From: Flammulina velutipes | Lineage: Eukaryota > Basidiomycota > Agaricomycetes > Agaricales > Physalacriaceae | Reading direction: 5' to 3' | Assembly: GCA_011800155.1 (NCBI GenBank) | Contig: CM022374.1 | Location: 2,899,595-2,963,594 of the forward strand | Length of the DNA: 64,000 bases | Shown: in pieces, positions 1-64,000 of the stretch | How positions within the stretch are numbered: position 1 is the first letter of the stretch | Layout: the number at the start of each line of letters is the position of its first letter | Program-made: the position numbers and the translations under genes | The notes under the pieces: generated by a model | Database searches by the model: none | What the model saw: the letters and a program-made list of their open reading frames with translations, nothing else | What the model was told of the DNA's origin: nothing

Positions 1-15
1 GTCATCCCGCACCAG

Positions 16-870
16 GTGCGTTTGTGTGGCGCATTTAAAAATGTTGCTAATCTATATCTTCAGTTATCTCGCTGTGATCATCCCACAGCCATGAGGACTC
101 AACTTAGACATGTTTCTGACCCTTCTCGTTGTGTCAGACCGACCCTCACTGCCGTCGTTCTGCACGCACGCTGTCCCAGTTCATTTCCCTGCTTTTACCA
201 ACAATATATTTGTGACCGTGTGTCGGATCGACTTACCGCTTGGAGCGCCTCACGTTTACATTTATCCCATGGCATTCGCTTGCTCGGAATAGCCATCGTT
301 GAAGATGATACTTCTGCGGACTCTGTTTCGCAATCTTGGCAGCTCTTTGCGCGCGCGGGCGGAATCGGGCACTACAACTCTCTTTCGCTGGCGATATTGG
401 ATCTCATACATGAAGGATGAAGGGTTAGTAGTATGGGAGCGCCAGGACTCACGATCGTCCCGCAGCAGGTATGTTTACATGGCAGAATCAAACATCTGGC
501 TAATCTGGATCTTTAGGTTCATGAGTCTGACCGTTCTACTGACTTGCACACCATACATAGATATATCTCTGACTGTGACCGTTGTCTCAGGCTCACTCTC
601 GCTGTCGCCGTCATGCACGCAGGATGTCTGCACCGATCAATGGTCTTCAAACACCAATATCTTCATCGCCACGTATCGGATGGACCTAGGACTCGAACTA
701 CCTCATGTTTACGTTTATCTAATGGGTTTCGCTTGCTCAGAATCACGCTCGACAATGATACGCACACGCGGCCTCTGTTTCGCCGTGGTCGGAGATGTTC
801 CCTTGGGAGGATGGAATACTGGACCTACGGCCCGCGTCTCTGTGCCGTTTGTAGCCAAATAGGGAGAGGC
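16..870 (+). other. Tandem-module intron-bearing locus, left copy
   Basis: Two diverged modules of about 450 bp lie in tandem (roughly 1-410 and 411-870). Each has a 48-nt intron-like element at the same place (about 18-63 and 468-515), with GTGCGT or GTATGT at the 5' end, a GCTAATCT branch-like site and CAG or TAG at the 3' end. Long open frames run through, but the frame that aligns best between modules is broken by a TGA near 418, where the first module has TGC. Both modules share a P-H-V-Y-[VI]-Y stretch followed by F-A-C-S-E. I do not recognise the protein. It may be a decayed gene or a spliced non-coding RNA. Confidence 0.3.
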
Positions 871-1247
871 TGACGGTCTAGCGGTATAGGAGCTCTCAGA
901 TAGATGCTGTCTTTGCTGCAAGTACATCAATGTGGCGCACTTGTTATATTTTGCTAGGCTACGTTGTGTGCGCCGCTCCCAAAGCATGAGTGTCTCATTG
1001 ACCTTTGTACATGTCTTTCACTTGTGGGGTTTAGTACATGCTGCGATGTATGCAGTGTAATGGTAGAATGACACATATTTGTGCTATAATAAAACATTGT
1101 CTTGATTTTTCCTTCCACCCAAGTAGCAGAATACAATCATATACGACGGTTCATCGATACGTCTTTACCAGCGTGTCAATAGACGAGAGTTACGAGTAAG
1201 TACAACAAACAAAACGAATGCAAGTACAACAATACGACAAATAAAAC

Positions 1248-4200
1248 TTATGAAGACGCCGAAGCAGGCGGACTCGAGACGCCCCCACCGCGCTGCATGA
1301 ATCCGCGAGGCGCAAATGCCCTCCCCGTCCCCCACGCCCCCGATCTATGAATCCATTCCCCCGTCCCCGTCCACGTTCAACGAACCCATTCCCCCTTGCG
1401 TGTTCGACGAATCCACTCCCCCTCCCACGTTCAACGAACCCGTTCCTCTCCCCCTCTCAACGAACCCACTCCCACTCCCAATCCCCCGTCCCCGACCCCG
1501 ATCATCAAACCCATTCCCACGTCCCCTCGCCCCACCCCTCGGCATGATACTAACCTGTGGTGGAACTTGCTGAGGAGGTTGAGTTGGCTGCTTCGGCCTC
1601 CTACACAAAAAAAGTCAGATCTCACCAAGAAAGAAGTAAAAGAAAGACCCACCCAACCGAAACGACAAACTGCCTCTCCGTCAAGTTCAACACCCCCTCA
1701 GGATCCATCACAGCCCCGCGGTACGGAGAACATAGCCCGCCGAGGGTAGTCCCAGCCATGAACGGAGCATCAAACAACACAGACACAGAAGACGCAGCAG
1801 ACCTCCCTACTCCCACTCCCACTCCCGGAGTTTCAGGCGCCCCGATCCCTACAACGATCCCCCTCGCACCCAACCCCCCACCCGCCGCCTCCTCAACGCT
1901 CACAACACGATCACCCAGCCCAAACCGCTGACCTCTCAGCCTCTCCCGCCCATGTCCAGGAAGCAATACCGCCGCACGCGGGATACCCTTGACCATCGCT
2001 CTCTTTACTTTACCAGCCCCTTTCGACCCCATCGCCTCCAGCTTCTTGACACCCTCCTTGCTCATCCGTTCCACTCCGAGCGGAACCTCCTCCAGCGAAC
2101 CCACCCCAATCTCCTCTTTCAACCACTTTTTGATAGCTCTCACCGCCTCCGGTCCTCCCATCTCCTCAGCCTTCGGCATATCCCCAGCAGCCCTTCCCGC
2201 CACATCGAAAACGACAGGATATGTGTCCTTGTACCGTCGACAAGCCTGTACAGCATCCTCGCTAAACTCCCATCCATTCGCTGCTTTCCTCGAATACCCC
2301 ACTACCCGTATACCACGTGCCTCGAACTTGAATGACAAGCCAACGTTGACCTTGTCTCTCCCAGCGACGACCATGAACGCGCTTGTTACTCTCCCGAGAA
2401 CACGTCCACTGACTCCCACTCGCTGCGCTGCCTCCCAGCTAGGGTACCATCGACCTCCCTCTCCCTGTTCCTCGACTCGCACATCGGGTTCGGGCTCCCC
2501 AAACGCGAGAACGACGCTAACTTCGTTCCGTTCTTCATCAACCCCCTCCACTCTCCCGACGCCACCATATCCATGCTCTCCCATGAAGAACACCCTCTTC
2601 CCACCCAGCTCTTCCTTTACATCCACCGCAGCCCGTTCAACGAACCGTGAATCCTCCTCGGACGGACAGGTGCGTACCACCATCTGTCCTGGAACGTCCA
2701 CCTCGCCTACCGCGAACCGCTTGACCAGTCCGCCCGTCTCTGGAACACGCTCCATCCCTACGACAAGACGTACATGCAGCATCCCTGCTACGTCTCCAAT
2801 GACCACTCCCCGTTTCTTGGAATACACCTCTTCAATGCGCTCCCCTCGAGCTCTCCATGCGACAGGGTTATGAGGCGTCCTCAACACCTTGCTTGGTCCT
2901 CCTGCGATGAGCTGGGTATGATCCCACCGTCCACCCTCGTCACTAACACCGACCACCTTTCCCTCGCGCAGGAATGGCCAGTTGACCCATACCCTTCCGC
3001 CTAACGTCGTCTTGAGATCTCCGGCTGGCTCGTCCTTGATGAAAACGACGATACTGCGATTACGGCTCTCAGTACCGTGAACGTTGACGCCATGGACACC
3101 AAGTACTGCGCTGTGTTTGAGCGTCTTGAGCGACGGGAAGCCAGCGCGCATGACGGTATTGTCAATGGTCCTCCGTTTCGGCTTGCTGTCCTCGCCAAAG
3201 CCCCATCCACTCCCAGCTCTCGGAGCCCATTCCTTCTCCACACACCCATCTTTCGCCAGCGCGGGGAAGAAGCCTGGTAAGGGAGACGCATAGAACCCGC
3301 CTTCTCCGACAGCAAAGACGCGACTGGTTCCCCTTGAATTCCTCTTGCGCTCCTCTCCGGTCAACATATGCTCGACGTGGTGCATGGCAGCGCGCATGAC
3401 GTTAACGTCGATAAAGGGGATCTTGACGACGGCTTCCCACTCTGCCTTTTTGCCGTTCATGTCTTGTTCGAACTCGGCGGGGTAAAAGTGGCGAATGGAC
3501 GACGTGGGTGAGGACATGAGTTCCTGTTATGCAAGTTAGAGGATAGTAGAGCGCATATAGACGACGTACTCTGAAGCATGTAGGAACGAGCGTCCCACTG
3601 GCGACGGGCAGTACACCCATGAGCTGCTCGAACGGCTTGAATGGCTCGCCAAGGTCGAACGTTAGCTCGAGCGAAGCGATATCGGTAAGATCTAGAAACA
3701 TTAGATATGCGTAGCAGTAACAAGGAAAACTCACCTCCGACACGGGGGCATAATGCCAGGTATAGAACCATCCCCAGCTGGGAACACCGCGGTAGTAGTA
3801 GTACATGACCCACTGGAGGCCTTGGACGTATCCCTTGACGAGGTCGCGAACTTCGGATGGATCGCGGAAACCCAGCTTGTCGCGATAGTACTCTCTCCTC
3901 CACTCAGCCATGGCAGCGTTGACCCTCCCCTCCTCTCTCTCCTCGAACGTGCCCTCTGGCTGAACGGCTGCTCTGGCGTACTTGCGAAGAACGCGTTCGA
4001 TGGCCTCCTGACCCTCCTCCTCGCTCTCTGATTCACTCTCACTCTCGCTCTCTGGGGTTCGTCGGCATCCTCGTCAATGACGGCGGCTGCGATAGGCTCG
4101 ACCGCAGCGCCGGGTACGCCTCTCGTCCTTGCTGGTTTCCTGATGACGAGATGGTTGACCTCGCCCTCCCATGCGTCCCACTCTGCGACCAAGCCAAGGT

Positions 4201-4678
4201 CTGCGGTGAGTTCACCGAGGAACTTGCGATCGCCCGCGGCAAAGTCGTTGACGAGGCTGATATGGCGGTCAGCCGACAGGACAAAGTCGTGGATCTTTTC
4301 AAAGAGGACGCGCTGGGCGGGAGTGACGGTCAAGCCGCCTTGTTTGACAGGGATGACGTCGCGTTTGCCGTTCAACCAACCCACGTCGCCGCGCTCTCTC
4401 TCCCAGACCTCTCTCTCCCACTCTCCCAGCTTGGCAAACACGGCCTGGAGACGCGGCAGGCGGATGGTACCCGTCTCGTCTGTGAGATACGGGTCCTCGC
4501 CGTCGCCGACGACAGCCTTGTATCCGTCGAATATCCTCTCGAGCGCCTGGTCGTGAATATGCAGGTCCGGCAGATGCGGCAAAAAGTCGTTGCCTACGAA
4601 CATGCAGAGCAACACGAGGTCGTTGATGAGACGCTCCCAAACTCAAGCTCGAGGTACTCCCGTAGGAGCTAGAACGGC
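1248..4678 (-). pseudogene. XRN1 pseudogene (N-terminus missing, frameshifted)
   Basis: This is a near-identical partial copy of the XRN1 gene at 12886-17248. It begins in the middle of exon 4, just upstream of the N-D-F-L-P-H-L-P stretch. It therefore lacks the start codon and the nuclease residues encoded by exons 1-3 and the first part of exon 4. Compared with the intact copy it has single-base losses in G or C runs near 3745 and 4056 (in the catalytic-domain exon) and near 1323 and 1443 (in the RG-rich tail), so at least four frame changes. The large central exon (1653-3523) is still open. The homopolymer losses could also be sequencing errors, but the missing 5' half and the two microdeletions near 4633 and 4666 mark it as a broken copy. 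Confidence 0.9.
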
Positions 4679-4974
4679 GCGTCGATTTCTTACATGCAGT
4701 ATATTAGCATATACATGTACTCGATGTATGCCACGCACCGTGTCCAAATATATGCGGACGTTCCACTTCATCCTAATCCGGACGACGGGTCTGCGACGCG
4801 TTGATGTTGGAGATGAAAAGATAAGCTGATCTGATGACATAATGACATAATTAGACGCGCTTGCTGCTTAGACTTGTGGATGTGCTGGACTAGAATATAC
4901 CATAAAAGGTGCGTTGAAATGCCGCGGCAAAAATCGCGAGTATGGGTTTTCATGGTACATTCGTAGTTTTGCTA

Positions 4975-5004
4975 GAGGAGCACAGTCACGTGACTGCGCT
5001 CCTC
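4975..5004. repeat. 30-bp near-perfect palindrome with CACGTG core
   Basis: Two 15-nt arms meet without a spacer. The left arm reads GAGGAGCACAGTCAC and the right arm GTGACTGCGCTCCTC, with one mismatched pair. The centre is the E-box core CACGTG. It lies about 300 bp beyond the breakpoint of the left XRN1 duplicate and at the end of the intron-dense minus-strand stretch. It could be a bHLH binding site, a transposon-end remnant or a cruciform-prone site. Confidence 0.8.
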
Positions 5005-5007
5005 GGA

Positions 5008-7300
5008 AATGACTACCCTAACTACTACTACAAGGTATTATAGGGTTGCGCCACACGAGGACGCGGGAGAATGCTACAGTATCCGTGGAGTGGCGCCACA
5101 CTGTTCCATGGAATCGACGTGGTTTCTACAAGTAGATCGTAAGCGAAACCATTCAAACGATACGAAAACAACTTACCGAACTGTCTCGACTTGTCCAGAA
5201 CGTCCAAAACGTCGAAATCTGTCAAGGTCAACTATGGGCAAGATACAGACATACCACTCGACCCAAAAGGGTCCATTCACACGTCTCGTCGACAAGACAG
5301 ATCTACGGAATGGTTAGTAATTGCATAGTCCTAACGGTCTGCGCACACACCTTTGAACTCGCGCGGCGCACGGGGCCCGTCGTCGGCTCCTCGTATCGAC
5401 TGGTTTCGCGTGGCTTTATCCTTGTCTTTGCTGCAACGTGCAGCAAACATGGTCCCGCGAAGAAGCAAACATCAAAACCTATGAAATGTGTTAGTACCAT
5501 ATTTTCGCCTTGTGAAAACATGACGTACAGGAGGGGGAATGGATACGAGGCGTTGACGTCTATCAGAGACGACGACGGAACGACATGACGAGTCCCTTTT
5601 GGCGAGGTCCGACCCCGTTGGATACACTACATCTCCCGGGGGTATAAGCGGACATGTCCTAAATAAAACATTAGCGTCAGTAAAAGCTATAGTGTTCGCT
5701 TGGGCGAATACATACCTACATAGATGAGTGTCCTGCTGCATCGCCTTCGGTACGTAGTGCTAACAACGATCTAAGAAACGACGAAATGGTCAAAACAAAG
5801 ATTGGACATGAAAACATCAAGAACATACCTTGAGCGTGTCGTGGATTAATCGTTTGCATGGAATATGCATCGCCTATCGCATGCGTAGCGATACAGCGCA
5901 TTAGAGAGACGTGCAGAACATCAACAGACATCCATGCACCATGCCCCGGAGATATAGTACGCTTCCGGCATGATATACCTGCAGGAAACGTCAACAAAAC
6001 ATTTTAAAACAATGTAAGAGACACATACCAACGATCCAGTTCTATCCCAGCCTGCCCAAACACAAAATCGCCATAGTGTGGCGCACCCCGCGCGACGAAA
6101 TCAACACTACGGACATGGGGAAGGACCCGGGAGTGCTGTATCGTCTTCATAACGTCTAAACGACGTCTTATCCATTCAGTACATCTGCGCGGGGCATTAG
6201 AAAGAAGACACAGATCCAAGGGGAATAGACTTACCGGGACAGCATCCAGCGCCATTCGGACGGTCCCCAGACCTTCCGTAGTGATGGTACTTGATAGACG
6301 TAGACACACAGTCAATGCGACGCCGGAATAGGTCGGGTTTGAGGTAGGTCTTGTCCAAATAATGTCCCGGGCAGGCGGAAATCCATACCCACACAAGCTA
6401 GACATAAACCATGAGGACAAAGCGAAGCGTAGCATTAGACGAATGCATACCTTGTATTACACCTCCAGCATGGCTTCGCATAGCATAGCAAGCGGTCGTC
6501 ACAACTAAGAACAGCCGGAAGAAAGTCAGTACGAGTATTGGAGGTAAGAGGGTAAGGAACGTACCTGTTCCATGCATTCAAGGCATCGTTTAGAATCGAT
6601 ATAAGTATCGCAGCGCGTATCAGGTGCTACGGGCCCATGGTGACGTCCACAGCAGTTGTTTGAATGTTGATGCAGCGGCCGGGGAGAGGGGTGTGAATAG
6701 CACAAGAGATCTTTACACAACGTCAATTAAATTCGATAACAAGCGATATAAAAGTGCTTACCAATGCTCAAGACCACTCCCGGGACCGCGGAACATGAAT
6801 TCGCCGATGTGTGGCGCACGCGCGGGGCGAAATCGGCAAGATGGGCACGGGAACACTGGAGATACATCCTAGAACACCTGAAATCGAATAGAAACGTGTT
6901 CGCATAGCTGTACAGAACGTTAGAGCAGCCTTTAACGTGGATAAAGTGTATACTTACAAGCCGTATGACTGGCTCGCGCGTCGTTGATCCATCACATTGT
7001 CATCTGTCTGGTACAGCGAACGGCAGGTGTATCTAAAAGGATGAAATCGTGAGTGTGGAACGAAGCAAACCATAATGAAAGAACACGTACCATGCCAACG
7101 GCATAGGCATCGTATCCAGGCATCCGGCTCGTTTAGTTGGTCAACAAGCTATAAACAACACGTCAGTAAGAGAAAGTGTTGCCTTTGAATGATGTACCCA
7201 CTGTTCGCGAGCAGGCGATGATGGTGGTCGTAACAAAAGACTGTATACGACCACATGGTGAAGGAATCACGTCCTGATGATAACGTTAGCGAAGCGCCGT
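5008..7300 (-). other. Intron-dense minus-strand locus, not recognised
   Basis: Read on the minus strand this region is a chain of short segments separated by intron-like elements of about 45-60 nt starting GTANGT, GTRAGT or similar and ending in AG. Examples start near 6774, 6564, 6449, 6234 and 6028. Some exons can be joined: the exon at about 6180-6030 reads in frame from the one ending near 6235, and the next junction (6028 to about 5978) also keeps frame. Two exons, at about 6870-6775 and 6125-6030, are homologous: both encode R-x-A-P-H-[IY]-G-[ED]-F-x-F and end in W split by a phase-2 intron. I could not build one continuous gene; stops intervene. It is either a degraded gene or several small genes. 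Confidence 0.35.
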
Positions 7301-7329
7301 TAGAGAAATATGAAGCAGACACGCACCCG

Positions 7330-7808
7330 TCAGTGATATCTACAGCAAACGAACATGAGACGGCGACGCGCGCGCTGCAGCTAAGGGTAACGATTAGAAA
7401 ATAAACTAGTGGAGACACTGCAGAACGTACCATGACTCCCGCGCGCTGGTGATTCAAGCTTTGAATGAGGTGAGGTGAAGCAATAAGAACTTGCGAACAA
7501 CATGAGACTGTCAACATGTCAGCAATGATACCAAGAGATTGTAAGCAGTACATACCTCTCAAATTTTCGAACAAAACAAGATGCGGAGGACGATGAGGGT
7601 GAACCACAGTGCTGCGTGGCATACATCCGAGCGCAATGTTTTCATGCACATGAGAAGCGCATTGAGCGCCTATAGACATGTTAGAAGGGTTTTTCAGTTC
7701 ATGGAAAGGGAAGGACTGACCAACGGGAGCAGCAAGACATGCTTGTTCGCAGTACCGATGTGCGCGGAATGCATTCCACAGACGAGTAAGTCGAGTCGAA
7801 GACAGCAT
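7330..7808 (-). CDS. Hypothetical intron-rich small protein
   Basis: Starting at the ATG at 7808, an open frame of about 109 codons can be followed through three intron-like elements (starting near 7730, 7557 and 7433; each about 45-50 nt with GT and AG ends) to a TGA at 7330-7332. Keeping frame through three junctions is modest support for a real coding gene. The product is Cys- and His-rich, has no signal peptide and no motif that I recognise. A further exon upstream ending near 7869 would join with a stop, so the start was placed in the second exon. It may be a remnant of a longer gene. Confidence 0.3.
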
Positions 7809-8238
7809 AGGTGGGAATCTAGAAGGAAAGAATGAGGAAGAGAGCCATAAATAAGAGAGAAACATACCATGGCGCACACATCCCAATTGGGAAGGTAGTG
7901 GTATGAGGACAAGAGACGAATACCCAGACCGCAGGAGAACGAGACACTCTCATGCAGGGAGCTATCGGGAGGCGAGACACATTACGGGAGACCTCGACTC
8001 TTTTTTTCTGCGCATTTCCACGACAACGGTCTTCGTCCAGACCATCACGGGTAAGTCCTTTTTTTTCGTCGCGTCTCCTTGGTTTCACAATGATTCGTCT
8101 AGGCTCGAAAAACTCCCTCTCCTTGTGGCGACGACTCTCATTGTCCGAATTGTTCCAACGTCGTAGGGATTCAAACAGAGAAGGTGAGTGTTGGAGAGAA
8201 CTCTTCACATCGTCTTACATACTTCCCGTCCTTGACAG

Positions 8239-8994
8239 CTCCAAGTCAACGGACAATATATATGCTCATGGTTGTCATCCGACACGGTGAGTTTGTCGCC
8301 AATTCATGCCAACATATCCCGCTCTCTCAAGGTAGGTCGTCTCTACATATTGTTGAACCATCCTGATGCCATTCAGGTTGACCACGTATTTTGGAACCAG
8401 GAGGACGGCATTCACGTTCAACGTAGGACGGGAGAAAATGTGCGTCTTTTTCACACTTCCCATTCAAGAATTTAACATTGTTACATAGTGCAACTACAAG
8501 ACAGCGCGGGACATACAAACAACAGTGCTATCTCGTCGCTATCCCTTCGGAGATTCAATATCATGGTGCGCTGCAATTTGATTCCTAACATCTTGTTCTC
8601 ATTCTGCGACAGACAGCAGATTTGCGTGTAAAATCTACCATTGTTGTCATCTGTCGGTCAAGGTACGAGTCCTTCCTCCAACGGAAATCAAGAACCGAAC
8701 TCATCATTCTTCTAGATGACATCAATAGAATGTTGCGAATGTGCGACAATCGACCCAGCTCCAGATCCCGAAGATCATCCTGTGGCGGCTTTGGCCACCT
8801 CCACCCGTCTCGCCTGGATGCCTGACCTCTATTTTCCACGGACTTCCCGTTTCGGTCCTCTGGAAATCCCCGTAGAGACGGAAAATGACGGTCATCATTT
8901 CCCGTGCATGCAGTGCGAGTTATCCCGTCTCTCCTTTCGTCACTTGCTAACTTCCTCTGATTCAGGGTTCATCTTTTTTCTTCCGTTGCACTAG
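8239..8994 (+). CDS. Hypothetical intron-rich protein (5' end uncertain)
   Basis: An open frame runs through exons at 8239-8286, 8377-8439, 8489-8565, 8613-8662 and 8716-8994. The introns between them have GTGAGT, GTGCGT, GTGCGC and GTACGA donors and AG acceptors, and one has a CTAAC branch site. All four junctions keep one frame and it ends at a TAG at 8992-8994. The first intron (8287-8376) contains an adjoining internal AG|GT at about 8325, so it could be removed in two steps. The product is rich in Cys and Pro towards its end (a short C-C-E-C motif early in the last exon). I do not recognise it. Upstream intron-like elements continue to about 8050, but joining them gives a stop, so the start is not defined. 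Confidence 0.4.
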
Positions 8995-10540
8995 CTACAA
9001 GTCTTTCAAGTTGGTAGTTAGTAGAACCTTAGTTACTCTGTTTCCGACTGTAGAAAGTATGTAGAATCAATCAGAATGCTTCAAAAACCCTTCGAAAATG
9101 AGTTTGATAGGCCAAGTCCCGCCAAAATGCAATCGCGCCGTGGGCGGGATTTCGCGCTCAGAGTGCTCGGGATAGTGCTCAGAGCTTAATGTATCACAGT
9201 ATTGTATGTAGTATAGATGAACGTAGCCGTCTGTGTGGATATATAGCCTACTGTATCATATGAACGATAAAAACTCGAAAAACTGAAAAGTCGAACAAAG
9301 ATATGCATTGCAAGAGTGGATTGCCCTAACGCCACACGATTTCGGCTTATTCCGCTCCTCCGAATACAGTCTCGGCAGTGGAATTACATATATTGGTACT
9401 GGAAAAATGAATTCCGATGGTTAGATGGACAGTCCGTTGCCGGGGACATGGCAAATCATTCCGTTTACTGTTAACGATATGAGCGGGAGCGTGATGTTGG
9501 ATCCCACCGGATAGACCTGAGATGGCTCGGATATTGCAGCGACTATGAAGAAACATACATTCAATAATGATTTAGATCATTTCAATAAATGTAGAGGTCG
9601 GAATAAGCTTGAATGTGCTATTTGAACTATCACACCGTATTCCGATGAGCTCGTGGAATGCAAACACCTTGGTTTCGCCTGGAACCATCTTTTATTTGAT
9701 ATATGTTGACCTTCCGATGTGTCCGAAGGGGTGGATTGTCGTACTACACGTCCACTCTCGTCGAGCTATCGACGTGCCCAGTCGCGTGGGCATTAATCTT
9801 ATCTATGACACAATTATTTCGCGTCTCATTCGTGTCCGCTGATTCGAACTGCTTCCACACAACAGAACGAGCAAAAAAGTTAAACGAGCACATATATAAT
9901 CCATTTATATAGATAATCAAACTATTCAACAACCTTGCAATGAGAGTATCATGTAGAATACATGAACACCACCAACGAGGCTAATGCTCGTGGGTGGTAC
10001 AGATATTGAAGGCATGTCTGACGGGCTTTGAATGCCGCAATACGTGATCGGTATGATGTGCTGTGGCGTCCAATTTTGACCCGTGTCTCCTGGCCACCGC
10101 TGGAAGTGTCCATTAGCCTGGACGTGAAATAGCATCTTCCAGGCTAGCAGCGGTCGCAAAGATACGGGCGGGCATCAGTTCCCATCAGGGTCTGATGGGA
10201 GACCATGGATCACGGTCCAGGCCATGGATTGGGCTGGACGAACGGCGGAAAATAGTCGATGGGAGGAGGAGGAGAGGTGGCAAGAAGTGTGTATAGAGAT
10301 AGTACAACCAACGCGGGGACAGCATTAGCGCCACAATCAGAGGTCACTTTGACTAGGAAATGTATACATCAGTGCCCCGCAACACTGGAGTATAGCGATA
10401 TTGAAGATTCCGCTGCCAAGGGCTAGCATTGGCCTAGCCGAAACTTCCGATTTTCAATCGTTTGCTTTTGCTCTAGACCGTACGAATGACACATCTTCCA
10501 CTACATACTGCTCACTCAGCAACGTTCTAGGCAGGCGTTG
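8995..10540. other. Intergenic, no supportable gene
   Basis: Only short unsupported frames are present on both strands. I see no intron chain, no known domain and no clear repeat here. The sequence is relatively AT-rich between 9540 and 9960. Confidence 0.6.
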
Positions 10541-10554
10541 TACGGGTATATAAG

Positions 10555-11103
10555 ATGAGCTGGGTTGAGGAGGTAGTCATCATTCCACCTCTTCCTTTCC
10601 AATCCTATCTCTTGCATTCAACTGTATTTCCTCTGCCCTACTGCTATACCACTCTCTCATTGTCACCAATCGCGTCGAAACATCCCTCGAGGATTGCTCT
10701 TGACGCGTCGGACACTGATCACGGGACGGCATCAATACACGTGAGTCCGTCCGTGATCATGTTTGTTGATTTCTTACCATCACTTCCCGTGCTTACGACT
10801 CTCTCCTAGGCCACGTCGCATACCGCAGGTGAGCTTACATTTCTATCTTTGCTAATGTTGACATTTTATAGCGCACACTGGGTACGATGGATACGTCGAC
10901 ATTGGTGCGTATCCAGCTTTTCATATTGCTTTTCTATTAACACAACGTCAGAACATCATACACAACTATGGTGCTACGTCCATGTTCAATATCGACTGAC
11001 AGCAAGATTCTTAGTACGCTGTCATTCCATTCCTTTCCCAAAATCTAATGCCGCGCACATAGCCTCCCGCAAATTGGCCAACGTCGTCCTAAAGGACGAC
11101 TAG
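10555..11103 (+). CDS. Hypothetical four-exon protein, 129 aa
   Basis: Exons 10555-10740, 10810-10828, 10872-10904 and 10952-11103 join in frame. The introns are 69, 43 and 47 nt long, with GTGAGT, GTGAGC and GTGCGT donors, AG acceptors and a GCTAAT branch site in the second. The spliced frame is exactly 130 codons including TAG at 11101-11103. The second exon is only 19 nt. A TATA-like GTATATAAG lies directly before the ATG, so transcription may start further down and the true start may differ. No domain is recognised. A short motif around S-K-H-P-S-[KR] in exon 1 also appears at 18172-18193 upstream of MetAP1, which hints at a small family. Confidence 0.45.
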
Positions 11104-11472
11104 TCGGTATACCGACTTGGCTCAATTGTGCGCTCGGTATGTCTTTATTTCGTTTATTTCTTATACTGACTACATGAAAAAAAGCAATATTTTCCTGTCC
11201 GACAATATCAACCGCGCGTACTTGGCTACGTGCAGGACCATCGTACTGGCATGACCTGGGATGTTGTTACTGAACGCTATAGAGTGTAAAAGGTATGTTA
11301 TTACTATTGACGCACTCCCTATACTCAGCTCATAATATACCAGCTCGACGAACCCGTTCATTACCATCTTACCACCACCTTGCCAACTCTTCCTCAACGC
11401 ACGCTGCGCGGACGGGTATGAAACTTCGCACATCTTGTCTTTGCATCCAATAGACAGTTTTTGTCTACTCAG

Positions 11473-12511
11473 AATGGTCCTCGTCGACCGCGCTGTCGAT
11501 GCATGGCGCGTTTCACTCATTTTGGTTGAGATTAGGCAGGAGAGCAGAATAGGGCACCTCAGCTCCCTTTTGGCGACGATTATTAGCCGAATACATGAAG
11601 GATGCAGCGCTGGTAGTACGGGAGCACCAGGATTTATGGTCATCCCGCACCAGGTGCGTTTGTGTGGCGCATTTAAAAATGTTGCTAATCTATATCTTCA
11701 GTTATCTCGCTGTGATCATCCCACAGCCATGAGGACTCAACTTAGACATGTTTCTGACCCTTCTCGTTGTGTCAGACCGACCCTCACTGCCGTCGTTCTG
11801 CACGCACGCTGTCCCAGTTCATTTCCCTGCTTTTACCAACAATATATTTGTGACCGTGTGTCGGATCGACTTACCGCTTGGAGCGCCTCACGTTTACATT
11901 TATCCCATGGCATTCGCTTGCTCGGAATAGCCATCGTTGAAGATGATACTTCTGCGGACTCTGTTTCGCAATCTTGGCAGCTCTTTGCGCGCGCGGGCGG
12001 AATCGGGCACTACAACTCTCTTTCGCTGGCGATATTGGATCTCATACATGAAGGATGAAGGGTTAGTAGTATGGGAGCGCCAGGACTCACGATCGTCCCG
12101 CAGCAGGTATGTTTACATGGCAGAATCAAACATCTGGCTAATCTGGATCTTTAGGTTCATGAGTCTGACCGTTCTACTGACTTGCACACCATACATAGAT
12201 ATATCTCTGACTGTGACCGTTGTCTCAGGCTCACTCTCGCTGTCGCCGTCATGCACGCAGGATGTCTGCACCGATCAATGGTCTTCAAACACCAATATCT
12301 TCATCGCCACGTATCGGATGGACCTAGGACTCGAACTACCTCATGTTTACGTTTATCTAATGGGTTTCGCTTGCTCAGAATCACGCTCGACAATGATACG
12401 CACACGCGGCCTCTGTTTCGCCGTGGTCGGAGATGTTCCCTTGGGAGGATGGAATACTGGACCTACGGCCCGCGTCTCTGTGCCGTTTGTAGCCAAATAG
12501 GGAGAGGCTGA
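11473..12511 (+). other. Tandem-module intron-bearing locus, right copy
   Basis: This is the same two-module structure as at 16-870, with about 165 extra bases at the left that complete the first module. The two modules align with each other, including the position of a 48-nt intron-like element (11656-11701 and 12107-12154), each with GTGCGT or GTATGT, GCTAATCT and a terminal AG. One open frame from an ATG at 11474 runs through the first module, intron included (48 nt keeps frame), and ends at TGA near 12056. The second module has its own open frames to about 12511. No known domain was recognised. Confidence 0.3.
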
Positions 12512-15500
12512 CGGTCTAGCGGTATAGGAGCTCTCAGATAGATGCTGTCTTTGCTGCAAGTACATCAATGTGGCGCACTTGTTATATTTTGCTAGGCTAC
12601 GTTGTGTGCGCCGCTCCCAAAGCATGAGTGTCTCATTGACCTTTGTACATGTCTTTCACTTGTGGGGTTTAGTACATGCTGCGATGTATGCAGTGTAATG
12701 GTAGAATGACACATATTTGTGCTATAATAAAACATTGTCTTGATTTTTCCTTCCACCCAAGTAGCAGAATACAATCATATACGACGGTTCATCGATACGT
12801 CTTTACCAGCGTGTCAATAGACGAGAGTTACGAGTAAGTACAACAAACAAAACGAATGCAAGTACAACAATACGACAAATAAAACTTATGAAGACGCCGA
12901 AGCAGGCGGACTCGAGACGCCCCCACCGCGCTGCATGAATCCGCGAGGCGCAAATGCCCTCCCCCGTCCCCCACGCCCCCGATCTATGAATCCATTCCCC
13001 CGTCCCCGTCCACGTTCAACGAACCCATTCCCCCTTGCGTGTTCGACGAATCCACTCCCCCTCCCACGTTCAACGAACCCGTTCCCTCTCCCCCTCTCAA
13101 CGAACCCACTCCCACTCCCAATCCCCCGTCCCCGACCCCGATCATCAAACCCATTCCCACGTCCCCTCGCCCCACCCCTCGGCATGATACTAACCTGTGG
13201 TGGAACTTGCTGAGGAGGTTGAGTTGGCTGCTTCGGCCTCCTACACAAAAAAAGTCAGATCTCACCAAGAAAGAAGTAAAAGAAAGACCCACCCAACCGA
13301 AACGACAAACTGCCTCTCCGTCAAGTTCAACACCCCCTCAGGATCCATCACAGCCCCGCGGTACGGAGAACATAGCCCGCCGAGGGTAGTCCCAGCCATG
13401 AACGGAGCATCAAACAACACAGACACAGAAGACGCAGCAGACCTCCCTACTCCCACTCCCACTCCCGGAGTTTCAGGCGCCCCGATCCCTACAACGATCC
13501 CCCTCGCACCCAACCCCCCACCCGCCGCCTCCTCAACGCTCACAACACGATCACCCAGCCCAAACCGCTGACCTCTCAGCCTCTCCCGCCCATGTCCAGG
13601 AAGCAATACCGCCGCACGCGGGATACCCTTGACCATCGCTCTCTTTACTTTACCAGCCCCTTTCGACCCCATCGCCTCCAGCTTCTTGACACCCTCCTTG
13701 CTCATCCGTTCCACTCCGAGCGGAACCTCCTCCAGCGAACCCACCCCAATCTCCTCTTTCAACCACTTTTTGATAGCTCTCACCGCCTCCGGTCCTCCCA
13801 TCTCCTCAGCCTTCGGCATATCCCCAGCAGCCCTTCCCGCCACATCGAAAACGACAGGATATGTGTCCTTGTACCGTCGACAAGCCTGTACAGCATCCTC
13901 GCTAAACTCCCATCCATTCGCTGCTTTCCTCGAATACCCCACTACCCGTATACCACGTGCCTCGAACTTGAATGACAAGCCAACGTTGACCTTGTCTCTC
14001 CCAGCGACGACCATGAACGCGCTTGTTACTCTCCCGAGAACACGTCCACTGACTCCCACTCGCTGCGCTGCCTCCCAGCTAGGGTACCATCGACCTCCCT
14101 CTCCCTGTTCCTCGACTCGCACATCGGGTTCGGGCTCCCCAAACGCGAGAACGACGCTAACTTCGTTCCGTTCTTCATCAACCCCCTCCACTCTCCCGAC
14201 GCCACCATATCCATGCTCTCCCATGAAGAACACCCTCTTCCCACCCAGCTCTTCCTTTACATCCACCGCAGCCCGTTCAACGAACCGTGAATCCTCCTCG
14301 GACGGACAGGTGCGTACCACCATCTGTCCTGGAACGTCCACCTCGCCTACCGCGAACCGCTTGACCAGTCCGCCCGTCTCTGGAACACGCTCCATCCCTA
14401 CGACAAGACGTACATGCAGCATCCCTGCTACGTCTCCAATGACCACTCCCCGTTTCTTGGAATACACCTCTTCAATGCGCTCCCCTCGAGCTCTCCATGC
14501 GACAGGGTTATGAGGCGTCCTCAACACCTTGCTTGGTCCTCCTGCGATGAGCTGGGTATGATCCCACCGTCCACCCTCGTCACTAACACCGACCACCTTT
14601 CCCTCGCGCAGGAATGGCCAGTTGACCCATACCCTTCCGCCTAACGTCGTCTTGAGATCTCCGGCTGGCTCGTCCTTGATGAAAACGACGATACTGCGAT
14701 TACGGCTCTCAGTACCGTGAACGTTGACGCCATGGACACCAAGTACTGCGCTGTGTTTGAGCGTCTTGAGCGACGGGAAGCCAGCGCGCATGACGGTATT
14801 GTCAATGGTCCTCCGTTTCGGCTTGCTGTCCTCGCCAAAGCCCCATCCACTCCCAGCTCTCGGAGCCCATTCCTTCTCCACACACCCATCTTTCGCCAGC
14901 GCGGGGAAGAAGCCTGGTAAGGGAGACGCATAGAACCCGCCTTCTCCGACAGCAAAGACGCGACTGGTTCCCCTTGAATTCCTCTTGCGCTCCTCTCCGG
15001 TCAACATATGCTCGACGTGGTGCATGGCAGCGCGCATGACGTTAACGTCGATAAAGGGGATCTTGACGACGGCTTCCCACTCTGCCTTTTTGCCGTTCAT
15101 GTCTTGTTCGAACTCGGCGGGGTAAAAGTGGCGAATGGACGACGTGGGTGAGGACATGAGTTCCTGTTATGCAAGTTAGAGGATAGTAGAGCGCATATAG
15201 ACGACGTACTCTGAAGCATGTAGGAACGAGCGTCCCACTGGCGACGGGCAGTACACCCATGAGCTGCTCGAACGGCTTGAATGGCTCGCCAAGGTCGAAC
15301 GTTAGCTCGAGCGAAGCGATATCGGTAAGATCTAGAAACATTAGATATGCGTAGCAGTAACAAGGAAAACTCACCTCCGACACGGGGGGCATAATGCCAG
15401 GTATAGAACCATCCCCAGCTGGGAACACCGCGGTAGTAGTAGTACATGACCCACTGGAGGCCTTGGACGTATCCCTTGACGAGGTCGCGAACTTCGGATG

Positions 15501-16354
15501 GATCGCGGAAACCCAGCTTGTCGCGATAGTACTCTCTCCTCCACTCAGCCATGGCAGCGTTGACCCTCCCCTCCTCTCTCTCCTCGAACGTGCCCTCTGG
15601 CTGAACGGCTGCTCTGGCGTACTTGCGAAGAACGCGTTCGATGGCCTCCTGACCCTCCTCCTCGCTCTCTGATTCACTCTCACTCTCGCTCTCTGGGGGT
15701 TCGTCGGCATCCTCGTCAATGACGGCGGCTGCGATAGGCTCGACCGCAGCGCCGGGTACGCCTCTCGTCCTTGCTGGTTTCCTGATGACGAGATGGTTGA
15801 CCTCGCCCTCCCATGCGTCCCACTCTGCGACCAAGCCAAGGTCTGCGGTGAGTTCACCGAGGAACTTGCGATCGCCCGCGGCAAAGTCGTTGACGAGGCT
15901 GATATGGCGGTCAGCCGACAGGACAAAGTCGTGGATCTTTTCAAAGAGGACGCGCTGGGCGGGAGTGACGGTCAAGCCGCCTTGTTTGACAGGGATGACG
16001 TCGCGTTTGCCGTTCAACCAACCCACGTCGCCGCGCTCTCTCTCCCAGACCTCTCTCTCCCACTCTCCCAGCTTGGCAAACACGGCCTGGAGACGCGGCA
16101 GGCGGATGGTACCCGTCTCGTCTGTGAGATACGGGTCCTCGCCGTCGCCGACGACAGCCTTGTATCCGTCGAATATCCTCTCGAGCGCCTGGTCGTGAAT
16201 ATGCAGGTCCGGCAAATGCGGCAAAAAGTCGTTGCCTACGAACATGCAGAGCAACACGAGGTCGTTGATGAGACGTTCCAGGTCCAGCTTGACGCTCCCA
16301 AACTCGAGCTCGAGGTACTCGCGTAGAAGGCCGATGTGCAGGAGGTAGAACGGC
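11639..16354. repeat. Right copy of the 4.7 kb direct duplication
   Basis: This is the partner of 1-4678, in the same orientation, about 11.64 kb away. It holds the intact version of the XRN1 3' part. It continues on both sides into sequence not present in the left copy: the XRN1 5' half to the right, and the upstream part of the tandem-module locus to the left, where the left copy runs out of the window. The arrangement fits a tandem duplication of about 11.6 kb followed by loss, or an assembly duplication of one locus. Confidence 0.95.
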
Positions 16355-17248
16355 GTCTTCCCTGGACTAGTCACCGCCTGTTTTCCGCCCGTCTTGCGTC
16401 CGCCAAACTTGACCTCCTCTCGCAGCAGGCAAAAGTGACGGTCGTGGCAGACAAGCCCAAGCATGATCAAGTCCGCGTCCAGTCCGTATAAGCAGTGTCT
16501 GTCCCGTTTCAGCATATACGCGCATGAATGACGCACTCGCCACTCACCGAACACCCCGCCGTTCCTCGTCTGACATTCCGCGGATGTACGCCATAATCTT
16601 GTGCTCTCCCTCTCCTGGTACGTCGTGCCCGCTCAGCACAACCTCCACGTCTCTCCACGCCGCGTCCTCCGTGATCTACACGCCCGACCATCAGCGCATA
16701 CATCCTGGTTACACAGCCACCCCACCCACCTTTTTATGCACAAAATACCTGAGCTGCTCATCCAACCCCGCCATAAACTCCGTCCCCGGCGTAATGCAGT
16801 TACTATCAAACCGATCCCTCTCCCACTCCTCCTCGCTCACCCCGCCTTTACGCTGCTCCTTCTCAAACGTCTCCCGCGCCTCAAGCGCAGTCCTAAACCG
16901 CCGCCCACGCTGCTGGTTCATCTTTGCACGCGGCGCTACCCCGTCCACAGCGAGGAAGAACACCTTCTTGGGTCGGATCGTACCGAATAGGTGCTCGACG
17001 TATGCGAATATCGATAGATAGATCTCGTGCGTCGGGATGGGCCCCACAACCCCTTCGGGGTGCGAACATTGGTGGATGATAGAGTTGAAATCCAGGTAGA
17101 GGTGGTCAAATTCCGGTACGCTGCCAGGCGTGCTCGTGTCGATTAGTTGGGACGTTAGAGGGTAGCGCTCGCTTAGCCATCGGAAGAACTGTAGCGTGTT
17201 AGACACATGTATGCAATATTCCAGTAAACGCACCTTGGGGATACCCAT
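12886..17248 (-). CDS. XRN1: 5'-3' exoribonuclease 1 (XRN1/KEM1)
   Basis: XRN1 degrades decapped and otherwise 5'-monophosphorylated RNA in the cytoplasm. Seven exons can be set by splice signals and family identity: 17248-17234, 17188-16730, 16675-16548, 16498-15375, 15331-15210, 15163-13293 and 13240-12886. Together they give exactly 1358 codons with the stop. The first exon codes only M-G-I-P-K; after a 45-nt intron the frame continues F-F-R-W-L-S-E-R-Y-P, the universal XRN start. Further hallmarks are D-F-N-S-I-I-H-Q-C, A-V-D-G-V-A-P-R-A-K-M-N-Q-Q-R, G-L-D-A-D-L-I-M-L-G-L and N-D-F-L-P-H-L-P. The C-terminal tail is rich in R-G and G-R-G repeats. The length is somewhat below yeast Xrn1. 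A pyrimidine-rich tract lies just upstream at 17261-17300 (plus-strand reading). A second, broken copy of the 3' part lies at 1248-4678. Confidence 0.95.
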
Positions 17249-17299
17249 GCGTCTTTATTCCTTTCCTTTCCTTCCTTCCTTCGTCTTCCTGTCGTCCTG

Positions 17300-19100
17300 G
17301 CCTCTTGATGGTCCAGGTTTGAGTTGCGATTCGAAAAACCCCGGATGACTCATCGGCACACGGCCCGGTCTTCCATTCACAAGTTCAGTTTCCCACACCA
17401 TTTACTGGATCATCTCTCCTCTCCATAGAAGACGCGAGTACGCCGCAGTAATAATGTGTTGTGATAACTTATACATACCACCGGGACAAAACGCCCAAGC
17501 GTCTCGCGCGAATTCCTCTGCCACGCCACCGGGCTATGTCCTCCTTCCTCACATACACAATGACCGATGACCGAGTACATTTTTGGATACTAGCGTGAAG
17601 CTCTGGCCTTCTTAGTCTGTATAGATGCTTGCTCGTGGCTAGGTTTTCCAGCCTTCTACCTTCCCCGGGCCCGCCTTCCAGATGAAGAGATATCGTTTTG
17701 CATGAAGCTTTAGTATCCACGCGCTACACAGAGTGCATTGAAGAGGATTCAGTCCTCAAAGACCGAGTCATACTATCTCAGAGCTCCCTCCGCTCAAAAA
17801 TGAGAGTAAGCTGTGGCGCTTCTCGTACATTACACCAAAACTCCTGCCGGGGCCAATTCGAGCAGCATGCTCGCATGGAACTCCCATATCAAATGATCGT
17901 AACGACGAAACTGCTACACGTTCCCTCTTCCTCCTCCATCTACTCCTCTGCTTTCACTCTCTGCGCCAGCCTGATTACGAGCTGCTAACATACCCGCGTA
18001 CCCACTGAGACAAGCATGCGTTGCCCTTCTTTCTCATCAACTCTGACCTTGCCCGGGAATCGCAATCTATATCAACGCCGCGTTGTACATCTCCACAATC
18101 CTCTCTAACGGACAATCAGTCACCAAGGAAAAAGAGTCAGAGGTGATCTCCGATTGACCCTACCAGCTCTCATGTCCAAGCACCCCTCGAAGGTACGCTT
18201 AGCTCTCTTGCTTCGCTTCTTTCTCGTGGTTCTAGTTATCGTCTCACGCTCGTTCATTCTAAAATCCGTGATCATCCCGGTCTCTTACGCCACAGAGGGG
18301 AGAGTCCCACTATCGATGTATTCTACTTCTCTTTTTCTCTGGCTAGCAGATCACTCACTTCTCTTACCAAAGCTAGCTATCTGTCCACAGCAACAGCCAT
18401 CGCCACATGTCCAGGCCTAACGCAACGTCTCTTCACGGCGAGGGAAAGCCTCCCATTCAGGTCATATTCACTCACTTCCGGGTCTTCCAATGCTCCATGA
18501 CTTCATCCATTTCGCCGGGACAAATCTTAAGGCTCGTCCCACAGTAGGTTACGGACAAGCCAGGACGAGGTATATTCATTGCAGGCAGCGTCAGCGCTCC
18601 AAGCTCATTAAATGGTCTATATATATATATATATTGGACGAGTTTCGGTCATGCGCCACACTCCGATATGACTATGTTTTGTTCGTCTAACGCTGAATCG
18701 TAGAATTCAAGGACGATAACTCTGGAGCTAACTTGATCGAATCTCAAGTGATTTTGGAGATGGGTAAGTTTATGTGAGCTAGAGGGATTTCGGTATATAC
18801 GCAGGATCAAGATATGTCATTCAACGCAGAGAAAGAAACGGAGAGTAGAAGGGATTGTAGCAGTCCTTCCTACAATTACGCCGCGGATCAGAGAAACTGC
18901 GTCACACACATCGAGAATAGATTTTATCCAAAGTTCCAAGTACATAATAGAAACAACGGTACTTCAGGTAGCGAATGCTACACAAATCCATCTACGCGTC
19001 TACGCCACACCGGCTGTCGATCCGGAATGATAATGATCGCATCGGCTCAACGGCTCGAGCCTTACTCCGTACCTCCGATCGAGAAAGATTTGTCGACCTC
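17300..19100. other. Region between XRN1 and MetAP1, no firm gene
   Basis: No long frame with recognisable homology is present. Plus-strand segments around 18170-19035 look like another decayed intron-rich locus. An ATG at 18172 begins M-S-K-H-P-S-K and is followed directly by a GTACGC donor-like site. Intron-like elements occur around 18740-18805 and a 70-codon open stretch lies at about 18810-19030, but the joins hit stops. A (TA)n run is at about 18618-18634. Confidence 0.5.
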
Positions 19101-19105
19101 TTACC

Positions 19106-20909
19106 ATGTCCTCTGCAATCCACTGCCAAAGTGATAAATGCCCCAATGGCAAGCCGATCTCCCGCCTCGAATGCCCGACATGCAATAAGTAAAAATCGAT
19201 TCACTGGATCCAGACACGAAAAGCTAACACGGGTGGCTAGGCTAGGCATTAGAGGATCTTTCTTCTGCGGGCAAGAGTGTTTCAAGGCTGGATGTACGTC
19301 CGTCCTTGCATTATCATGAGCTCTGTTTGCATGCTTATACATCCTAGGGGTGAGTAGGATAGCTAAATCGAAGTAACAAACAAAGCTCACCAGATCGATA
19401 GAAAACCCACAAAGTAGTACACGCACTCGCGACTGGCGAGCGTCAAGGTCATCTCCCATCCCATCCCAACCCTTTCTTCCACTCAACCCACCCCCAACAG
19501 ACGGAACATACAACCCATACCCAACATTCGCCTACACCGGATCCATGCGCCCCGTCTACCCTCTCTCCAAAACCCGCGAGGTCCCCTCACACATCCGCAA
19601 ACCCGATTACGCAGAGGATGGTAAGCACCCTCCCCTCTACCCCTCTTGCAACTCCATAGGGTGACAATGGGAGCCCACAGGCATACCCACATCCGAGCTC
19701 AAAGCCGCCGGCGCCGCCCCCCGTATCCTAACGACCCTCGAGCAAGAGAAGATGCGGACGGTTTGTAGGGTACGTTCTTCCCTTCCCTTCCCTTGTACCG
19801 TTAGCTAAGATTGGGTTTAGCTGGGACGCGAAGTCCTAGACATCGCCGCCTCACACGTCAAACCCGGGATAACGACAGATGAGATCGACGAGATCGTACA
19901 TAACGCCACTATCGAGCGGAATGCTTACCCTTCGCCTCTCAACTATCGAGGGTATCCCAAATCTGTCTGCACGTGAGTTTTCCCTTTTTGCTCTACGGAC
20001 TGGCGGATTAAGATGATCCTTGCCAGTTCCATTAACGAAGTTGTGTGTCATGGAATACCAGACAAGAGAAAACTGCGAGACGGAGACATAATCAATATCG
20101 GTACGTCCTCCACTTCCTAGTCCCCAACCCCGAATCTCACATCCCTACGTTAACAGACGTCAGCGTATACTACGATGGTGAGTCCCCATCCACCTTCCCC
20201 TTCAAATGACCCGATACTACAATAACGAGGCTTCCACAGCGACCTAAACGCCACCTACGCCGTCGGCACCATCGACGACGACTCCAAACGCCTCATCCGC
20301 ACAACTAGGGAATGTCTAGATGAAGCTATCAAGATGTGTAAGCCCGGTGCCCTGTTTCGGGATATTGGGAACGTCATGTCCGTCTTCCCACTCCATATCA
20401 ATGCAATTGCCGATTTTGATAATATATAGCGAACCGCACGCACGCGCTAACGGATGCTCGACGATCCGTACCTACGTCGCGCACGGCGTTAACCAGCTCT
20501 TCCATTCATCCCCCACGAATATCCCTCACTACGCTAAGAACAAGGCTGTGGGCACTATGAAGCCTGGGATGGTACGTCTTTTCCCTTCCTCCTTCCCAAA
20601 TCATATTATTCTAACTATGGATATGTAGGCATTTACCATTGAACCCGTACGCTCCATACCCTTCTCCCTCATCCGCGTAAGCTCATTATAGATAGATGAT
20701 AAACCTGGGAACATGGAGAGACGTCCACTGGCCGGATAACTGGACCGCTACAACCGCCGATGGGAAACGAAGTGCCCAATTCGAGGAGACGTTGCTGTGA
20801 GTCTCCCTTCGCATCCCTTCGTCTTTTCATTCTCATGAGATATAAATGAAGTATCACGGAGACTGGTGTAGATATTCTTACTGCGGGGAAGAAACGCGAG
20901 TTGTACTAG
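19106..20909 (+). CDS. MAP1: Methionine aminopeptidase 1
   Basis: This enzyme removes initiator methionine from nascent proteins at the ribosome. The N-terminal zinc finger (C-x4-C ... C-P-T-C-N-K, then F-F-C-G-Q-E-C-F-K) is spread over the first exons. The catalytic domain follows, with [33 protein letters not shown] and T-I-E-P-M, ending in [11 protein letters not shown] and a short tail. The expected metal ligands D, D, H, E, E are all visible. The gene has about ten introns of 45-60 nt. Joining C-F-K-A-G to the next recognisable block K-T-H-K-V-V-H in frame requires a 2-nt exon, GG at 19348-19349, which completes a TGG (Trp) codon. The stop is TAG at 20907-20909, and a kinase-like pseudogene begins about 200 bp later. 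Confidence 0.93.
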
Positions 20910-21129
20910 GCGGTCGATGCGGGGAGGGGGGAAGAGTGCACAAACTGAGAGTGCTACACTGCGCTGTGTCGAAGGGCTCCGATCTTACCTGTGCCAGTGG
21001 CATGCTATCGATGCTGTGCAGCTCACGAGCAATTTACGTTCCATGCAATGTCATTGGTTGCGCGGATTATGTGTTGCGAGGGGATGGGATGGGAGTGATA
21101 TGGTACCAGCGAAAGATTTGAGTCGCACA

Positions 21130-21610
21130 AGTTCGCCACTACTATGTGAACATCTTCAAGTTGGTGAAAGGAAGTCTGCGAGTTCGAGGGACTATGAAAC
21201 CTTTGATTCCTCGATTTTTAGACTCTACGTTGATGAGACGCTCAAGGCGCAGGACGTGGTGAATACGATGAGGGGTAATGTGCTTAAGCGCGCGATGAAG
21301 TACGTGAAAGAGAACAGGTTGATGTAAGAGTGTAATTTAAGATATCCTGGAGAGACATGATGGACTCACGTTTTGGCAGGCATAGCGATTTACACCTTCA
21401 CAACGTCTTAGTTGTCAAATCGTTTGCGGATCTAGAGCTTATAGACTGGGCGCCAGGGCTTCTTAATGAGTCTGAATCCGAAGATTCAGATGATGATCCG
21501 GAGTCAAAGAGGTCCCCAAAGACAAAGCACTCGCCACCTAAAAATCAGCCAAGGAGATCGCGTGGCGCAGTTTTAATCCAGTCATGCTTCGAGAGATTCT
21601 GGAGGGACAC
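21130..21610 (+). pseudogene. Relic of the secreted kinase-like family
   Basis: The segment matches the C-terminal two thirds of the gene at 26810-27816. A block equivalent to that gene's R-Y-Y-V-F-V-V-R-N is at about 21138. After a frame change near 21200 comes the block preceding the catalytic loop, then a phase-2 intron (donor near 21327, acceptor near 21382), then H-S-D-L-H-L-H-N-V-L-V and L-I-D-W-A-P-G. A further frame change and a stop follow near 21540, yet a block equivalent to E-I-L-E-G-H is still readable near 21590. There is no signal peptide or N-lobe: the relic starts close behind the MetAP1 3' end. It keeps the complete H-x-D-x-x-x-x-N core, unlike its intact relatives. Confidence 0.75.
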
Positions 21611-22112
21611 GATACATCGTAATATCACAGTAGCAAATAATAAATATCAGGCTCGACCCCCCTTCAAGAGCTTACTCCCCTTCTCTTCCATCTTCTTCAA
21701 CCACGCTCTCCATTTCGAAGAGGACTTTTTGGGCTTCCACTCTGCAAGCCACTTATGGAGAATGACATATGCATGGGACTGGGCGGAGTCGAACACGTCA
21801 TCATTTTGCAGTGAGAGCATGTCGGAGCTTATGAATCCTGTGTCTACCACCAGCAACGACTTGTACGATTCTTTGTCCAGCGACACGTTGTCAAATGATA
21901 GTCCACTGCCAGCCCAAGCGTCGTCTAGTTTTGAAGATGAGTAAGATACAGAGTCAATAGATTGGGGCGCGTACATTGTCCTATGGTAGCAACCATTCGT
22001 TTTGCGCGCGCGATCTTGAATTGAGAATTTGTTTCCTTGACTCTTGGGGGCTTGGGCTTCTTGAAGGTCTTTGGGAAATGCATCGAACAGATTCTCTAGA
22101 TCGAGGGATTAG

Positions 22113-23743
22113 TCAAATCAGAGACGAACGGTATAACTCGAGACGTGCCCGTTCGTTGTCAACATCTAGCAGCTGTGGTATCAACGAGTCTTTAGGAGCA
22201 GCCGTCTATCAAGTAAATTATGTGGTTTTCTGGACTCAAGAACGAGTTACACTTACCCGAAACCAGCCCAGCTCGTTGCATCTAATACCGAAGAAAATGT
22301 GAGCGTGATAGTATACAAATGATGTTTGGGCTCACTGCAACCAGAACCACGGGCGACCAGGATTCTTGTCTGTGAATCGATCATGATTTTTGTCGTGTGT
22401 GCCCCAAAATGCACTGCGAGACGCATGAGAAGGGCAAAGGAAAGCCTCGTTATTTGAAACTCACTCATCATTTTCTCCTTTAAAAACCTTCTCGTTCCAC
22501 TTTCCCCACCCAGCCAATATGTCATCGACATCCTTTAGCCCTTGAAAATCTAGAGTAGCACAGAACTTATGGAACTGAGTATTTTCCTTGGGTTGGATGT
22601 CGTCCCATAATCTCACAGTATATGCAACTGGTTATATGTGAGTTAGAAGTTTTACGAAATGTGCGGTAGCATACCAGCTTCAGCTACATCTACCAGTTCC
22701 GTCACACCGTCCAATCGAAGTAGTTTCTTCAGGTGCGCCACTTCTGTCTTATTGTTCTTTTTTGCCACCTCATCGATGTGCTCCGCAACGAATTGGATGG
22801 CGCCAGAACACTTGACCAAGGACAATTTATTCATAGATTTACGAGCAGAGTCCCAGTATGTCCATAGATCTCTAAATACAACGCGGATCAGGTTACGGAT
22901 TGTGGTTAGGAGACAAACGACATACTCGTGAGCTCTAGCAGGCGCAGAGGATGCGTATCCCGCGGAAAATAATTTTTCATGCCTGTTCGAGAAATCCCTA
23001 TGAGTGAGATTCGAGATTCTGTCGACAGGACCTACTTCAGCATCGCCCAGTTCGCAAGTGTGCCTGTCAATACTAGTAAGTATTTAAAAGCAGCCCGGAA
23101 TAACGAAGTCAACCCACCAGCATATCCAGATCCGACGAGAATCCACGCATTGGTATCTGGATGAACCAATCCTATCGACCCCGGGAGCTTCACATTTTTC
23201 GCAAAGTACGCCAGGTCTTCTATCGACTGCTCGATTGTTAGACGTTTGAGGCTTTTCTCAGACAAGTCCTTAGACGGGAGGCTTTCGCCAAAGTACCTGT
23301 GCTCAAGTAAGATGCACGCCCCAGCGAATCCCTCTGCGAACATTTCTACGAGTCGACCAACTTTAATGATCGATAAGGGGTCTGTGGGAGCATTCGCCGC
23401 AGGTTCAATGCCTCCAATCACCAGAAGGATTGGCCCGCCTTGGACTCATTAGTATTCTTCATTGACCGAGCGTATCGTGCGACATACTGGGCTTGTAGTG
23501 TTGCGTATTCACCCAATAACGTTGCTTGAATTTTCCTGAGATACTCAGGCTATTGTGGCTGACCCGTTGCTCGAAGTAGTATGGAGTGTCTATGTCGTCC
23601 GCGCGCGTAGTGATGTTTCGATAGGTTGTGGATGAGCCTACGGAAGTATCGCTGCGTCGAGAGAGATGCGGTGCAGCTATTGCACTAATGCAATGACTGG
23701 ATAGAACGAGGCAAAAAATCGATAGCTTCAGGTGGGGGGTCAT
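22113..23743 (-). CDS. S28-type serine carboxypeptidase-like, probably inactive
   Basis: The product begins with a signal peptide (from ATG 23743) and an R-R pair that may be a Kex2 site. It then follows the S28 (prolyl carboxypeptidase) pattern: Y-F-E-Q-R-V-S-H, Q-R-Y-W-V-N, a 5'-spliced G-G-P-I-L-L-V-I-G-G, L-L-E-H-R-Y-F-G-E-S-L-P, L-T-I-E-Q, W-I-L-V-G-S-G-Y-A-G-G-L, Y-A-S-S-A-P, V-R-L-W-D-D and C-N-E-L-G-W-F. The nucleophile motif of the family is G-G-S-Y-[AP]-G; here it is G-S-G-Y-A-G, so the Ser position holds Gly. The proposed stop at 22113-22115 falls soon after C-N-E-L-G-W-F, before the Asp and His regions. A further exon might exist: an acceptor near 22100 would lead into a frame continuing to about 21647, but no D-P-W or His motif is seen there. 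Intron boundaries in the middle are uncertain. Confidence 0.7.
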
Positions 23744-23759
23744 TCAGGAAAATAAGAGT

Positions 23760-26700
23760 GTGCGAAGACGAAGGTATATACATCACCTAAGTAATGAATG
23801 CTGTGAAGTTAGCTACGTAGCCCCCTGGGTTACAGATCCTCATAATATCAGATAATATCCCTCCGGCGTTCCTGATGGGACCATGCCGTGTAATTTCCTT
23901 CCGTCCTTCTTCGGGAACTATCCCGAGCCCACAGCCACGACTTGACCAAAAAAGGGTTTCCGGATGTGTTTCCATCACAGGACTTTCGGATCGATTGAAT
24001 CTGAACAGGAAGGATATACCGGCGTTTGAGACGTGGAAGGCTATGTAGACTGGAAGAAGAACAAAGCAGAGCGTTCAAGGATGGCGAATGAGAGGGTTGC
24101 TACCAGAATGTGAACGTTGTTTGAGTTAGGAAGAGGAGGTGGAAACCGTCCGCGATGTCAAAATCCGCCATAGGCCCAAATCTAGAGACATGGTCGGAGT
24201 TCTTAGTACGACGAGTAACGGCACCGGAAACAATTGCGACAAGGCCGACGAGACACTGCAGCGGTCTACGACCGCTATCAGAAGGAAACCCAAATACTTG
24301 AAAATGAGAACATACTTGGAAAACATCTCGTGAGTTGGTCCTTGATACTCTCCAGCGCCGATCTCTCGAGCGAGGCCATCGATAGCGAACTGGTGTACAT
24401 CAGAAACCATAACCAACCGTTAGTCTACGGAAAAACCGCACCTATTCAAGAGATTGATTCATCGAATTGGGTGAACACGACCTGTGAGAGAACCAGGTGT
24501 CTGTCGACTTCAGCTTCGCGTAGATGATCGTATCAAAGGAGACGAAGCGAGCAACACCGCCCACCGGTGATTTGTTAGGTCGTAATGGCACGCGAGAAGG
24601 CAAAAGGCGCTGACGTTGCTGTTTCCCGCTCTGCATGCCCGCAGGGATCGATTTGCATGAATCTACAAGGAAATGGAACAGCAAGGGGATGCTCCGGTAG
24701 GAGTAGCCATACATACATAAGATCTTGGGCCAGCTCCTTCATTTCAAGAAGACGGGCGGGGAAGAATCCGGTTCGTCGTCGTACTATTCATCCTCCAGAT
24801 CACCATCCGAGCCGTAGTCATAGCGGTCAGTAGTCATGTCCTTGGGAGCTGCTTGACGCAGGTAGAGCGCTACAGGTCCTGAACGTTTGTAGCTGTCTAT
24901 GACGACCAGGGCTCGAGGATGGCTAGTCTTCTGATATCCACGCCGCTTCGAATAGGTGTCAACTTTCGTGTCGGTGATATTGTCAGATTGGAGCGAATCC
25001 TCCCACGCTGTAGCCACTCGTTCCGCAATCGACTTGCTTATAGGATCAGGTCGGTGTACAACTGCGATAGAGACGGCGGTAGTCATGGTATCCGTTGATG
25101 CGTACTCAAAACTCCAAAGAACGAAGGAGCGCTGGTCCAATGATGTTGGCATGTCACACCGTTGAAGGTGAGCTGCTCAGAAAGCACGAGGGTCTGATGT
25201 TTCAATTCAAGATAGAGGATTGCGCCGCTGGTGATTTCGTCCTGAATTGTTATTGAGTGAGAAAGGTCGACGTCCCATAGGATGATACTGACTTACGGTA
25301 GTTGGCGACGTAGGAAGAGAATTTTCATTTGTTACAGTGATAACTCCGCGGAACCTATAGGAATAGCGAGGATCAGTGAGTCATCGTCGTATGCAGCGCA
25401 TCCAATCTCACCAGACATCTTACTTGTATGCCAACGGATTGTCTGATTGGTCCAACGGGAGGAGTAACCTGCATAATACAGAACGACCAGCCGAGCCCGT
25501 ATATCTTGCTCTTCCTAGGGATCATATCGATAGAAGAGAGGGTAGCAGCGGAGACTGTGCCTACATTCCCGAAGTACGGTGATATTTTCTCGATCCCAAC
25601 ACGATCTATGATGGTGGGAGGACAAGTCGAGTTAACCTTCTAGCGTCTTGAAGGTGTTTCCTTGTTAATGTTGGTGTGCGCGCCTCCAGGACGGATGATG
25701 GTCTCGTTAAGAGGAGATACAGATGAACGCCCTGACACGGAAGACGGTCTACATCCATGTCAATTTAGTACGTTCTCTTGGAAATGGATGTATTTACCGT
25801 ACATACCGCACGTAGAATGATAAAGGAGGTCAAGGCCTCAGACTGCCAGCCAGGATCCAGCTGTGATTGGTCTTAGACGGGCCTGATAGTTTTCTTGGAT
25901 TCCGGGACGCGTACTTTGCGTTCCGTCGGGCAAGCACAGAGTGGTCTCTGCATTCGGGGTCAATGTATGCTTGAAGAGGCGAAACGACGACGTACCTCCT
26001 CCACCAGCTGAGCCTAAACTGGATTGGCTTCCCTCATCGTCGCAATGGCGTCCATAGGTTCGCTCTCCTCGTCCAAACCGTCGTCTGAACGTGATGAACG
26101 TCGTCTGATACTAATCACTGAATCTGTGGGGGTGCGTTGCTTTAAAATCGTGAGGATGTGGGAAGATCTAGAGCATTTGCTGGTCCCGGGAGGCATTCTC
26201 CTTGCCTGTAAGGATTATGAGGACAAGAGCGTGAGCCTCAAGGCGGTGCTCACTGTTCATGAAATCGCATCTCGTAGGCAAATGCAGGCCTGGCATAGAT
26301 ATGCTCGTCTGAAACGTTGGCGATATTGACGAGTCCTGCCCATTTGCTAGGTCGACAATGACGAACTGCTAACGACCTGTTAGGCGCCTTCGTGGGGTCT
26401 ACGTTCGCTATATGCAAAACCGTCGGAATCCATGGCTTCGACGTTCACAAGTAAGGAAAGACAAACAGATTGCTGGTAGCAATAAGCCAAAAAATGTTCC
26501 CCAACTTTACGCGGCCAACGCCGGCATCACGATCACGTGAGATCACTTGGCTATGCCTTGGGAATACGTACTAGTAGTACTAGCCGCCTTATGCGTTGGT
26601 TTTACGTCTTGTACATCCATATGAGATGATACTTATGAGCTTCTTTTGTTGACCGTAGTACGAAGATGAGATGGGAATAGGAGGACGGCACCTCCAGATT

Positions 26701-26760
26701 CCGGAGCAAAGTCAGTGTGGCGTATAGATGGTAGTTGTGATAGGAGAAAATGACAAAGGT
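23760..26760. other. 3 kb without a firm gene; decayed minus-strand frames
   Basis: Several minus-strand open stretches exist, for example 25152-24784, 24416-24126 and 26196-26014, some with intron-like elements between them (such as one starting near 26251). They cannot be joined without stops or frame changes, and I recognise no domain. The stretch 25460-25150 contains successive minus-strand exons that almost connect. It may be an old gene with frameshifts. A hydrophobic segment is encoded near 24310-24230 (minus). Confidence 0.45.
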
Positions 26761-26809
26761 AGACATTACATTATCAATCATTGACATTTTTAAAAATACT
26801 ATTATCCTA

Positions 26810-27816
26810 CTATGCAATGTTGGCCTTCTCCTCCTCAAGTGCCTGCATATCCTTCCTGTTCAAAATAGCAGGTCAGTTTCATGTCCCGATTATACAACGG
26901 AGACTTACGGTCGCAGGCTTTTACCATGACCTTCCAAAATCTCTTGGAATTCGGCGAGATTAACGTTACGCTCTAGAGTCTCTCTAGCTTCCTTCTCGAA
27001 TTCTGCGATTTGGCGTGCGGCAACTGTGGCGTCTTTGGAAACCTCTTCGACACCGGCGACCTCGTCGGGGCCATCTGAGTCTTCCGAGTCGGGCTCATCA
27101 GTGTATCCAGGTGCCCAGTCAATGAACTCCATGTCCTCGAATGTGCTATCCACTAGCGCGTTGCGGAGGTGCAGATCACCGTACCTGTTACCGGGGCAAT
27201 CAGTGAGTCACTATCTCTCAAAACTCCAGGTAATCTCACATTAACCCATTCTCTTTTGCATACCTGCGCGAGCGCTTGAACATGTTGGTCCTCATTACAT
27301 CAACTACCTCTTTTGCCTCGAGCTCCTCGTCCTGGAGATACCACTCGTGCGCGAACTTGCGCTCCGGAGAGTCCTTGGTAGGGTACCCGGTGCGGATATT
27401 CCGTACGACGAAGACGTAGTAACGCGGATTGTCGGTTGCGCTATAGTACAGAGTCTGCCCGACCTCTTTCGCGAAGCGCACTTCTTTCTCTATTTTTTCT
27501 AGTTCCCCAGGTGGCGGTGTCTTTTTCTTTCTGATAAGTTTGAGGATTGCGGGTTGGCCGTCGAAACCGTCATTCATGTCGTAGGTCGTGGACTCCCCGC
27601 CTTGATCGCCTTCCGCTATCGGGGTGAGCTTGTAATCATCCTTGTTGATCGTAATGCTTTCGAGGGCGCGATTTGAACTGTCGGTGGCGTTAGTTCCGTG
27701 TCTCTGGAATTGAGACACGGGATTGGGGGTACGTACATTGATATCGATGCCGCCTCGAGCCCGAGGATGGCGATGAGCAGAAAGGTGAACGAGAAGAGGG
27801 CAGGTAAGGTGAACAT
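26810..27816 (-). CDS. Secreted kinase-like protein (family gene A)
   Basis: The gene has four exons. A signal peptide is encoded from ATG 27816, and a short intron follows near 27736. The second exon carries an N-lobe-like block, Q-P-A-I-L-K-L-I-R (possible beta-3 lysine), followed by a helix with E-V-R-F-A-K-E-V, a hinge-like Y-Y-V-F-V-V-R-N and the family motif E-R-K-F-A-H-E-W-Y. A phase-2 intron (27238-27185) splits the codon before Y-G-D-L-H-L-R-N-A-L-V-D, which resembles the H-x-D-x-x-x-x-N catalytic loop of kinase and APH folds. F-I-D-W-A-P-G follows in the place of DFG. An acidic linker and a charged helix end at TAG 26810-26812. Tyr replaces the loop His. Kinase fold is inferred from motif order only; the substrate is unknown and the protein is likely extracellular or in the secretory pathway. 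Confidence 0.7.
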
Positions 27817-27829
27817 GGTTTTGGGGCTG

Positions 27830-28540
27830 GTTTGTGTTCGATTCGGAGGCCAGCTCTGGATTGTTGAACAGTGTAAGGACTCGCTGGAGGCTATTTATCC
27901 CGATTCCTCATTGTCAACCTCATTGCCCTCGTCGCCGAATTAACATACAACTATCTAAATCTCAAGAGCTCCCGCTAACGACTCTTTCGGCAAGCCCAGT
28001 GGAGGCTGTTTCCAATTACGGATGTTGATAGAATAATTCAAATATGCACAATAGAATGCATGGAGCGGGTCGATAACACGGGCAGATAATCCAGCAACCA
28101 CTGCGAGAGGTTCTGTGTACCATCATAACCATCATCAATACAGATTATACTGTGTATAGCGTGCTACTACTGAGATATCTTCCTAAAGGGACCTTTGAAT
28201 CTCCGTATGAGTATCGTTTATTTGGATTGCAACATACTACCATTCATCAGTATCCCTACTAGGGCGCATGGGAACCATCCCCGGACCCATCTATCATGTC
28301 AATCGGTGTTTCACGGGAATCCATTAGTAGGTGGGAATAAGTATTCTGGGCGATGCGTGGTATCATGTGCCGGTATCATTGAGCAGCCTTTATAAGAGTT
28401 ACTTAGTATGGTGTGAAAGTAGACAGCCGTCTCTTTCGTCACTGATACTTGTGGCGCAGTCCGAATTACACTGCCTTACATTGACACATTGATTACATTC
28501 TGATCAATAGCTAATGGATTAAGACTCTATTGGTAAACTT
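27830..28540. other. Intergenic between family genes A and B
   Basis: No gene is supported here. The 9-mer TGTGGCGCA followed by GTCCGAATTA lies at 28450 and also occurs downstream of gene C at 30822, so it belongs to the duplicated 3' flank of genes B and C. Confidence 0.6.
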
Positions 28541-28548
28541 TCGAATTG

Positions 28549-29728
28549 CTAATCCGAGTCGTCCGAGTCATAGTACTCACTATCTGACTCGCTGTCAGCG
28601 TCGGAAGACTCATAGTCAGGATTTGCCGCCTTTATCCTCTCCATTTCCGCTTTTTGGTCCTGGTCCCATTTCTCTTGTGCTGCCTTATTTCCCGCTTCCT
28701 CTTTTTTCTTCCTTGCGGCATCGGCAGCTCTCCATGCTGGCATATCTGCTCTGTTCAGTGGGGTCAGTCTCGATCTGATCTAATTTAATCCAAACAACTT
28801 ACGGTCGAAGCTCCTGGCTGTGATCGTCCAAGATGAACTTGAGACCGGGAATACTGATAGACCCTGATAGGATGGAGTCCAATTCTTTCTTGAATCTCTC
28901 CATCCGCTCCTTCTTTGCCGCGGAATCTTCGGGGAGCGGTACGACACCGTAGATCAGGGGATCGAATGAGGGTGCCCAGTCTGGGAAGACTGTGTCGTCC
29001 AATGTCTCGTCCGTGAAGGCGTTGAGGAGATGTAGGTCGAGAAAGCTGGCATCAATAGAATTAATGGTCGGTTATTCACATCAAGTAGAAAAGCGCTCAC
29101 AGCAGTCCATGCTTTTCAGCATGATATATCGCTTGGTCATACATGCTGGTTCTCAATTTATCCAGAGATTCCGTGACATCCATATTTTTGTCTGCGATGT
29201 ACCATTCGTGGAAGAGCTTCCTTTCGGGAGCGGTTGTGGTGTTCCGGAAATCGTTCAGAAATCCCTTTCGAAGGTCTTTCATGACCAATGTGAAGAAGTT
29301 GTCGTCGTCTGTCAAACTGTGGTATAGATATTGGCCGACCTATTATACCATGATGCGTGTTATCATTTAGCCTTGAAGCTGCACACACCTTTTTGGTGTA
29401 ATCCGCTTCTGCCTTCACATAGGCTTCCATATCTGGCTGCTTTTCGATGGACTTGAGGACTGCAGGCGAGCCTTTGAAAGGCTCTACGAGATAGCACACA
29501 GTGTTCCTCGATTCATGGTTCTGCGTGGATATGCGCTCGGGGAGCAGTTCGCACTTCATGGGTTTCCCGGCGACTTTGACATCGATGATAGATGGGTCGC
29601 GCGTGGCACTAAGACGTTGAGACTTAGCAGGTCTGGAGATGATGAACAACGTACATGGATAATGCGGATATCGCATGAATTTGGAAGAGAGCGGTGAAGC
29701 CGGTGATGACGATGGTCTGGAATAGCAT
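28549..29728 (-). CDS. Secreted kinase-like protein (family gene B)
   Basis: This is a tandem paralogue of gene C. A signal peptide starts at ATG 29728, and the first intron begins near 29656. The N-lobe-like block reads S-P-A-V-L-K-S-I-E, then a helix with Y-T-K-K-V, F-F-T-L-V-M-K-D-L, and the family motif E-R-K-L-F-H-E-W-Y followed by D-K-N-M-D-V. The catalytic-loop equivalent is F-L-D-L-H-L-L-N-A-F-T-D, with Phe in the His position but Asp and Asn kept. F-P-D-W-A-P-S-F stands for DFG. The C-terminus (from M-P-A-W-R-A) is a charged helix ending in an extremely acidic D/S/E tail, stop at 28549-28551. Introns fall at the same places as in gene A, including the one right before the loop. Activity cannot be judged from sequence alone. 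Confidence 0.7.
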
Positions 29729-30494
29729 TGTGGATGAGTGGCGACGTGCGAGGCCGGCTCGTGTAATAGTTGAGTGATATTCGGAATCCGGATATTTGTA
29801 GAGTGTGATTCCCTTGGTATCGTCCACATAGCCTGCAAGATGTATCAAGACGACGATGATCCAGTGACGAACGTTGATTAAGAGACCGTTACGCTGCAAA
29901 TCATGGGCAGAGATGATTCGCTAATGCCTAAGTGTTGAGTAGTATCTGTTAGCACTGATCAAAGGCTATGCGGCACGACAATCGTCAAGGAAAGTACTCA
30001 ACCACTAGCCGGAGGAGGCTATCGTTGTAAACGCGCTGATCCATCACGAGCGAGGCTGGCAACAGCATCGGCCATATGTCGTCGAAAACTTCGGTGCATC
30101 GTGGACGCCGAACCAGAGAGTATATACTTCCTGAAATGATAGGAAAACAGTAGAGAATGGGACTACTAAATATGCCCCTTCTTGATCTGGGCTTGACCTT
30201 GATCGTCGTCCAGCTTTACTTGTAAGGACTCCTTCACTGGCAAGTGAGCGAAACCGTGACTGGAATGCTGGGGACGTTGTGAGCTACGCTTAAGAGAGAC
30301 AGGTTTCTATCCGTGTGCGAGCCAGAGTCTGCCAGATGATGATGATCGGAAAACAAAGTTCGGCATGACTCGGCAGATCGGCATCATAGTGTGGCGCAGG
30401 ATTGTTGTCGTAAAAGCGATACTACTATTCATACTGATAGTGTATATATCGCTTACCGACAGCATGCGTTGAATATCCTTTAAGATGCTTCGCT

Positions 30495-30640
30495 ATTGCT
30501 CACGTCCGGCATATTCATCTACCTCTACCTAGCGATCACAGAGGTACGCAAGCACCGGTTGAGGAGAGAGAGGCATGGGGAAGTGTCGAAGAAGACTATT
30601 ACGACCTCAGAGGATACTCATGCCATGATGCCTTAAGTAG
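30495..30640 (+). pseudogene. Inverted fragment of the single-pass membrane gene
   Basis: The sequence from about 30501 closely matches the second exon of the gene at 33064-33432, but in opposite orientation. It reads T-S-G-I-F-I-Y-L-Y-L then R-K-H-R-L-R-R-E-R and remains open to a TAA near 30637. No acceptor AG is present where the intact gene has one and no first exon is seen, so this is a detached copy. Confidence 0.65.
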
Positions 30641-30935
30641 CACTGGCTTCTAACTAGTTATCCCTAGGCCTGAGCTCCCGCTGCCGTATCGATTGGTATT
30701 TCGAGGGCGGCGGAATCTGAGAATACCTATATCACGACATACTTAGGTACTTATAAACGACAGCCTACTGCAAGGCCGCATGTATGTAGAAGATGGGTTA
30801 GTTCCAGTCATCCCAAACATATGTGGCGCAGTCCGAATTACACCGCTAGGATCACAGGGTTTGATGTCGACGTGTGGACTTCAACCAATTAAATTGTATG
30901 AATTATATCTAGTATCATAGAACTCTAGTCAACCG

Positions 30936-32116
30936 CTAATCCGAATTCTCGTAGCTTTCCTCCGACGCAGAACTATCGTCGCTGGCAGAGTCCGAGGCAG
31001 AACTCTCTTGCGACAATCTATCCCTTTCTTCTGCCTGATATCTTTCCCATTCTTCCATCGCTACTCTATACGCCTCTTCCTCTCGCTGTCTCGCTGCGAC
31101 ATCGGCTCTCCATGCTGGCATATCCGCCCTATGCCACAAGGTCAGTTCTCGATCTAATCTCAACTCCATACACTGGGGGCTTACTCTCTAAGCTTCAGGC
31201 CATGATCCTCCAAGGTAAGCTTCAAGTTGAAGACACTGATAGATCTGGGTATGATGAAGTCCAAATCTCGCATGAATTTCTCGATTCGTTCATGCTTCTC
31301 TGTGGGATCTTCGGGGAGAGGTAGGACACCTACGATTACGCGATCGAATGAGGGTGCCCAGTCTGGGAAGACTGTGTCGTAGGCTGTCTTATCAGTGAGG
31401 GCGTTGAGGAAATGGAGATCGAGAAAGCTGGGATTAGTAGAGTTAATGGTCGGTTATTCACGTCAACTTGAAGTAAAAAGGGCTCACAGCAGATTATGCT
31501 TTTCAGCATGATACATTGCTTGTGCAAACATGCTCTCTTGGAATTGATCTAAAGCTTTTATGACATCCATGTTTTTGTCCTCGATGTACCACTCGTGGAA
31601 GAGTTTTCTTTCGGGAGCGGTTGGGGTGTTCCGGAAATCATTCAGAAATCCCTTTCGAAGGTCCTTCAAGACCAACGTGAAGAACACGTCGTCGTCTGTG
31701 AAGCTGTGGTATAGATGTTGGCCGACCTATGATACCATGATCAGTCAGCCTTGGAGCGAAAGGCAGCACGTACCTTTTCCGCATAATCCGCCTCTGCTTG
31801 TAGAAAGGCCTGTATATCTGGCTGCATTTCGATGGATTTTAGGACTGCGCGCGAACCCTTGAAAGGCTCTACGAGATAGCATACTGTGTTCCTCGATTCA
31901 CGGTTCTGTGTGGATATACGCTCGGGAAGTAGTTCGCACTTCATGGGTTTTCCGGCGACTTTGACATCGACAATAGATGATCGGTCACGCGCAGAACTGT
32001 GGCGTTTAGAGGTAGCATCTTCAAGGACGATAAACAACGTACATGGACAATGCGGATATCGCATGCATTTGGATGATGAGAAAGATGAACGAGGTGGCGG
32101 CGGTGTGGAACATCAT
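30936..32116 (-). CDS. Secreted kinase-like protein (family gene C)
   Basis: Closest relative of gene B, 2.39 kb away in the same orientation. A signal peptide starts at ATG 32116 (or 32113). It has R-A-V-L-K-S-I-E in the lysine block, F-F-T-L-V-L-K-D-L, E-R-K-L-F-H-E-W-Y then D-K-N-M-D-V, and a loop exon encoding L-D-L-H-F-L-N-A-L-T-D followed by F-P-D-W-A-P-S-F. The tail after M-P-A-W-R-A-D is a charged helix ending in a Ser/Asp/Glu-rich stretch, stop at 30936-30938. Intron positions match gene B. The 3' flank shares a block beginning TGTGGCGCAGTCCGAATTA with gene B, which shows that the duplication included flanking DNA. Confidence 0.7.
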
Positions 32117-32642
32117 CTTTGAGGTATGTTCACCTACGAGGCCAGCTCGTACTTTGTTGGTGAAGGATGATAATTGCTGAGATGAGGATATTTGAGGAAT
32201 TGCCAATGCATTGCTATTATCAACGCGACACATTCACATCCTGAATATAGGTTCGATCCTGAAATTTGACACAGCTGAGACCAGTGCGCGTTGGGTGCGA
32301 ATACAGGTCTGAGTGTATATCAACGACTAGACGTTGCTTTTCATATCCATTATTGCCACACGATGTTTACCTAGACGACTGCGAAACCTAATACACACAA
32401 TACTAGTGATTTGCATTCGAGCCTTTGTGGGGATACTTGTGCGCAAAGTTATGCTATTGGATTGATCCATCTGTTGAGATTGATATCCCGAAAACCAGCC
32501 TCGATTGATTCGTCGAGCTACGGGCGCTTCCACCGAGCTTAAATGCCCGACGATCCCGCCGTCGGTGCAAGTGATGTCATTGCGTTTCCATCAAGACGCG
32601 TAGTTAGCGATGCGAGTTGCGACTGGCATTGCGATGCATACT

Positions 32643-33032
32643 CTACACGGTTTGCATTCTATTAATAAGCTGGTAGCTACAAGACACTCTGCTGCGCTGT
32701 CTATTGGAAGTATGTTGATTTTTATATAGATTCCGCTCTGCTGCCACTACGAGGAGAGAGCGGCGTGTTGTATCGTGTAGGTGATGCATGTACAGCCTCC
32801 CCTTACCTTCAATTAGCACCATCACTCTTTTCTTGGTTAGTCTCCACGTTGAGGGACTTCCTATACTATCAGTGCCTGCGTATAAATAGTCATCTAGAAG
32901 TGGGTCATGTCCTGCAGATGCTGTATTGAATGGATTTCCCGGCTGACAATTAACGTTCACGGACAGAGGATGCGCGACAGCAAAGAGAAAGTTGTTTATT
33001 GCAAGTAAGAATTGGCATACAAAGATGGCCAT
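32643..33032 (-). CDS. Small putative secreted protein, 129 aa
   Basis: An uninterrupted frame from ATG 33032 starts with a convincing signal peptide (hydrophobic F-V-C-Q-F-L-L-A-I core, A-V-A before a likely cleavage site) and ends at 32643. One Cys occurs soon after the signal region. A GGTAAGG donor-like site near 32810 means that the 3' part may be an intron, leaving a shorter first exon of a spliced gene. I do not recognise it. It lies just downstream of the single-pass membrane gene. Confidence 0.4.
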   Translation of the reverse strand: MAIFVCQFLLAINNFLFAVAHPLSVNVNCQPGNPFNTASAGHDPLLDDYLYAGTDSIGSPSTWRLTKKRVMVLIEGKGRLYMHHLHDTTRRSLLVVAAERNLYKNQHTSNRQRSRVSCSYQLINRMQTV

Positions 33033-33063
33033 AATACGATGACGAGCGCGACTAGTGTTTTCT

Positions 33064-33432
33064 TTAGACCGTTTGACGTGCGTCTTGCTCGTTGATAGCT
33101 GGCGTCTCGAGCATGCCCGAGTTGGTGCTATATATATCGGGGTGAGATTGAGGACCCACAACAGCATCGAGACCACGTACCTCGTGGTGGTCTTCCCAGA
33201 CACGTCCACATGCTGCTCTCTCCTCAACCGGCGTTTGCGTAGCTCTCTTACCACTAGGTAGAGGCAGATGAATATGCCGGACGTGAATACTAGTAAAGCA
33301 GTCAGAGGATGAACGACGAAGGATACGAGGGAGTGATTTACCTGTTCCTAAGATGATTCCTACAATGGTACTGGTTTCTAGCCCATTATTGGAGGAAGAG
33401 ACATCAGATCGAGATTCTGGCGCAATGGTCAA
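33064..33432 (-). CDS. Small single-pass membrane protein
   Basis: Three exons can be read in frame: about 33432-33342, then after an intron beginning GTAAAT (acceptor near 33292) an exon to about 33182, then after an intron beginning GTACGT (acceptor near 33135) an exon to TAA at 33064-33066. The product has a Ser/Thr/Glu-rich N-terminal part, a membrane segment spanning the first junction (T-I-V-G-I-I-L-G-T into G-I-F-I-C-L-Y-L), then a basic R-K-R-R-L-R-R stretch, as in a type I or III single-pass protein. The true start is uncertain; the frame opens after an acceptor-like AG at 33433 and a TATAAAA lies near 33520. Function unknown. A fragment of its second exon lies inverted at 30495. Confidence 0.5.
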   Translation of the reverse strand: MTIAPESRSDVSSSNNGLETSTIVGIILGTGKSLPRILRRSSSDCFTSIHVRHIHLPLPSGKRATQTPVEERAACGRVWEDHHEVRGLDAVVGPQSHPDIYSTNSGMLETPAINEQDARQTV

Positions 33433-33539
33433 CTAAATGTGGCGGGGACTAGGAGTGGGAATGACCTTTCATGTATGAGGGGGGAGAGCGTGGAATCGCA
33501 TTAGTGGACAACGCTGGGATTTTATAGCTGGACACACAT

Positions 33540-34200
33540 CAAGATCACGCCAAGAAGAGAAGCGTTTCATGGGAGAGTGAGTCATGCTGAATCTATTGGC
33601 CAAGTGACGTAGCTCGACAGCTACTCTCTCCAAGAGATTGTTCGCAAGAATGTACTATCGAACGCCACACCTGTGCCGCACGCGTACCTTGCACAGCTTT
33701 AGAGCTAGTTTTCGCAAACAGAGTCCTTGTAGGACGGGGTACATTGAAACGTGCGATTAACGGCGCGAGGCAAGAAAGATAGGCAGGCAGGCATCGCGAC
33801 TGCGGGAAAATGCCAAGTATCGAAGCATGAAGGCGCTTATTTCCTCCAGGTTTCTCCGAATGCCAGCGTGGGCGGGGGGATTCGGAAGTAGCTGAACGTT
33901 ACTCTCAAGTACCTTGGCCAGGTTCAAGCAGTGCAAGAAGAGAGTGGACGATAGATTTCGGAGGACGAGAATCACCGTCTAGCAAGGAGGCAGACACGTT
34001 GCGATTGCTTGATGGTTGAGAGTGACGTATCGCGAGCTAACGCCTCTGGACGTCGAGATATGACAGAGATAATCAAGCTGCCAGGATTAATTCTCAGAAG
34101 TGCTAAGTATCCAGCTTCCAGAGACGCTAGGAGATGGTCGCAAGCAAGAGGAAAATTGATGACGTAATTTGCCGACGGCACTTTTCTGCCCTCTTCATCC
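33540..34200. other. Intergenic, no supportable gene
   Basis: Two minus-strand open stretches (34181-33972 and 33975-33757) overlap in different frames and would need a frame change to join. They also run into the promoter of the mitochondrial gene. I do not support a gene here. Confidence 0.5.
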
Positions 34201-34208
34201 TCTCCGCC

Positions 34209-34990
34209 ATGTTGACGCGTCTGGCATTTTCTTCCCGGCCTTCTATCCTCCGAGCTGGCTCAAGATCTTTATTCTCGACGTTAACCACCTCGCTTCCTCG
34301 GACGCGCTTTGTTCCACTGCAGTACCAGCAAATTTGGCGACGACCCGCTCCATGGCATCCCAGGACGTACTCGACACTACAGCCGCCAGTGCAAGACCCG
34401 TCAAGACCGGATATCTACTATCACCTGCTTTCTTCCTCTGCGTCTCCCACTCCTAGATTTGCCATATCCTTCTTGGACACGTATCAGGGCGATGATGAAG
34501 TTGTAGGATGGCTGCCAGCTGCAGCAGGGGAAGGAGGCGAGGCTGGCTTGAATGACTTTGTCGAGAATCGTACGTCTTTCTCCCCTCATAGTGTGCTACC
34601 TACGGAAAGCTTCCTAGCCACCTTTCGACGCATTTTACACGAAGCGATACGCGACGCGTTGACTCGAGGGCTGGACGACATACACAAAAACGGGGCTCTG
34701 CAGCTGCAGAATGGATGGATGCATATACACGACGACCGCAACATCCCGCCACTGGGTCGAATAGGCGACCCGGATGATATCATCGCGACTGTGCTCGTGG
34801 AAGACGGCGAGGTGAGCTACGTGCCTTAGGCTCTACGTTCAGATAGCTCATTACCCTCCTCACAAAGATCAAAGTGGAAACGTACCAACCTATGCCCGCG
34901 TATAGAGTTTGCACGACTGACGGCGTGACGAAGCTAACGGACGGCTTGACCAAGCGGCTGACTGAGCTTTTACTGGAGACGAGGAGGTAG
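34209..34990 (+). CDS. Conserved fungal mitochondrial protein, function unknown
   Basis: There are two exons, 34209-34811 and 34868-34990, with a 56-nt intron that keeps frame; 241 residues. The N-terminal 50 residues are rich in Arg and Ser, lack acids and look like a mitochondrial presequence. The body has R-F-A-I-S-F-L-D-T, a G-W-L-P motif, D-F-V-E-N and a C-terminal segment with P-P-L-G-R-I-G-D-P-D-D-I-I-A followed by Y-Q-P-M-P-A-Y-R-V-C-T. I have the impression of a conserved fungal family with a G-R-I-x-x-x-D-D-I pattern, but I cannot name it. Matrix location is inferred from the presequence. Confidence 0.75.
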
Positions 34991-35248
34991 GCTATTGTAC
35001 TCCCTATAGTGTGCAATGCATTATCGTTCATGTCACTATGAGCCTCTTCATCATGTACAACTACCACCCTGACCAAAGATTCTTGGCTTCTCCATAAGCA
35101 GGGTAACGTATCATTCTATGCGCACCATGGTCTTTGTATCTTGCTCTTTTGATCTTTGGACAGATCTGAACAGGTTTGCGCTTCAGATGACAAACACTTT
35201 GTTCAAGCCTTGTCTATTAAAGCCGTCCAGAATTTCAGGAATCGTTCA

Positions 35249-36491
35249 ATGCATCGCCGGCTTTTACCTCTTCCCGTCGAGATCCTAGACGAAATTGTCT
35301 CCCATTCTGGGGATGACCAACAGATACTGCGATCCTTACGCGCTTCGAGCTATGCGTTGTCGAGCTATGCCACTCCCAAAGTCTTCAGACGTCTCTTTAT
35401 CAGGCAGGGCATGGATGATTCTACCTGCGCGTCTATCCGAGCGTTACTCCTGTCGAATTCCCCTGTGCTCGCGCATGTGAAGGAAGTCGAATTCATAGTC
35501 GGGGGTTTTGATGATTATAGCGAGGAGGAAATCACAATCTTTCATGGAGCTGTTATGGATAGTGAGTGCTCAGTGGACACCATTGATGCCAAATGGTATG
35601 CTAACGGCTGCGCAAGTCCCCTGGGGACATTACTACGACCTAGAAGGACTATGGCCACTCATCGGGAGGATCGTCACTATTCAGTCCGTTTTTATCGACC
35701 TGCGCTCTATCGGCGTTGACCGGGATTGGGGTGGTTATATGCAGCTCGGTTCCCAGAACGTGTTTCTCATGGGCGTGGCGCACTTCCCGACGGGCCAGAT
35801 AAAGTCGCTGGAAATCTACAACTTCGTTGCATACCCCTTATCCATCTTCAACTGGTTAACATCTTCCCTCATTGGCCTCGAGAACTTCCGTCTCAGGAAC
35901 TTTTATGGGGATTTGGAGGAAGGTTGCCTTTGGTTCGGCGATATGTTCGCGCAAAAATTCTTTTCCTCTGTCGCACCCACGTTGACGTCTCTCACTATAC
36001 AACCTTCCTATGAACTCATCGACAATACATTCTGGGAGTGCTTCTTCCCTCGTCTTGAGACCCTTTCTGTTACTAGTGGGCTCACCATGGTGGAGGAACC
36101 TCGAAAAATCATTCGCACTTGGGACGCATTCCTTCTCAAACATAAGGTTACACTCCGATCGCTGACTCTCGTCAATTGCTTCGCTTTTGCCAAGGAGGGT
36201 ACCGTGAAACCGAGAGTCACGATTGGAAGCATATGGAGGATGCTGAGAAGGGAACTGTTGATGCTTGTGGCGTTGGACATACTGTATGATCGTCACAAGA
36301 CTCCGGCGGTTCAGTTCCCGTATTCGATGCCCAAAGACCATCAGTCGTACTATATCGATCTCGATTGTTCGCTCTCGAAGCTTCGCCTATTGGATATAGA
36401 AGAGGATGGTGTAGAGCTGGAGGCATGGGTGGGGGATGTTGTTAAGAGGAGGCGGATGGCGGCTAGAGCTATTCTCCACCGTGTAGCGTAG
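35249..36491 (+). CDS. F-box-like protein
   Basis: Exons 35249-35561 and 35617-36491 join in frame with a 55-nt intron, giving 395 residues. The N-terminus has the F-box-like L-P-L-P-V-E-I-L-D-E-I-V-S pattern. The rest is a leucine-rich, repeat-like body typical of the large Agaricomycete F-box family (for example L-T-S-L-T-I-Q, L-E-T-L-S-V, L-R-S-L-T-L, L-R-L-L-D-I). Such proteins are expected to act as substrate receptors in SCF ubiquitin ligases; the target is unknown. The start was set at ATG 35249 because it directly precedes the F-box pattern; the frame upstream has no ATG. Confidence 0.7.
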
Positions 36492-36629
36492 CGCTCTCGA
36501 GGTACGACTTTAAACCTACCAGGCTCTCTGCTTAATCATGTAAATATACAAAGAATTTGACTGTATGAAAGTAAGCAATTAAGCAGCGGAGGATTCTCGG
36601 TATTTGCCGATCATGCTTTGACCGGGACG

Positions 36630-39600
36630 ATGACGACCAAGCGCGACCATCTCTTTCCCGCCACGTCCATCGGGCGCTCGGGAACTTTGGCGCGGACACC
36701 GTCCAGCGAGTCGCTAACGGCGCATCCATTGCTGTCGCCTGGTTCTTCACCATCTTCTATTGCACTTGATACGACCCAAGGCCAGCGATATGTCCCGTAT
36801 ACGCCTCGACAAAGGGCAACTGCAGCGAGCACGGGAACGGTCAATGTCAGCTCGAGCCCTAGCAGCTCGGGTGGCGACGCGACGAGCAGGTTGCAGATGA
36901 TGAATCTCAAGTCGGCTGCACAGGGCATTGGACTGGATGCCGGATCGGTTGGCTGGGCCATCCTGGAGAAGCTCGTTGAAGGTCCTGGAGACGAATGGGT
37001 CGAGATTTGGAATGTAATAACAACGCATAAGGTGAGCTCTCTTTCCCTCGTAGGTGGGCGCAAGTCGACAATCACTTATAGGCGACATTGCTGCTGCCAC
37101 TGGAACCGCTTCCCTCCAATGAAGCGATATCTGCCGACTTTGTGAAGGACCATATCGCTCTATGCGATGGCGCAGCACGCAAGAACGCGCCGATTGTCAC
37201 GCTCAGTGGTCTGCGAGGTATTCTCAACGAGTAAGTCGCTTGTCCTCCTCCAGGAGATTCTATTCATCTTTACTAGCACAACGTTCACCCTACAATCATC
37301 CATCTATCCCGGCTCCAAGATATTTCAAGACATTTTAAACCCGTCCACGCGTTCTAGCACGTTGGCAAACCTAGCGCCTCTGCCTATCCCTTCGACAGTT
37401 CCTACAGCACATCCTTATCCCGCATTCGATGTCCCTTCACATACAACATCGTTACCTGTCCCACCACGCTCCAAGCCAGCTCTTCCCCATCGACCAGTAT
37501 TGTCACCGACTGCCAGCTCTCGCCTCGCAAATCCTTTTGCGTCGCTTTTCGGTGGCAGTGGGCACAAAAGCACTCCCTCTACGAGCTCCGTCAATTCCAC
37601 CAACTCTGCCGAGGATCCACTCAACCCTTCTTCAACAACGACAAAGACAGATCCTGTGCCGATCCCCGCATTCACCATATCCCGGCGAATCGTATTCGAC
37701 GACGTTTGCAAAGATGTACTCAGGACGATCAAATCAAGCGTGGCAGACGCCTTGGAGGACTGTCCAAAGTGGCTTCTCAACCGGACGCAGGTGTTCGCAG
37801 AGTCGTTCCATCCTTTCGTCAAGACGGCGCAGGGGAAGGATTTCTTGGTTCATGAGATAGATTTAGGTGCGGATCCGATTACGGATATGGTGCAGGAATT
37901 CTACTACGGCATCGAGGAGGAGCTGGAGATACGATCACGGAAGACGGAGAAGGACGACAGTGAGGTAGAGCTGGCTGAGAATTTGGGAAAATGGGTCGGG
38001 ACAATAGAGAGGACACTATGTCAGCTATTTTATGATCGGTATGCCGTTCATTTTGACTTCTTGGATGCGGCTGACATGCCATCAGGCTGCTTCATCCTCT
38101 ACCTTCGGACGACTTGGACCATGACGAGGCGTTGTCCTCGAGGATCGCTGCACTTAACATGTTAGATTTAACTTTAGAGCATCTCGACATCATCTTTAAT
38201 GGAGATGACGCGGAGCGCCAAGAACTGGATACATTGGTGAAGAATTGCGGAGGCTGTAAGTGTTCTGTTATATTCGGTTTGCTGTACTCAACTGGCCTTT
38301 TACAGTACTTACTCAACTTGAAACGAAGCATACACCCGGGGAGAAAGCTACCTTACTTGTCGAGTGCCATAAAGTCATAGTTGGTGCGTTTCAACCAGTA
38401 GATGCCAATGACATGGTACTGATTGACAACCAGATGGCCTTACGCGGCTACCGCCAATCCGCCTCAAGACCGATAGTGACCCTCCGCCGAAAGGGGAGGT
38501 AGCGTTGGAAGAGAAAAGCCCAGTGCCGACGATCATCGAACCCCTTCCCGAATACCTCGCGCATGACGGGGAGAAGACACTCGAGCCAGAAAGTCAGAAC
38601 GACGAGAGGAAAGGGACACCAGTGTCGCTCGACGTCCTTTTTCCGTTGCTCATCTTCTCGGTCGTCATCGCCAATCCACCGCATCTAGTATCGCATGTCC
38701 TGTATACGCAACGCTTACGAAGCAAGTACGAAGGTGGTGGCGAGGAGAGCTATTGTATCGTGAACTTTATGGCTGTCGTCGAGTTTCTCGAGAGTGTTGA
38801 TCTCGGAGGTTTGGGCTTGGGCGGGAAGGCTGGCTCTGTCAAGTAAGTGTCCAGGCGCTCTTTTTTGGCTTATTGCTGATGTTCTCCATTTAGTACGAAG
38901 GATTTGACGCCTATTCCTGTTCCACCGAGTCCACCAGCTGTTGGGCGAGAGAGGAGCCTGAGTACAAGCAGTGCGTTGAGGGATCGCGTCGAGCAGGTTA
39001 CAGGTTCTGCCAACAAGGTATTGACCGGAGTGGTGGATTCTGTCTCGTTGATTCGTTCCTTGCTGCCAAATGCAACGAATCCGATGACGCCAGCAATGGA
39101 CAGCCTGCAGGGCACCGCTCCTTGGAATGCTGTCCCCAGACCGGGCTTCGGTATCTTGCGACGGGACAGTGTATTCTCCATCAAGAGTATGTTGCCAGGG
39201 TCGACGAAGGCAGGGGATGGTGAGGAGATGTTGGATGTGTCGCGACCAGTTAGTCGTGCTGGTGCGTCGACATATGGGAGTGATATGGAGGATGTCAAGG
39301 AGGACGAGGACGGCGGCACGGACGATAGCGGGAGTGATAGTAGTGATGAGGATGAAGAGGAGGAAGGAGGAGGGAGGGATGCGCGAAGCATTCGAAGCTT
39401 TGAGAGCATGATGAGCCGTAGTCGGAGGGAGAGGAACAAGGCCAAGGCGCAGCCAAGGAAGAGCCTATCGGATCGTCTTAGCGGGATCACTGGTGGGAGG
39501 AAGGTTCGTTGCCATGTCTTCTGGGCTTTTCACGAGCGATGCTAATGCAGTGATACCTGTAGTCGTCACCGTCGTCATCGACTGGTAGACTGGCACCGCC

Positions 39601-39724
39601 CAACAAACGGTTCTTGGAATGTTCAGCGGACGAACTACGGTTGGGAGAGGTGGCGGAATTATTGAAGGAGTACAGAAGAGTCGTGGATGCGCTGAGGAAT
39701 GCGGGAGGTTTTAGAGAACCTTAG
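36630..39724 (+). CDS. VPS9-domain protein (Rab5-type GEF)
   Basis: The gene has several short introns (near 37032, 37231, 38039, 38253 and 38380, before the domain; near 38844 and 39503 after it). The VPS9 core is clear at about 38610-38810: D-V-L-F-P-L-L-I-F-S-V-V-I-A-N-P-P-H-L-V-S-H and E-E-S-Y-C-I-V-N-F-M-A-V-V-E-F-L-E. VPS9 domains activate Rab5/Vps21 GTPases in endosome traffic. The N-terminal part is Ser/Pro-rich and contains helical blocks around D-V-C-K-D-V-L. The C-terminal part is low-complexity and acidic (about 39290-39370), then basic, ending with a short helix and TAG at 39722-39724. Fragments of this 3' end have been copied twice downstream together with the kinase-like genes. 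The start at 36630 is the first ATG of the frame. Confidence 0.85.
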
Positions 39725-39893
39725 CGGCCGTGTAGATGACAAGCTGATGTCAAGCCACCGCCACCGCAAGATGGTGTCTGGACTAGCGGTGCCCGCAAGA
39801 CTTGCTATACAGTTGGGCTACCTGTTCGAATCCATATTTAATAGCGTTGACTTTCCCCAAAGCTATCACCAAGAGCTGGCCTCGCAAACGCGT

Positions 39894-40984
39894 ATGTTTT
39901 TCCCCACCATTACTATCTTCTCGTTACTAGCTTTGGGGGTGGTCGATGCTCGTGCAGCCCCATATCCTTCCAAGGACATTGCTCGAAGGGAGAAAATTAA
40001 AACGCCCTTTGGCGGCAAGGATCGCGACATCGAGCCCTTACCAGAGGCTTACCAGCCAGATGATGGTCACGGCGTGATCTATGCTATCAGCCAAGGCTAC
40101 GAGGATCCTAATGCAAACAACTCCCTCGTCCCGGCCGTTGTAATCATTTTCTCCAGGCCAGACAAAGACAAGAATGGAGGTGAAACGGATGCGCGGCAAA
40201 AGCAAGACAGACTCGTTCGTCAGACGGGGAAGAATGCGGAACAGGTGCGTTGGGGTTCAAACGTTTTGTACCTCGGACTAACGCCTTACAGGCCGGACAA
40301 TTTCTCTTTTACGAGAACACCAACGAGCAATACTTGTTTCTCGTCTTGCGTAACCCTCAGAAAGATTTCCCCACGAGCGGGAGTTCGGAGCTCAAGATGT
40401 TTCACCAACTATATATCGATGACAAGAATATGAATGTGACGGAGAAGCTAACGAAAGCGCGCGAGCTTGGACACGCTGAATTGTTAAGGCTTGCCAGAGA
40501 AAAGAAGAGGGTGTGAGTGTTGGCGTCGTTCTATCATGGATCTAACCGAACAAACCGTTCACAGACGCCACAGGTATGGTATTAAAACTGCCATGATGGA
40601 CTCTGGCTTCACCCGGATAGTTTTCTTCGACTGGGAACCTGAGACAATAAACAGTGGGCTGTTCGGATTTTCCACAGTCCGAGAAGGTGTCGTAGAAATT
40701 TCCAGGCAAGACGAATCGCAGGAGACAACGGACTACGAGGCCTCGCTAAAGGCGGACAACAACAAGGGGTTCACCCTGTCAGATCTGAACGACCTTCTGA
40801 AGACAAGGATGCAGACTTTGCGACCGTGAGTCCCTGCTTGATCTCCACGTCTTGACTTCGAAGTTGACTCAGCTCTAGGAACGACTCAGCGGCTCTGAAA
40901 GCCGAGTTAGAAGCGGCGGCTAAGAAGAAGGCTGAGGAAGACGCCAAAAATTCTCAAAGAAAGCGAAGCGGGCGTCTACTCTGA
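39894..40984 (+). CDS. Secreted pseudokinase-like protein (family gene D)
   Basis: Exons 39894-40244, 40292-40512, 40565-40825 and 40879-40984 join in frame (312 residues). A signal peptide ending A-R-A-A-P is followed by an A-R-R pair, a probable Kex2 site. The lysine block of genes A-C is replaced (V-V-I-I-F-S), the hinge-like block is Y-L-F-L-V-L-R-N-P, and the family motif is E-L-K-M-F-H-Q-L-Y. The loop equivalent reads R-H-R-Y-G-I-K-T-A-M-M-D: the catalytic Asp position is Arg and the Asn position is Thr. The DFG equivalent is F-F-D-W-E-P. The tail is an alanine/lysine-rich helix ending in basic residues. With lysine, Asp and Asn changed it should not be an active kinase if the fold assignment is right. 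Its promoter abuts the VPS9 gene stop. Confidence 0.72.
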
Positions 40985-41369
40985 ACTCGAGGATAATGCA
41001 TGGTCCATCTACTATTTCTAATTTATCGTTCTTTGTGTTGAGTACCGAACGTATCAAGAGATAATATACTTCTCGAGATACCATATTCGTTTAGCAGTAA
41101 TAGTGTTCCATAACTTGCATAATTCAGCACCTTTACAACTCCTCGAAGTGATGACACAGCCGCGGGAGCGCCCAGACAAATGCGGAAAGAACTCGAATAC
41201 AACAATGGTACATTTTTATGGTCTAAAGTGACATGAATTACACTGCGAGGGTTGAATGCGGCCAAACAACAGTGGCCCAACACGGCGAGATCCCCTAGTG
41301 TGGGATTGAGATGGAGGGTTTATGGGATTGACAGAAGCGCGATGATGATTTTTTGGGATGATAGCGTGA

Positions 41370-41760
41370 TTGATGGTACTATGTAGTGACGAGGACGAAG
41401 TGGAGGAGGGAGGGAAGCATCTGAACAATCCCAGGAGTGAGAGGAGAAACGTCAAGACACAGCCGAGGATCACCACCATCATCTCGGATCGCATCAGTGG
41501 GATTACTGGTATTCGGGAGTTCGTTGCGATACGTTTTTGGCTTTCCACGATCGTTGCTGATGGGGTGATATCTGTAGTCTCCGCCATCGTAGACAACTAG
41601 TAAGATCGCAACGGCTAGCAAACGATTCTTTGGGTGTTATATGGACGAACCGAAAATAGTAGAGCTAGAGGCGGAATAATTGAAGGAGTAGTCTGCAGAA
41701 TGGTTGTTGATGGGTTGAGAATTCTCTGGGAACTTGAACAAACGTACAGTTTACACTAAA
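41370..41760 (+). pseudogene. Fragment of the VPS9 gene 3' end (copy 1)
   Basis: From about 41370 the sequence aligns with the VPS9 gene from about 39345: the acidic run, the R-x-S-x-R-I-S-G-I-T-G block, the splice donor, the last intron and part of the last exon. Stops and substitutions interrupt it, including TAG where the donor exon should join. It lies directly upstream of family gene E and shows that the duplicated unit began inside the VPS9 gene. Confidence 0.8.
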
Positions 41761-41992
41761 GTTTGATCACCGGCGGTAACCCAGCGCTAAGGAGACGATT
41801 TAGACCTTATTCGACATAGCTATATGGCGGTTGGGCTCGCCGCCACAGTAGCTTGACGACTTGTCTTCAAGGTGTAGCTATCCAAAGTACTCGTGTATGT
41901 GGTGACAGTGGGCTATGTCCTCCGGTTCTGGCATATATTATATGGCTACCGAATCTCAAAAATATCACCAAGAGCTGGCCTCGAAAACGCCC

Positions 41993-43095
41993 ATGTTTTT
42001 CCCCACCATTACTGTCTTCTCGTTCCTAGCTTTGGGAGTTGTCACTGCTCGTGCGGCGCCCCATCCTGTCAAGAACCTTTCTCGGCGAGCGACCGTCTTC
42101 ACGTTTGGCGGCAAGGAGCGTCAGGTCGGTCTGCTATCGGATGCTTACCAGGTATACAAGGAGTCGGGCGGGAGATCGTATGCTATCAGCGCAGGATACG
42201 AAGATCCTAGTGCAGGGAATAGCCTCGTTCCCGCAGTTTTGGTTAGCTTCAGGCGGCCAGAAAAAGCCGACGACGGTACTGAACCGCAGGCACGAGTGAC
42301 ACAAAACAAACGTGTTAATCAGATGAAAGCCTACGCGACACTGGTGCGTTAAGAAAAGAGTGTCTGGTATCTGAACTGACCGATCCCTCGTAGGCTGGAC
42401 AATTTCTAGCCCTTGATAACACAAACGACAAACGCTTGAACCTCGTGTTGCGGAACCCCCAGAAAAATTTCCCTACAAACGGGAGTTCGGAACTCAAGAT
42501 GTTCCACGAACTATATTTGGCTGATCAAAGTATGAATACCACGGAGAAGCTAACAAGGGCGCGCGAATTGGGACACATTGAGTTGATGAGGCTTGCCAAA
42601 GAAAAGCAGATTCTGTATGTCCTCGCTGACATTTCCAATGCAGTATCTGACCGACAAAACACTTCGCAGGTACAATGATTACGGTATCAAATCTGCCCTG
42701 ATAGACTCTGGCTTCACCAGGATAGTTTTCTTCGACTGGGCACCCGAATGGACAACCACCGGGTTATTGGGGGTGACGAAACCTGGTATCGCAGAACTTC
42801 CCCGACAAGAAGAATCACAATCAATAACGGACTATGAGGCTTTGCTAAAGAAAGATAACAAGGGTTTTTCCTTCTCAGATTTGAATGCTATTTTGGTGTC
42901 GGAGGACCAGTCCTTACGAGAGTGAGTGTTGTTCGGAGTATTGAGAATTAACTGCGAAACTGACTCCACTCTAGTGCCGATGAGGCTGCTTTCAAAGTTG
43001 AGCGTGCGGCGGCAGATGCGGCTCAGAAGAAGGCTCAGGAAGACGCCCAAAACGAAACTCAGCCTGTGGCAAAGCGATACAGACGCTCATTATGA
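41993..43095 (+). CDS. Secreted pseudokinase-like protein (family gene E)
   Basis: Exons 41993-42343, 42394-42614, 42670-42921 and 42975-43095 (351, 221, 252 and 121 nt; 314 residues). Exons 1 and 2 have exactly the same lengths as in genes D and F. A signal peptide ends A-R-A-A-P and a N-L-S-R-R Kex2-like site follows. The lysine block reads A-V-L-V-S-F, so no Lys. The family motif is E-L-K-M-F-H-E-L-Y. The loop equivalent is Y-N-D-Y-G-I-K-S-A-L-I-D: the Asp is kept but Asn is Ser. The DFG equivalent is F-F-D-W-A-P. The C-terminus has a K-R pair just before Y-R-R-S-L and the stop, a possible second processing site. The start was chosen at the ATG before the hydrophobic core; an upstream in-frame start is possible but would bury the signal peptide. 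Confidence 0.72.
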
Positions 43096-43254
43096 GTTTG
43101 CAGGGATCGTGGATTAATGCACGATTTCTCTACTATTTCTACTTTATTTCCCTCTATATAGAACACTGTTAACCGTATCGTTGGATATTATCCTACATCA
43201 ATATTGCTGTGCATTCTAATTCCGGCGGGTCTACAGTTTCCTCGCGAACGTCGT

Positions 43255-43600
43255 TTAGATGAAGGGTTGAGCACGAGTCGCAGCAGGAGGAAGAAGGATA
43301 AATCATCACGTCAAGAAATCGAGGAGGAGCCTATCGGGTCCTATCAGTAGGATTTCCTGGCAATGGTAGTAGGAAGTTCGTTGCTATACGCTTTTGGTTT
43401 TCCACGATCGTTGCTGATGGAGTGACGCCTGTAGTCTTCGCCTCGGAGTCGGCTTGTAGGTTCGCAACGGCTAATAAGCGTCTAGTATTTGAGCGACCAA
43501 CTGAAGCTAGGAGCGGTGGCGGAATTATTGAAGGAATACGGAAGGGTTACCGACGGGTTAAGGAATTCGAGGGATTTCACGGAATTTGGGCAAACATATA
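43255..43600 (+). pseudogene. Fragment of the VPS9 gene 3' end (copy 2)
   Basis: This is a second, more degraded copy of the VPS9 gene end, lying upstream of family gene F. It shares with copy 1 the block around the last donor site (about 43378-43440) and also preserves the last-exon stretch coding for the final helix (G-V-A-E-L-L-K-E-Y equivalent at about 43509-43545). Copy 1 and copy 2 further share about 150 bp of promoter-side sequence not found upstream of gene D, so E and F derive from a later duplication of one another. Confidence 0.78.
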
Positions 43601-43840
43601 GTTTGTACTAGGATGTGATCACCGGAGGTAAATCAGTGCTAAGGAGACGATCGTGACCTTCGACGTAGCTATATTGACGGTTGGGCTAGCCGCCACAATA
43701 TGTTGACGACTATCCTCAAGGTGTCTTTATCCATAGTAATCGTCCATGTGACGACAGTGGGCTGTGTCCAGTGATTCTTGTATATCATATGAAGACCGAA
43801 TCTCAAAAGCTATCTCCAAGAGCTGGCCTCGAAAACGCCC

Positions 43841-44930
43841 ATGTTTTTCCGCACCATTAGTACTGTCTTCTCGTTCATAGCTTTGGGAGTTGTCGCTGCT
43901 CGGGCGGCGCCCTATCCTGTCGGGAACCTTTCTCGTAGGAGCACTTTAACGTTCGGCGGCAAGGAACGCCAGGTCGGTCCCCTATCGGACGCTTACCAGG
44001 TGTACAAGGACCAGGGAGGGAAATCGTATGCCATCAGCGCAGGATACGAAGATACCAGTGCAGGCAATACCCCCGTTCCCGCGGTTCTAGTTAGCTTCGA
44101 GCGGCCAGAGAAAGCTGATGATGGCACCGAACCGGAGGCACGACAGGCTCAAAACAAACGTGTTTCTCAGATTAAGGCCTATGCAACAGCGGTGCGTTCA
44201 CAAAAGACTGTTTGGTATCTGACTTGACGTTTCCTTTGACAGGCTAAACAATTTCTGGCTTATGATAACTCAAACGACGAGTACTTGTTTCTCGTGTTGC
44301 GAAACCCGGAGAAAGATTTCCCTACCAGCGGGAGTTCGCCACTTAAGATGTTTCACCAGCTTTACAATGAAGATACAAGTATGAATGTTACGGCGAAGTT
44401 GTTGGAAGCACGCGAATTGGGGCACCTTGAATTGATGAGGCTTGCCAATGAAAATAAGATAATGTAAGCTTTCTTCGTTAACCTTTGGACGGAGTGTCCG
44501 AGCTAAAAAAAATTCTTTACAGGTACAACAATTACGGCATTAAATCTGCCCTAATGGACTCCGGATTCACCAGAATCGCTTTCTTCGACTGGAAACCCCA
44601 GATTTCAAAAGCGAAACCTGGTATCGTTGAGATTTCCCGACAAGATGAATCTACAGAAACAACGGAATATGAAGCTATGTTGAAGAAAGATAATAAAGGG
44701 TTTACCATATCAGATTTAAAGAAGCTTCTGGCCTACGAGAACGAGTCCTTGCGAGAGTGAGTGTTTCTTTGCGTTCAGGACATTGACTGGGACACTGATT
44801 GTTTTATAGAGCCGATAAGGCTGCTTGGAAAGTTGAGTACGAGGCGGCCAAGGCGGCCCAAAGGAAGGCTACGGAAGACGCTCAACACCAAGCTCAACCT
44901 GTGACCAAGCGAAACAAACGCCTGTCGTGA
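43841..44930 (+). CDS. Secreted pseudokinase-like protein (family gene F)
   Basis: Exons 43841-44191, 44243-44463, 44523-44756 and 44810-44930 (308 residues). A signal peptide ends A-R-A-A-P and a N-L-S-R-R site follows. The lysine block is A-V-L-V-S-F. The family motif is L-K-M-F-H-Q-L-Y. The loop equivalent is Y-N-N-Y-G-I-K-S-A-L-M-D: Asn in the catalytic Asp position and Ser in the Asn position. The DFG equivalent is F-F-D-W-K-P. The third exon is 18 nt shorter than in gene E, in the linker after the F-D-W block. The tail is Ala/Lys/Gln-rich and ends after a K-R pair. It is the third unit of the tandem array. Confidence 0.72.
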
Positions 44931-44934
44931 ATTG

Positions 44935-46770
44935 GGAGGGATCATGAGGTTGATGCGTAGGCGGCCCCCTACTTGATTCGTATCTTAGTCTATAATTTCT
45001 ACTTATATCACTCTTCATATAGAACACAGTTGAATAAGTATATCAAATTGGAACATCTTATTCTATAGTACCTTCTCGCTATGTATTCGTTCGATACCAG
45101 ATGGTTCGACCTGCTTTGAACTGAAGACATTTATCGCCAGTAGGACTGAGGTTTTGTTGGTGGCAACGGGAAAATAAGATTAGAGGCTGGATTGGAAGGA
45201 GTGTAGCTACCACCAAAGGCCCCCATAAGTACAAACTGATGAGATAACCCAATTCGGCCTTATCCCATTGTCTGATCGTTACGGAAGCTCACCGCGCCAA
45301 AGTTGAAACAAGTATAGCCGCCACCGAGGAACCCAACACCAGTACGGAGCTTTCAGGAACGCAAAGCCATCTCCCGAGAACCCATCTGCCCAGGGACTTC
45401 ATCTTATCAGTCTCGTCTGAGTACGAGGTATGTTCAGACGGGTCATATACTCCCGACTTTGGATTCCGCGCGATGGAGACTGAAGGAGATTGGTTGGAAG
45501 CACTAAATGCATATCGCGTCGAATAACCAGAGAGGAACGCCGAAGAAGCTAAACTGCGGGCGGAGGGGCATACCTTATACAAACGGACACTCAGTGAAAT
45601 GCATGTGGCGTGACCCGCCTAACCGAATGGAGAGTGGAGAACGTGAAAGCGCTCGCAGAGGCCCACTCGTATTACGCTCCTCCTTCACTTTTCAGTATGT
45701 AATGTATCTATTATGAGATCGTTCTTGCTCAGTTCCACGTAGAACCAAAATCTTCTTCCCTTCTAAGCTGGGGACTGCACATATTTCGTCGCCGCATCGC
45801 CTCTCTGCCTCTGGATGAGAAAGTCACTACGGGTAAGCAAGCCTTTCCCCTTCTCGTCTGTTTCGCAATACTCATTTTGCATCTCAGATGTCACAGACCA
45901 TAAACGATGGCGACAGTGGCTGCTTAGTATTCTATGTTGTTTTGGGAGCTCGCTCGTACAGATGATGATGATGATTTCTTGCTGTCGAACTGTATGCAAT
46001 GGTCCTATATATAAGCCGATAGTTACTCTGTTGTGCCTGCACCACCAGTACTACAACGCTCGTTCCGCTAGGTTCATCGTCGTCCCCATATGTTCCAAGG
46101 CCTTCCTCCGTCGGATTCCCTTCGTTGGCGGCGATTGGGCTCTGTAAATCGCGTTGCATCCCTTTTCACGCGAGTTGTATTCGACGGAATGTGATGCCGA
46201 TGCCTTCGACCCAGCTTTGCAGGATGCTGCGATAGTCGTTCTTTCGCTGTGACCCATGGGACAGCGTTTTTCCCGGTCATTGGAGGTGCCGTCCAGTCTC
46301 CGTCACTTCGCGTGATGGAGAAGGTGGAGGGGCTTGGATGATGAATCGCCTGCGGTGGTGGACGGTATTGCGCCACTAACGCTGGGTTTACGAGTATCCC
46401 TTCTTGGAGATCTCGTGAGGATATGGATTGGAGAGGTCGGTACTGGGCGTACATTCTTGATGACGGTCGTTATCGTGGTGGGTGTTCCAAAAGGTGAGCT
46501 TTGAAACCTGGCATTTGTATGATTATGATTAGTGGCGCGTCCATTGTGGGTCCAGTCGTTTGTCCTTGTTCGAGTATTTAGATGAAAACACCTTATTGTG
46601 ACGTTAATAGAACAAAGGGATATCCAGAACAACATGAATCGTCCTTTGTATTTGTAGACAATAAACCTGATTGATCTGTGAGAGTGGACCCACATTCGTT
46701 GTACATTATCCGGACTGAGGGAAAATGTGGCAAATCGATCGTGATAGAAGCTGGGCGCCTTGGGAATCTG
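44935..46770. other. Spacer between family array and FAD oxidase gene
   Basis: No gene is firmly supported. A minus-strand open frame from ATG 46454 (R-P-L-Q-S-I-S-S near its start, then Pro/Ser-rich, running to about 46254 or 46074) has a plausible donor near 46254, but I recognise no domain. A minus-strand frame 45582-45289 ends in a hydrophobic segment (L-V-L-G-S-S-V-A-A-I-L) and could be a small membrane protein. A plus-strand ATG at 45815 is followed at once by a GGGTAAGC donor-like site. Confidence 0.4.
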
Positions 46771-46772
46771 AA

Positions 46773-49161
46773 CTACTCCATCACACCGATAATCTCCCCA
46801 ACAGCACTTCCAAAGATACCGTCTGGGTCAAATTCCTTTCGAACGTGAGCAAACGCCGCTATGTTCTACAACACTCGCTGAGAAACAGAACCAGAAATAG
46901 TCTGAATGACTTACGGCCGGGTTTAGATTCTTTACGGAGTGCTCAAAGACACTACGAGTGTTCTTCGTCCAGTGAGGACGTACGGGGAACTGCAGAATTA
47001 TTGTTAGACATCCACTCAAAGAAAGTGTAAGGCGTTACCTCGTTGATCAGTGTCGTCGCCAGTTTGATATACCTGAATCATCAGGCAATTGTACAACAAT
47101 CAAGATGCGTGCCTACCAATCTTCGTTGAAACGGCTGCGATCGCCCGTCGTGGGGACGAACGATGGGAAGTCGAACATCATCGCGCCCTAGTACGAGGTC
47201 AGATTGAGGCAGTAGACTGCGATTAACACATGCCTTGGACCAGTCAGTAGTATCTCCGTCTGCAGTAAGCGTCGTCGTTTGACCAAGGAAGCTATCAAAA
47301 GGTCGCCCAAACTGGACATCATGAGACGGCGAATATAAAGCAAAGAGGCTCTAATTACCTTGATGTTAATCCCACTATGAGAGTATTTGAGGTTAGCGTT
47401 TCGTCCCAAAGAAGGAAGAAACTTTACCTCCGGTACGTTGAAGTCACTGCCTTCCCGTCCGCTTTGGATTCGTCGAAGAGTTCTCTGACTCTCCTTAGAA
47501 GCGCAGGTCCTTGATCGACGGGAACAGCGAGCTCGAGGGTCTTCCCATGCAGATCGTACTCCCATTCTGCTTTCTGATTGGGGTAAAGGCCACCGATTAG
47601 AACATCGTATGCGCTTCCATATACTGGCCAGCTCAACAGCGGTAGATCCAGAGTGCGCGCTTCATGTATGTGAGACTCCCCGGTAGAGTTAGATAGAATG
47701 ATAAACGCACTGTGGAAGTTCGGGGCGCGCCATAGGGCGTAGAAGATGCCCTCGGTGATGAAATTCGCCACACTGGAATTTTGACCTCCGTTAAGGAGGC
47801 TCAGAGCCAACTTTCCTTCGAGTTCGGTGACCGAGAACGTCGACTAGGATGAGTAGGTCAACGATAATCGACCGCGCTAAGTTGAAGCAAATACCAACCT
47901 GGAAGGCGTCACCAGAATGCTTCTTGTCCACGACACCATACGTGCGCAGATGGAATTTCTTTACGCCTGGATACCCCAAGATCAGTGGGAATGCTTCGCA
48001 TGGAACGCGTCGCTAACCTGGCCACCACTACGCCGAGTTCACATAAGTCAAAGTATACCATAAAAGACTAGACCATACCCAATAATTCGCTGTCACGTAG
48101 GGCGAAATTTCAGCGTACATGTCGCCGTTGAGGACATCATCTTCGTCGATGGTCGTCTGGTTAGCCCAGACTTTGTAGTCAGCCAGAATAGCCATCTCAA
48201 CACGAGCAATGACGCCAAGCAGCCCGAGAGAAGTTGACGCTGCCAACCATGTGGCGTTCGTTTGATCTCTTGTCACATGGATGAGGTCGCCTGTGGACGT
48301 ATCTGATTGAAAGTTCCAACAATACGGAGTACATACCTTTGCCGTTAATAATGTCCAGAGAAAGCGCTGCACTTGACACTTGTGAGTCTTCCCGAAGAGA
48401 GGACCGATGAGCGCCCATGGCGACCGCTCCGCCTACCGACCCGTTGGATCAGACGCCTAGAAGGATATTATTCAGACAATACTCACCGATGGTAATGTTC
48501 CAGTTAACTTGACGACTCTTAGACAGAAACCCATCGACTGATGTGGAGAGAGCGTACCTAAAGTATATCCCAAAGCAGCGTCGCGCTCTTGGAGCCATTC
48601 GGCGCTGAGAAGACGTTTAGATATTGTAGAAGACTTGGAGATGAAATAATGCTTACAGCTGAGGAAAAGTTACCCCAGCCTCAACGACCACGCTTCCTGT
48701 TCCATTCGGGTACAACTTCAAGTCAGATATCTGGTTCACCGCATCCGTCTTGATGATGACGGTGTCTGATTTATCAGAGCACATCGTATCGTCTTCAACC
48801 GGCATTAGCTTTCTTTCGACCCGGAAGAATCAAACGTGACGAACACCACATATGACCGTTCTAAATAGCTGAAGATCAGAAATCGCGGGGTAAATAGTGG
48901 AAAGAACGCGACTGACCCCACTAGCGCGTACAGGTGTGCCCTTAGAGCTGGCATCTTTGACGATAGAGACGATCTCGTCGACAGTCGACGGGCGGTAAAC
49001 TTTGGCCACTTCGTTACACGCGGGGAATCCTGGACCGTCAAAGGTGTTGTACGGCTCTGAGTGCGTGTCAGAAACCGGTGCGGAGGCGAGGTGAAGCTAT
49101 ACTTACCAGCAGTCACAGATCCGAGTCTTTGCAAGAGAGGGAATAAGAGGAGGAGGAGCAT
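46773..49161 (-). CDS. Secreted FAD-linked oxidase (sugar-lactone oxidase-like)
   Basis: A short signal peptide (leucine-rich, from ATG 49161, ending S-V-T-A) is cut by an intron starting GTAAGT. The FAD-binding domain follows: Y-R-P-S-T-V-D-E-I-V, G-T-P-V-R-A-S-G, then I-G-G-S-V-G-G-A-V-A-M-G-A-H-R-S-S, S-L-D-I-I-N-G-K-G and T-S-L-G-L-L-G-V-I-A-R-V. The C-terminal part carries R-P-H-W-T-K-N-T and ends F-D-P-D-G-I-F-G-S with stop at 46773-46775, the pattern of D-arabinono-1,4-lactone / L-gulonolactone oxidases. It has about eight to ten short introns. It would oxidise a sugar lactone or related polyol with O2 to give H2O2, probably outside the cell. The exact substrate cannot be told. Confidence 0.8.
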
Positions 49162-49169
49162 GTTTACAG

Positions 49170-50340
49170 GTCCGTTCTAGTGAGCCACGTTCGACCAGGT
49201 ACTTATACCAGGCTATGCAGGCGGCAAATGGCAGGCTTTCGAAAGGGAAGAGGAGCGCATATGATACGAGAGCATGTGGCTCTCAGGTATAGTGAACCAC
49301 ATGAGTATGCGCCGGAGTGGGTTTGCTTCGACCAATTGACTCTGAGCTACCAGATGACGCAGAGCAAATATTCCTCAATGATCGTCATGAGAGTCGAAGA
49401 TGTAGGCAACTCGAAGATGGCTTCCAACGACGAACTCTGTGGTAGTCATGATGGTGGGAAGAAGAAAGGCAGCGATATCGGTCCGGTTCTTTCCGAGATG
49501 TTCGCACGGCGCCACAGCTAGTTCTTCTTTCTCCTACGCTATCTAGCTCGATAGCAACTAGGAATATCAGATCATACCACAAGAAGATACGGTGGAATTA
49601 ACTAGTTCCCTCTTGCGGTATCAGACTAAAAACCTCTACCGTTGCCCATCTGTCTACGTACGACAGTCCATACCGCTACGGCTCTCTTAAGGTATACAGT
49701 TGCATAATAAGAATTTGACCAACAATCCTTTATTATTTAAGTGGGGATCTATGTATCGTTCAATATTCCTTCGAAAACAAAGGGTCCACACGCATATCCC
49801 GACTTCAACATGCATGGGCAACCACTACCACCTTGAGGCACCACGACCATCATCAGTGTCTCGGTACTTAGATGTGCTAGGAATTCTATAGGCTGCATTT
49901 CTTCTAGGAGTACATTATCGCTCAAGTTTGGGTGAGCATAAGGATAAGTGGTTGGACAAAAGATGACCGTCTTTGAGTCCGAGTGTCAGCGTCATGTTCA
50001 ATCACAAGGCGTAGGGGAACACGTTGAGACGCCAACGTTTGGCATTCAACGGGTAGTACTACATAGCGGTCGGAGAAATCAGCCGAAGATGAGGTATTCA
50101 CGATCGATAGCTATGGTTCGTATGGTTTTGTACGTTCGTTCGGTAAGGTAATCGGAAAACGTAAGGGGGACACAATCGATTGCGAAGAAGACAGCAGACA
50201 GCAGATAAGGAAAGGAGCAAGCAGACAAGCGATATGAAAAGCTGATGAACGACGAAGAAAGCGTCCGAGCACAGAAGCATGGCATAGAGAAACGAGTAGT
50301 CACAGAGACGTCGCAGATTTGATGCGGAAAGTAGGCGCGG
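49170..50340. other. Intergenic, no supportable gene
   Basis: The region contains the promoter side of the FAD oxidase gene and the 3' flank of the HMG-like gene. A plus-strand frame at 49180-49521 has no start context, domain or splice pattern that I can support. Confidence 0.5.
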
Positions 50341-50348
50341 AAAGGTTG

Positions 50349-50951
50349 TTAGAAATCGCTACTGGGAAAAGCTGATTGTGAGCTTGAAGGCGCAGGAGAT
50401 GATGAAGTTGGAAGGGCGTCGCTGATGGCCTTTTTCTTGCGGGACTTGACTGGTTTGCCACAGTTGGGATTTTCTGCAGAGTTTCGCCACATAGCGGCTA
50501 CCTAAGACAAGGTACATAAGTTAATATCGATGGAGAGGTGTTTTCAGCGCATATATGCGTGCGCCAAGGAGCTCAGGCGGATCTCCTGCCAAGATTACGC
50601 GGTCGATCCGTGAAGACGAGCCAAGGAGCGCAATCATGGACCCATACGGCTTGGAAGATGACGGCATGGAATGGTTGGGAGACTTACTTGGGTGAATGCT
50701 TCCTTATGCGACTTGGTGGGGTTGGCTTGCTTGAAGGCGGGAATATGCGATGCGACGAAGAGGTTATAGAGCGACGGTTCACGCTTGACCTTGTCTTCTT
50801 TGACACCTGGTTGTCGTTAATGACGAAGTATATATTGATCAAGGGACGACGTACCCTTCGCACCCTTAGATCTAGCGGTGGAGGCTGCATACCTGTTAGC
50901 AAGGGATTGGATAGAAACAGGTAGAGACGAACCGGATTGTACTTTGGGCAT
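50349..50951 (-). CDS. HMG/YABBY-like DNA-binding protein
   Basis: Three exons. Exon 1 runs from ATG 50951 to about 50860; a 45-nt intron follows (GTACGT...CAG). Exon 2 (to about 50693) reads E-P-S-L-Y-N-L-F-V-A-S-H-I-P-A-F-K and N-P-T-K-S-H-K-E-A-F-T-Q. A longer intron then ends at GGTAG, so that the frame continues A-A-M-W-R-N-S-A-E-N-P-N. This order (S-x-Y-N-x-F, N-P-x-x-S-H-K-E-A-F, A-A-x-x-W-x-x-S-P-E-N-P) is the HMG-box-like fold shared with plant YABBY and fungal small HMG proteins. A basic K-S-R-K-K-K and a Ser/Pro-rich tail follow, stop at 50349-50351. About 110 residues, likely nuclear. Target genes unknown. Confidence 0.7.
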
Positions 50952-51243
50952 TCTGTCGAGGTTGTGGGGAGAGGGAAAGAACGAAAGACGCGTCGCGTTT
51001 GGTTAAATAGCACGCCACGCTTGTTCCCAGGATCACGCTTCGAGTTAAAAATAGAAAGCTGGTCTGTGCGCGATTCCATCGGAAACGTCTCGCCCTTGGC
51101 ATTGAAACTCCGCGCCGATCAGGCTATTTGAGGAGAGCTGGCGACGACGGTTTGTTCCCAACGATTCCAATTTTCTCTCTCTGACTGAACCGCAGTCGAC
51201 TCCCCCTTCTCCTTCGCCACCTCCTCCTTTTCGTATACAAAAG

Positions 51244-52562
51244 ATGTCTCTTTCAGGCTCTGTCGCTCTTTTGACTGCTACGTTGCTCGCTGTGGGCGGC
51301 CAGGTGAAGGGCCAGGCGACCGGAACCTACCCCGCTACGCCTTTGGCTGAGAAGACTTTTGCGTATAACAGCCTGGTATGCAATCTCTTTCACTGTGTGC
51401 GTCTGAAGGCAATGCTCATTTTCCCTCTAGCCCCACCAGGCCGATACCGACACCCAGCTCATCCGTGGCTCCCAATCTGGCTACAACGATTGCTCGGCTG
51501 AGACCGAAGGCCAGGACGCCATGTGCCAAACCTCCGTCTTCAACGACATTAGCGGTTCGTACAACTTCCCTTCTCTGTTCTACTTTCGTGCTGAGTGCGT
51601 TTAGATTTCTGCTTGTGGGCACCGCCAGAGTTGGACATCATCGCCAACACCGAAGGCGAAGAAGTCGCCTGGTGCACCAAGGCCCGTGGAGGTCGTCGCA
51701 TTCCCGAAGGCACTCTCAAGGGTCTCCAACTCATCGAGACTGACGAGTATCTCCAACTCACTGGTTTCATCAACGGCCCCAACATCAACATCGAGGCCGG
51801 TGACTTTGGTGGTGAGCTGGATCCCCACGGTGCTGATCTCGTACGTGTTCGCATTGTTTCATCTTGCGCTGTTGATTGAACAGCTTTTCAGCGCGGTAAC
51901 CCCCTCGGTGGTCTGATGTTCTCCAACCACTGGAGCGGCAGCAACGACACTTACGACCAAGTCTTCGAATGGCATCAGTAAGTCCCTTGTTTTCACCCAT
52001 TACACACGTTACTGACTCGTTGTATAGGTTCATTGGAGCTGACAGCTTCTGCTTCCGTATCTGCAAGCCAACATCGGACCAGGATGCCGCATACTGCCAG
52101 CACATCTTTGATCGCATTGGCTGCTCCTACAACGATCCCGCCGATGCCAAAGAAGGCGACTTCACCGTCTGCAAGGGCGATGTTGGTCTTCCCCCTGGTA
52201 TCTACGTCGAGGGTGGTGTTACCATGACCTACACCCAGCCGGCTGAATCACTCGGCGCGATCACCTCCATGCCCTACACCGCTACCGTTCCCCCATACAG
52301 CGAGTGCACGACCTACCAGTCCACCGCATTGTTTGCCGAGCTTGCCTCAGTGTCCCCGACTGGCGCCGCTGCTAGCCAAGCCACCGGCAGTGGTCAGACC
52401 ACGAACACTCGCACCACTGGAACCAGGACCGGCACTGGTGCTGCATCGACAGGAACTGGGAGCGCTGACTCGGCCACCGAGAGCGACGCTGCCTCGATGA
52501 CGAACATGGTTGGTGGATTCTCGTTGTTGAGCGTTGTGCTTAGCGCGTTGTTCCTCTCGTAA
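51244..52562 (+). CDS. Macrophage-activating-glycoprotein-like GPI protein
   Basis: A signal peptide starts at ATG 51244. The body follows the family known in Agaricomycetes as macrophage activating glycoprotein: G-S-Q-S-G-Y-N-D-C, Q-T-S-V-F-N, D-F-C-L-W-A-P-P, E-V-A-W-C-T-K, G-G-E-L-D-P-H-G-A-D, R-G-N-P-L-G-G-L, F-C-F-R-I-C-K-P, F-D-R-I-G-C-S-Y-N, M-T-Y-T-Q-P and S-M-P-Y-T-A. A Ser/Thr-rich stalk and a hydrophobic C-terminus suggest a GPI anchor. Short introns lie near 51376-51430, 51555-51601 (a 3-nt shift possible), 51842-51889 and 51979-52028. The paired cysteines suit an extracellular cell-wall protein. Its function in the fungus is not known. Confidence 0.85.
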
Positions 52563-52933
52563 ACGAACATGACTGGGACTGTAGTTATGTCGCTCACGTC
52601 ACGATAGCCTAAGTTCTGGCCCGCCGCTCTTTTAGTTATGCATCGTTATCATCTATACCTCCCTATCATCTACACTACACGGACTATTTTCTTTCCTCTA
52701 CGATTTCTTGCGTACGATGGTAGTCGATAAAGGTCTAATCGGAACATTTTTTCCGCCTCTTCCATGGTTGGTTAACCGGTTATGATTGAGCTGAGAAATG
52801 CGACGTGAGCTAAGGTGCCGAGCGGTGAATATATATTTGAAGGGGGTGCTGACATAAGGTGATATACCATCAGTGCTTGCCATCATCGTCGTGTGCGCTC
52901 CTTTCTTTCCAACGACGACAACCAAGGACAAGC

Positions 52934-55900
52934 ATGGCGCCCAAAGTCAAGGCAATACGGCTAAAACGAGCGCTGAAGCTGGGCAAAGGACGCGGCCGTG
53001 GCAGAGTATCTCCCATCGCCGGCGAGGATCCCATCGTTCTGCTTCGCGTCCAAATCCTAGGATGCAAAGAGTTGTTGGCCAAGGATCGCGGCGGAACCAG
53101 CGACCCGTGCGTTCGTTTATGCTCTCGAGGTCGTTACTGACTTGCTATCCATAGTTTCATCCATGTTACTCTACTCCATACACGGCACCAGACACCCGTC
53201 ATCAAGAAGACGCTTTCGCCGACTTGGGTCGGGAACTCAGCGACGTTCGACATGCCCATATTTCTCAGCATGAGCGACAGGCTTGGTGTACTTGAGCTCG
53301 TCGTCTGGGACAAGGATATGCTCAAGAAGGAGTACTTGGGTGAGGCCGGAGTGCCCCTCGATAAGTGGTTCGGCGATGAGCAGGAGCGGGCTCTAGCTTT
53401 CGACGACAGCAGAAATACGGTTCGTTCGTTCTGTTGATATCTACTCCGAGAAAGGCGCTCATCCGTATCTCAGCCGTTCACGATCCCTCTGCAATCATCG
53501 AGGGAAAACACGAGTGCTACCGGTAACATCCAGATCAAACTTGGATTCGTCCAGCCCCCGAATACGAGTAGCTTACTCGAGTTTGACGAAGTCTACAATG
53601 AGCTTGTCAGACGTTCTCGCCCGTCCCTTGTCTCTGCTCCGCCGACCGAAGGCGTTGGCACCGTTCGATCACACAGTGGCATCCCAGACTTTGAGGACGA
53701 CGGCGGCATCTCCTCAGACTCGGAATCGGACGATACAGACGTGGAAGAAGGCGAAGAAGACTTTGTCGACGCCCTGGACGAACCACTCGCTACTCCTACG
53801 GTAACGAACACACCGACACCCTCCACCCCCAACATGTCTGTTACTCCGGCCTCACCCTTGACCCCCACCGCGAAGCCCAGTAGCCCTCGTTCGTCCTCCT
53901 TCATGCGCATAAAGTTTCCCCGTCGCAGCAACTCGAGCTCTCCGACGTCCACGAACGAAGAGGACACAGCGAAGAAGGAGGAAGACGTCAAGGAGAAGAA
54001 GAAGCGCTTTAGGAAGAGTTTCCCTTCGCCTGGCAAGAGCGTCTCGACGCGGAAGAAGCAGCCGTACAGCTTTACTGGACCTCATGATATCGTTGGTATC
54101 GTAATGTTGGAGATAAAGGGCGCTGTGGATCTACCTCGCCTGAGCAACAGTACGATCTTCTCTATCTCCTCTATTTGTGTCTCATTCGTCTTCCAGTGAC
54201 GAGAACTGGCTGGGACATGGATCCGTTTGTCGTCGTCTCCTTTGGCAAAAAGGTCTTCCGCACCCGCGTTATTCGACACTCTCGCAACCCGGTATGGGAT
54301 GAGCGCCTTCTCTTCCATGTACGCAAGTACGAGACATCGTTCAAGATACAGCTCACTGTTTTGGATTGGGACAAGCTCTCCTCCAATGACCATGTCGGCG
54401 ACGCGTCCATCGAGGTTGGGGAGCTGCTTGAACAGGCGGAGAAACCTGACGAAGAGACCGGACTCTATCCGCTGACGGACTCTCAAGGAAACGAGGTGGG
54501 CATGAAGGATTTTAAATTGGCCATTTCGACTGGGAAGGACGTCGCATGGGAGAGTCGACACAACCCCGTCTTAACCGTTCGTGCCAAGTACCAGCCGTAC
54601 GCAGCGCTTCGCCAAAAGTTCTGGCAGCAGTATCTCAAACAGTACGATACAGACGATACCGGGTCCCTTTCGCACATCGAGGTCACCTCCATGTTGGACT
54701 CTCTTGGCTCGACGTTGACCGGGACGACCATCAACTCGTTTTGGGCGCGTCACGGCAAGGATCCCAAAGGAGACGAGCTCACTATCGAGGAGTGCATCCA
54801 GTGTTTGGAAGAGGAGTTGGGCAGGCCGGACAGCGAGAAGCGGGCGGTAGCGGATGGGGACGGGGAGGACTCGAGTGTGAGCGCTACGCCAGTGTTATCC
54901 ATCGCTGGTACGCGTGGCGAAGAGTTACCGTTGGATCAGTTGGATTTCAGTGGACCTCCAATGACGGCGCGGGACGCCGGCGAGGTCAAGGAAGATACCC
55001 TGGTACCGCCTCCCCCCATTGCCACTGAGCCGATGCAGGTTCCGCTTGGCGAACATCGCCATCCGTCGTACTCGAGTTCATCTGACGGGGACGAGGATCT
55101 GTCTTCGTCGTCTGGACTCGATACTGACCCGAAGAAGAAGAAGAGGATGAGCCGGTTTAGGCGCAAAGGGAAAAAGTCGCCCGATACCTCTTCGTCTTCT
55201 GACAGCGCGAGCGATCCTTTGGAACGCGTCATCAACGTCAAGAACTGCCCCATGTGCCATCGACCTCGATTAAACTCCAAGGCGGAGATGGATATCATCA
55301 CGCATCTCGCTGTATGCGCGTCGTCGGACTGGAACAAAGTTGGCGGGATCGTTGTCAGCAACTTCGTCACGGCCAGCCAGGCGCAGCGGAAGTGGTACAC
55401 TCGGATCGTTGGCAAGATCAGTGGCGGGGATTATAAGCTGGGCGCGAACTCTGGCAATATCATCGTGCAGAACCGGACGACTGGCGGACTCGAGGAGGAG
55501 AAAATGCAGGTTTACGTGCGTCTTGGGATTCGCTTGCTTTACAAGGGCGCGAGTTCGAGGATGGAAGGTGGTGGGGCGAGGAAGCTGTTGAAAAGCTTGT
55601 CTATCAAGCAGGGTATCAAGTACGATGCGCCCGAGAGCGCGAAGGACATACCGGCGTTCATAGAGTTCCATGGGCTGAAGGTCGATGAGATCTTGGACCC
55701 GTTGGATTCTTTTAGTACGTTCTTTTCTTGTCGTCGTTCCACTGCTGACCGTGTTTTCAGAAACGTTCAACCAGTTCTTCTACCGCAAGCTAAAACCTAC
55801 CGCGCGTCCCATCGAACAACCGGACAACCCACTACGCATCGTTTCTTCCGCCGACTGCCGTCTCATGGTCTTCTCGTCGATCGCCGAGGCTACCCAGCTG

Positions 55901-56517
55901 TGGATCAAAGGACGAGAGTTCACCATCGCCCGCCTACTTGGCGAGAAATACAAGGCTGACGTTCCGAGATACGAGGGTGGTGCTGTCGCCATATTTAGGC
56001 TAGCACCGCAGGACTATCATCGCTTCCACAGTCCGGTCGACGGCAAGATTGGCGAGATGACCTACATTAGTGGGGAGTATTATACCGTCAACGTAAGTCT
56101 CGTCGTTCTATGATCTCGTTCGCTCTGGCTAATATCTTCTCAGCCGCAAGCAATTCGTACTGCGCTCGACGTATATGGCGAGAACGCCCGCAAGATCGTA
56201 CCCATTGACTCTCCCCACTTTGGGCGGGCGATGGCCGTTTGCGTTGGCGCGATGATGGTCGGGACTATACAGACGACCGTGGAGGAGGGCGCTGAGATTA
56301 AGCGTGGCGAGGAGTTTGGCTATTTCGCCTTTGGTGAGTGAATGCTAGAGATCTTTTGGTTCATAGCTCATATTGTACAGGTGGTTCTACTATCGTGATG
56401 GTGTTTGAGAAGGGCGTCGTCGAATGGGACGAAGATTTATTGATCAATTCGAGGGCGTCGTTAGAGACGCTGGTGAGGGTAGGGATGGGTATCGGTTCAA
56501 AGACGAGGAATATTTGA
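52934..56517 (+). CDS. PSD2: Phosphatidylserine decarboxylase 2 (C2/EF-hand type)
   Basis: The enzyme makes phosphatidylethanolamine from phosphatidylserine in Golgi/endosome membranes. From the N-terminus: a C2 domain ([14 protein letters not shown] to about 53415, interrupted by an intron at 53107-53154), a long Ser/Pro/acidic linker, a second C2 domain ([12 protein letters not shown] ... [13 protein letters not shown], from about 54085), an EF-hand with the loop [12 protein letters not shown] (about 54650), a C-x2-C zinc-like C-P-M-C-H, then the decarboxylase domain with [20 protein letters not shown] and the self-cleavage motif G-G-S-T (about 56380), where the pyruvoyl group forms. Six short introns. 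Stop at 56515-56517. All expected parts are present. Confidence 0.93.
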
Positions 56518-56846
56518 TGGGCAACTTCTATTCATGTAAATACTTACCGGGGACATTGTACGATACGACATTCTTTTTTCTAGTCATCGCCTGCTCCAGT
56601 TAAACCCGTTGCCGTTACTAGAGGAACTTGTAGACTGACGCAAAACTTTTAAGTCAACAACTTACGGCGATTCACCTCGGGGGGATCATATGCTGCATCC
56701 ATAGAACGGGTATTGAGCATTGCTGGATCCGAACTGCAATCTCGATATTTCCCTCGCGAACACTTTATCTTATAATCCTCAAAGGGAATTGTACCTACCT
56801 TGATATTGGCTGGAGTAGCTACAGGACATGCACGCGCGAACGATAA

Positions 56847-57293
56847 TTGGACAAGCAGCTCCCTCCCTACCTGCCATTGCTTTCGTATCCCAGATGCCAT
56901 CCATTGAAAGTGTTACGCTCCCCGCGCACCGCCACACTGGCCTTTATGAAAGCCATACGATACAGTGGGGTCCTCCCAAAGCTAAGGACATTGGGCCTGC
57001 ATCTCTTTAGTATCTCTGTTAATACGGAGTATTTTATCGCCTTGCTTGAGGAAAGAGCGTGGTCGAGTGATAGGCGAGGTTTGACTGCGATGACAGCGAT
57101 AAGACTGGCTTCGTTTGGTCGATGGACAGATTTAGGTGATGTTAGTGGGAGGCTGTCACCGATGGACGCTGTTATGAAGAATGCGGGGTTCTTGGGGAGA
57201 TGGGAAGCACTACACCTACACCTGTTGGTTTGCCCATTTGATGTTTGGCCTCTCAGAGACAAGCGTGCGCCAGTATTATCCCGATATCTGTAA
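56847..57293 (+). pseudogene. C-terminal fragment of an F-box/LRR-like gene
   Basis: An open frame encodes L-K-V-L-R-S-P-R-T-A-T-L-A-F, L-P-K-L-R-T-L-G-L-H-L-F-S-I and T-A-M-T-A-I-R-L-A-S-F, the style of the C-terminal LRR-like part of Agaricomycete F-box proteins. No F-box and no start region precede it; upstream frames (56640-56840) are broken by stops. It is most likely a remnant in the subtelomere. Confidence 0.5.
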
Positions 57294-57466
57294 AAGCTGT
57301 ATGCGTACTTGGAAACACGGCGCCTCTTCACCACTTTTTCTATCGTCCAATTTGATGGCCTTACGAACCCGACGTTGGGACGAGTCATCCCATCCTTGAT
57401 CATGGTTCGTCGACCTACCACAATATCCTGCCAAACCCAAACGTCAACAACCGTCGTCTCTCCAAA

Positions 57467-57849
57467 TCACATGCATACCTCTTTCAAGCTCCATTCATTT
57501 ATCTCCTCCCCATTCTCCTTAGTGAGTCCATAAACCTTCTTTTCGACAATCCCGTCAACCCCCATCCAATTCTCCGTCTTGTACAGAGCATATTTCGATG
57601 GATCGGGGTTGCGCTGCGCATCGGCGTCACTATCCTCGATGTACTGGAAGGTATATCCGGTGAAATCCATCCAGAGGTCATCGCCATAGGAGCTCCTTGA
57701 TCATGACAGTTTTAGGTAGTGCCGGTCTGTTCGCAGATGTAAGCATCGACGATGATCAATAGATTGAAAGTGTTGCATACGCAGCGCTGGCGACGATGGC
57801 AGACAGGAGCACGGCTCCGACTAGTTTGAGAGCAGAGGGTAAATGCATG
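57467..57849 (-). CDS. Small putative secreted protein
   Basis: ATG 57849 begins a good signal peptide (L-K-L-V-G-A-V-L-L-S-A-I-V-A-S-A). One intron (GTATGC near 57782 to an AG near 57700) brings the frame into S-S-Y-G-D-D-L-W-M-D-F-T-G-Y and then a hydrophilic, acidic and aromatic-rich body ending at 57467; about 95 residues. Other acceptors in this intron give stops, which supports the chosen one. Single Cys near the end. No family recognised; possible effector-like protein. Confidence 0.5.
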
Positions 57850-58067
57850 GTTGATGGTTGGAGGAGGCTGGTATGAGAATTTGATAATTTATACGACATG
57901 TGACGTTGTTAGCTAGTGTCCGAATGATAGACGAACACTTAAAGCTTACCAGCGTATGAAGAGACACATTCTGGGGATTCGAATCATACCTTTTATAGGG
58001 ATTGGAAGCCATAATGGCCACGACGAAGTACTCAAAGGACGCACTAATATTGTAGTCATCGGAAGAC

Positions 58068-58500
58068 TCATTGCAGTGTCAAGGCGGGCCAATCTTCATG
58101 ACGACTGGTGAAGAATCTCCAATATAACCCTACCATTATTCCATCGGCCCATAGCACACCGAAGAACGACGTGATAAATCCAGCAATCTCCGCGACGCAA
58201 AACCAAGGGAGACCGCCAAAAAATACACCATCGGGATGAATAATGGCAAACTCGTCGAACAGAGCCCAGTTTAGGCCTGTGCGAACAGTTACCAGCGTCC
58301 AGATGATGGTAATGAGGACAGTAGAACCGACGCGAGGTCGATCGGTTCCTCGAGACACTGGATGGAAAGTCAATTGCTGGTAAGCTGGAAGATGGGAAAC
58401 CAATACGTGTGAGATGGAGCGCCACGAAGAATATAGTAGTATACATTCCGTATCCCAAGATACTAAGGACGAACGCGTGAAAATACGACTGATTGACCAT
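58068..58500 (-). pseudogene. Fragment of an Agaricomycete multi-pass membrane gene
   Basis: ATG 58500 starts a frame with a membrane segment containing L-G-Y-G-M-Y-T-T-I-F-F-V-A-L-H-L, resembling the first helices of a multi-pass family very common in Agaricomycetes. After an intron-like gap near 58400 a second block has V-G-S-T-V-L-I-T-I-I-W-T-L, L-N-W-A-L-F-D-E-F, and a helix ending L-W-A-D-G-I-M-V. The frame then stops at 58068, well before the remaining helices. It is probably truncated. Confidence 0.4.
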
Positions 58501-58579
58501 GGCCCTGGAGGTAAAAGGGATACGTGTGGACCCGAAAAAGGATCCCAATGAAGCAATCTATGCACTGCAGCTGTCAAGC

Positions 58580-60590
58580 CATATGCCCTAGCAGAGTTTC
58601 ATGTCAATTACGTCGTCGTAGGAGAGCATCCGTACTACTATCCGATCCTCCCATCTGTCTATCACTGCACTTGCGCGAATACGCGCGGGAGCATCCTCCA
58701 TTCATCTTCGGCATCTTCACTTTTATCGCCGCCAACGCCTGAGCGGGGATTTGGGCTCCTGACTCAGATACTAGGACGTAGGAATCGTTTGTGCGATTCT
58801 AAAAAGTCATCCTAGACTGTGGCGTTCATTGCCTATTTGGGATGGTGACGCGTCCGTCGTTGTTTGACTACCGCGGTCCGGATCCCTTGCCTCCCTACCA
58901 CCATCTTCTCCTACGCACGACTGCTGCTTACTCCCTACGACGCACTGGATGCTGCATGTACTGGTGGACTGCTATCATGGCAGCGCGAACGAACGGATTC
59001 GGGTTGCATGTAGGACAGAGAAACGAGCCAAAGGACGGCGCGTCGTGTATTTCTTTCGTAGGACATCTGACATATCTCGCAGCCTTGATTTCCCTACCTC
59101 CGTCGCCCTCGCTCTTCACGTAGTCCAGAGACTCTTCCTTCCATCCTTCATATGCTCCTCCCCCCGCTTTCCCCTCGCTGCTCGGAGCCCAGTGTAACAG
59201 CTGGGGAGGTTCGATCCCTCCGAGGGGGCATATTCATAAAACCATCTCGTCGCCACCCCAAGACAATACAGGATGCATGGATTACGGCCGAGTACTTGCC
59301 CAACCAACTATACAAGATGCGAGCGTGATGGTGGCGACACGAAGTTAGAACCTCATGCGTGCTTGACACGATGTCGGCGACGGAACGATGGGGAGTGTGG
59401 GTGGTCGATATAGGTCGTCGCCGTGGTCGTGATCATGACGCGCCCGAGTCGCGCCCGCGCGATAGTATGGTTGTCCTTGACTGTCCTGGTCGACCTTAGG
59501 CTTGAGTCGAACGCATATGATGGGGCCGGGTGCTCAATCCAGCGACGAAATAGGTGCTATCGGTTATGAGCTTGAGCCGCCCGAACCCAAAGGATGAGTA
59601 CTCACCCAAGCATAGCTTCTGTGAATCCCCTACACCTGGCTGGAGGTCAACCTATTTTGCGCGTTTCCTACTGCTATGGCTGGGATTACAAGGAGACGTG
59701 GAAGCAGAGGGACGCCTTCCGAGTCATCGCCGAGAGAAGATTTGAATACATTCAGGCAGATAGAGGTGGTAATGATAGTCGTCCATTCGGTATGGATAGG
59801 GCCTACTACGCCGCCTGGATATAAGTGGTATCTACGGTGGGGCAGTTGAAAAACCAAACATTGAATCTGTCTTTGAGTACTCACCTAATCATCCAATCCC
59901 CATACGACTGTCTGTTTCCTTCCAGCGACCGCCAGCCCTTTCAACTCCGGTAGCCTCTATTCATTCTCGAAGCTCGACGCCCAGCTATGCGGCCCAACTT
60001 CTTGGTATTCGTGTCATCGCGATTATCCCAGTAGCATGCTCGCGTCTTTCACCATCCTAGATGCGCCATATACTTCGCGTCGGTGCTGCGTTTTTCAGTG
60101 GTCGTTGGGTGGTCGCAGTCGTCAGAGCAGATAATCTTGGCTCTCGCCTATCGACACCGTCGCCATTAAACATGGCCGTCGCCGTCGTTAAAGTTGGCGA
60201 AATCGAGGTGGTAGGAAGGAAAGTGCGACGCGGTGTTGACCCTTGTTTACTCGTTATAACTTCCATTGATCGAAGACTCGAAACCTCCAGACGCTAAACT
60301 TGAAATGAACGACCGGCGCTGTTGTATCTCCGATGCTGTGTTTTCAGTTGTGATGCCGCTGTGAACGTGTCCTTCATCTAGGACGATCATGTCCTCCGGC
60401 TCCTCATCGAAAGCCAAGAGATTCAAGGACTCGATTCTTCACCGGTCTGGCTCCCAAAGTTCCTCTATCTATCTACGGTCTGTAGTATGGGACATATTAC
60501 AGATACCCCGGTCCTTCTCAAAATCCACTTTCTGGGAGTAGCATTAATGTAACTACACAAATAACAGCTTGTGAGAATGCAAGGTGGCTC
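58580..60590. other. Subtelomeric spacer, no supportable gene
   Basis: Only short unsupported frames on both strands; no recognisable domain or clear repeat. Composition becomes GC-rich around 59390-59470. Confidence 0.55.
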
Positions 60591-60597
60591 AAATCTC

Positions 60598-62480
60598 GAA
60601 TGAAAAACTGCCAGCATGGGACACCGAGTCGATTACTCATTAGACCCTCGTTCCAGAAAATTGGCAAGAATCCGTCGCTGGATTGTTTTGTGCCATTTTC
60701 CGTTAGCGAGCCGTTCACGAGAAATGGCAACAATCCGACGCTGGATTGGTTTGTGCCATTTTCCGTTAGCGTGCCGTTCACGAGAAATGGCAACAATCCG
60801 TCGCTGGATTCTTTTGTGCCATTTTCCGTTAGTGAGCCGTTCACGAGAAATGGCAACAATCCGACGCCGCAGTCTTTCATGCCATTTCAGGTTTGTCCCG
60901 AGTGAATGAAAAACGCGCAGCATCGGACACCGAGTCGATTACTCATTAGACCCTCGTCCCAGAAAATTGGCAAGAATCCGTCGCTGGATTGTTTTGTGCC
61001 ATTTTCCGTTAGCGAGCCGTTCACGAGAAATGGCAAGAATCCGACGCTGGATTGGTTTGTGCCATTTTCCGTTAGCGTGCCGTTCACGAGAAATGGCAAC
61101 AATCCGACGCCGCAGTCTTTCATGCCATTTCAGGTTTGTCCCGAGTGAATGAAAAACGGGCAGCATCGGACACCGAGTCGATTACTCATTAGACCCTCGT
61201 TCCAGAAAATTGGCAAGAATCCGTCGCTGGATTGTTTTGTGCCATTTTCCGTTAGCGAGCCGTTCACGAGAAATGGCAACAATCCGACGCTGGATTGGTT
61301 TGTGCCATTTTCCGTTAGCGTGCCGTTCACGAGAAATGGCAACAATCCGTCGCTGGATTCTTTTGTGCCATTTTCCGTTAGTGAGCCGTTCACGAGAAAT
61401 GGCAACAATCCGACGCCGCAGTCTTTCATGCCATTTCAGGTTTGTCCCGAGTGAATGAAAAACGCGCAGCATCGGACACCGAGTCGATTACTCATTAGAC
61501 CCTCGTCCCAGAAAATTGGCAAGAATCCGTCGCTGGATTGTTTTGTGCCATTTTCCGTTAGCGAGCCGTTCACGAGAAATGGCAAGAATCCGACGCTGGA
61601 TTCTTTTGTGCCATTTTCCGTTAGTGAGCCGTTCACGAGAAATGGCAACAATCCGACGCCGCAGTCTTTCATGCCATTTCAGGTTTGTCCCGAGTGAATG
61701 AAAAACGGGCAGCATCGGACACCGAGTCGATTACTCATTAGACCCTCGTTCCAGAAAATTGGCAAGAATCCGTCGCTGGATTGTTTTGTGCCATTTTCCG
61801 TTAGCGAGCCGTTCACGAGAAATGGCAACAATCCGACGCTGGATTGTTTTGTGCCATTTTCCGTTAGCGTGCCGTTCACGAGAAATGGCAACAATCCGAC
61901 GCTGGATTGTTTTGTGCCATTTTCCGTTAGCGTGCCGTTCACGAGAAATGGCAAGAATCCGACGCTGGATTGTTTTGTGCCATTTTCCGCTAGCGTCTCG
62001 TTCACGAGAAATGGCAACAATCCGACGCCGCAGTCTTTCATGCCATTTCAGGTTTGTCCCGAGTGAATGAAAAACGGGCAGCATCGGACACCGAGTAGAT
62101 TATTCATTAGACCCTCGTTCCAGAAAATTGGCAAGAATCCGTCGCTGGATTGTTTTGTGCCATTTCCCGTTAGCGAGCCGTTCACGAGAAAAGGCAACAA
62201 TCCGACGCTGGATTGTTTTGTGTCATTTTCCGTTAGCGACTCGTTCACGAAGTCTTTCATGCCATTTTAGGTTTGTCCCGAGTGAATGATAAACGGTCAG
62301 CATCGGACACCGAGTCAATTCCTCATTTGACCCTCGTTCCAGAAAATTGGCAAGAATCCGTCGCTGGATTGTTTTGTGCCATTTTCCGTTAGTGAGCCGT
62401 TCACGAGAAATGGCAACAATCCGACGCCGCAGTCTTACATGCCATTTCAGGTTTGTACCGAGTGAATGAAAAATGGTAAG
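60598..62480. repeat. Higher-order 63-bp satellite array
   Basis: A 63-bp unit recurs, for example with its CCGTTCACGAGAAATGGCAA segment at 60711, 60774 and 60837. One to four such units are framed by a spacer block of about 180 bp that starts GAATGAAAAA and ends in the first unit. The resulting super-units start near 60598, 60903, 61146, 61452, 61695, 62064, 62286 and 62463. Their lengths are about 306, 243, 306, 243, 369, 222 and 177 bp, so most differ by multiples of 63. Each 63-bp unit contains an inverted repeat (AAATGGCA...TGCCATTT with inner ACAATCC/GGATTGT). Because 63, 243, 306 and 369 are multiples of three, frames stay open on both strands, but this is not evidence of coding. Confidence 0.95.
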
Positions 62481-62484
62481 CATC

Positions 62485-63125
62485 AGAAACTGAGTGAATT
62501 CATTACTTGTTCACGAGAAATGGTAATGGCAGCTCTTGCGTCGTCGTGGGTGAACGTAGGTGTGCAATGAAGATCCTGATTAAGCGGCGAGTTCAGCGGT
62601 GTAAGTACCCGGTAAATGAATAAAATGTCATGGATGTCTGGTGACAGCGTTTTTGAATTATTTTATCCCAACTGGCCAGATTGAAGGGCGCTTGTAAGCG
62701 GTTCGCAGGATTCTCGTGTTTTTGCTTTATGGTCTGAACGGTCCGATTTATTGAAGTACTCGTTTCAAGGGTATGTTTCCACAAGGGTCTTTTTGTTGCG
62801 AGTTCCACCATACCAAGAAAACTTCAGTGCAAGTATTTACGTTCAAAAGGTTGTCGCAAGTTTAGCAATCAAGAGTGGGTGTTGCGGACGAGTCTTGAAC
62901 CTGCGGCGAAAGGTTCTTATCAACAGTGACGTATGAGTTGGAGTTAGTTCGGTGGCAGAGTCGTGCCTTACGGCACGAGTGAGCACCTGCGCGAAGTAGA
63001 TGCTGGTCCTCGTGTACCTACCATCGTCATTATCATCAACGTCAGCGCTGCATGGATTGACGACAGCAAGATAGGTGGGCATGTCGGGCAGTGATAGTAG
63101 TAGGCAAGTGTTGTGTCTAAGAGGC
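62485..63125. other. Spacer between satellite and last gene
   Basis: No gene supported. A degenerate trace of the satellite (TTCACGAGAAATGG) is still visible at about 62509. Confidence 0.5.
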
Positions 63126-63129
63126 TTGT

Positions 63130-63880
63130 ATGTTGCTGATTTGTGATGGCAGGCAATCCTTGAAATGTGCGCTATGTGCGTTGAGCGAAGTAGGAGAGCA
63201 GGGCATGCACGATGCAGAGGTTGAGAGATATCTTTTTACCAACGAGCCTCCAGACAGGGGAGACCTTCCCCCGATAGCGGCGAGTCTCGAGAGAGATGAA
63301 GTCTTTGGCGCGCAACTGGACGGCTGGATTTTGGAGGTAGAGGTGGTTTTGAGGAAGGTAAAACGCAGGAGAGCAGTAGTGGAGTCGTCCATACTGCGTC
63401 ACAAAGGTGCCCTTCACCCCATTCGCACCGTTCCGGATGATACTCTGTCTAGCATCTTTGAGTGGTGCACCCTGTTAGCGACGTACAAGCGGGAAACACC
63501 TTCCATGGTTCCAGTGGACGCACCCTGGACGCTCTCCTGTGTTTCGCGTCGCTGGCGGGCCTTAGCATTGTCATCGCCGAGTCTGTGGTCGACTTTCAAC
63601 CTTCGTGCGCTACCCTTCGAGTTGCGAGGCCTACGCGAGGCAAATCTAACGTCTTCGTTGGATTTGATGGTGCGTCGGTCCGCGGGGTGTGACCTGAACA
63701 TTCGGGTTTTAGGTGCCGCTTGGGATGATGTACTGGAGGACGCTGTCATCGACGACGAATTGCTGGAATCCTGTATGGCAATTTTGCTGTCAACCGCGAG
63801 TCGCTGGAGGACGGCGGAGCTGAAAGATGTGGACCGAGGTCTGATAGCGATGCTTTCGGGGACTGTCTTTGAACGGTTAG
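63130..63880 (+). pseudogene. F-box gene truncated by the telomere
   Basis: From ATG 63130 an uninterrupted frame codes for a helical N-terminal part (E-R-D-E-V-F), then the Agaricomycete F-box pattern: H-P-I-R-T-V-P-D-D-T-L-S-S-I-F-E-W-C, followed by P-W-T-L-S-C-V-S-R-R-W-R-A-L-A-L-S-S-P-S-L-W-S. The frame then runs straight into the TTAGGG repeats at about 63877. The normal proteins of this type continue for another 200-300 residues of LRR-like sequence, so this gene has lost its 3' part. Read through, the repeat would encode Gly/Arg/Val/Leu-rich residues. Confidence 0.8.
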
Positions 63881-64000
63881 GGTTAGGGTTAGGGGTTAGG
63901 GTTAGGGGGGTTAGGGTTAGGGGGGGGGGGGGGGGGGTTGGGGTTAGGGGGGGGGTTAGGGTTAGGGGGGGTTAGGGTTAGGGGGGTTAGGGTTAGGGGG
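63877..64000. repeat. Telomere repeat, right chromosome end
   Basis: TTAGGG repeats in the orientation expected for the 3' end of the plus strand run to the end of the window. They are irregular: G runs vary from three to about fifteen, which may be true variation or sequencing error in G-rich repeats. Confidence 0.97.

Follow-up and report, generated by a model that had tools for sequence, protein, structure and literature searches.

A subtelomeric gene cluster in Flammulina velutipes as a probable branch of a large family of predicted secreted minimal protein kinases

Six genes and one relic near a chromosome end of Flammulina velutipes are best read as one branch, subtelomeric in position, of a family of secreted minimal protein kinases that is large and apparently lineage-specific. 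Genes A, B and C would be active members and genes D, E and F their partners. We put the probability of this reading at roughly 55%. The window, that is the whole stretch of 64,000 nucleotides that was analyzed, forms the right-hand end of contig C7 in a genome of 38.1 Mb and 23 contigs. As it terminates in degenerate TTAGGG repeats, the distance between cluster and telomere is about 19-43 kb. Judging by the open-access literature among the matches listed, the family is undescribed. Genes A-F span positions 26810-44930:

21187..21461, plus strand: relic; end of the middle exon and loop exon only, 5'-truncated
26810..27816, minus strand: gene A, 279 aa; exons 27816-27737, 27677-27240, 27184-26909, 26855-26810; active-looking, with Lys, Glu, Asp, Asn and Asp retained
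28549..29728, minus strand: gene B, 325 aa; exons 29728-29655, 29608-29389, 29339-29101, 29045-28803, 28750-28549; catalytic residues retained, acidic tail
30936..32116, minus strand: gene C, 323 aa; exons 32116-32043, 31996-31774, 31726-31488, 31427-31185, 31128-30936; catalytic residues retained, acidic tail
39894..40985, plus strand: gene D, 312 aa, stop at 40985; exons 39894-40244, 40292-40512, 40565-40825, 40879-40985; pseudokinase-like, without Lys, loop Asp and Asn, second Asp present
41993..43095, plus strand: gene E, 314 aa; exons 41993-42343, 42394-42614, 42670-42921, 42975-43095; pseudokinase-like, without Lys and Asn, loop Asp and second Asp present
43841..44930, plus strand: gene F, 308 aa; exons 43841-44191, 44243-44463, 44523-44756, 44810-44930; pseudokinase-like, without Lys, loop Asp and Asn, second Asp present

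An initial annotation had described six intact genes and a relic on both strands, and we located all seven accordingly. The six gene models have no internal stops and have GT-AG introns of 46-60 nt. A spliced profile aligner returned the same models with scores of 527-829, compared to at most 41 on reversed DNA, using a profile built from those six proteins. The four exons originally ascribed to every gene are correct for A and D-F, yet these do not have the same four, and B and C have five. Gene A lacks the phase-0 intron preceding VGQ, and D-F lack the signal-peptide intron. The intron noted directly before the loop is real, has phase 2 and recurs in modelled relatives (fragment C7:2851836 begins after it); the same two introns are found again in most modelled family members. 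The signal peptide attributed to all loci is present in A-F as an N-terminal hydrophobic, signal-peptide-like segment, by hydropathy, with no later membrane-like segment and 0-2 Cys residues per protein. It does not extend to the relic, upstream of which the spliced family profile matched neither an N-lobe nor a signal peptide.

The minus-strand and plus-strand sets had been taken as one family, and a comparison that might have refuted this upholds it. Profile-profile alignment of A-C with D-F (hhalign) gave 99.6% probability and an E-value of 1.8e-23, and D-F matched a 20-member family profile with 99.8% probability and an E-value of 1.3e-28. The six proteins share 25 invariant alignment columns. 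With such a probability and scores far above those on reversed DNA, chance does not account for the observation. The idea of an evolving family is also supported, and the family is larger than first noted. Searching the genome with five single proteins gave at least 220 distinct places at E <=0.001 among the matches listed, with repeats and some further rows not counted; these merged into at least 108 exon-matched loci (37 on C5, 20 on C7), a lower bound that includes partial copies and in which close neighbors may be merged. The spliced profile, applied to part of these loci, yielded 46 members or fragments including the seven of the window, all scoring at least 112 against a maximum of 41 on reversed DNA; one more was added later, making 47 modelled members.

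A midpoint-rooted maximum-likelihood tree was built from 43 rows, all with 140 aa or more and with the relic excluded. In it, D, E and F make up a single clade (100/100) whose stem is long (1.58). Two dispersed copies, on C5 and C12, join gene A (98/90), and a C7 copy at a distance of about 96 kb joins B and C (100/100). Under this rooting the A-F rows, their close copies and a long-branched C9 copy of unsure placement group together (95/84). A subtelomeric position is not a rule for the family, as only 13 of the 108 loci were found at 200 kb or less from a contig end (one locus on C4 was not assessed).

Export is predicted for most of the family. The criterion for a signal peptide was hydropathy with a freely chosen start, at a lax cut of 1.8 and a strict cut of 2.2. 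Among 36 members with a match starting near the N-terminus, 32 pass the lax and 27 the strict cut. The strict cut separates well (7.4% of random positions and one of eight APH genes pass it); the lax cut does not (102/445 and 5/8).

Most of the 47 modelled members retain the kinase Lys and Glu, the loop Asp and Asn, and the second Asp. In the 20-member alignment, which was chosen from mostly intact members, Lys, Glu, loop Asp and Asn are invariant and the second Asp is conserved to at least 90%. All four residues are kept in 28 of 38 fully covered members and at least one is missing in the other ten; Lys and Glu are each present in 37 of the 38. The family thus has the invariant kinase residues (VAIK Lys, alphaC Glu, loop Asp and Asn, DFG-like Asp), and D-F themselves do not: as first described, Lys and Asn are gone in all three and the loop Asp in D and F. 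The proposed motif [ER]-K-x-[FA]-H-x-[LW]-Y stands (among 45 aligned members K 42, H 29, W 42, Y 44), except that its leading Glu or Arg is replaced by Leu in D-F (LKMFHxLY). Canonical GxGxxG and HRD motifs were not found in the family: there is a single conserved Gly, and the HRD His position is Tyr in 27 of 47 members, His in 12, Phe in 4 and another residue in 4. The 20-member alignment has no conserved columns corresponding to an APE motif or to helices alphaF-alphaI after the DFG. As the HRD His is mostly Tyr, the G-loop has one Gly and APE and alphaF-alphaI are missing, catalysis on proteins is not assured.

The kinase-like core suspected from the motifs is borne out by profile and fold searches. 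Among the matches listed, the 20-member profile hits protein kinases in the PDB (E 1.4e-4); a search with the six window proteins alone found no kinase (best E 0.53), so the profile of the wider family is what makes the link. Folds were predicted for one relative, L074, and for gene A exon 2. The AlphaFold model of L074 (pLDDT 86), which provides the two-lobed kinase structure and as folded carries two retained 17-aa intron stretches, matches kinases in the PDB rows listed, with modest Foldseek TM-scores of 0.34-0.45. The model of gene A exon 2, the N-lobe, likewise matches kinases among the PDB rows listed. The domain is minimal: little remains beyond the DFG-like motif, in the L074 model one short strand and two helices, and the predicted structure resembles the minimal kinases Rio1 and Bud32. 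APH, choline kinase and Fam20 chains are absent from the 50 PDB fold rows listed, which does not exclude them. In Pfam searches, PF00069 was matched by one of 20 members, with 17.5 bits against a cut-off of 31.7 for the one member with bits shown, and the 18 Pfam families matched by the 20 members include neither a RIO nor a Fam20 model.

An unexpected finding was an 11-nt leader element, GAGCTGGYCTC, which precedes many family start codons. In A, C, D, E and F, GAGCTGGCCTC starts 21-40 nt upstream of the ATG, and B has one mismatch:

27846..27856, minus strand: leader of gene A, GAGCTGGCCTC
29750..29760, minus strand: leader of gene B, GAGCCGGCCTC, one mismatch
32138..32148, minus strand: leader of gene C, GAGCTGGCCTC
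39873..39883, plus strand: leader of gene D, GAGCTGGCCTC
41972..41982, plus strand: leader of gene E, GAGCTGGCCTC
43820..43830, plus strand: leader of gene F, GAGCTGGCCTC

Allowing one mismatch, the element occurs within 150 nt in 20 of 34 start-modelled members (14 lack it) and in 1 of 103 control stretches of the window. Its columns are nearly invariant in 21 members, partly because these were selected for at most two mismatches, and the flanks vary, although identity between the proteins is often just 30-40%. Exact copies number 70 in the genome, and the reversed pattern occurs 28 times. Of the exact copies, 30 lie at most 1 kb upstream of a same-strand family match, at 30 of the 108 loci, whereas random placement on contigs of known length predicts 0.18 (maximum 3 in 2000 trials) and the opposite strand has none upstream of family matches. 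The remaining 40 copies are near chance level, and 78 loci have no exact copy within 1 kb. A TATA-like box lies 33-48 nt further upstream in 13 of 21 members, a count that has no control set. We read the element as a putative core-promoter or leader signal that may co-regulate the family. An RNA hairpin in the leader is not supported (z-scores of five leaders -0.84, 0.31, 0.45, 0.92 and 1.28), and ATCTGGAACTTGCGGGC as an alternative leader on C9 is only suggestive, with two exact and three inexact copies against six in the reversed control.

The D-F branch does not look like a set of decaying copies. Pairwise dN/dS is 0.28-0.37 among D-F and 0.31 for B and C, and in their altered loop D, E and F agree at 16 of 20 columns, compared to 159 of 319 overall; only 4 of 300 windows are as conserved, the loop itself counted. 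Given these ratios and the conserved altered loop, D-F look like constrained genes that experience purifying selection despite the loss of Lys and Asn, presumably selected pseudokinases. As far as pairwise rates can tell, the range of 0.11-0.61 over all 13 measured pairs shows constraint and no arms race.

Searches of a 5.8-billion-protein database with the six-protein and the 20-member alignments matched only the window's own exon and no homolog outside this genome. These searches seed on exact 5-residue words, and scoring in the six-protein run was limited to part of the candidates, which means that distant homologs may be missed. An ordinary protein of the window found 211 relatives, with Cylindrobasidium (47%), Armillaria (52%) and other Agaricomycetes as best named homologs and a further match of 95% identity; all entries with a name in the 120 listed belong, where recognized, to the Agaricomycetes, and hence the database does contain mushroom proteins. 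The open-access literature matches listed include no paper on such a fungal family. One report deals with fungal kinases near tyrosine kinases (PMC3937382), and the word kinase is absent from the main text of a structural survey of fungal secreted proteins (PMC9816061).

Together, our data suggest a model in which A-C and most paralogs would enter the secretory pathway, bind ATP via Lys, Glu and the second Asp, and phosphorylate proteins outside the fungal cytoplasm. Copy number and divergence point to diversifying use, and we infer from this that the targets would most likely belong to another organism or lie at a contact surface. D-F would have lost catalysis; as the altered loop is nevertheless conserved, they would by analogy most likely be non-catalytic partners, allosteric activators or decoys of active relatives, a role for which the rhoptry pseudokinase ROP5 is a known example. 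The common leader element would allow joint expression of dispersed copies. Free ATP is scarce outside cells, which counts against extracellular catalysis. In fungi, phosphorylation of proteins outside the cell is hardly known.

Other explanations have to be weighed against this model. It is conceivable, though we think it distinctly the lesser prospect, that the proteins are Fam20-like lumenal kinases of the ER or Golgi that act on proteins which the fungus itself secretes, the pseudokinase members being activators. The signal-peptide-like N-termini, the lack of later membrane-like segments in A-F and the predicted minimal, atypical kinase fold would all fit. However, some 108 divergent loci, a lower bound, far exceed the need for a housekeeping secretory kinase, and none of the C-terminal ends of A-F is HDEL-like. 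It is unlikely that the fold serves for binding only, so that the whole family would be nucleotide-independent binders with structurally conserved residues. The constraint on D-F without catalytic residues and the ten members lacking at least one of the four residues speak for this idea, but binding alone explains poorly why the majority keeps all four, and nearly all keep Lys and Glu.

Least probable, and in our view improbable, is a family of secreted APH-type small-molecule phosphotransferases that might, for example, inactivate antibiotics of competitors. The loop (D-x-H-x-x-N) and the IDW motif do resemble the APH and choline kinase group (PF01636, PF01633). Of the weak Pfam matches, APH (PF01636) is the most frequent (5 of 20 members), with gene A best at 20.6-21.2 bits, below the cut-off of 23.2; members stay below curated cut-offs where bits are shown. 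The loop also aligns with the profile of seven APH genes of the same genome (E 9.3e-4), but this alignment covers just 25 columns at 22.5% probability, and the PDB profile and fold searches yield protein kinases in the rows shown. An APH origin was rejected, since these genes align with the loop only.

About 108 predicted secreted kinase-fold loci would escape ordinary annotation, because their scores stay below curated cut-offs where shown. Within one genome, the family also spans a natural gradation of active sites, intact to degenerate, and the short leader element makes co-regulation directly testable.

Among known systems, Rio1 and PRPK/Bud32 are cytoplasmic housekeeping minimal kinases without signal peptides, unlike the family described here, which carries signal-peptide-like N-termini and matches the Bud32 model (TIGR03724) in 1 of 20 members only, at E 0.034. 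OspG is an injected bacterial effector, and it is among the fold matches listed. HopBF1 is a bacterial minimal kinase fold delivered outside the cell, according to PMC11997596. Both share with the family a minimal kinase fold and export, here predicted, but the PDB profile searches revealed no sequence relation to either. FunK1 kinases (PF17667) have a kinase fold and are also expanded in the same genome (116 exon matches), but at other loci: none of the 116 falls at family loci, by visual comparison of the lists, and Pfam searches of A-F and family members gave no PF17667 match, so that we rejected identity with FunK1. The FunK1 proteins of Paracoccidioides have no predicted secretion, as stated in PMC3203195. 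The ROPKs of Toxoplasma and relatives are, in the available text of PMC3682881, lineage-specific, expanded secreted kinases with active and pseudokinase members. They belong to another organism and another export organelle, and a C-lobe cut short as in our family is not described for them in that text. Yet the present family is likewise apparently lineage-specific, expanded and predicted to be secreted, with active-looking and pseudokinase-like members. We tentatively suggest, at less than even odds, that it may be a fungal counterpart of the rhoptry-kinase arsenal, a largely leader-marked regulon of about 100 secreted minimal kinases and pseudokinases, scattered through the genome, that would have evolved in one mushroom lineage and would serve as weapons or signals toward other organisms.

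Two members of the secreted kinase-like family on contig C9 have a different short leader, which is perhaps a diverged form of the 11-nt leader element found upstream of the start codon in many family members:

C9:1906637-1906653, leader ATCTGGAACTTGCGGGC, directly before the ATG of a C9 member
C9:1908785-1908801, leader ATCTGGAACTTGCGGGC, directly before the ATG of a C9 member

Copies of the 11-nt element itself also lie in or near family-rich regions at C3:2897752, C5:2832672, C5:2864814, C5:2900675 and C7:2829102, but the 1 kb downstream of each contains no exon that matches the family. These copies may belong to further divergent members or relics, or may occur by chance.

The window contains a direct duplication of several kb (1-4353 and 11639-15995, offset about 11640). 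The four 300-nt pairs shown from the two copies are 100% identical, and one 634-aa translation, presumably of an XRN1-like protein judging by its motifs, occurs twice, once from each copy. The duplication reflects either a recent event or an effect of the assembly. A subtelomeric satellite with a 63-bp unit (about 26 copies) occupies window positions 60662-62250, and degenerate telomere repeats occupy positions 63875-64000.

Besides the secreted kinase-like family, two other gene families with a kinase fold are greatly expanded in the source genome and spread over many contigs, namely FunK1 (PF17667), with 116 exon matches, and APH (PF01636), with 76.
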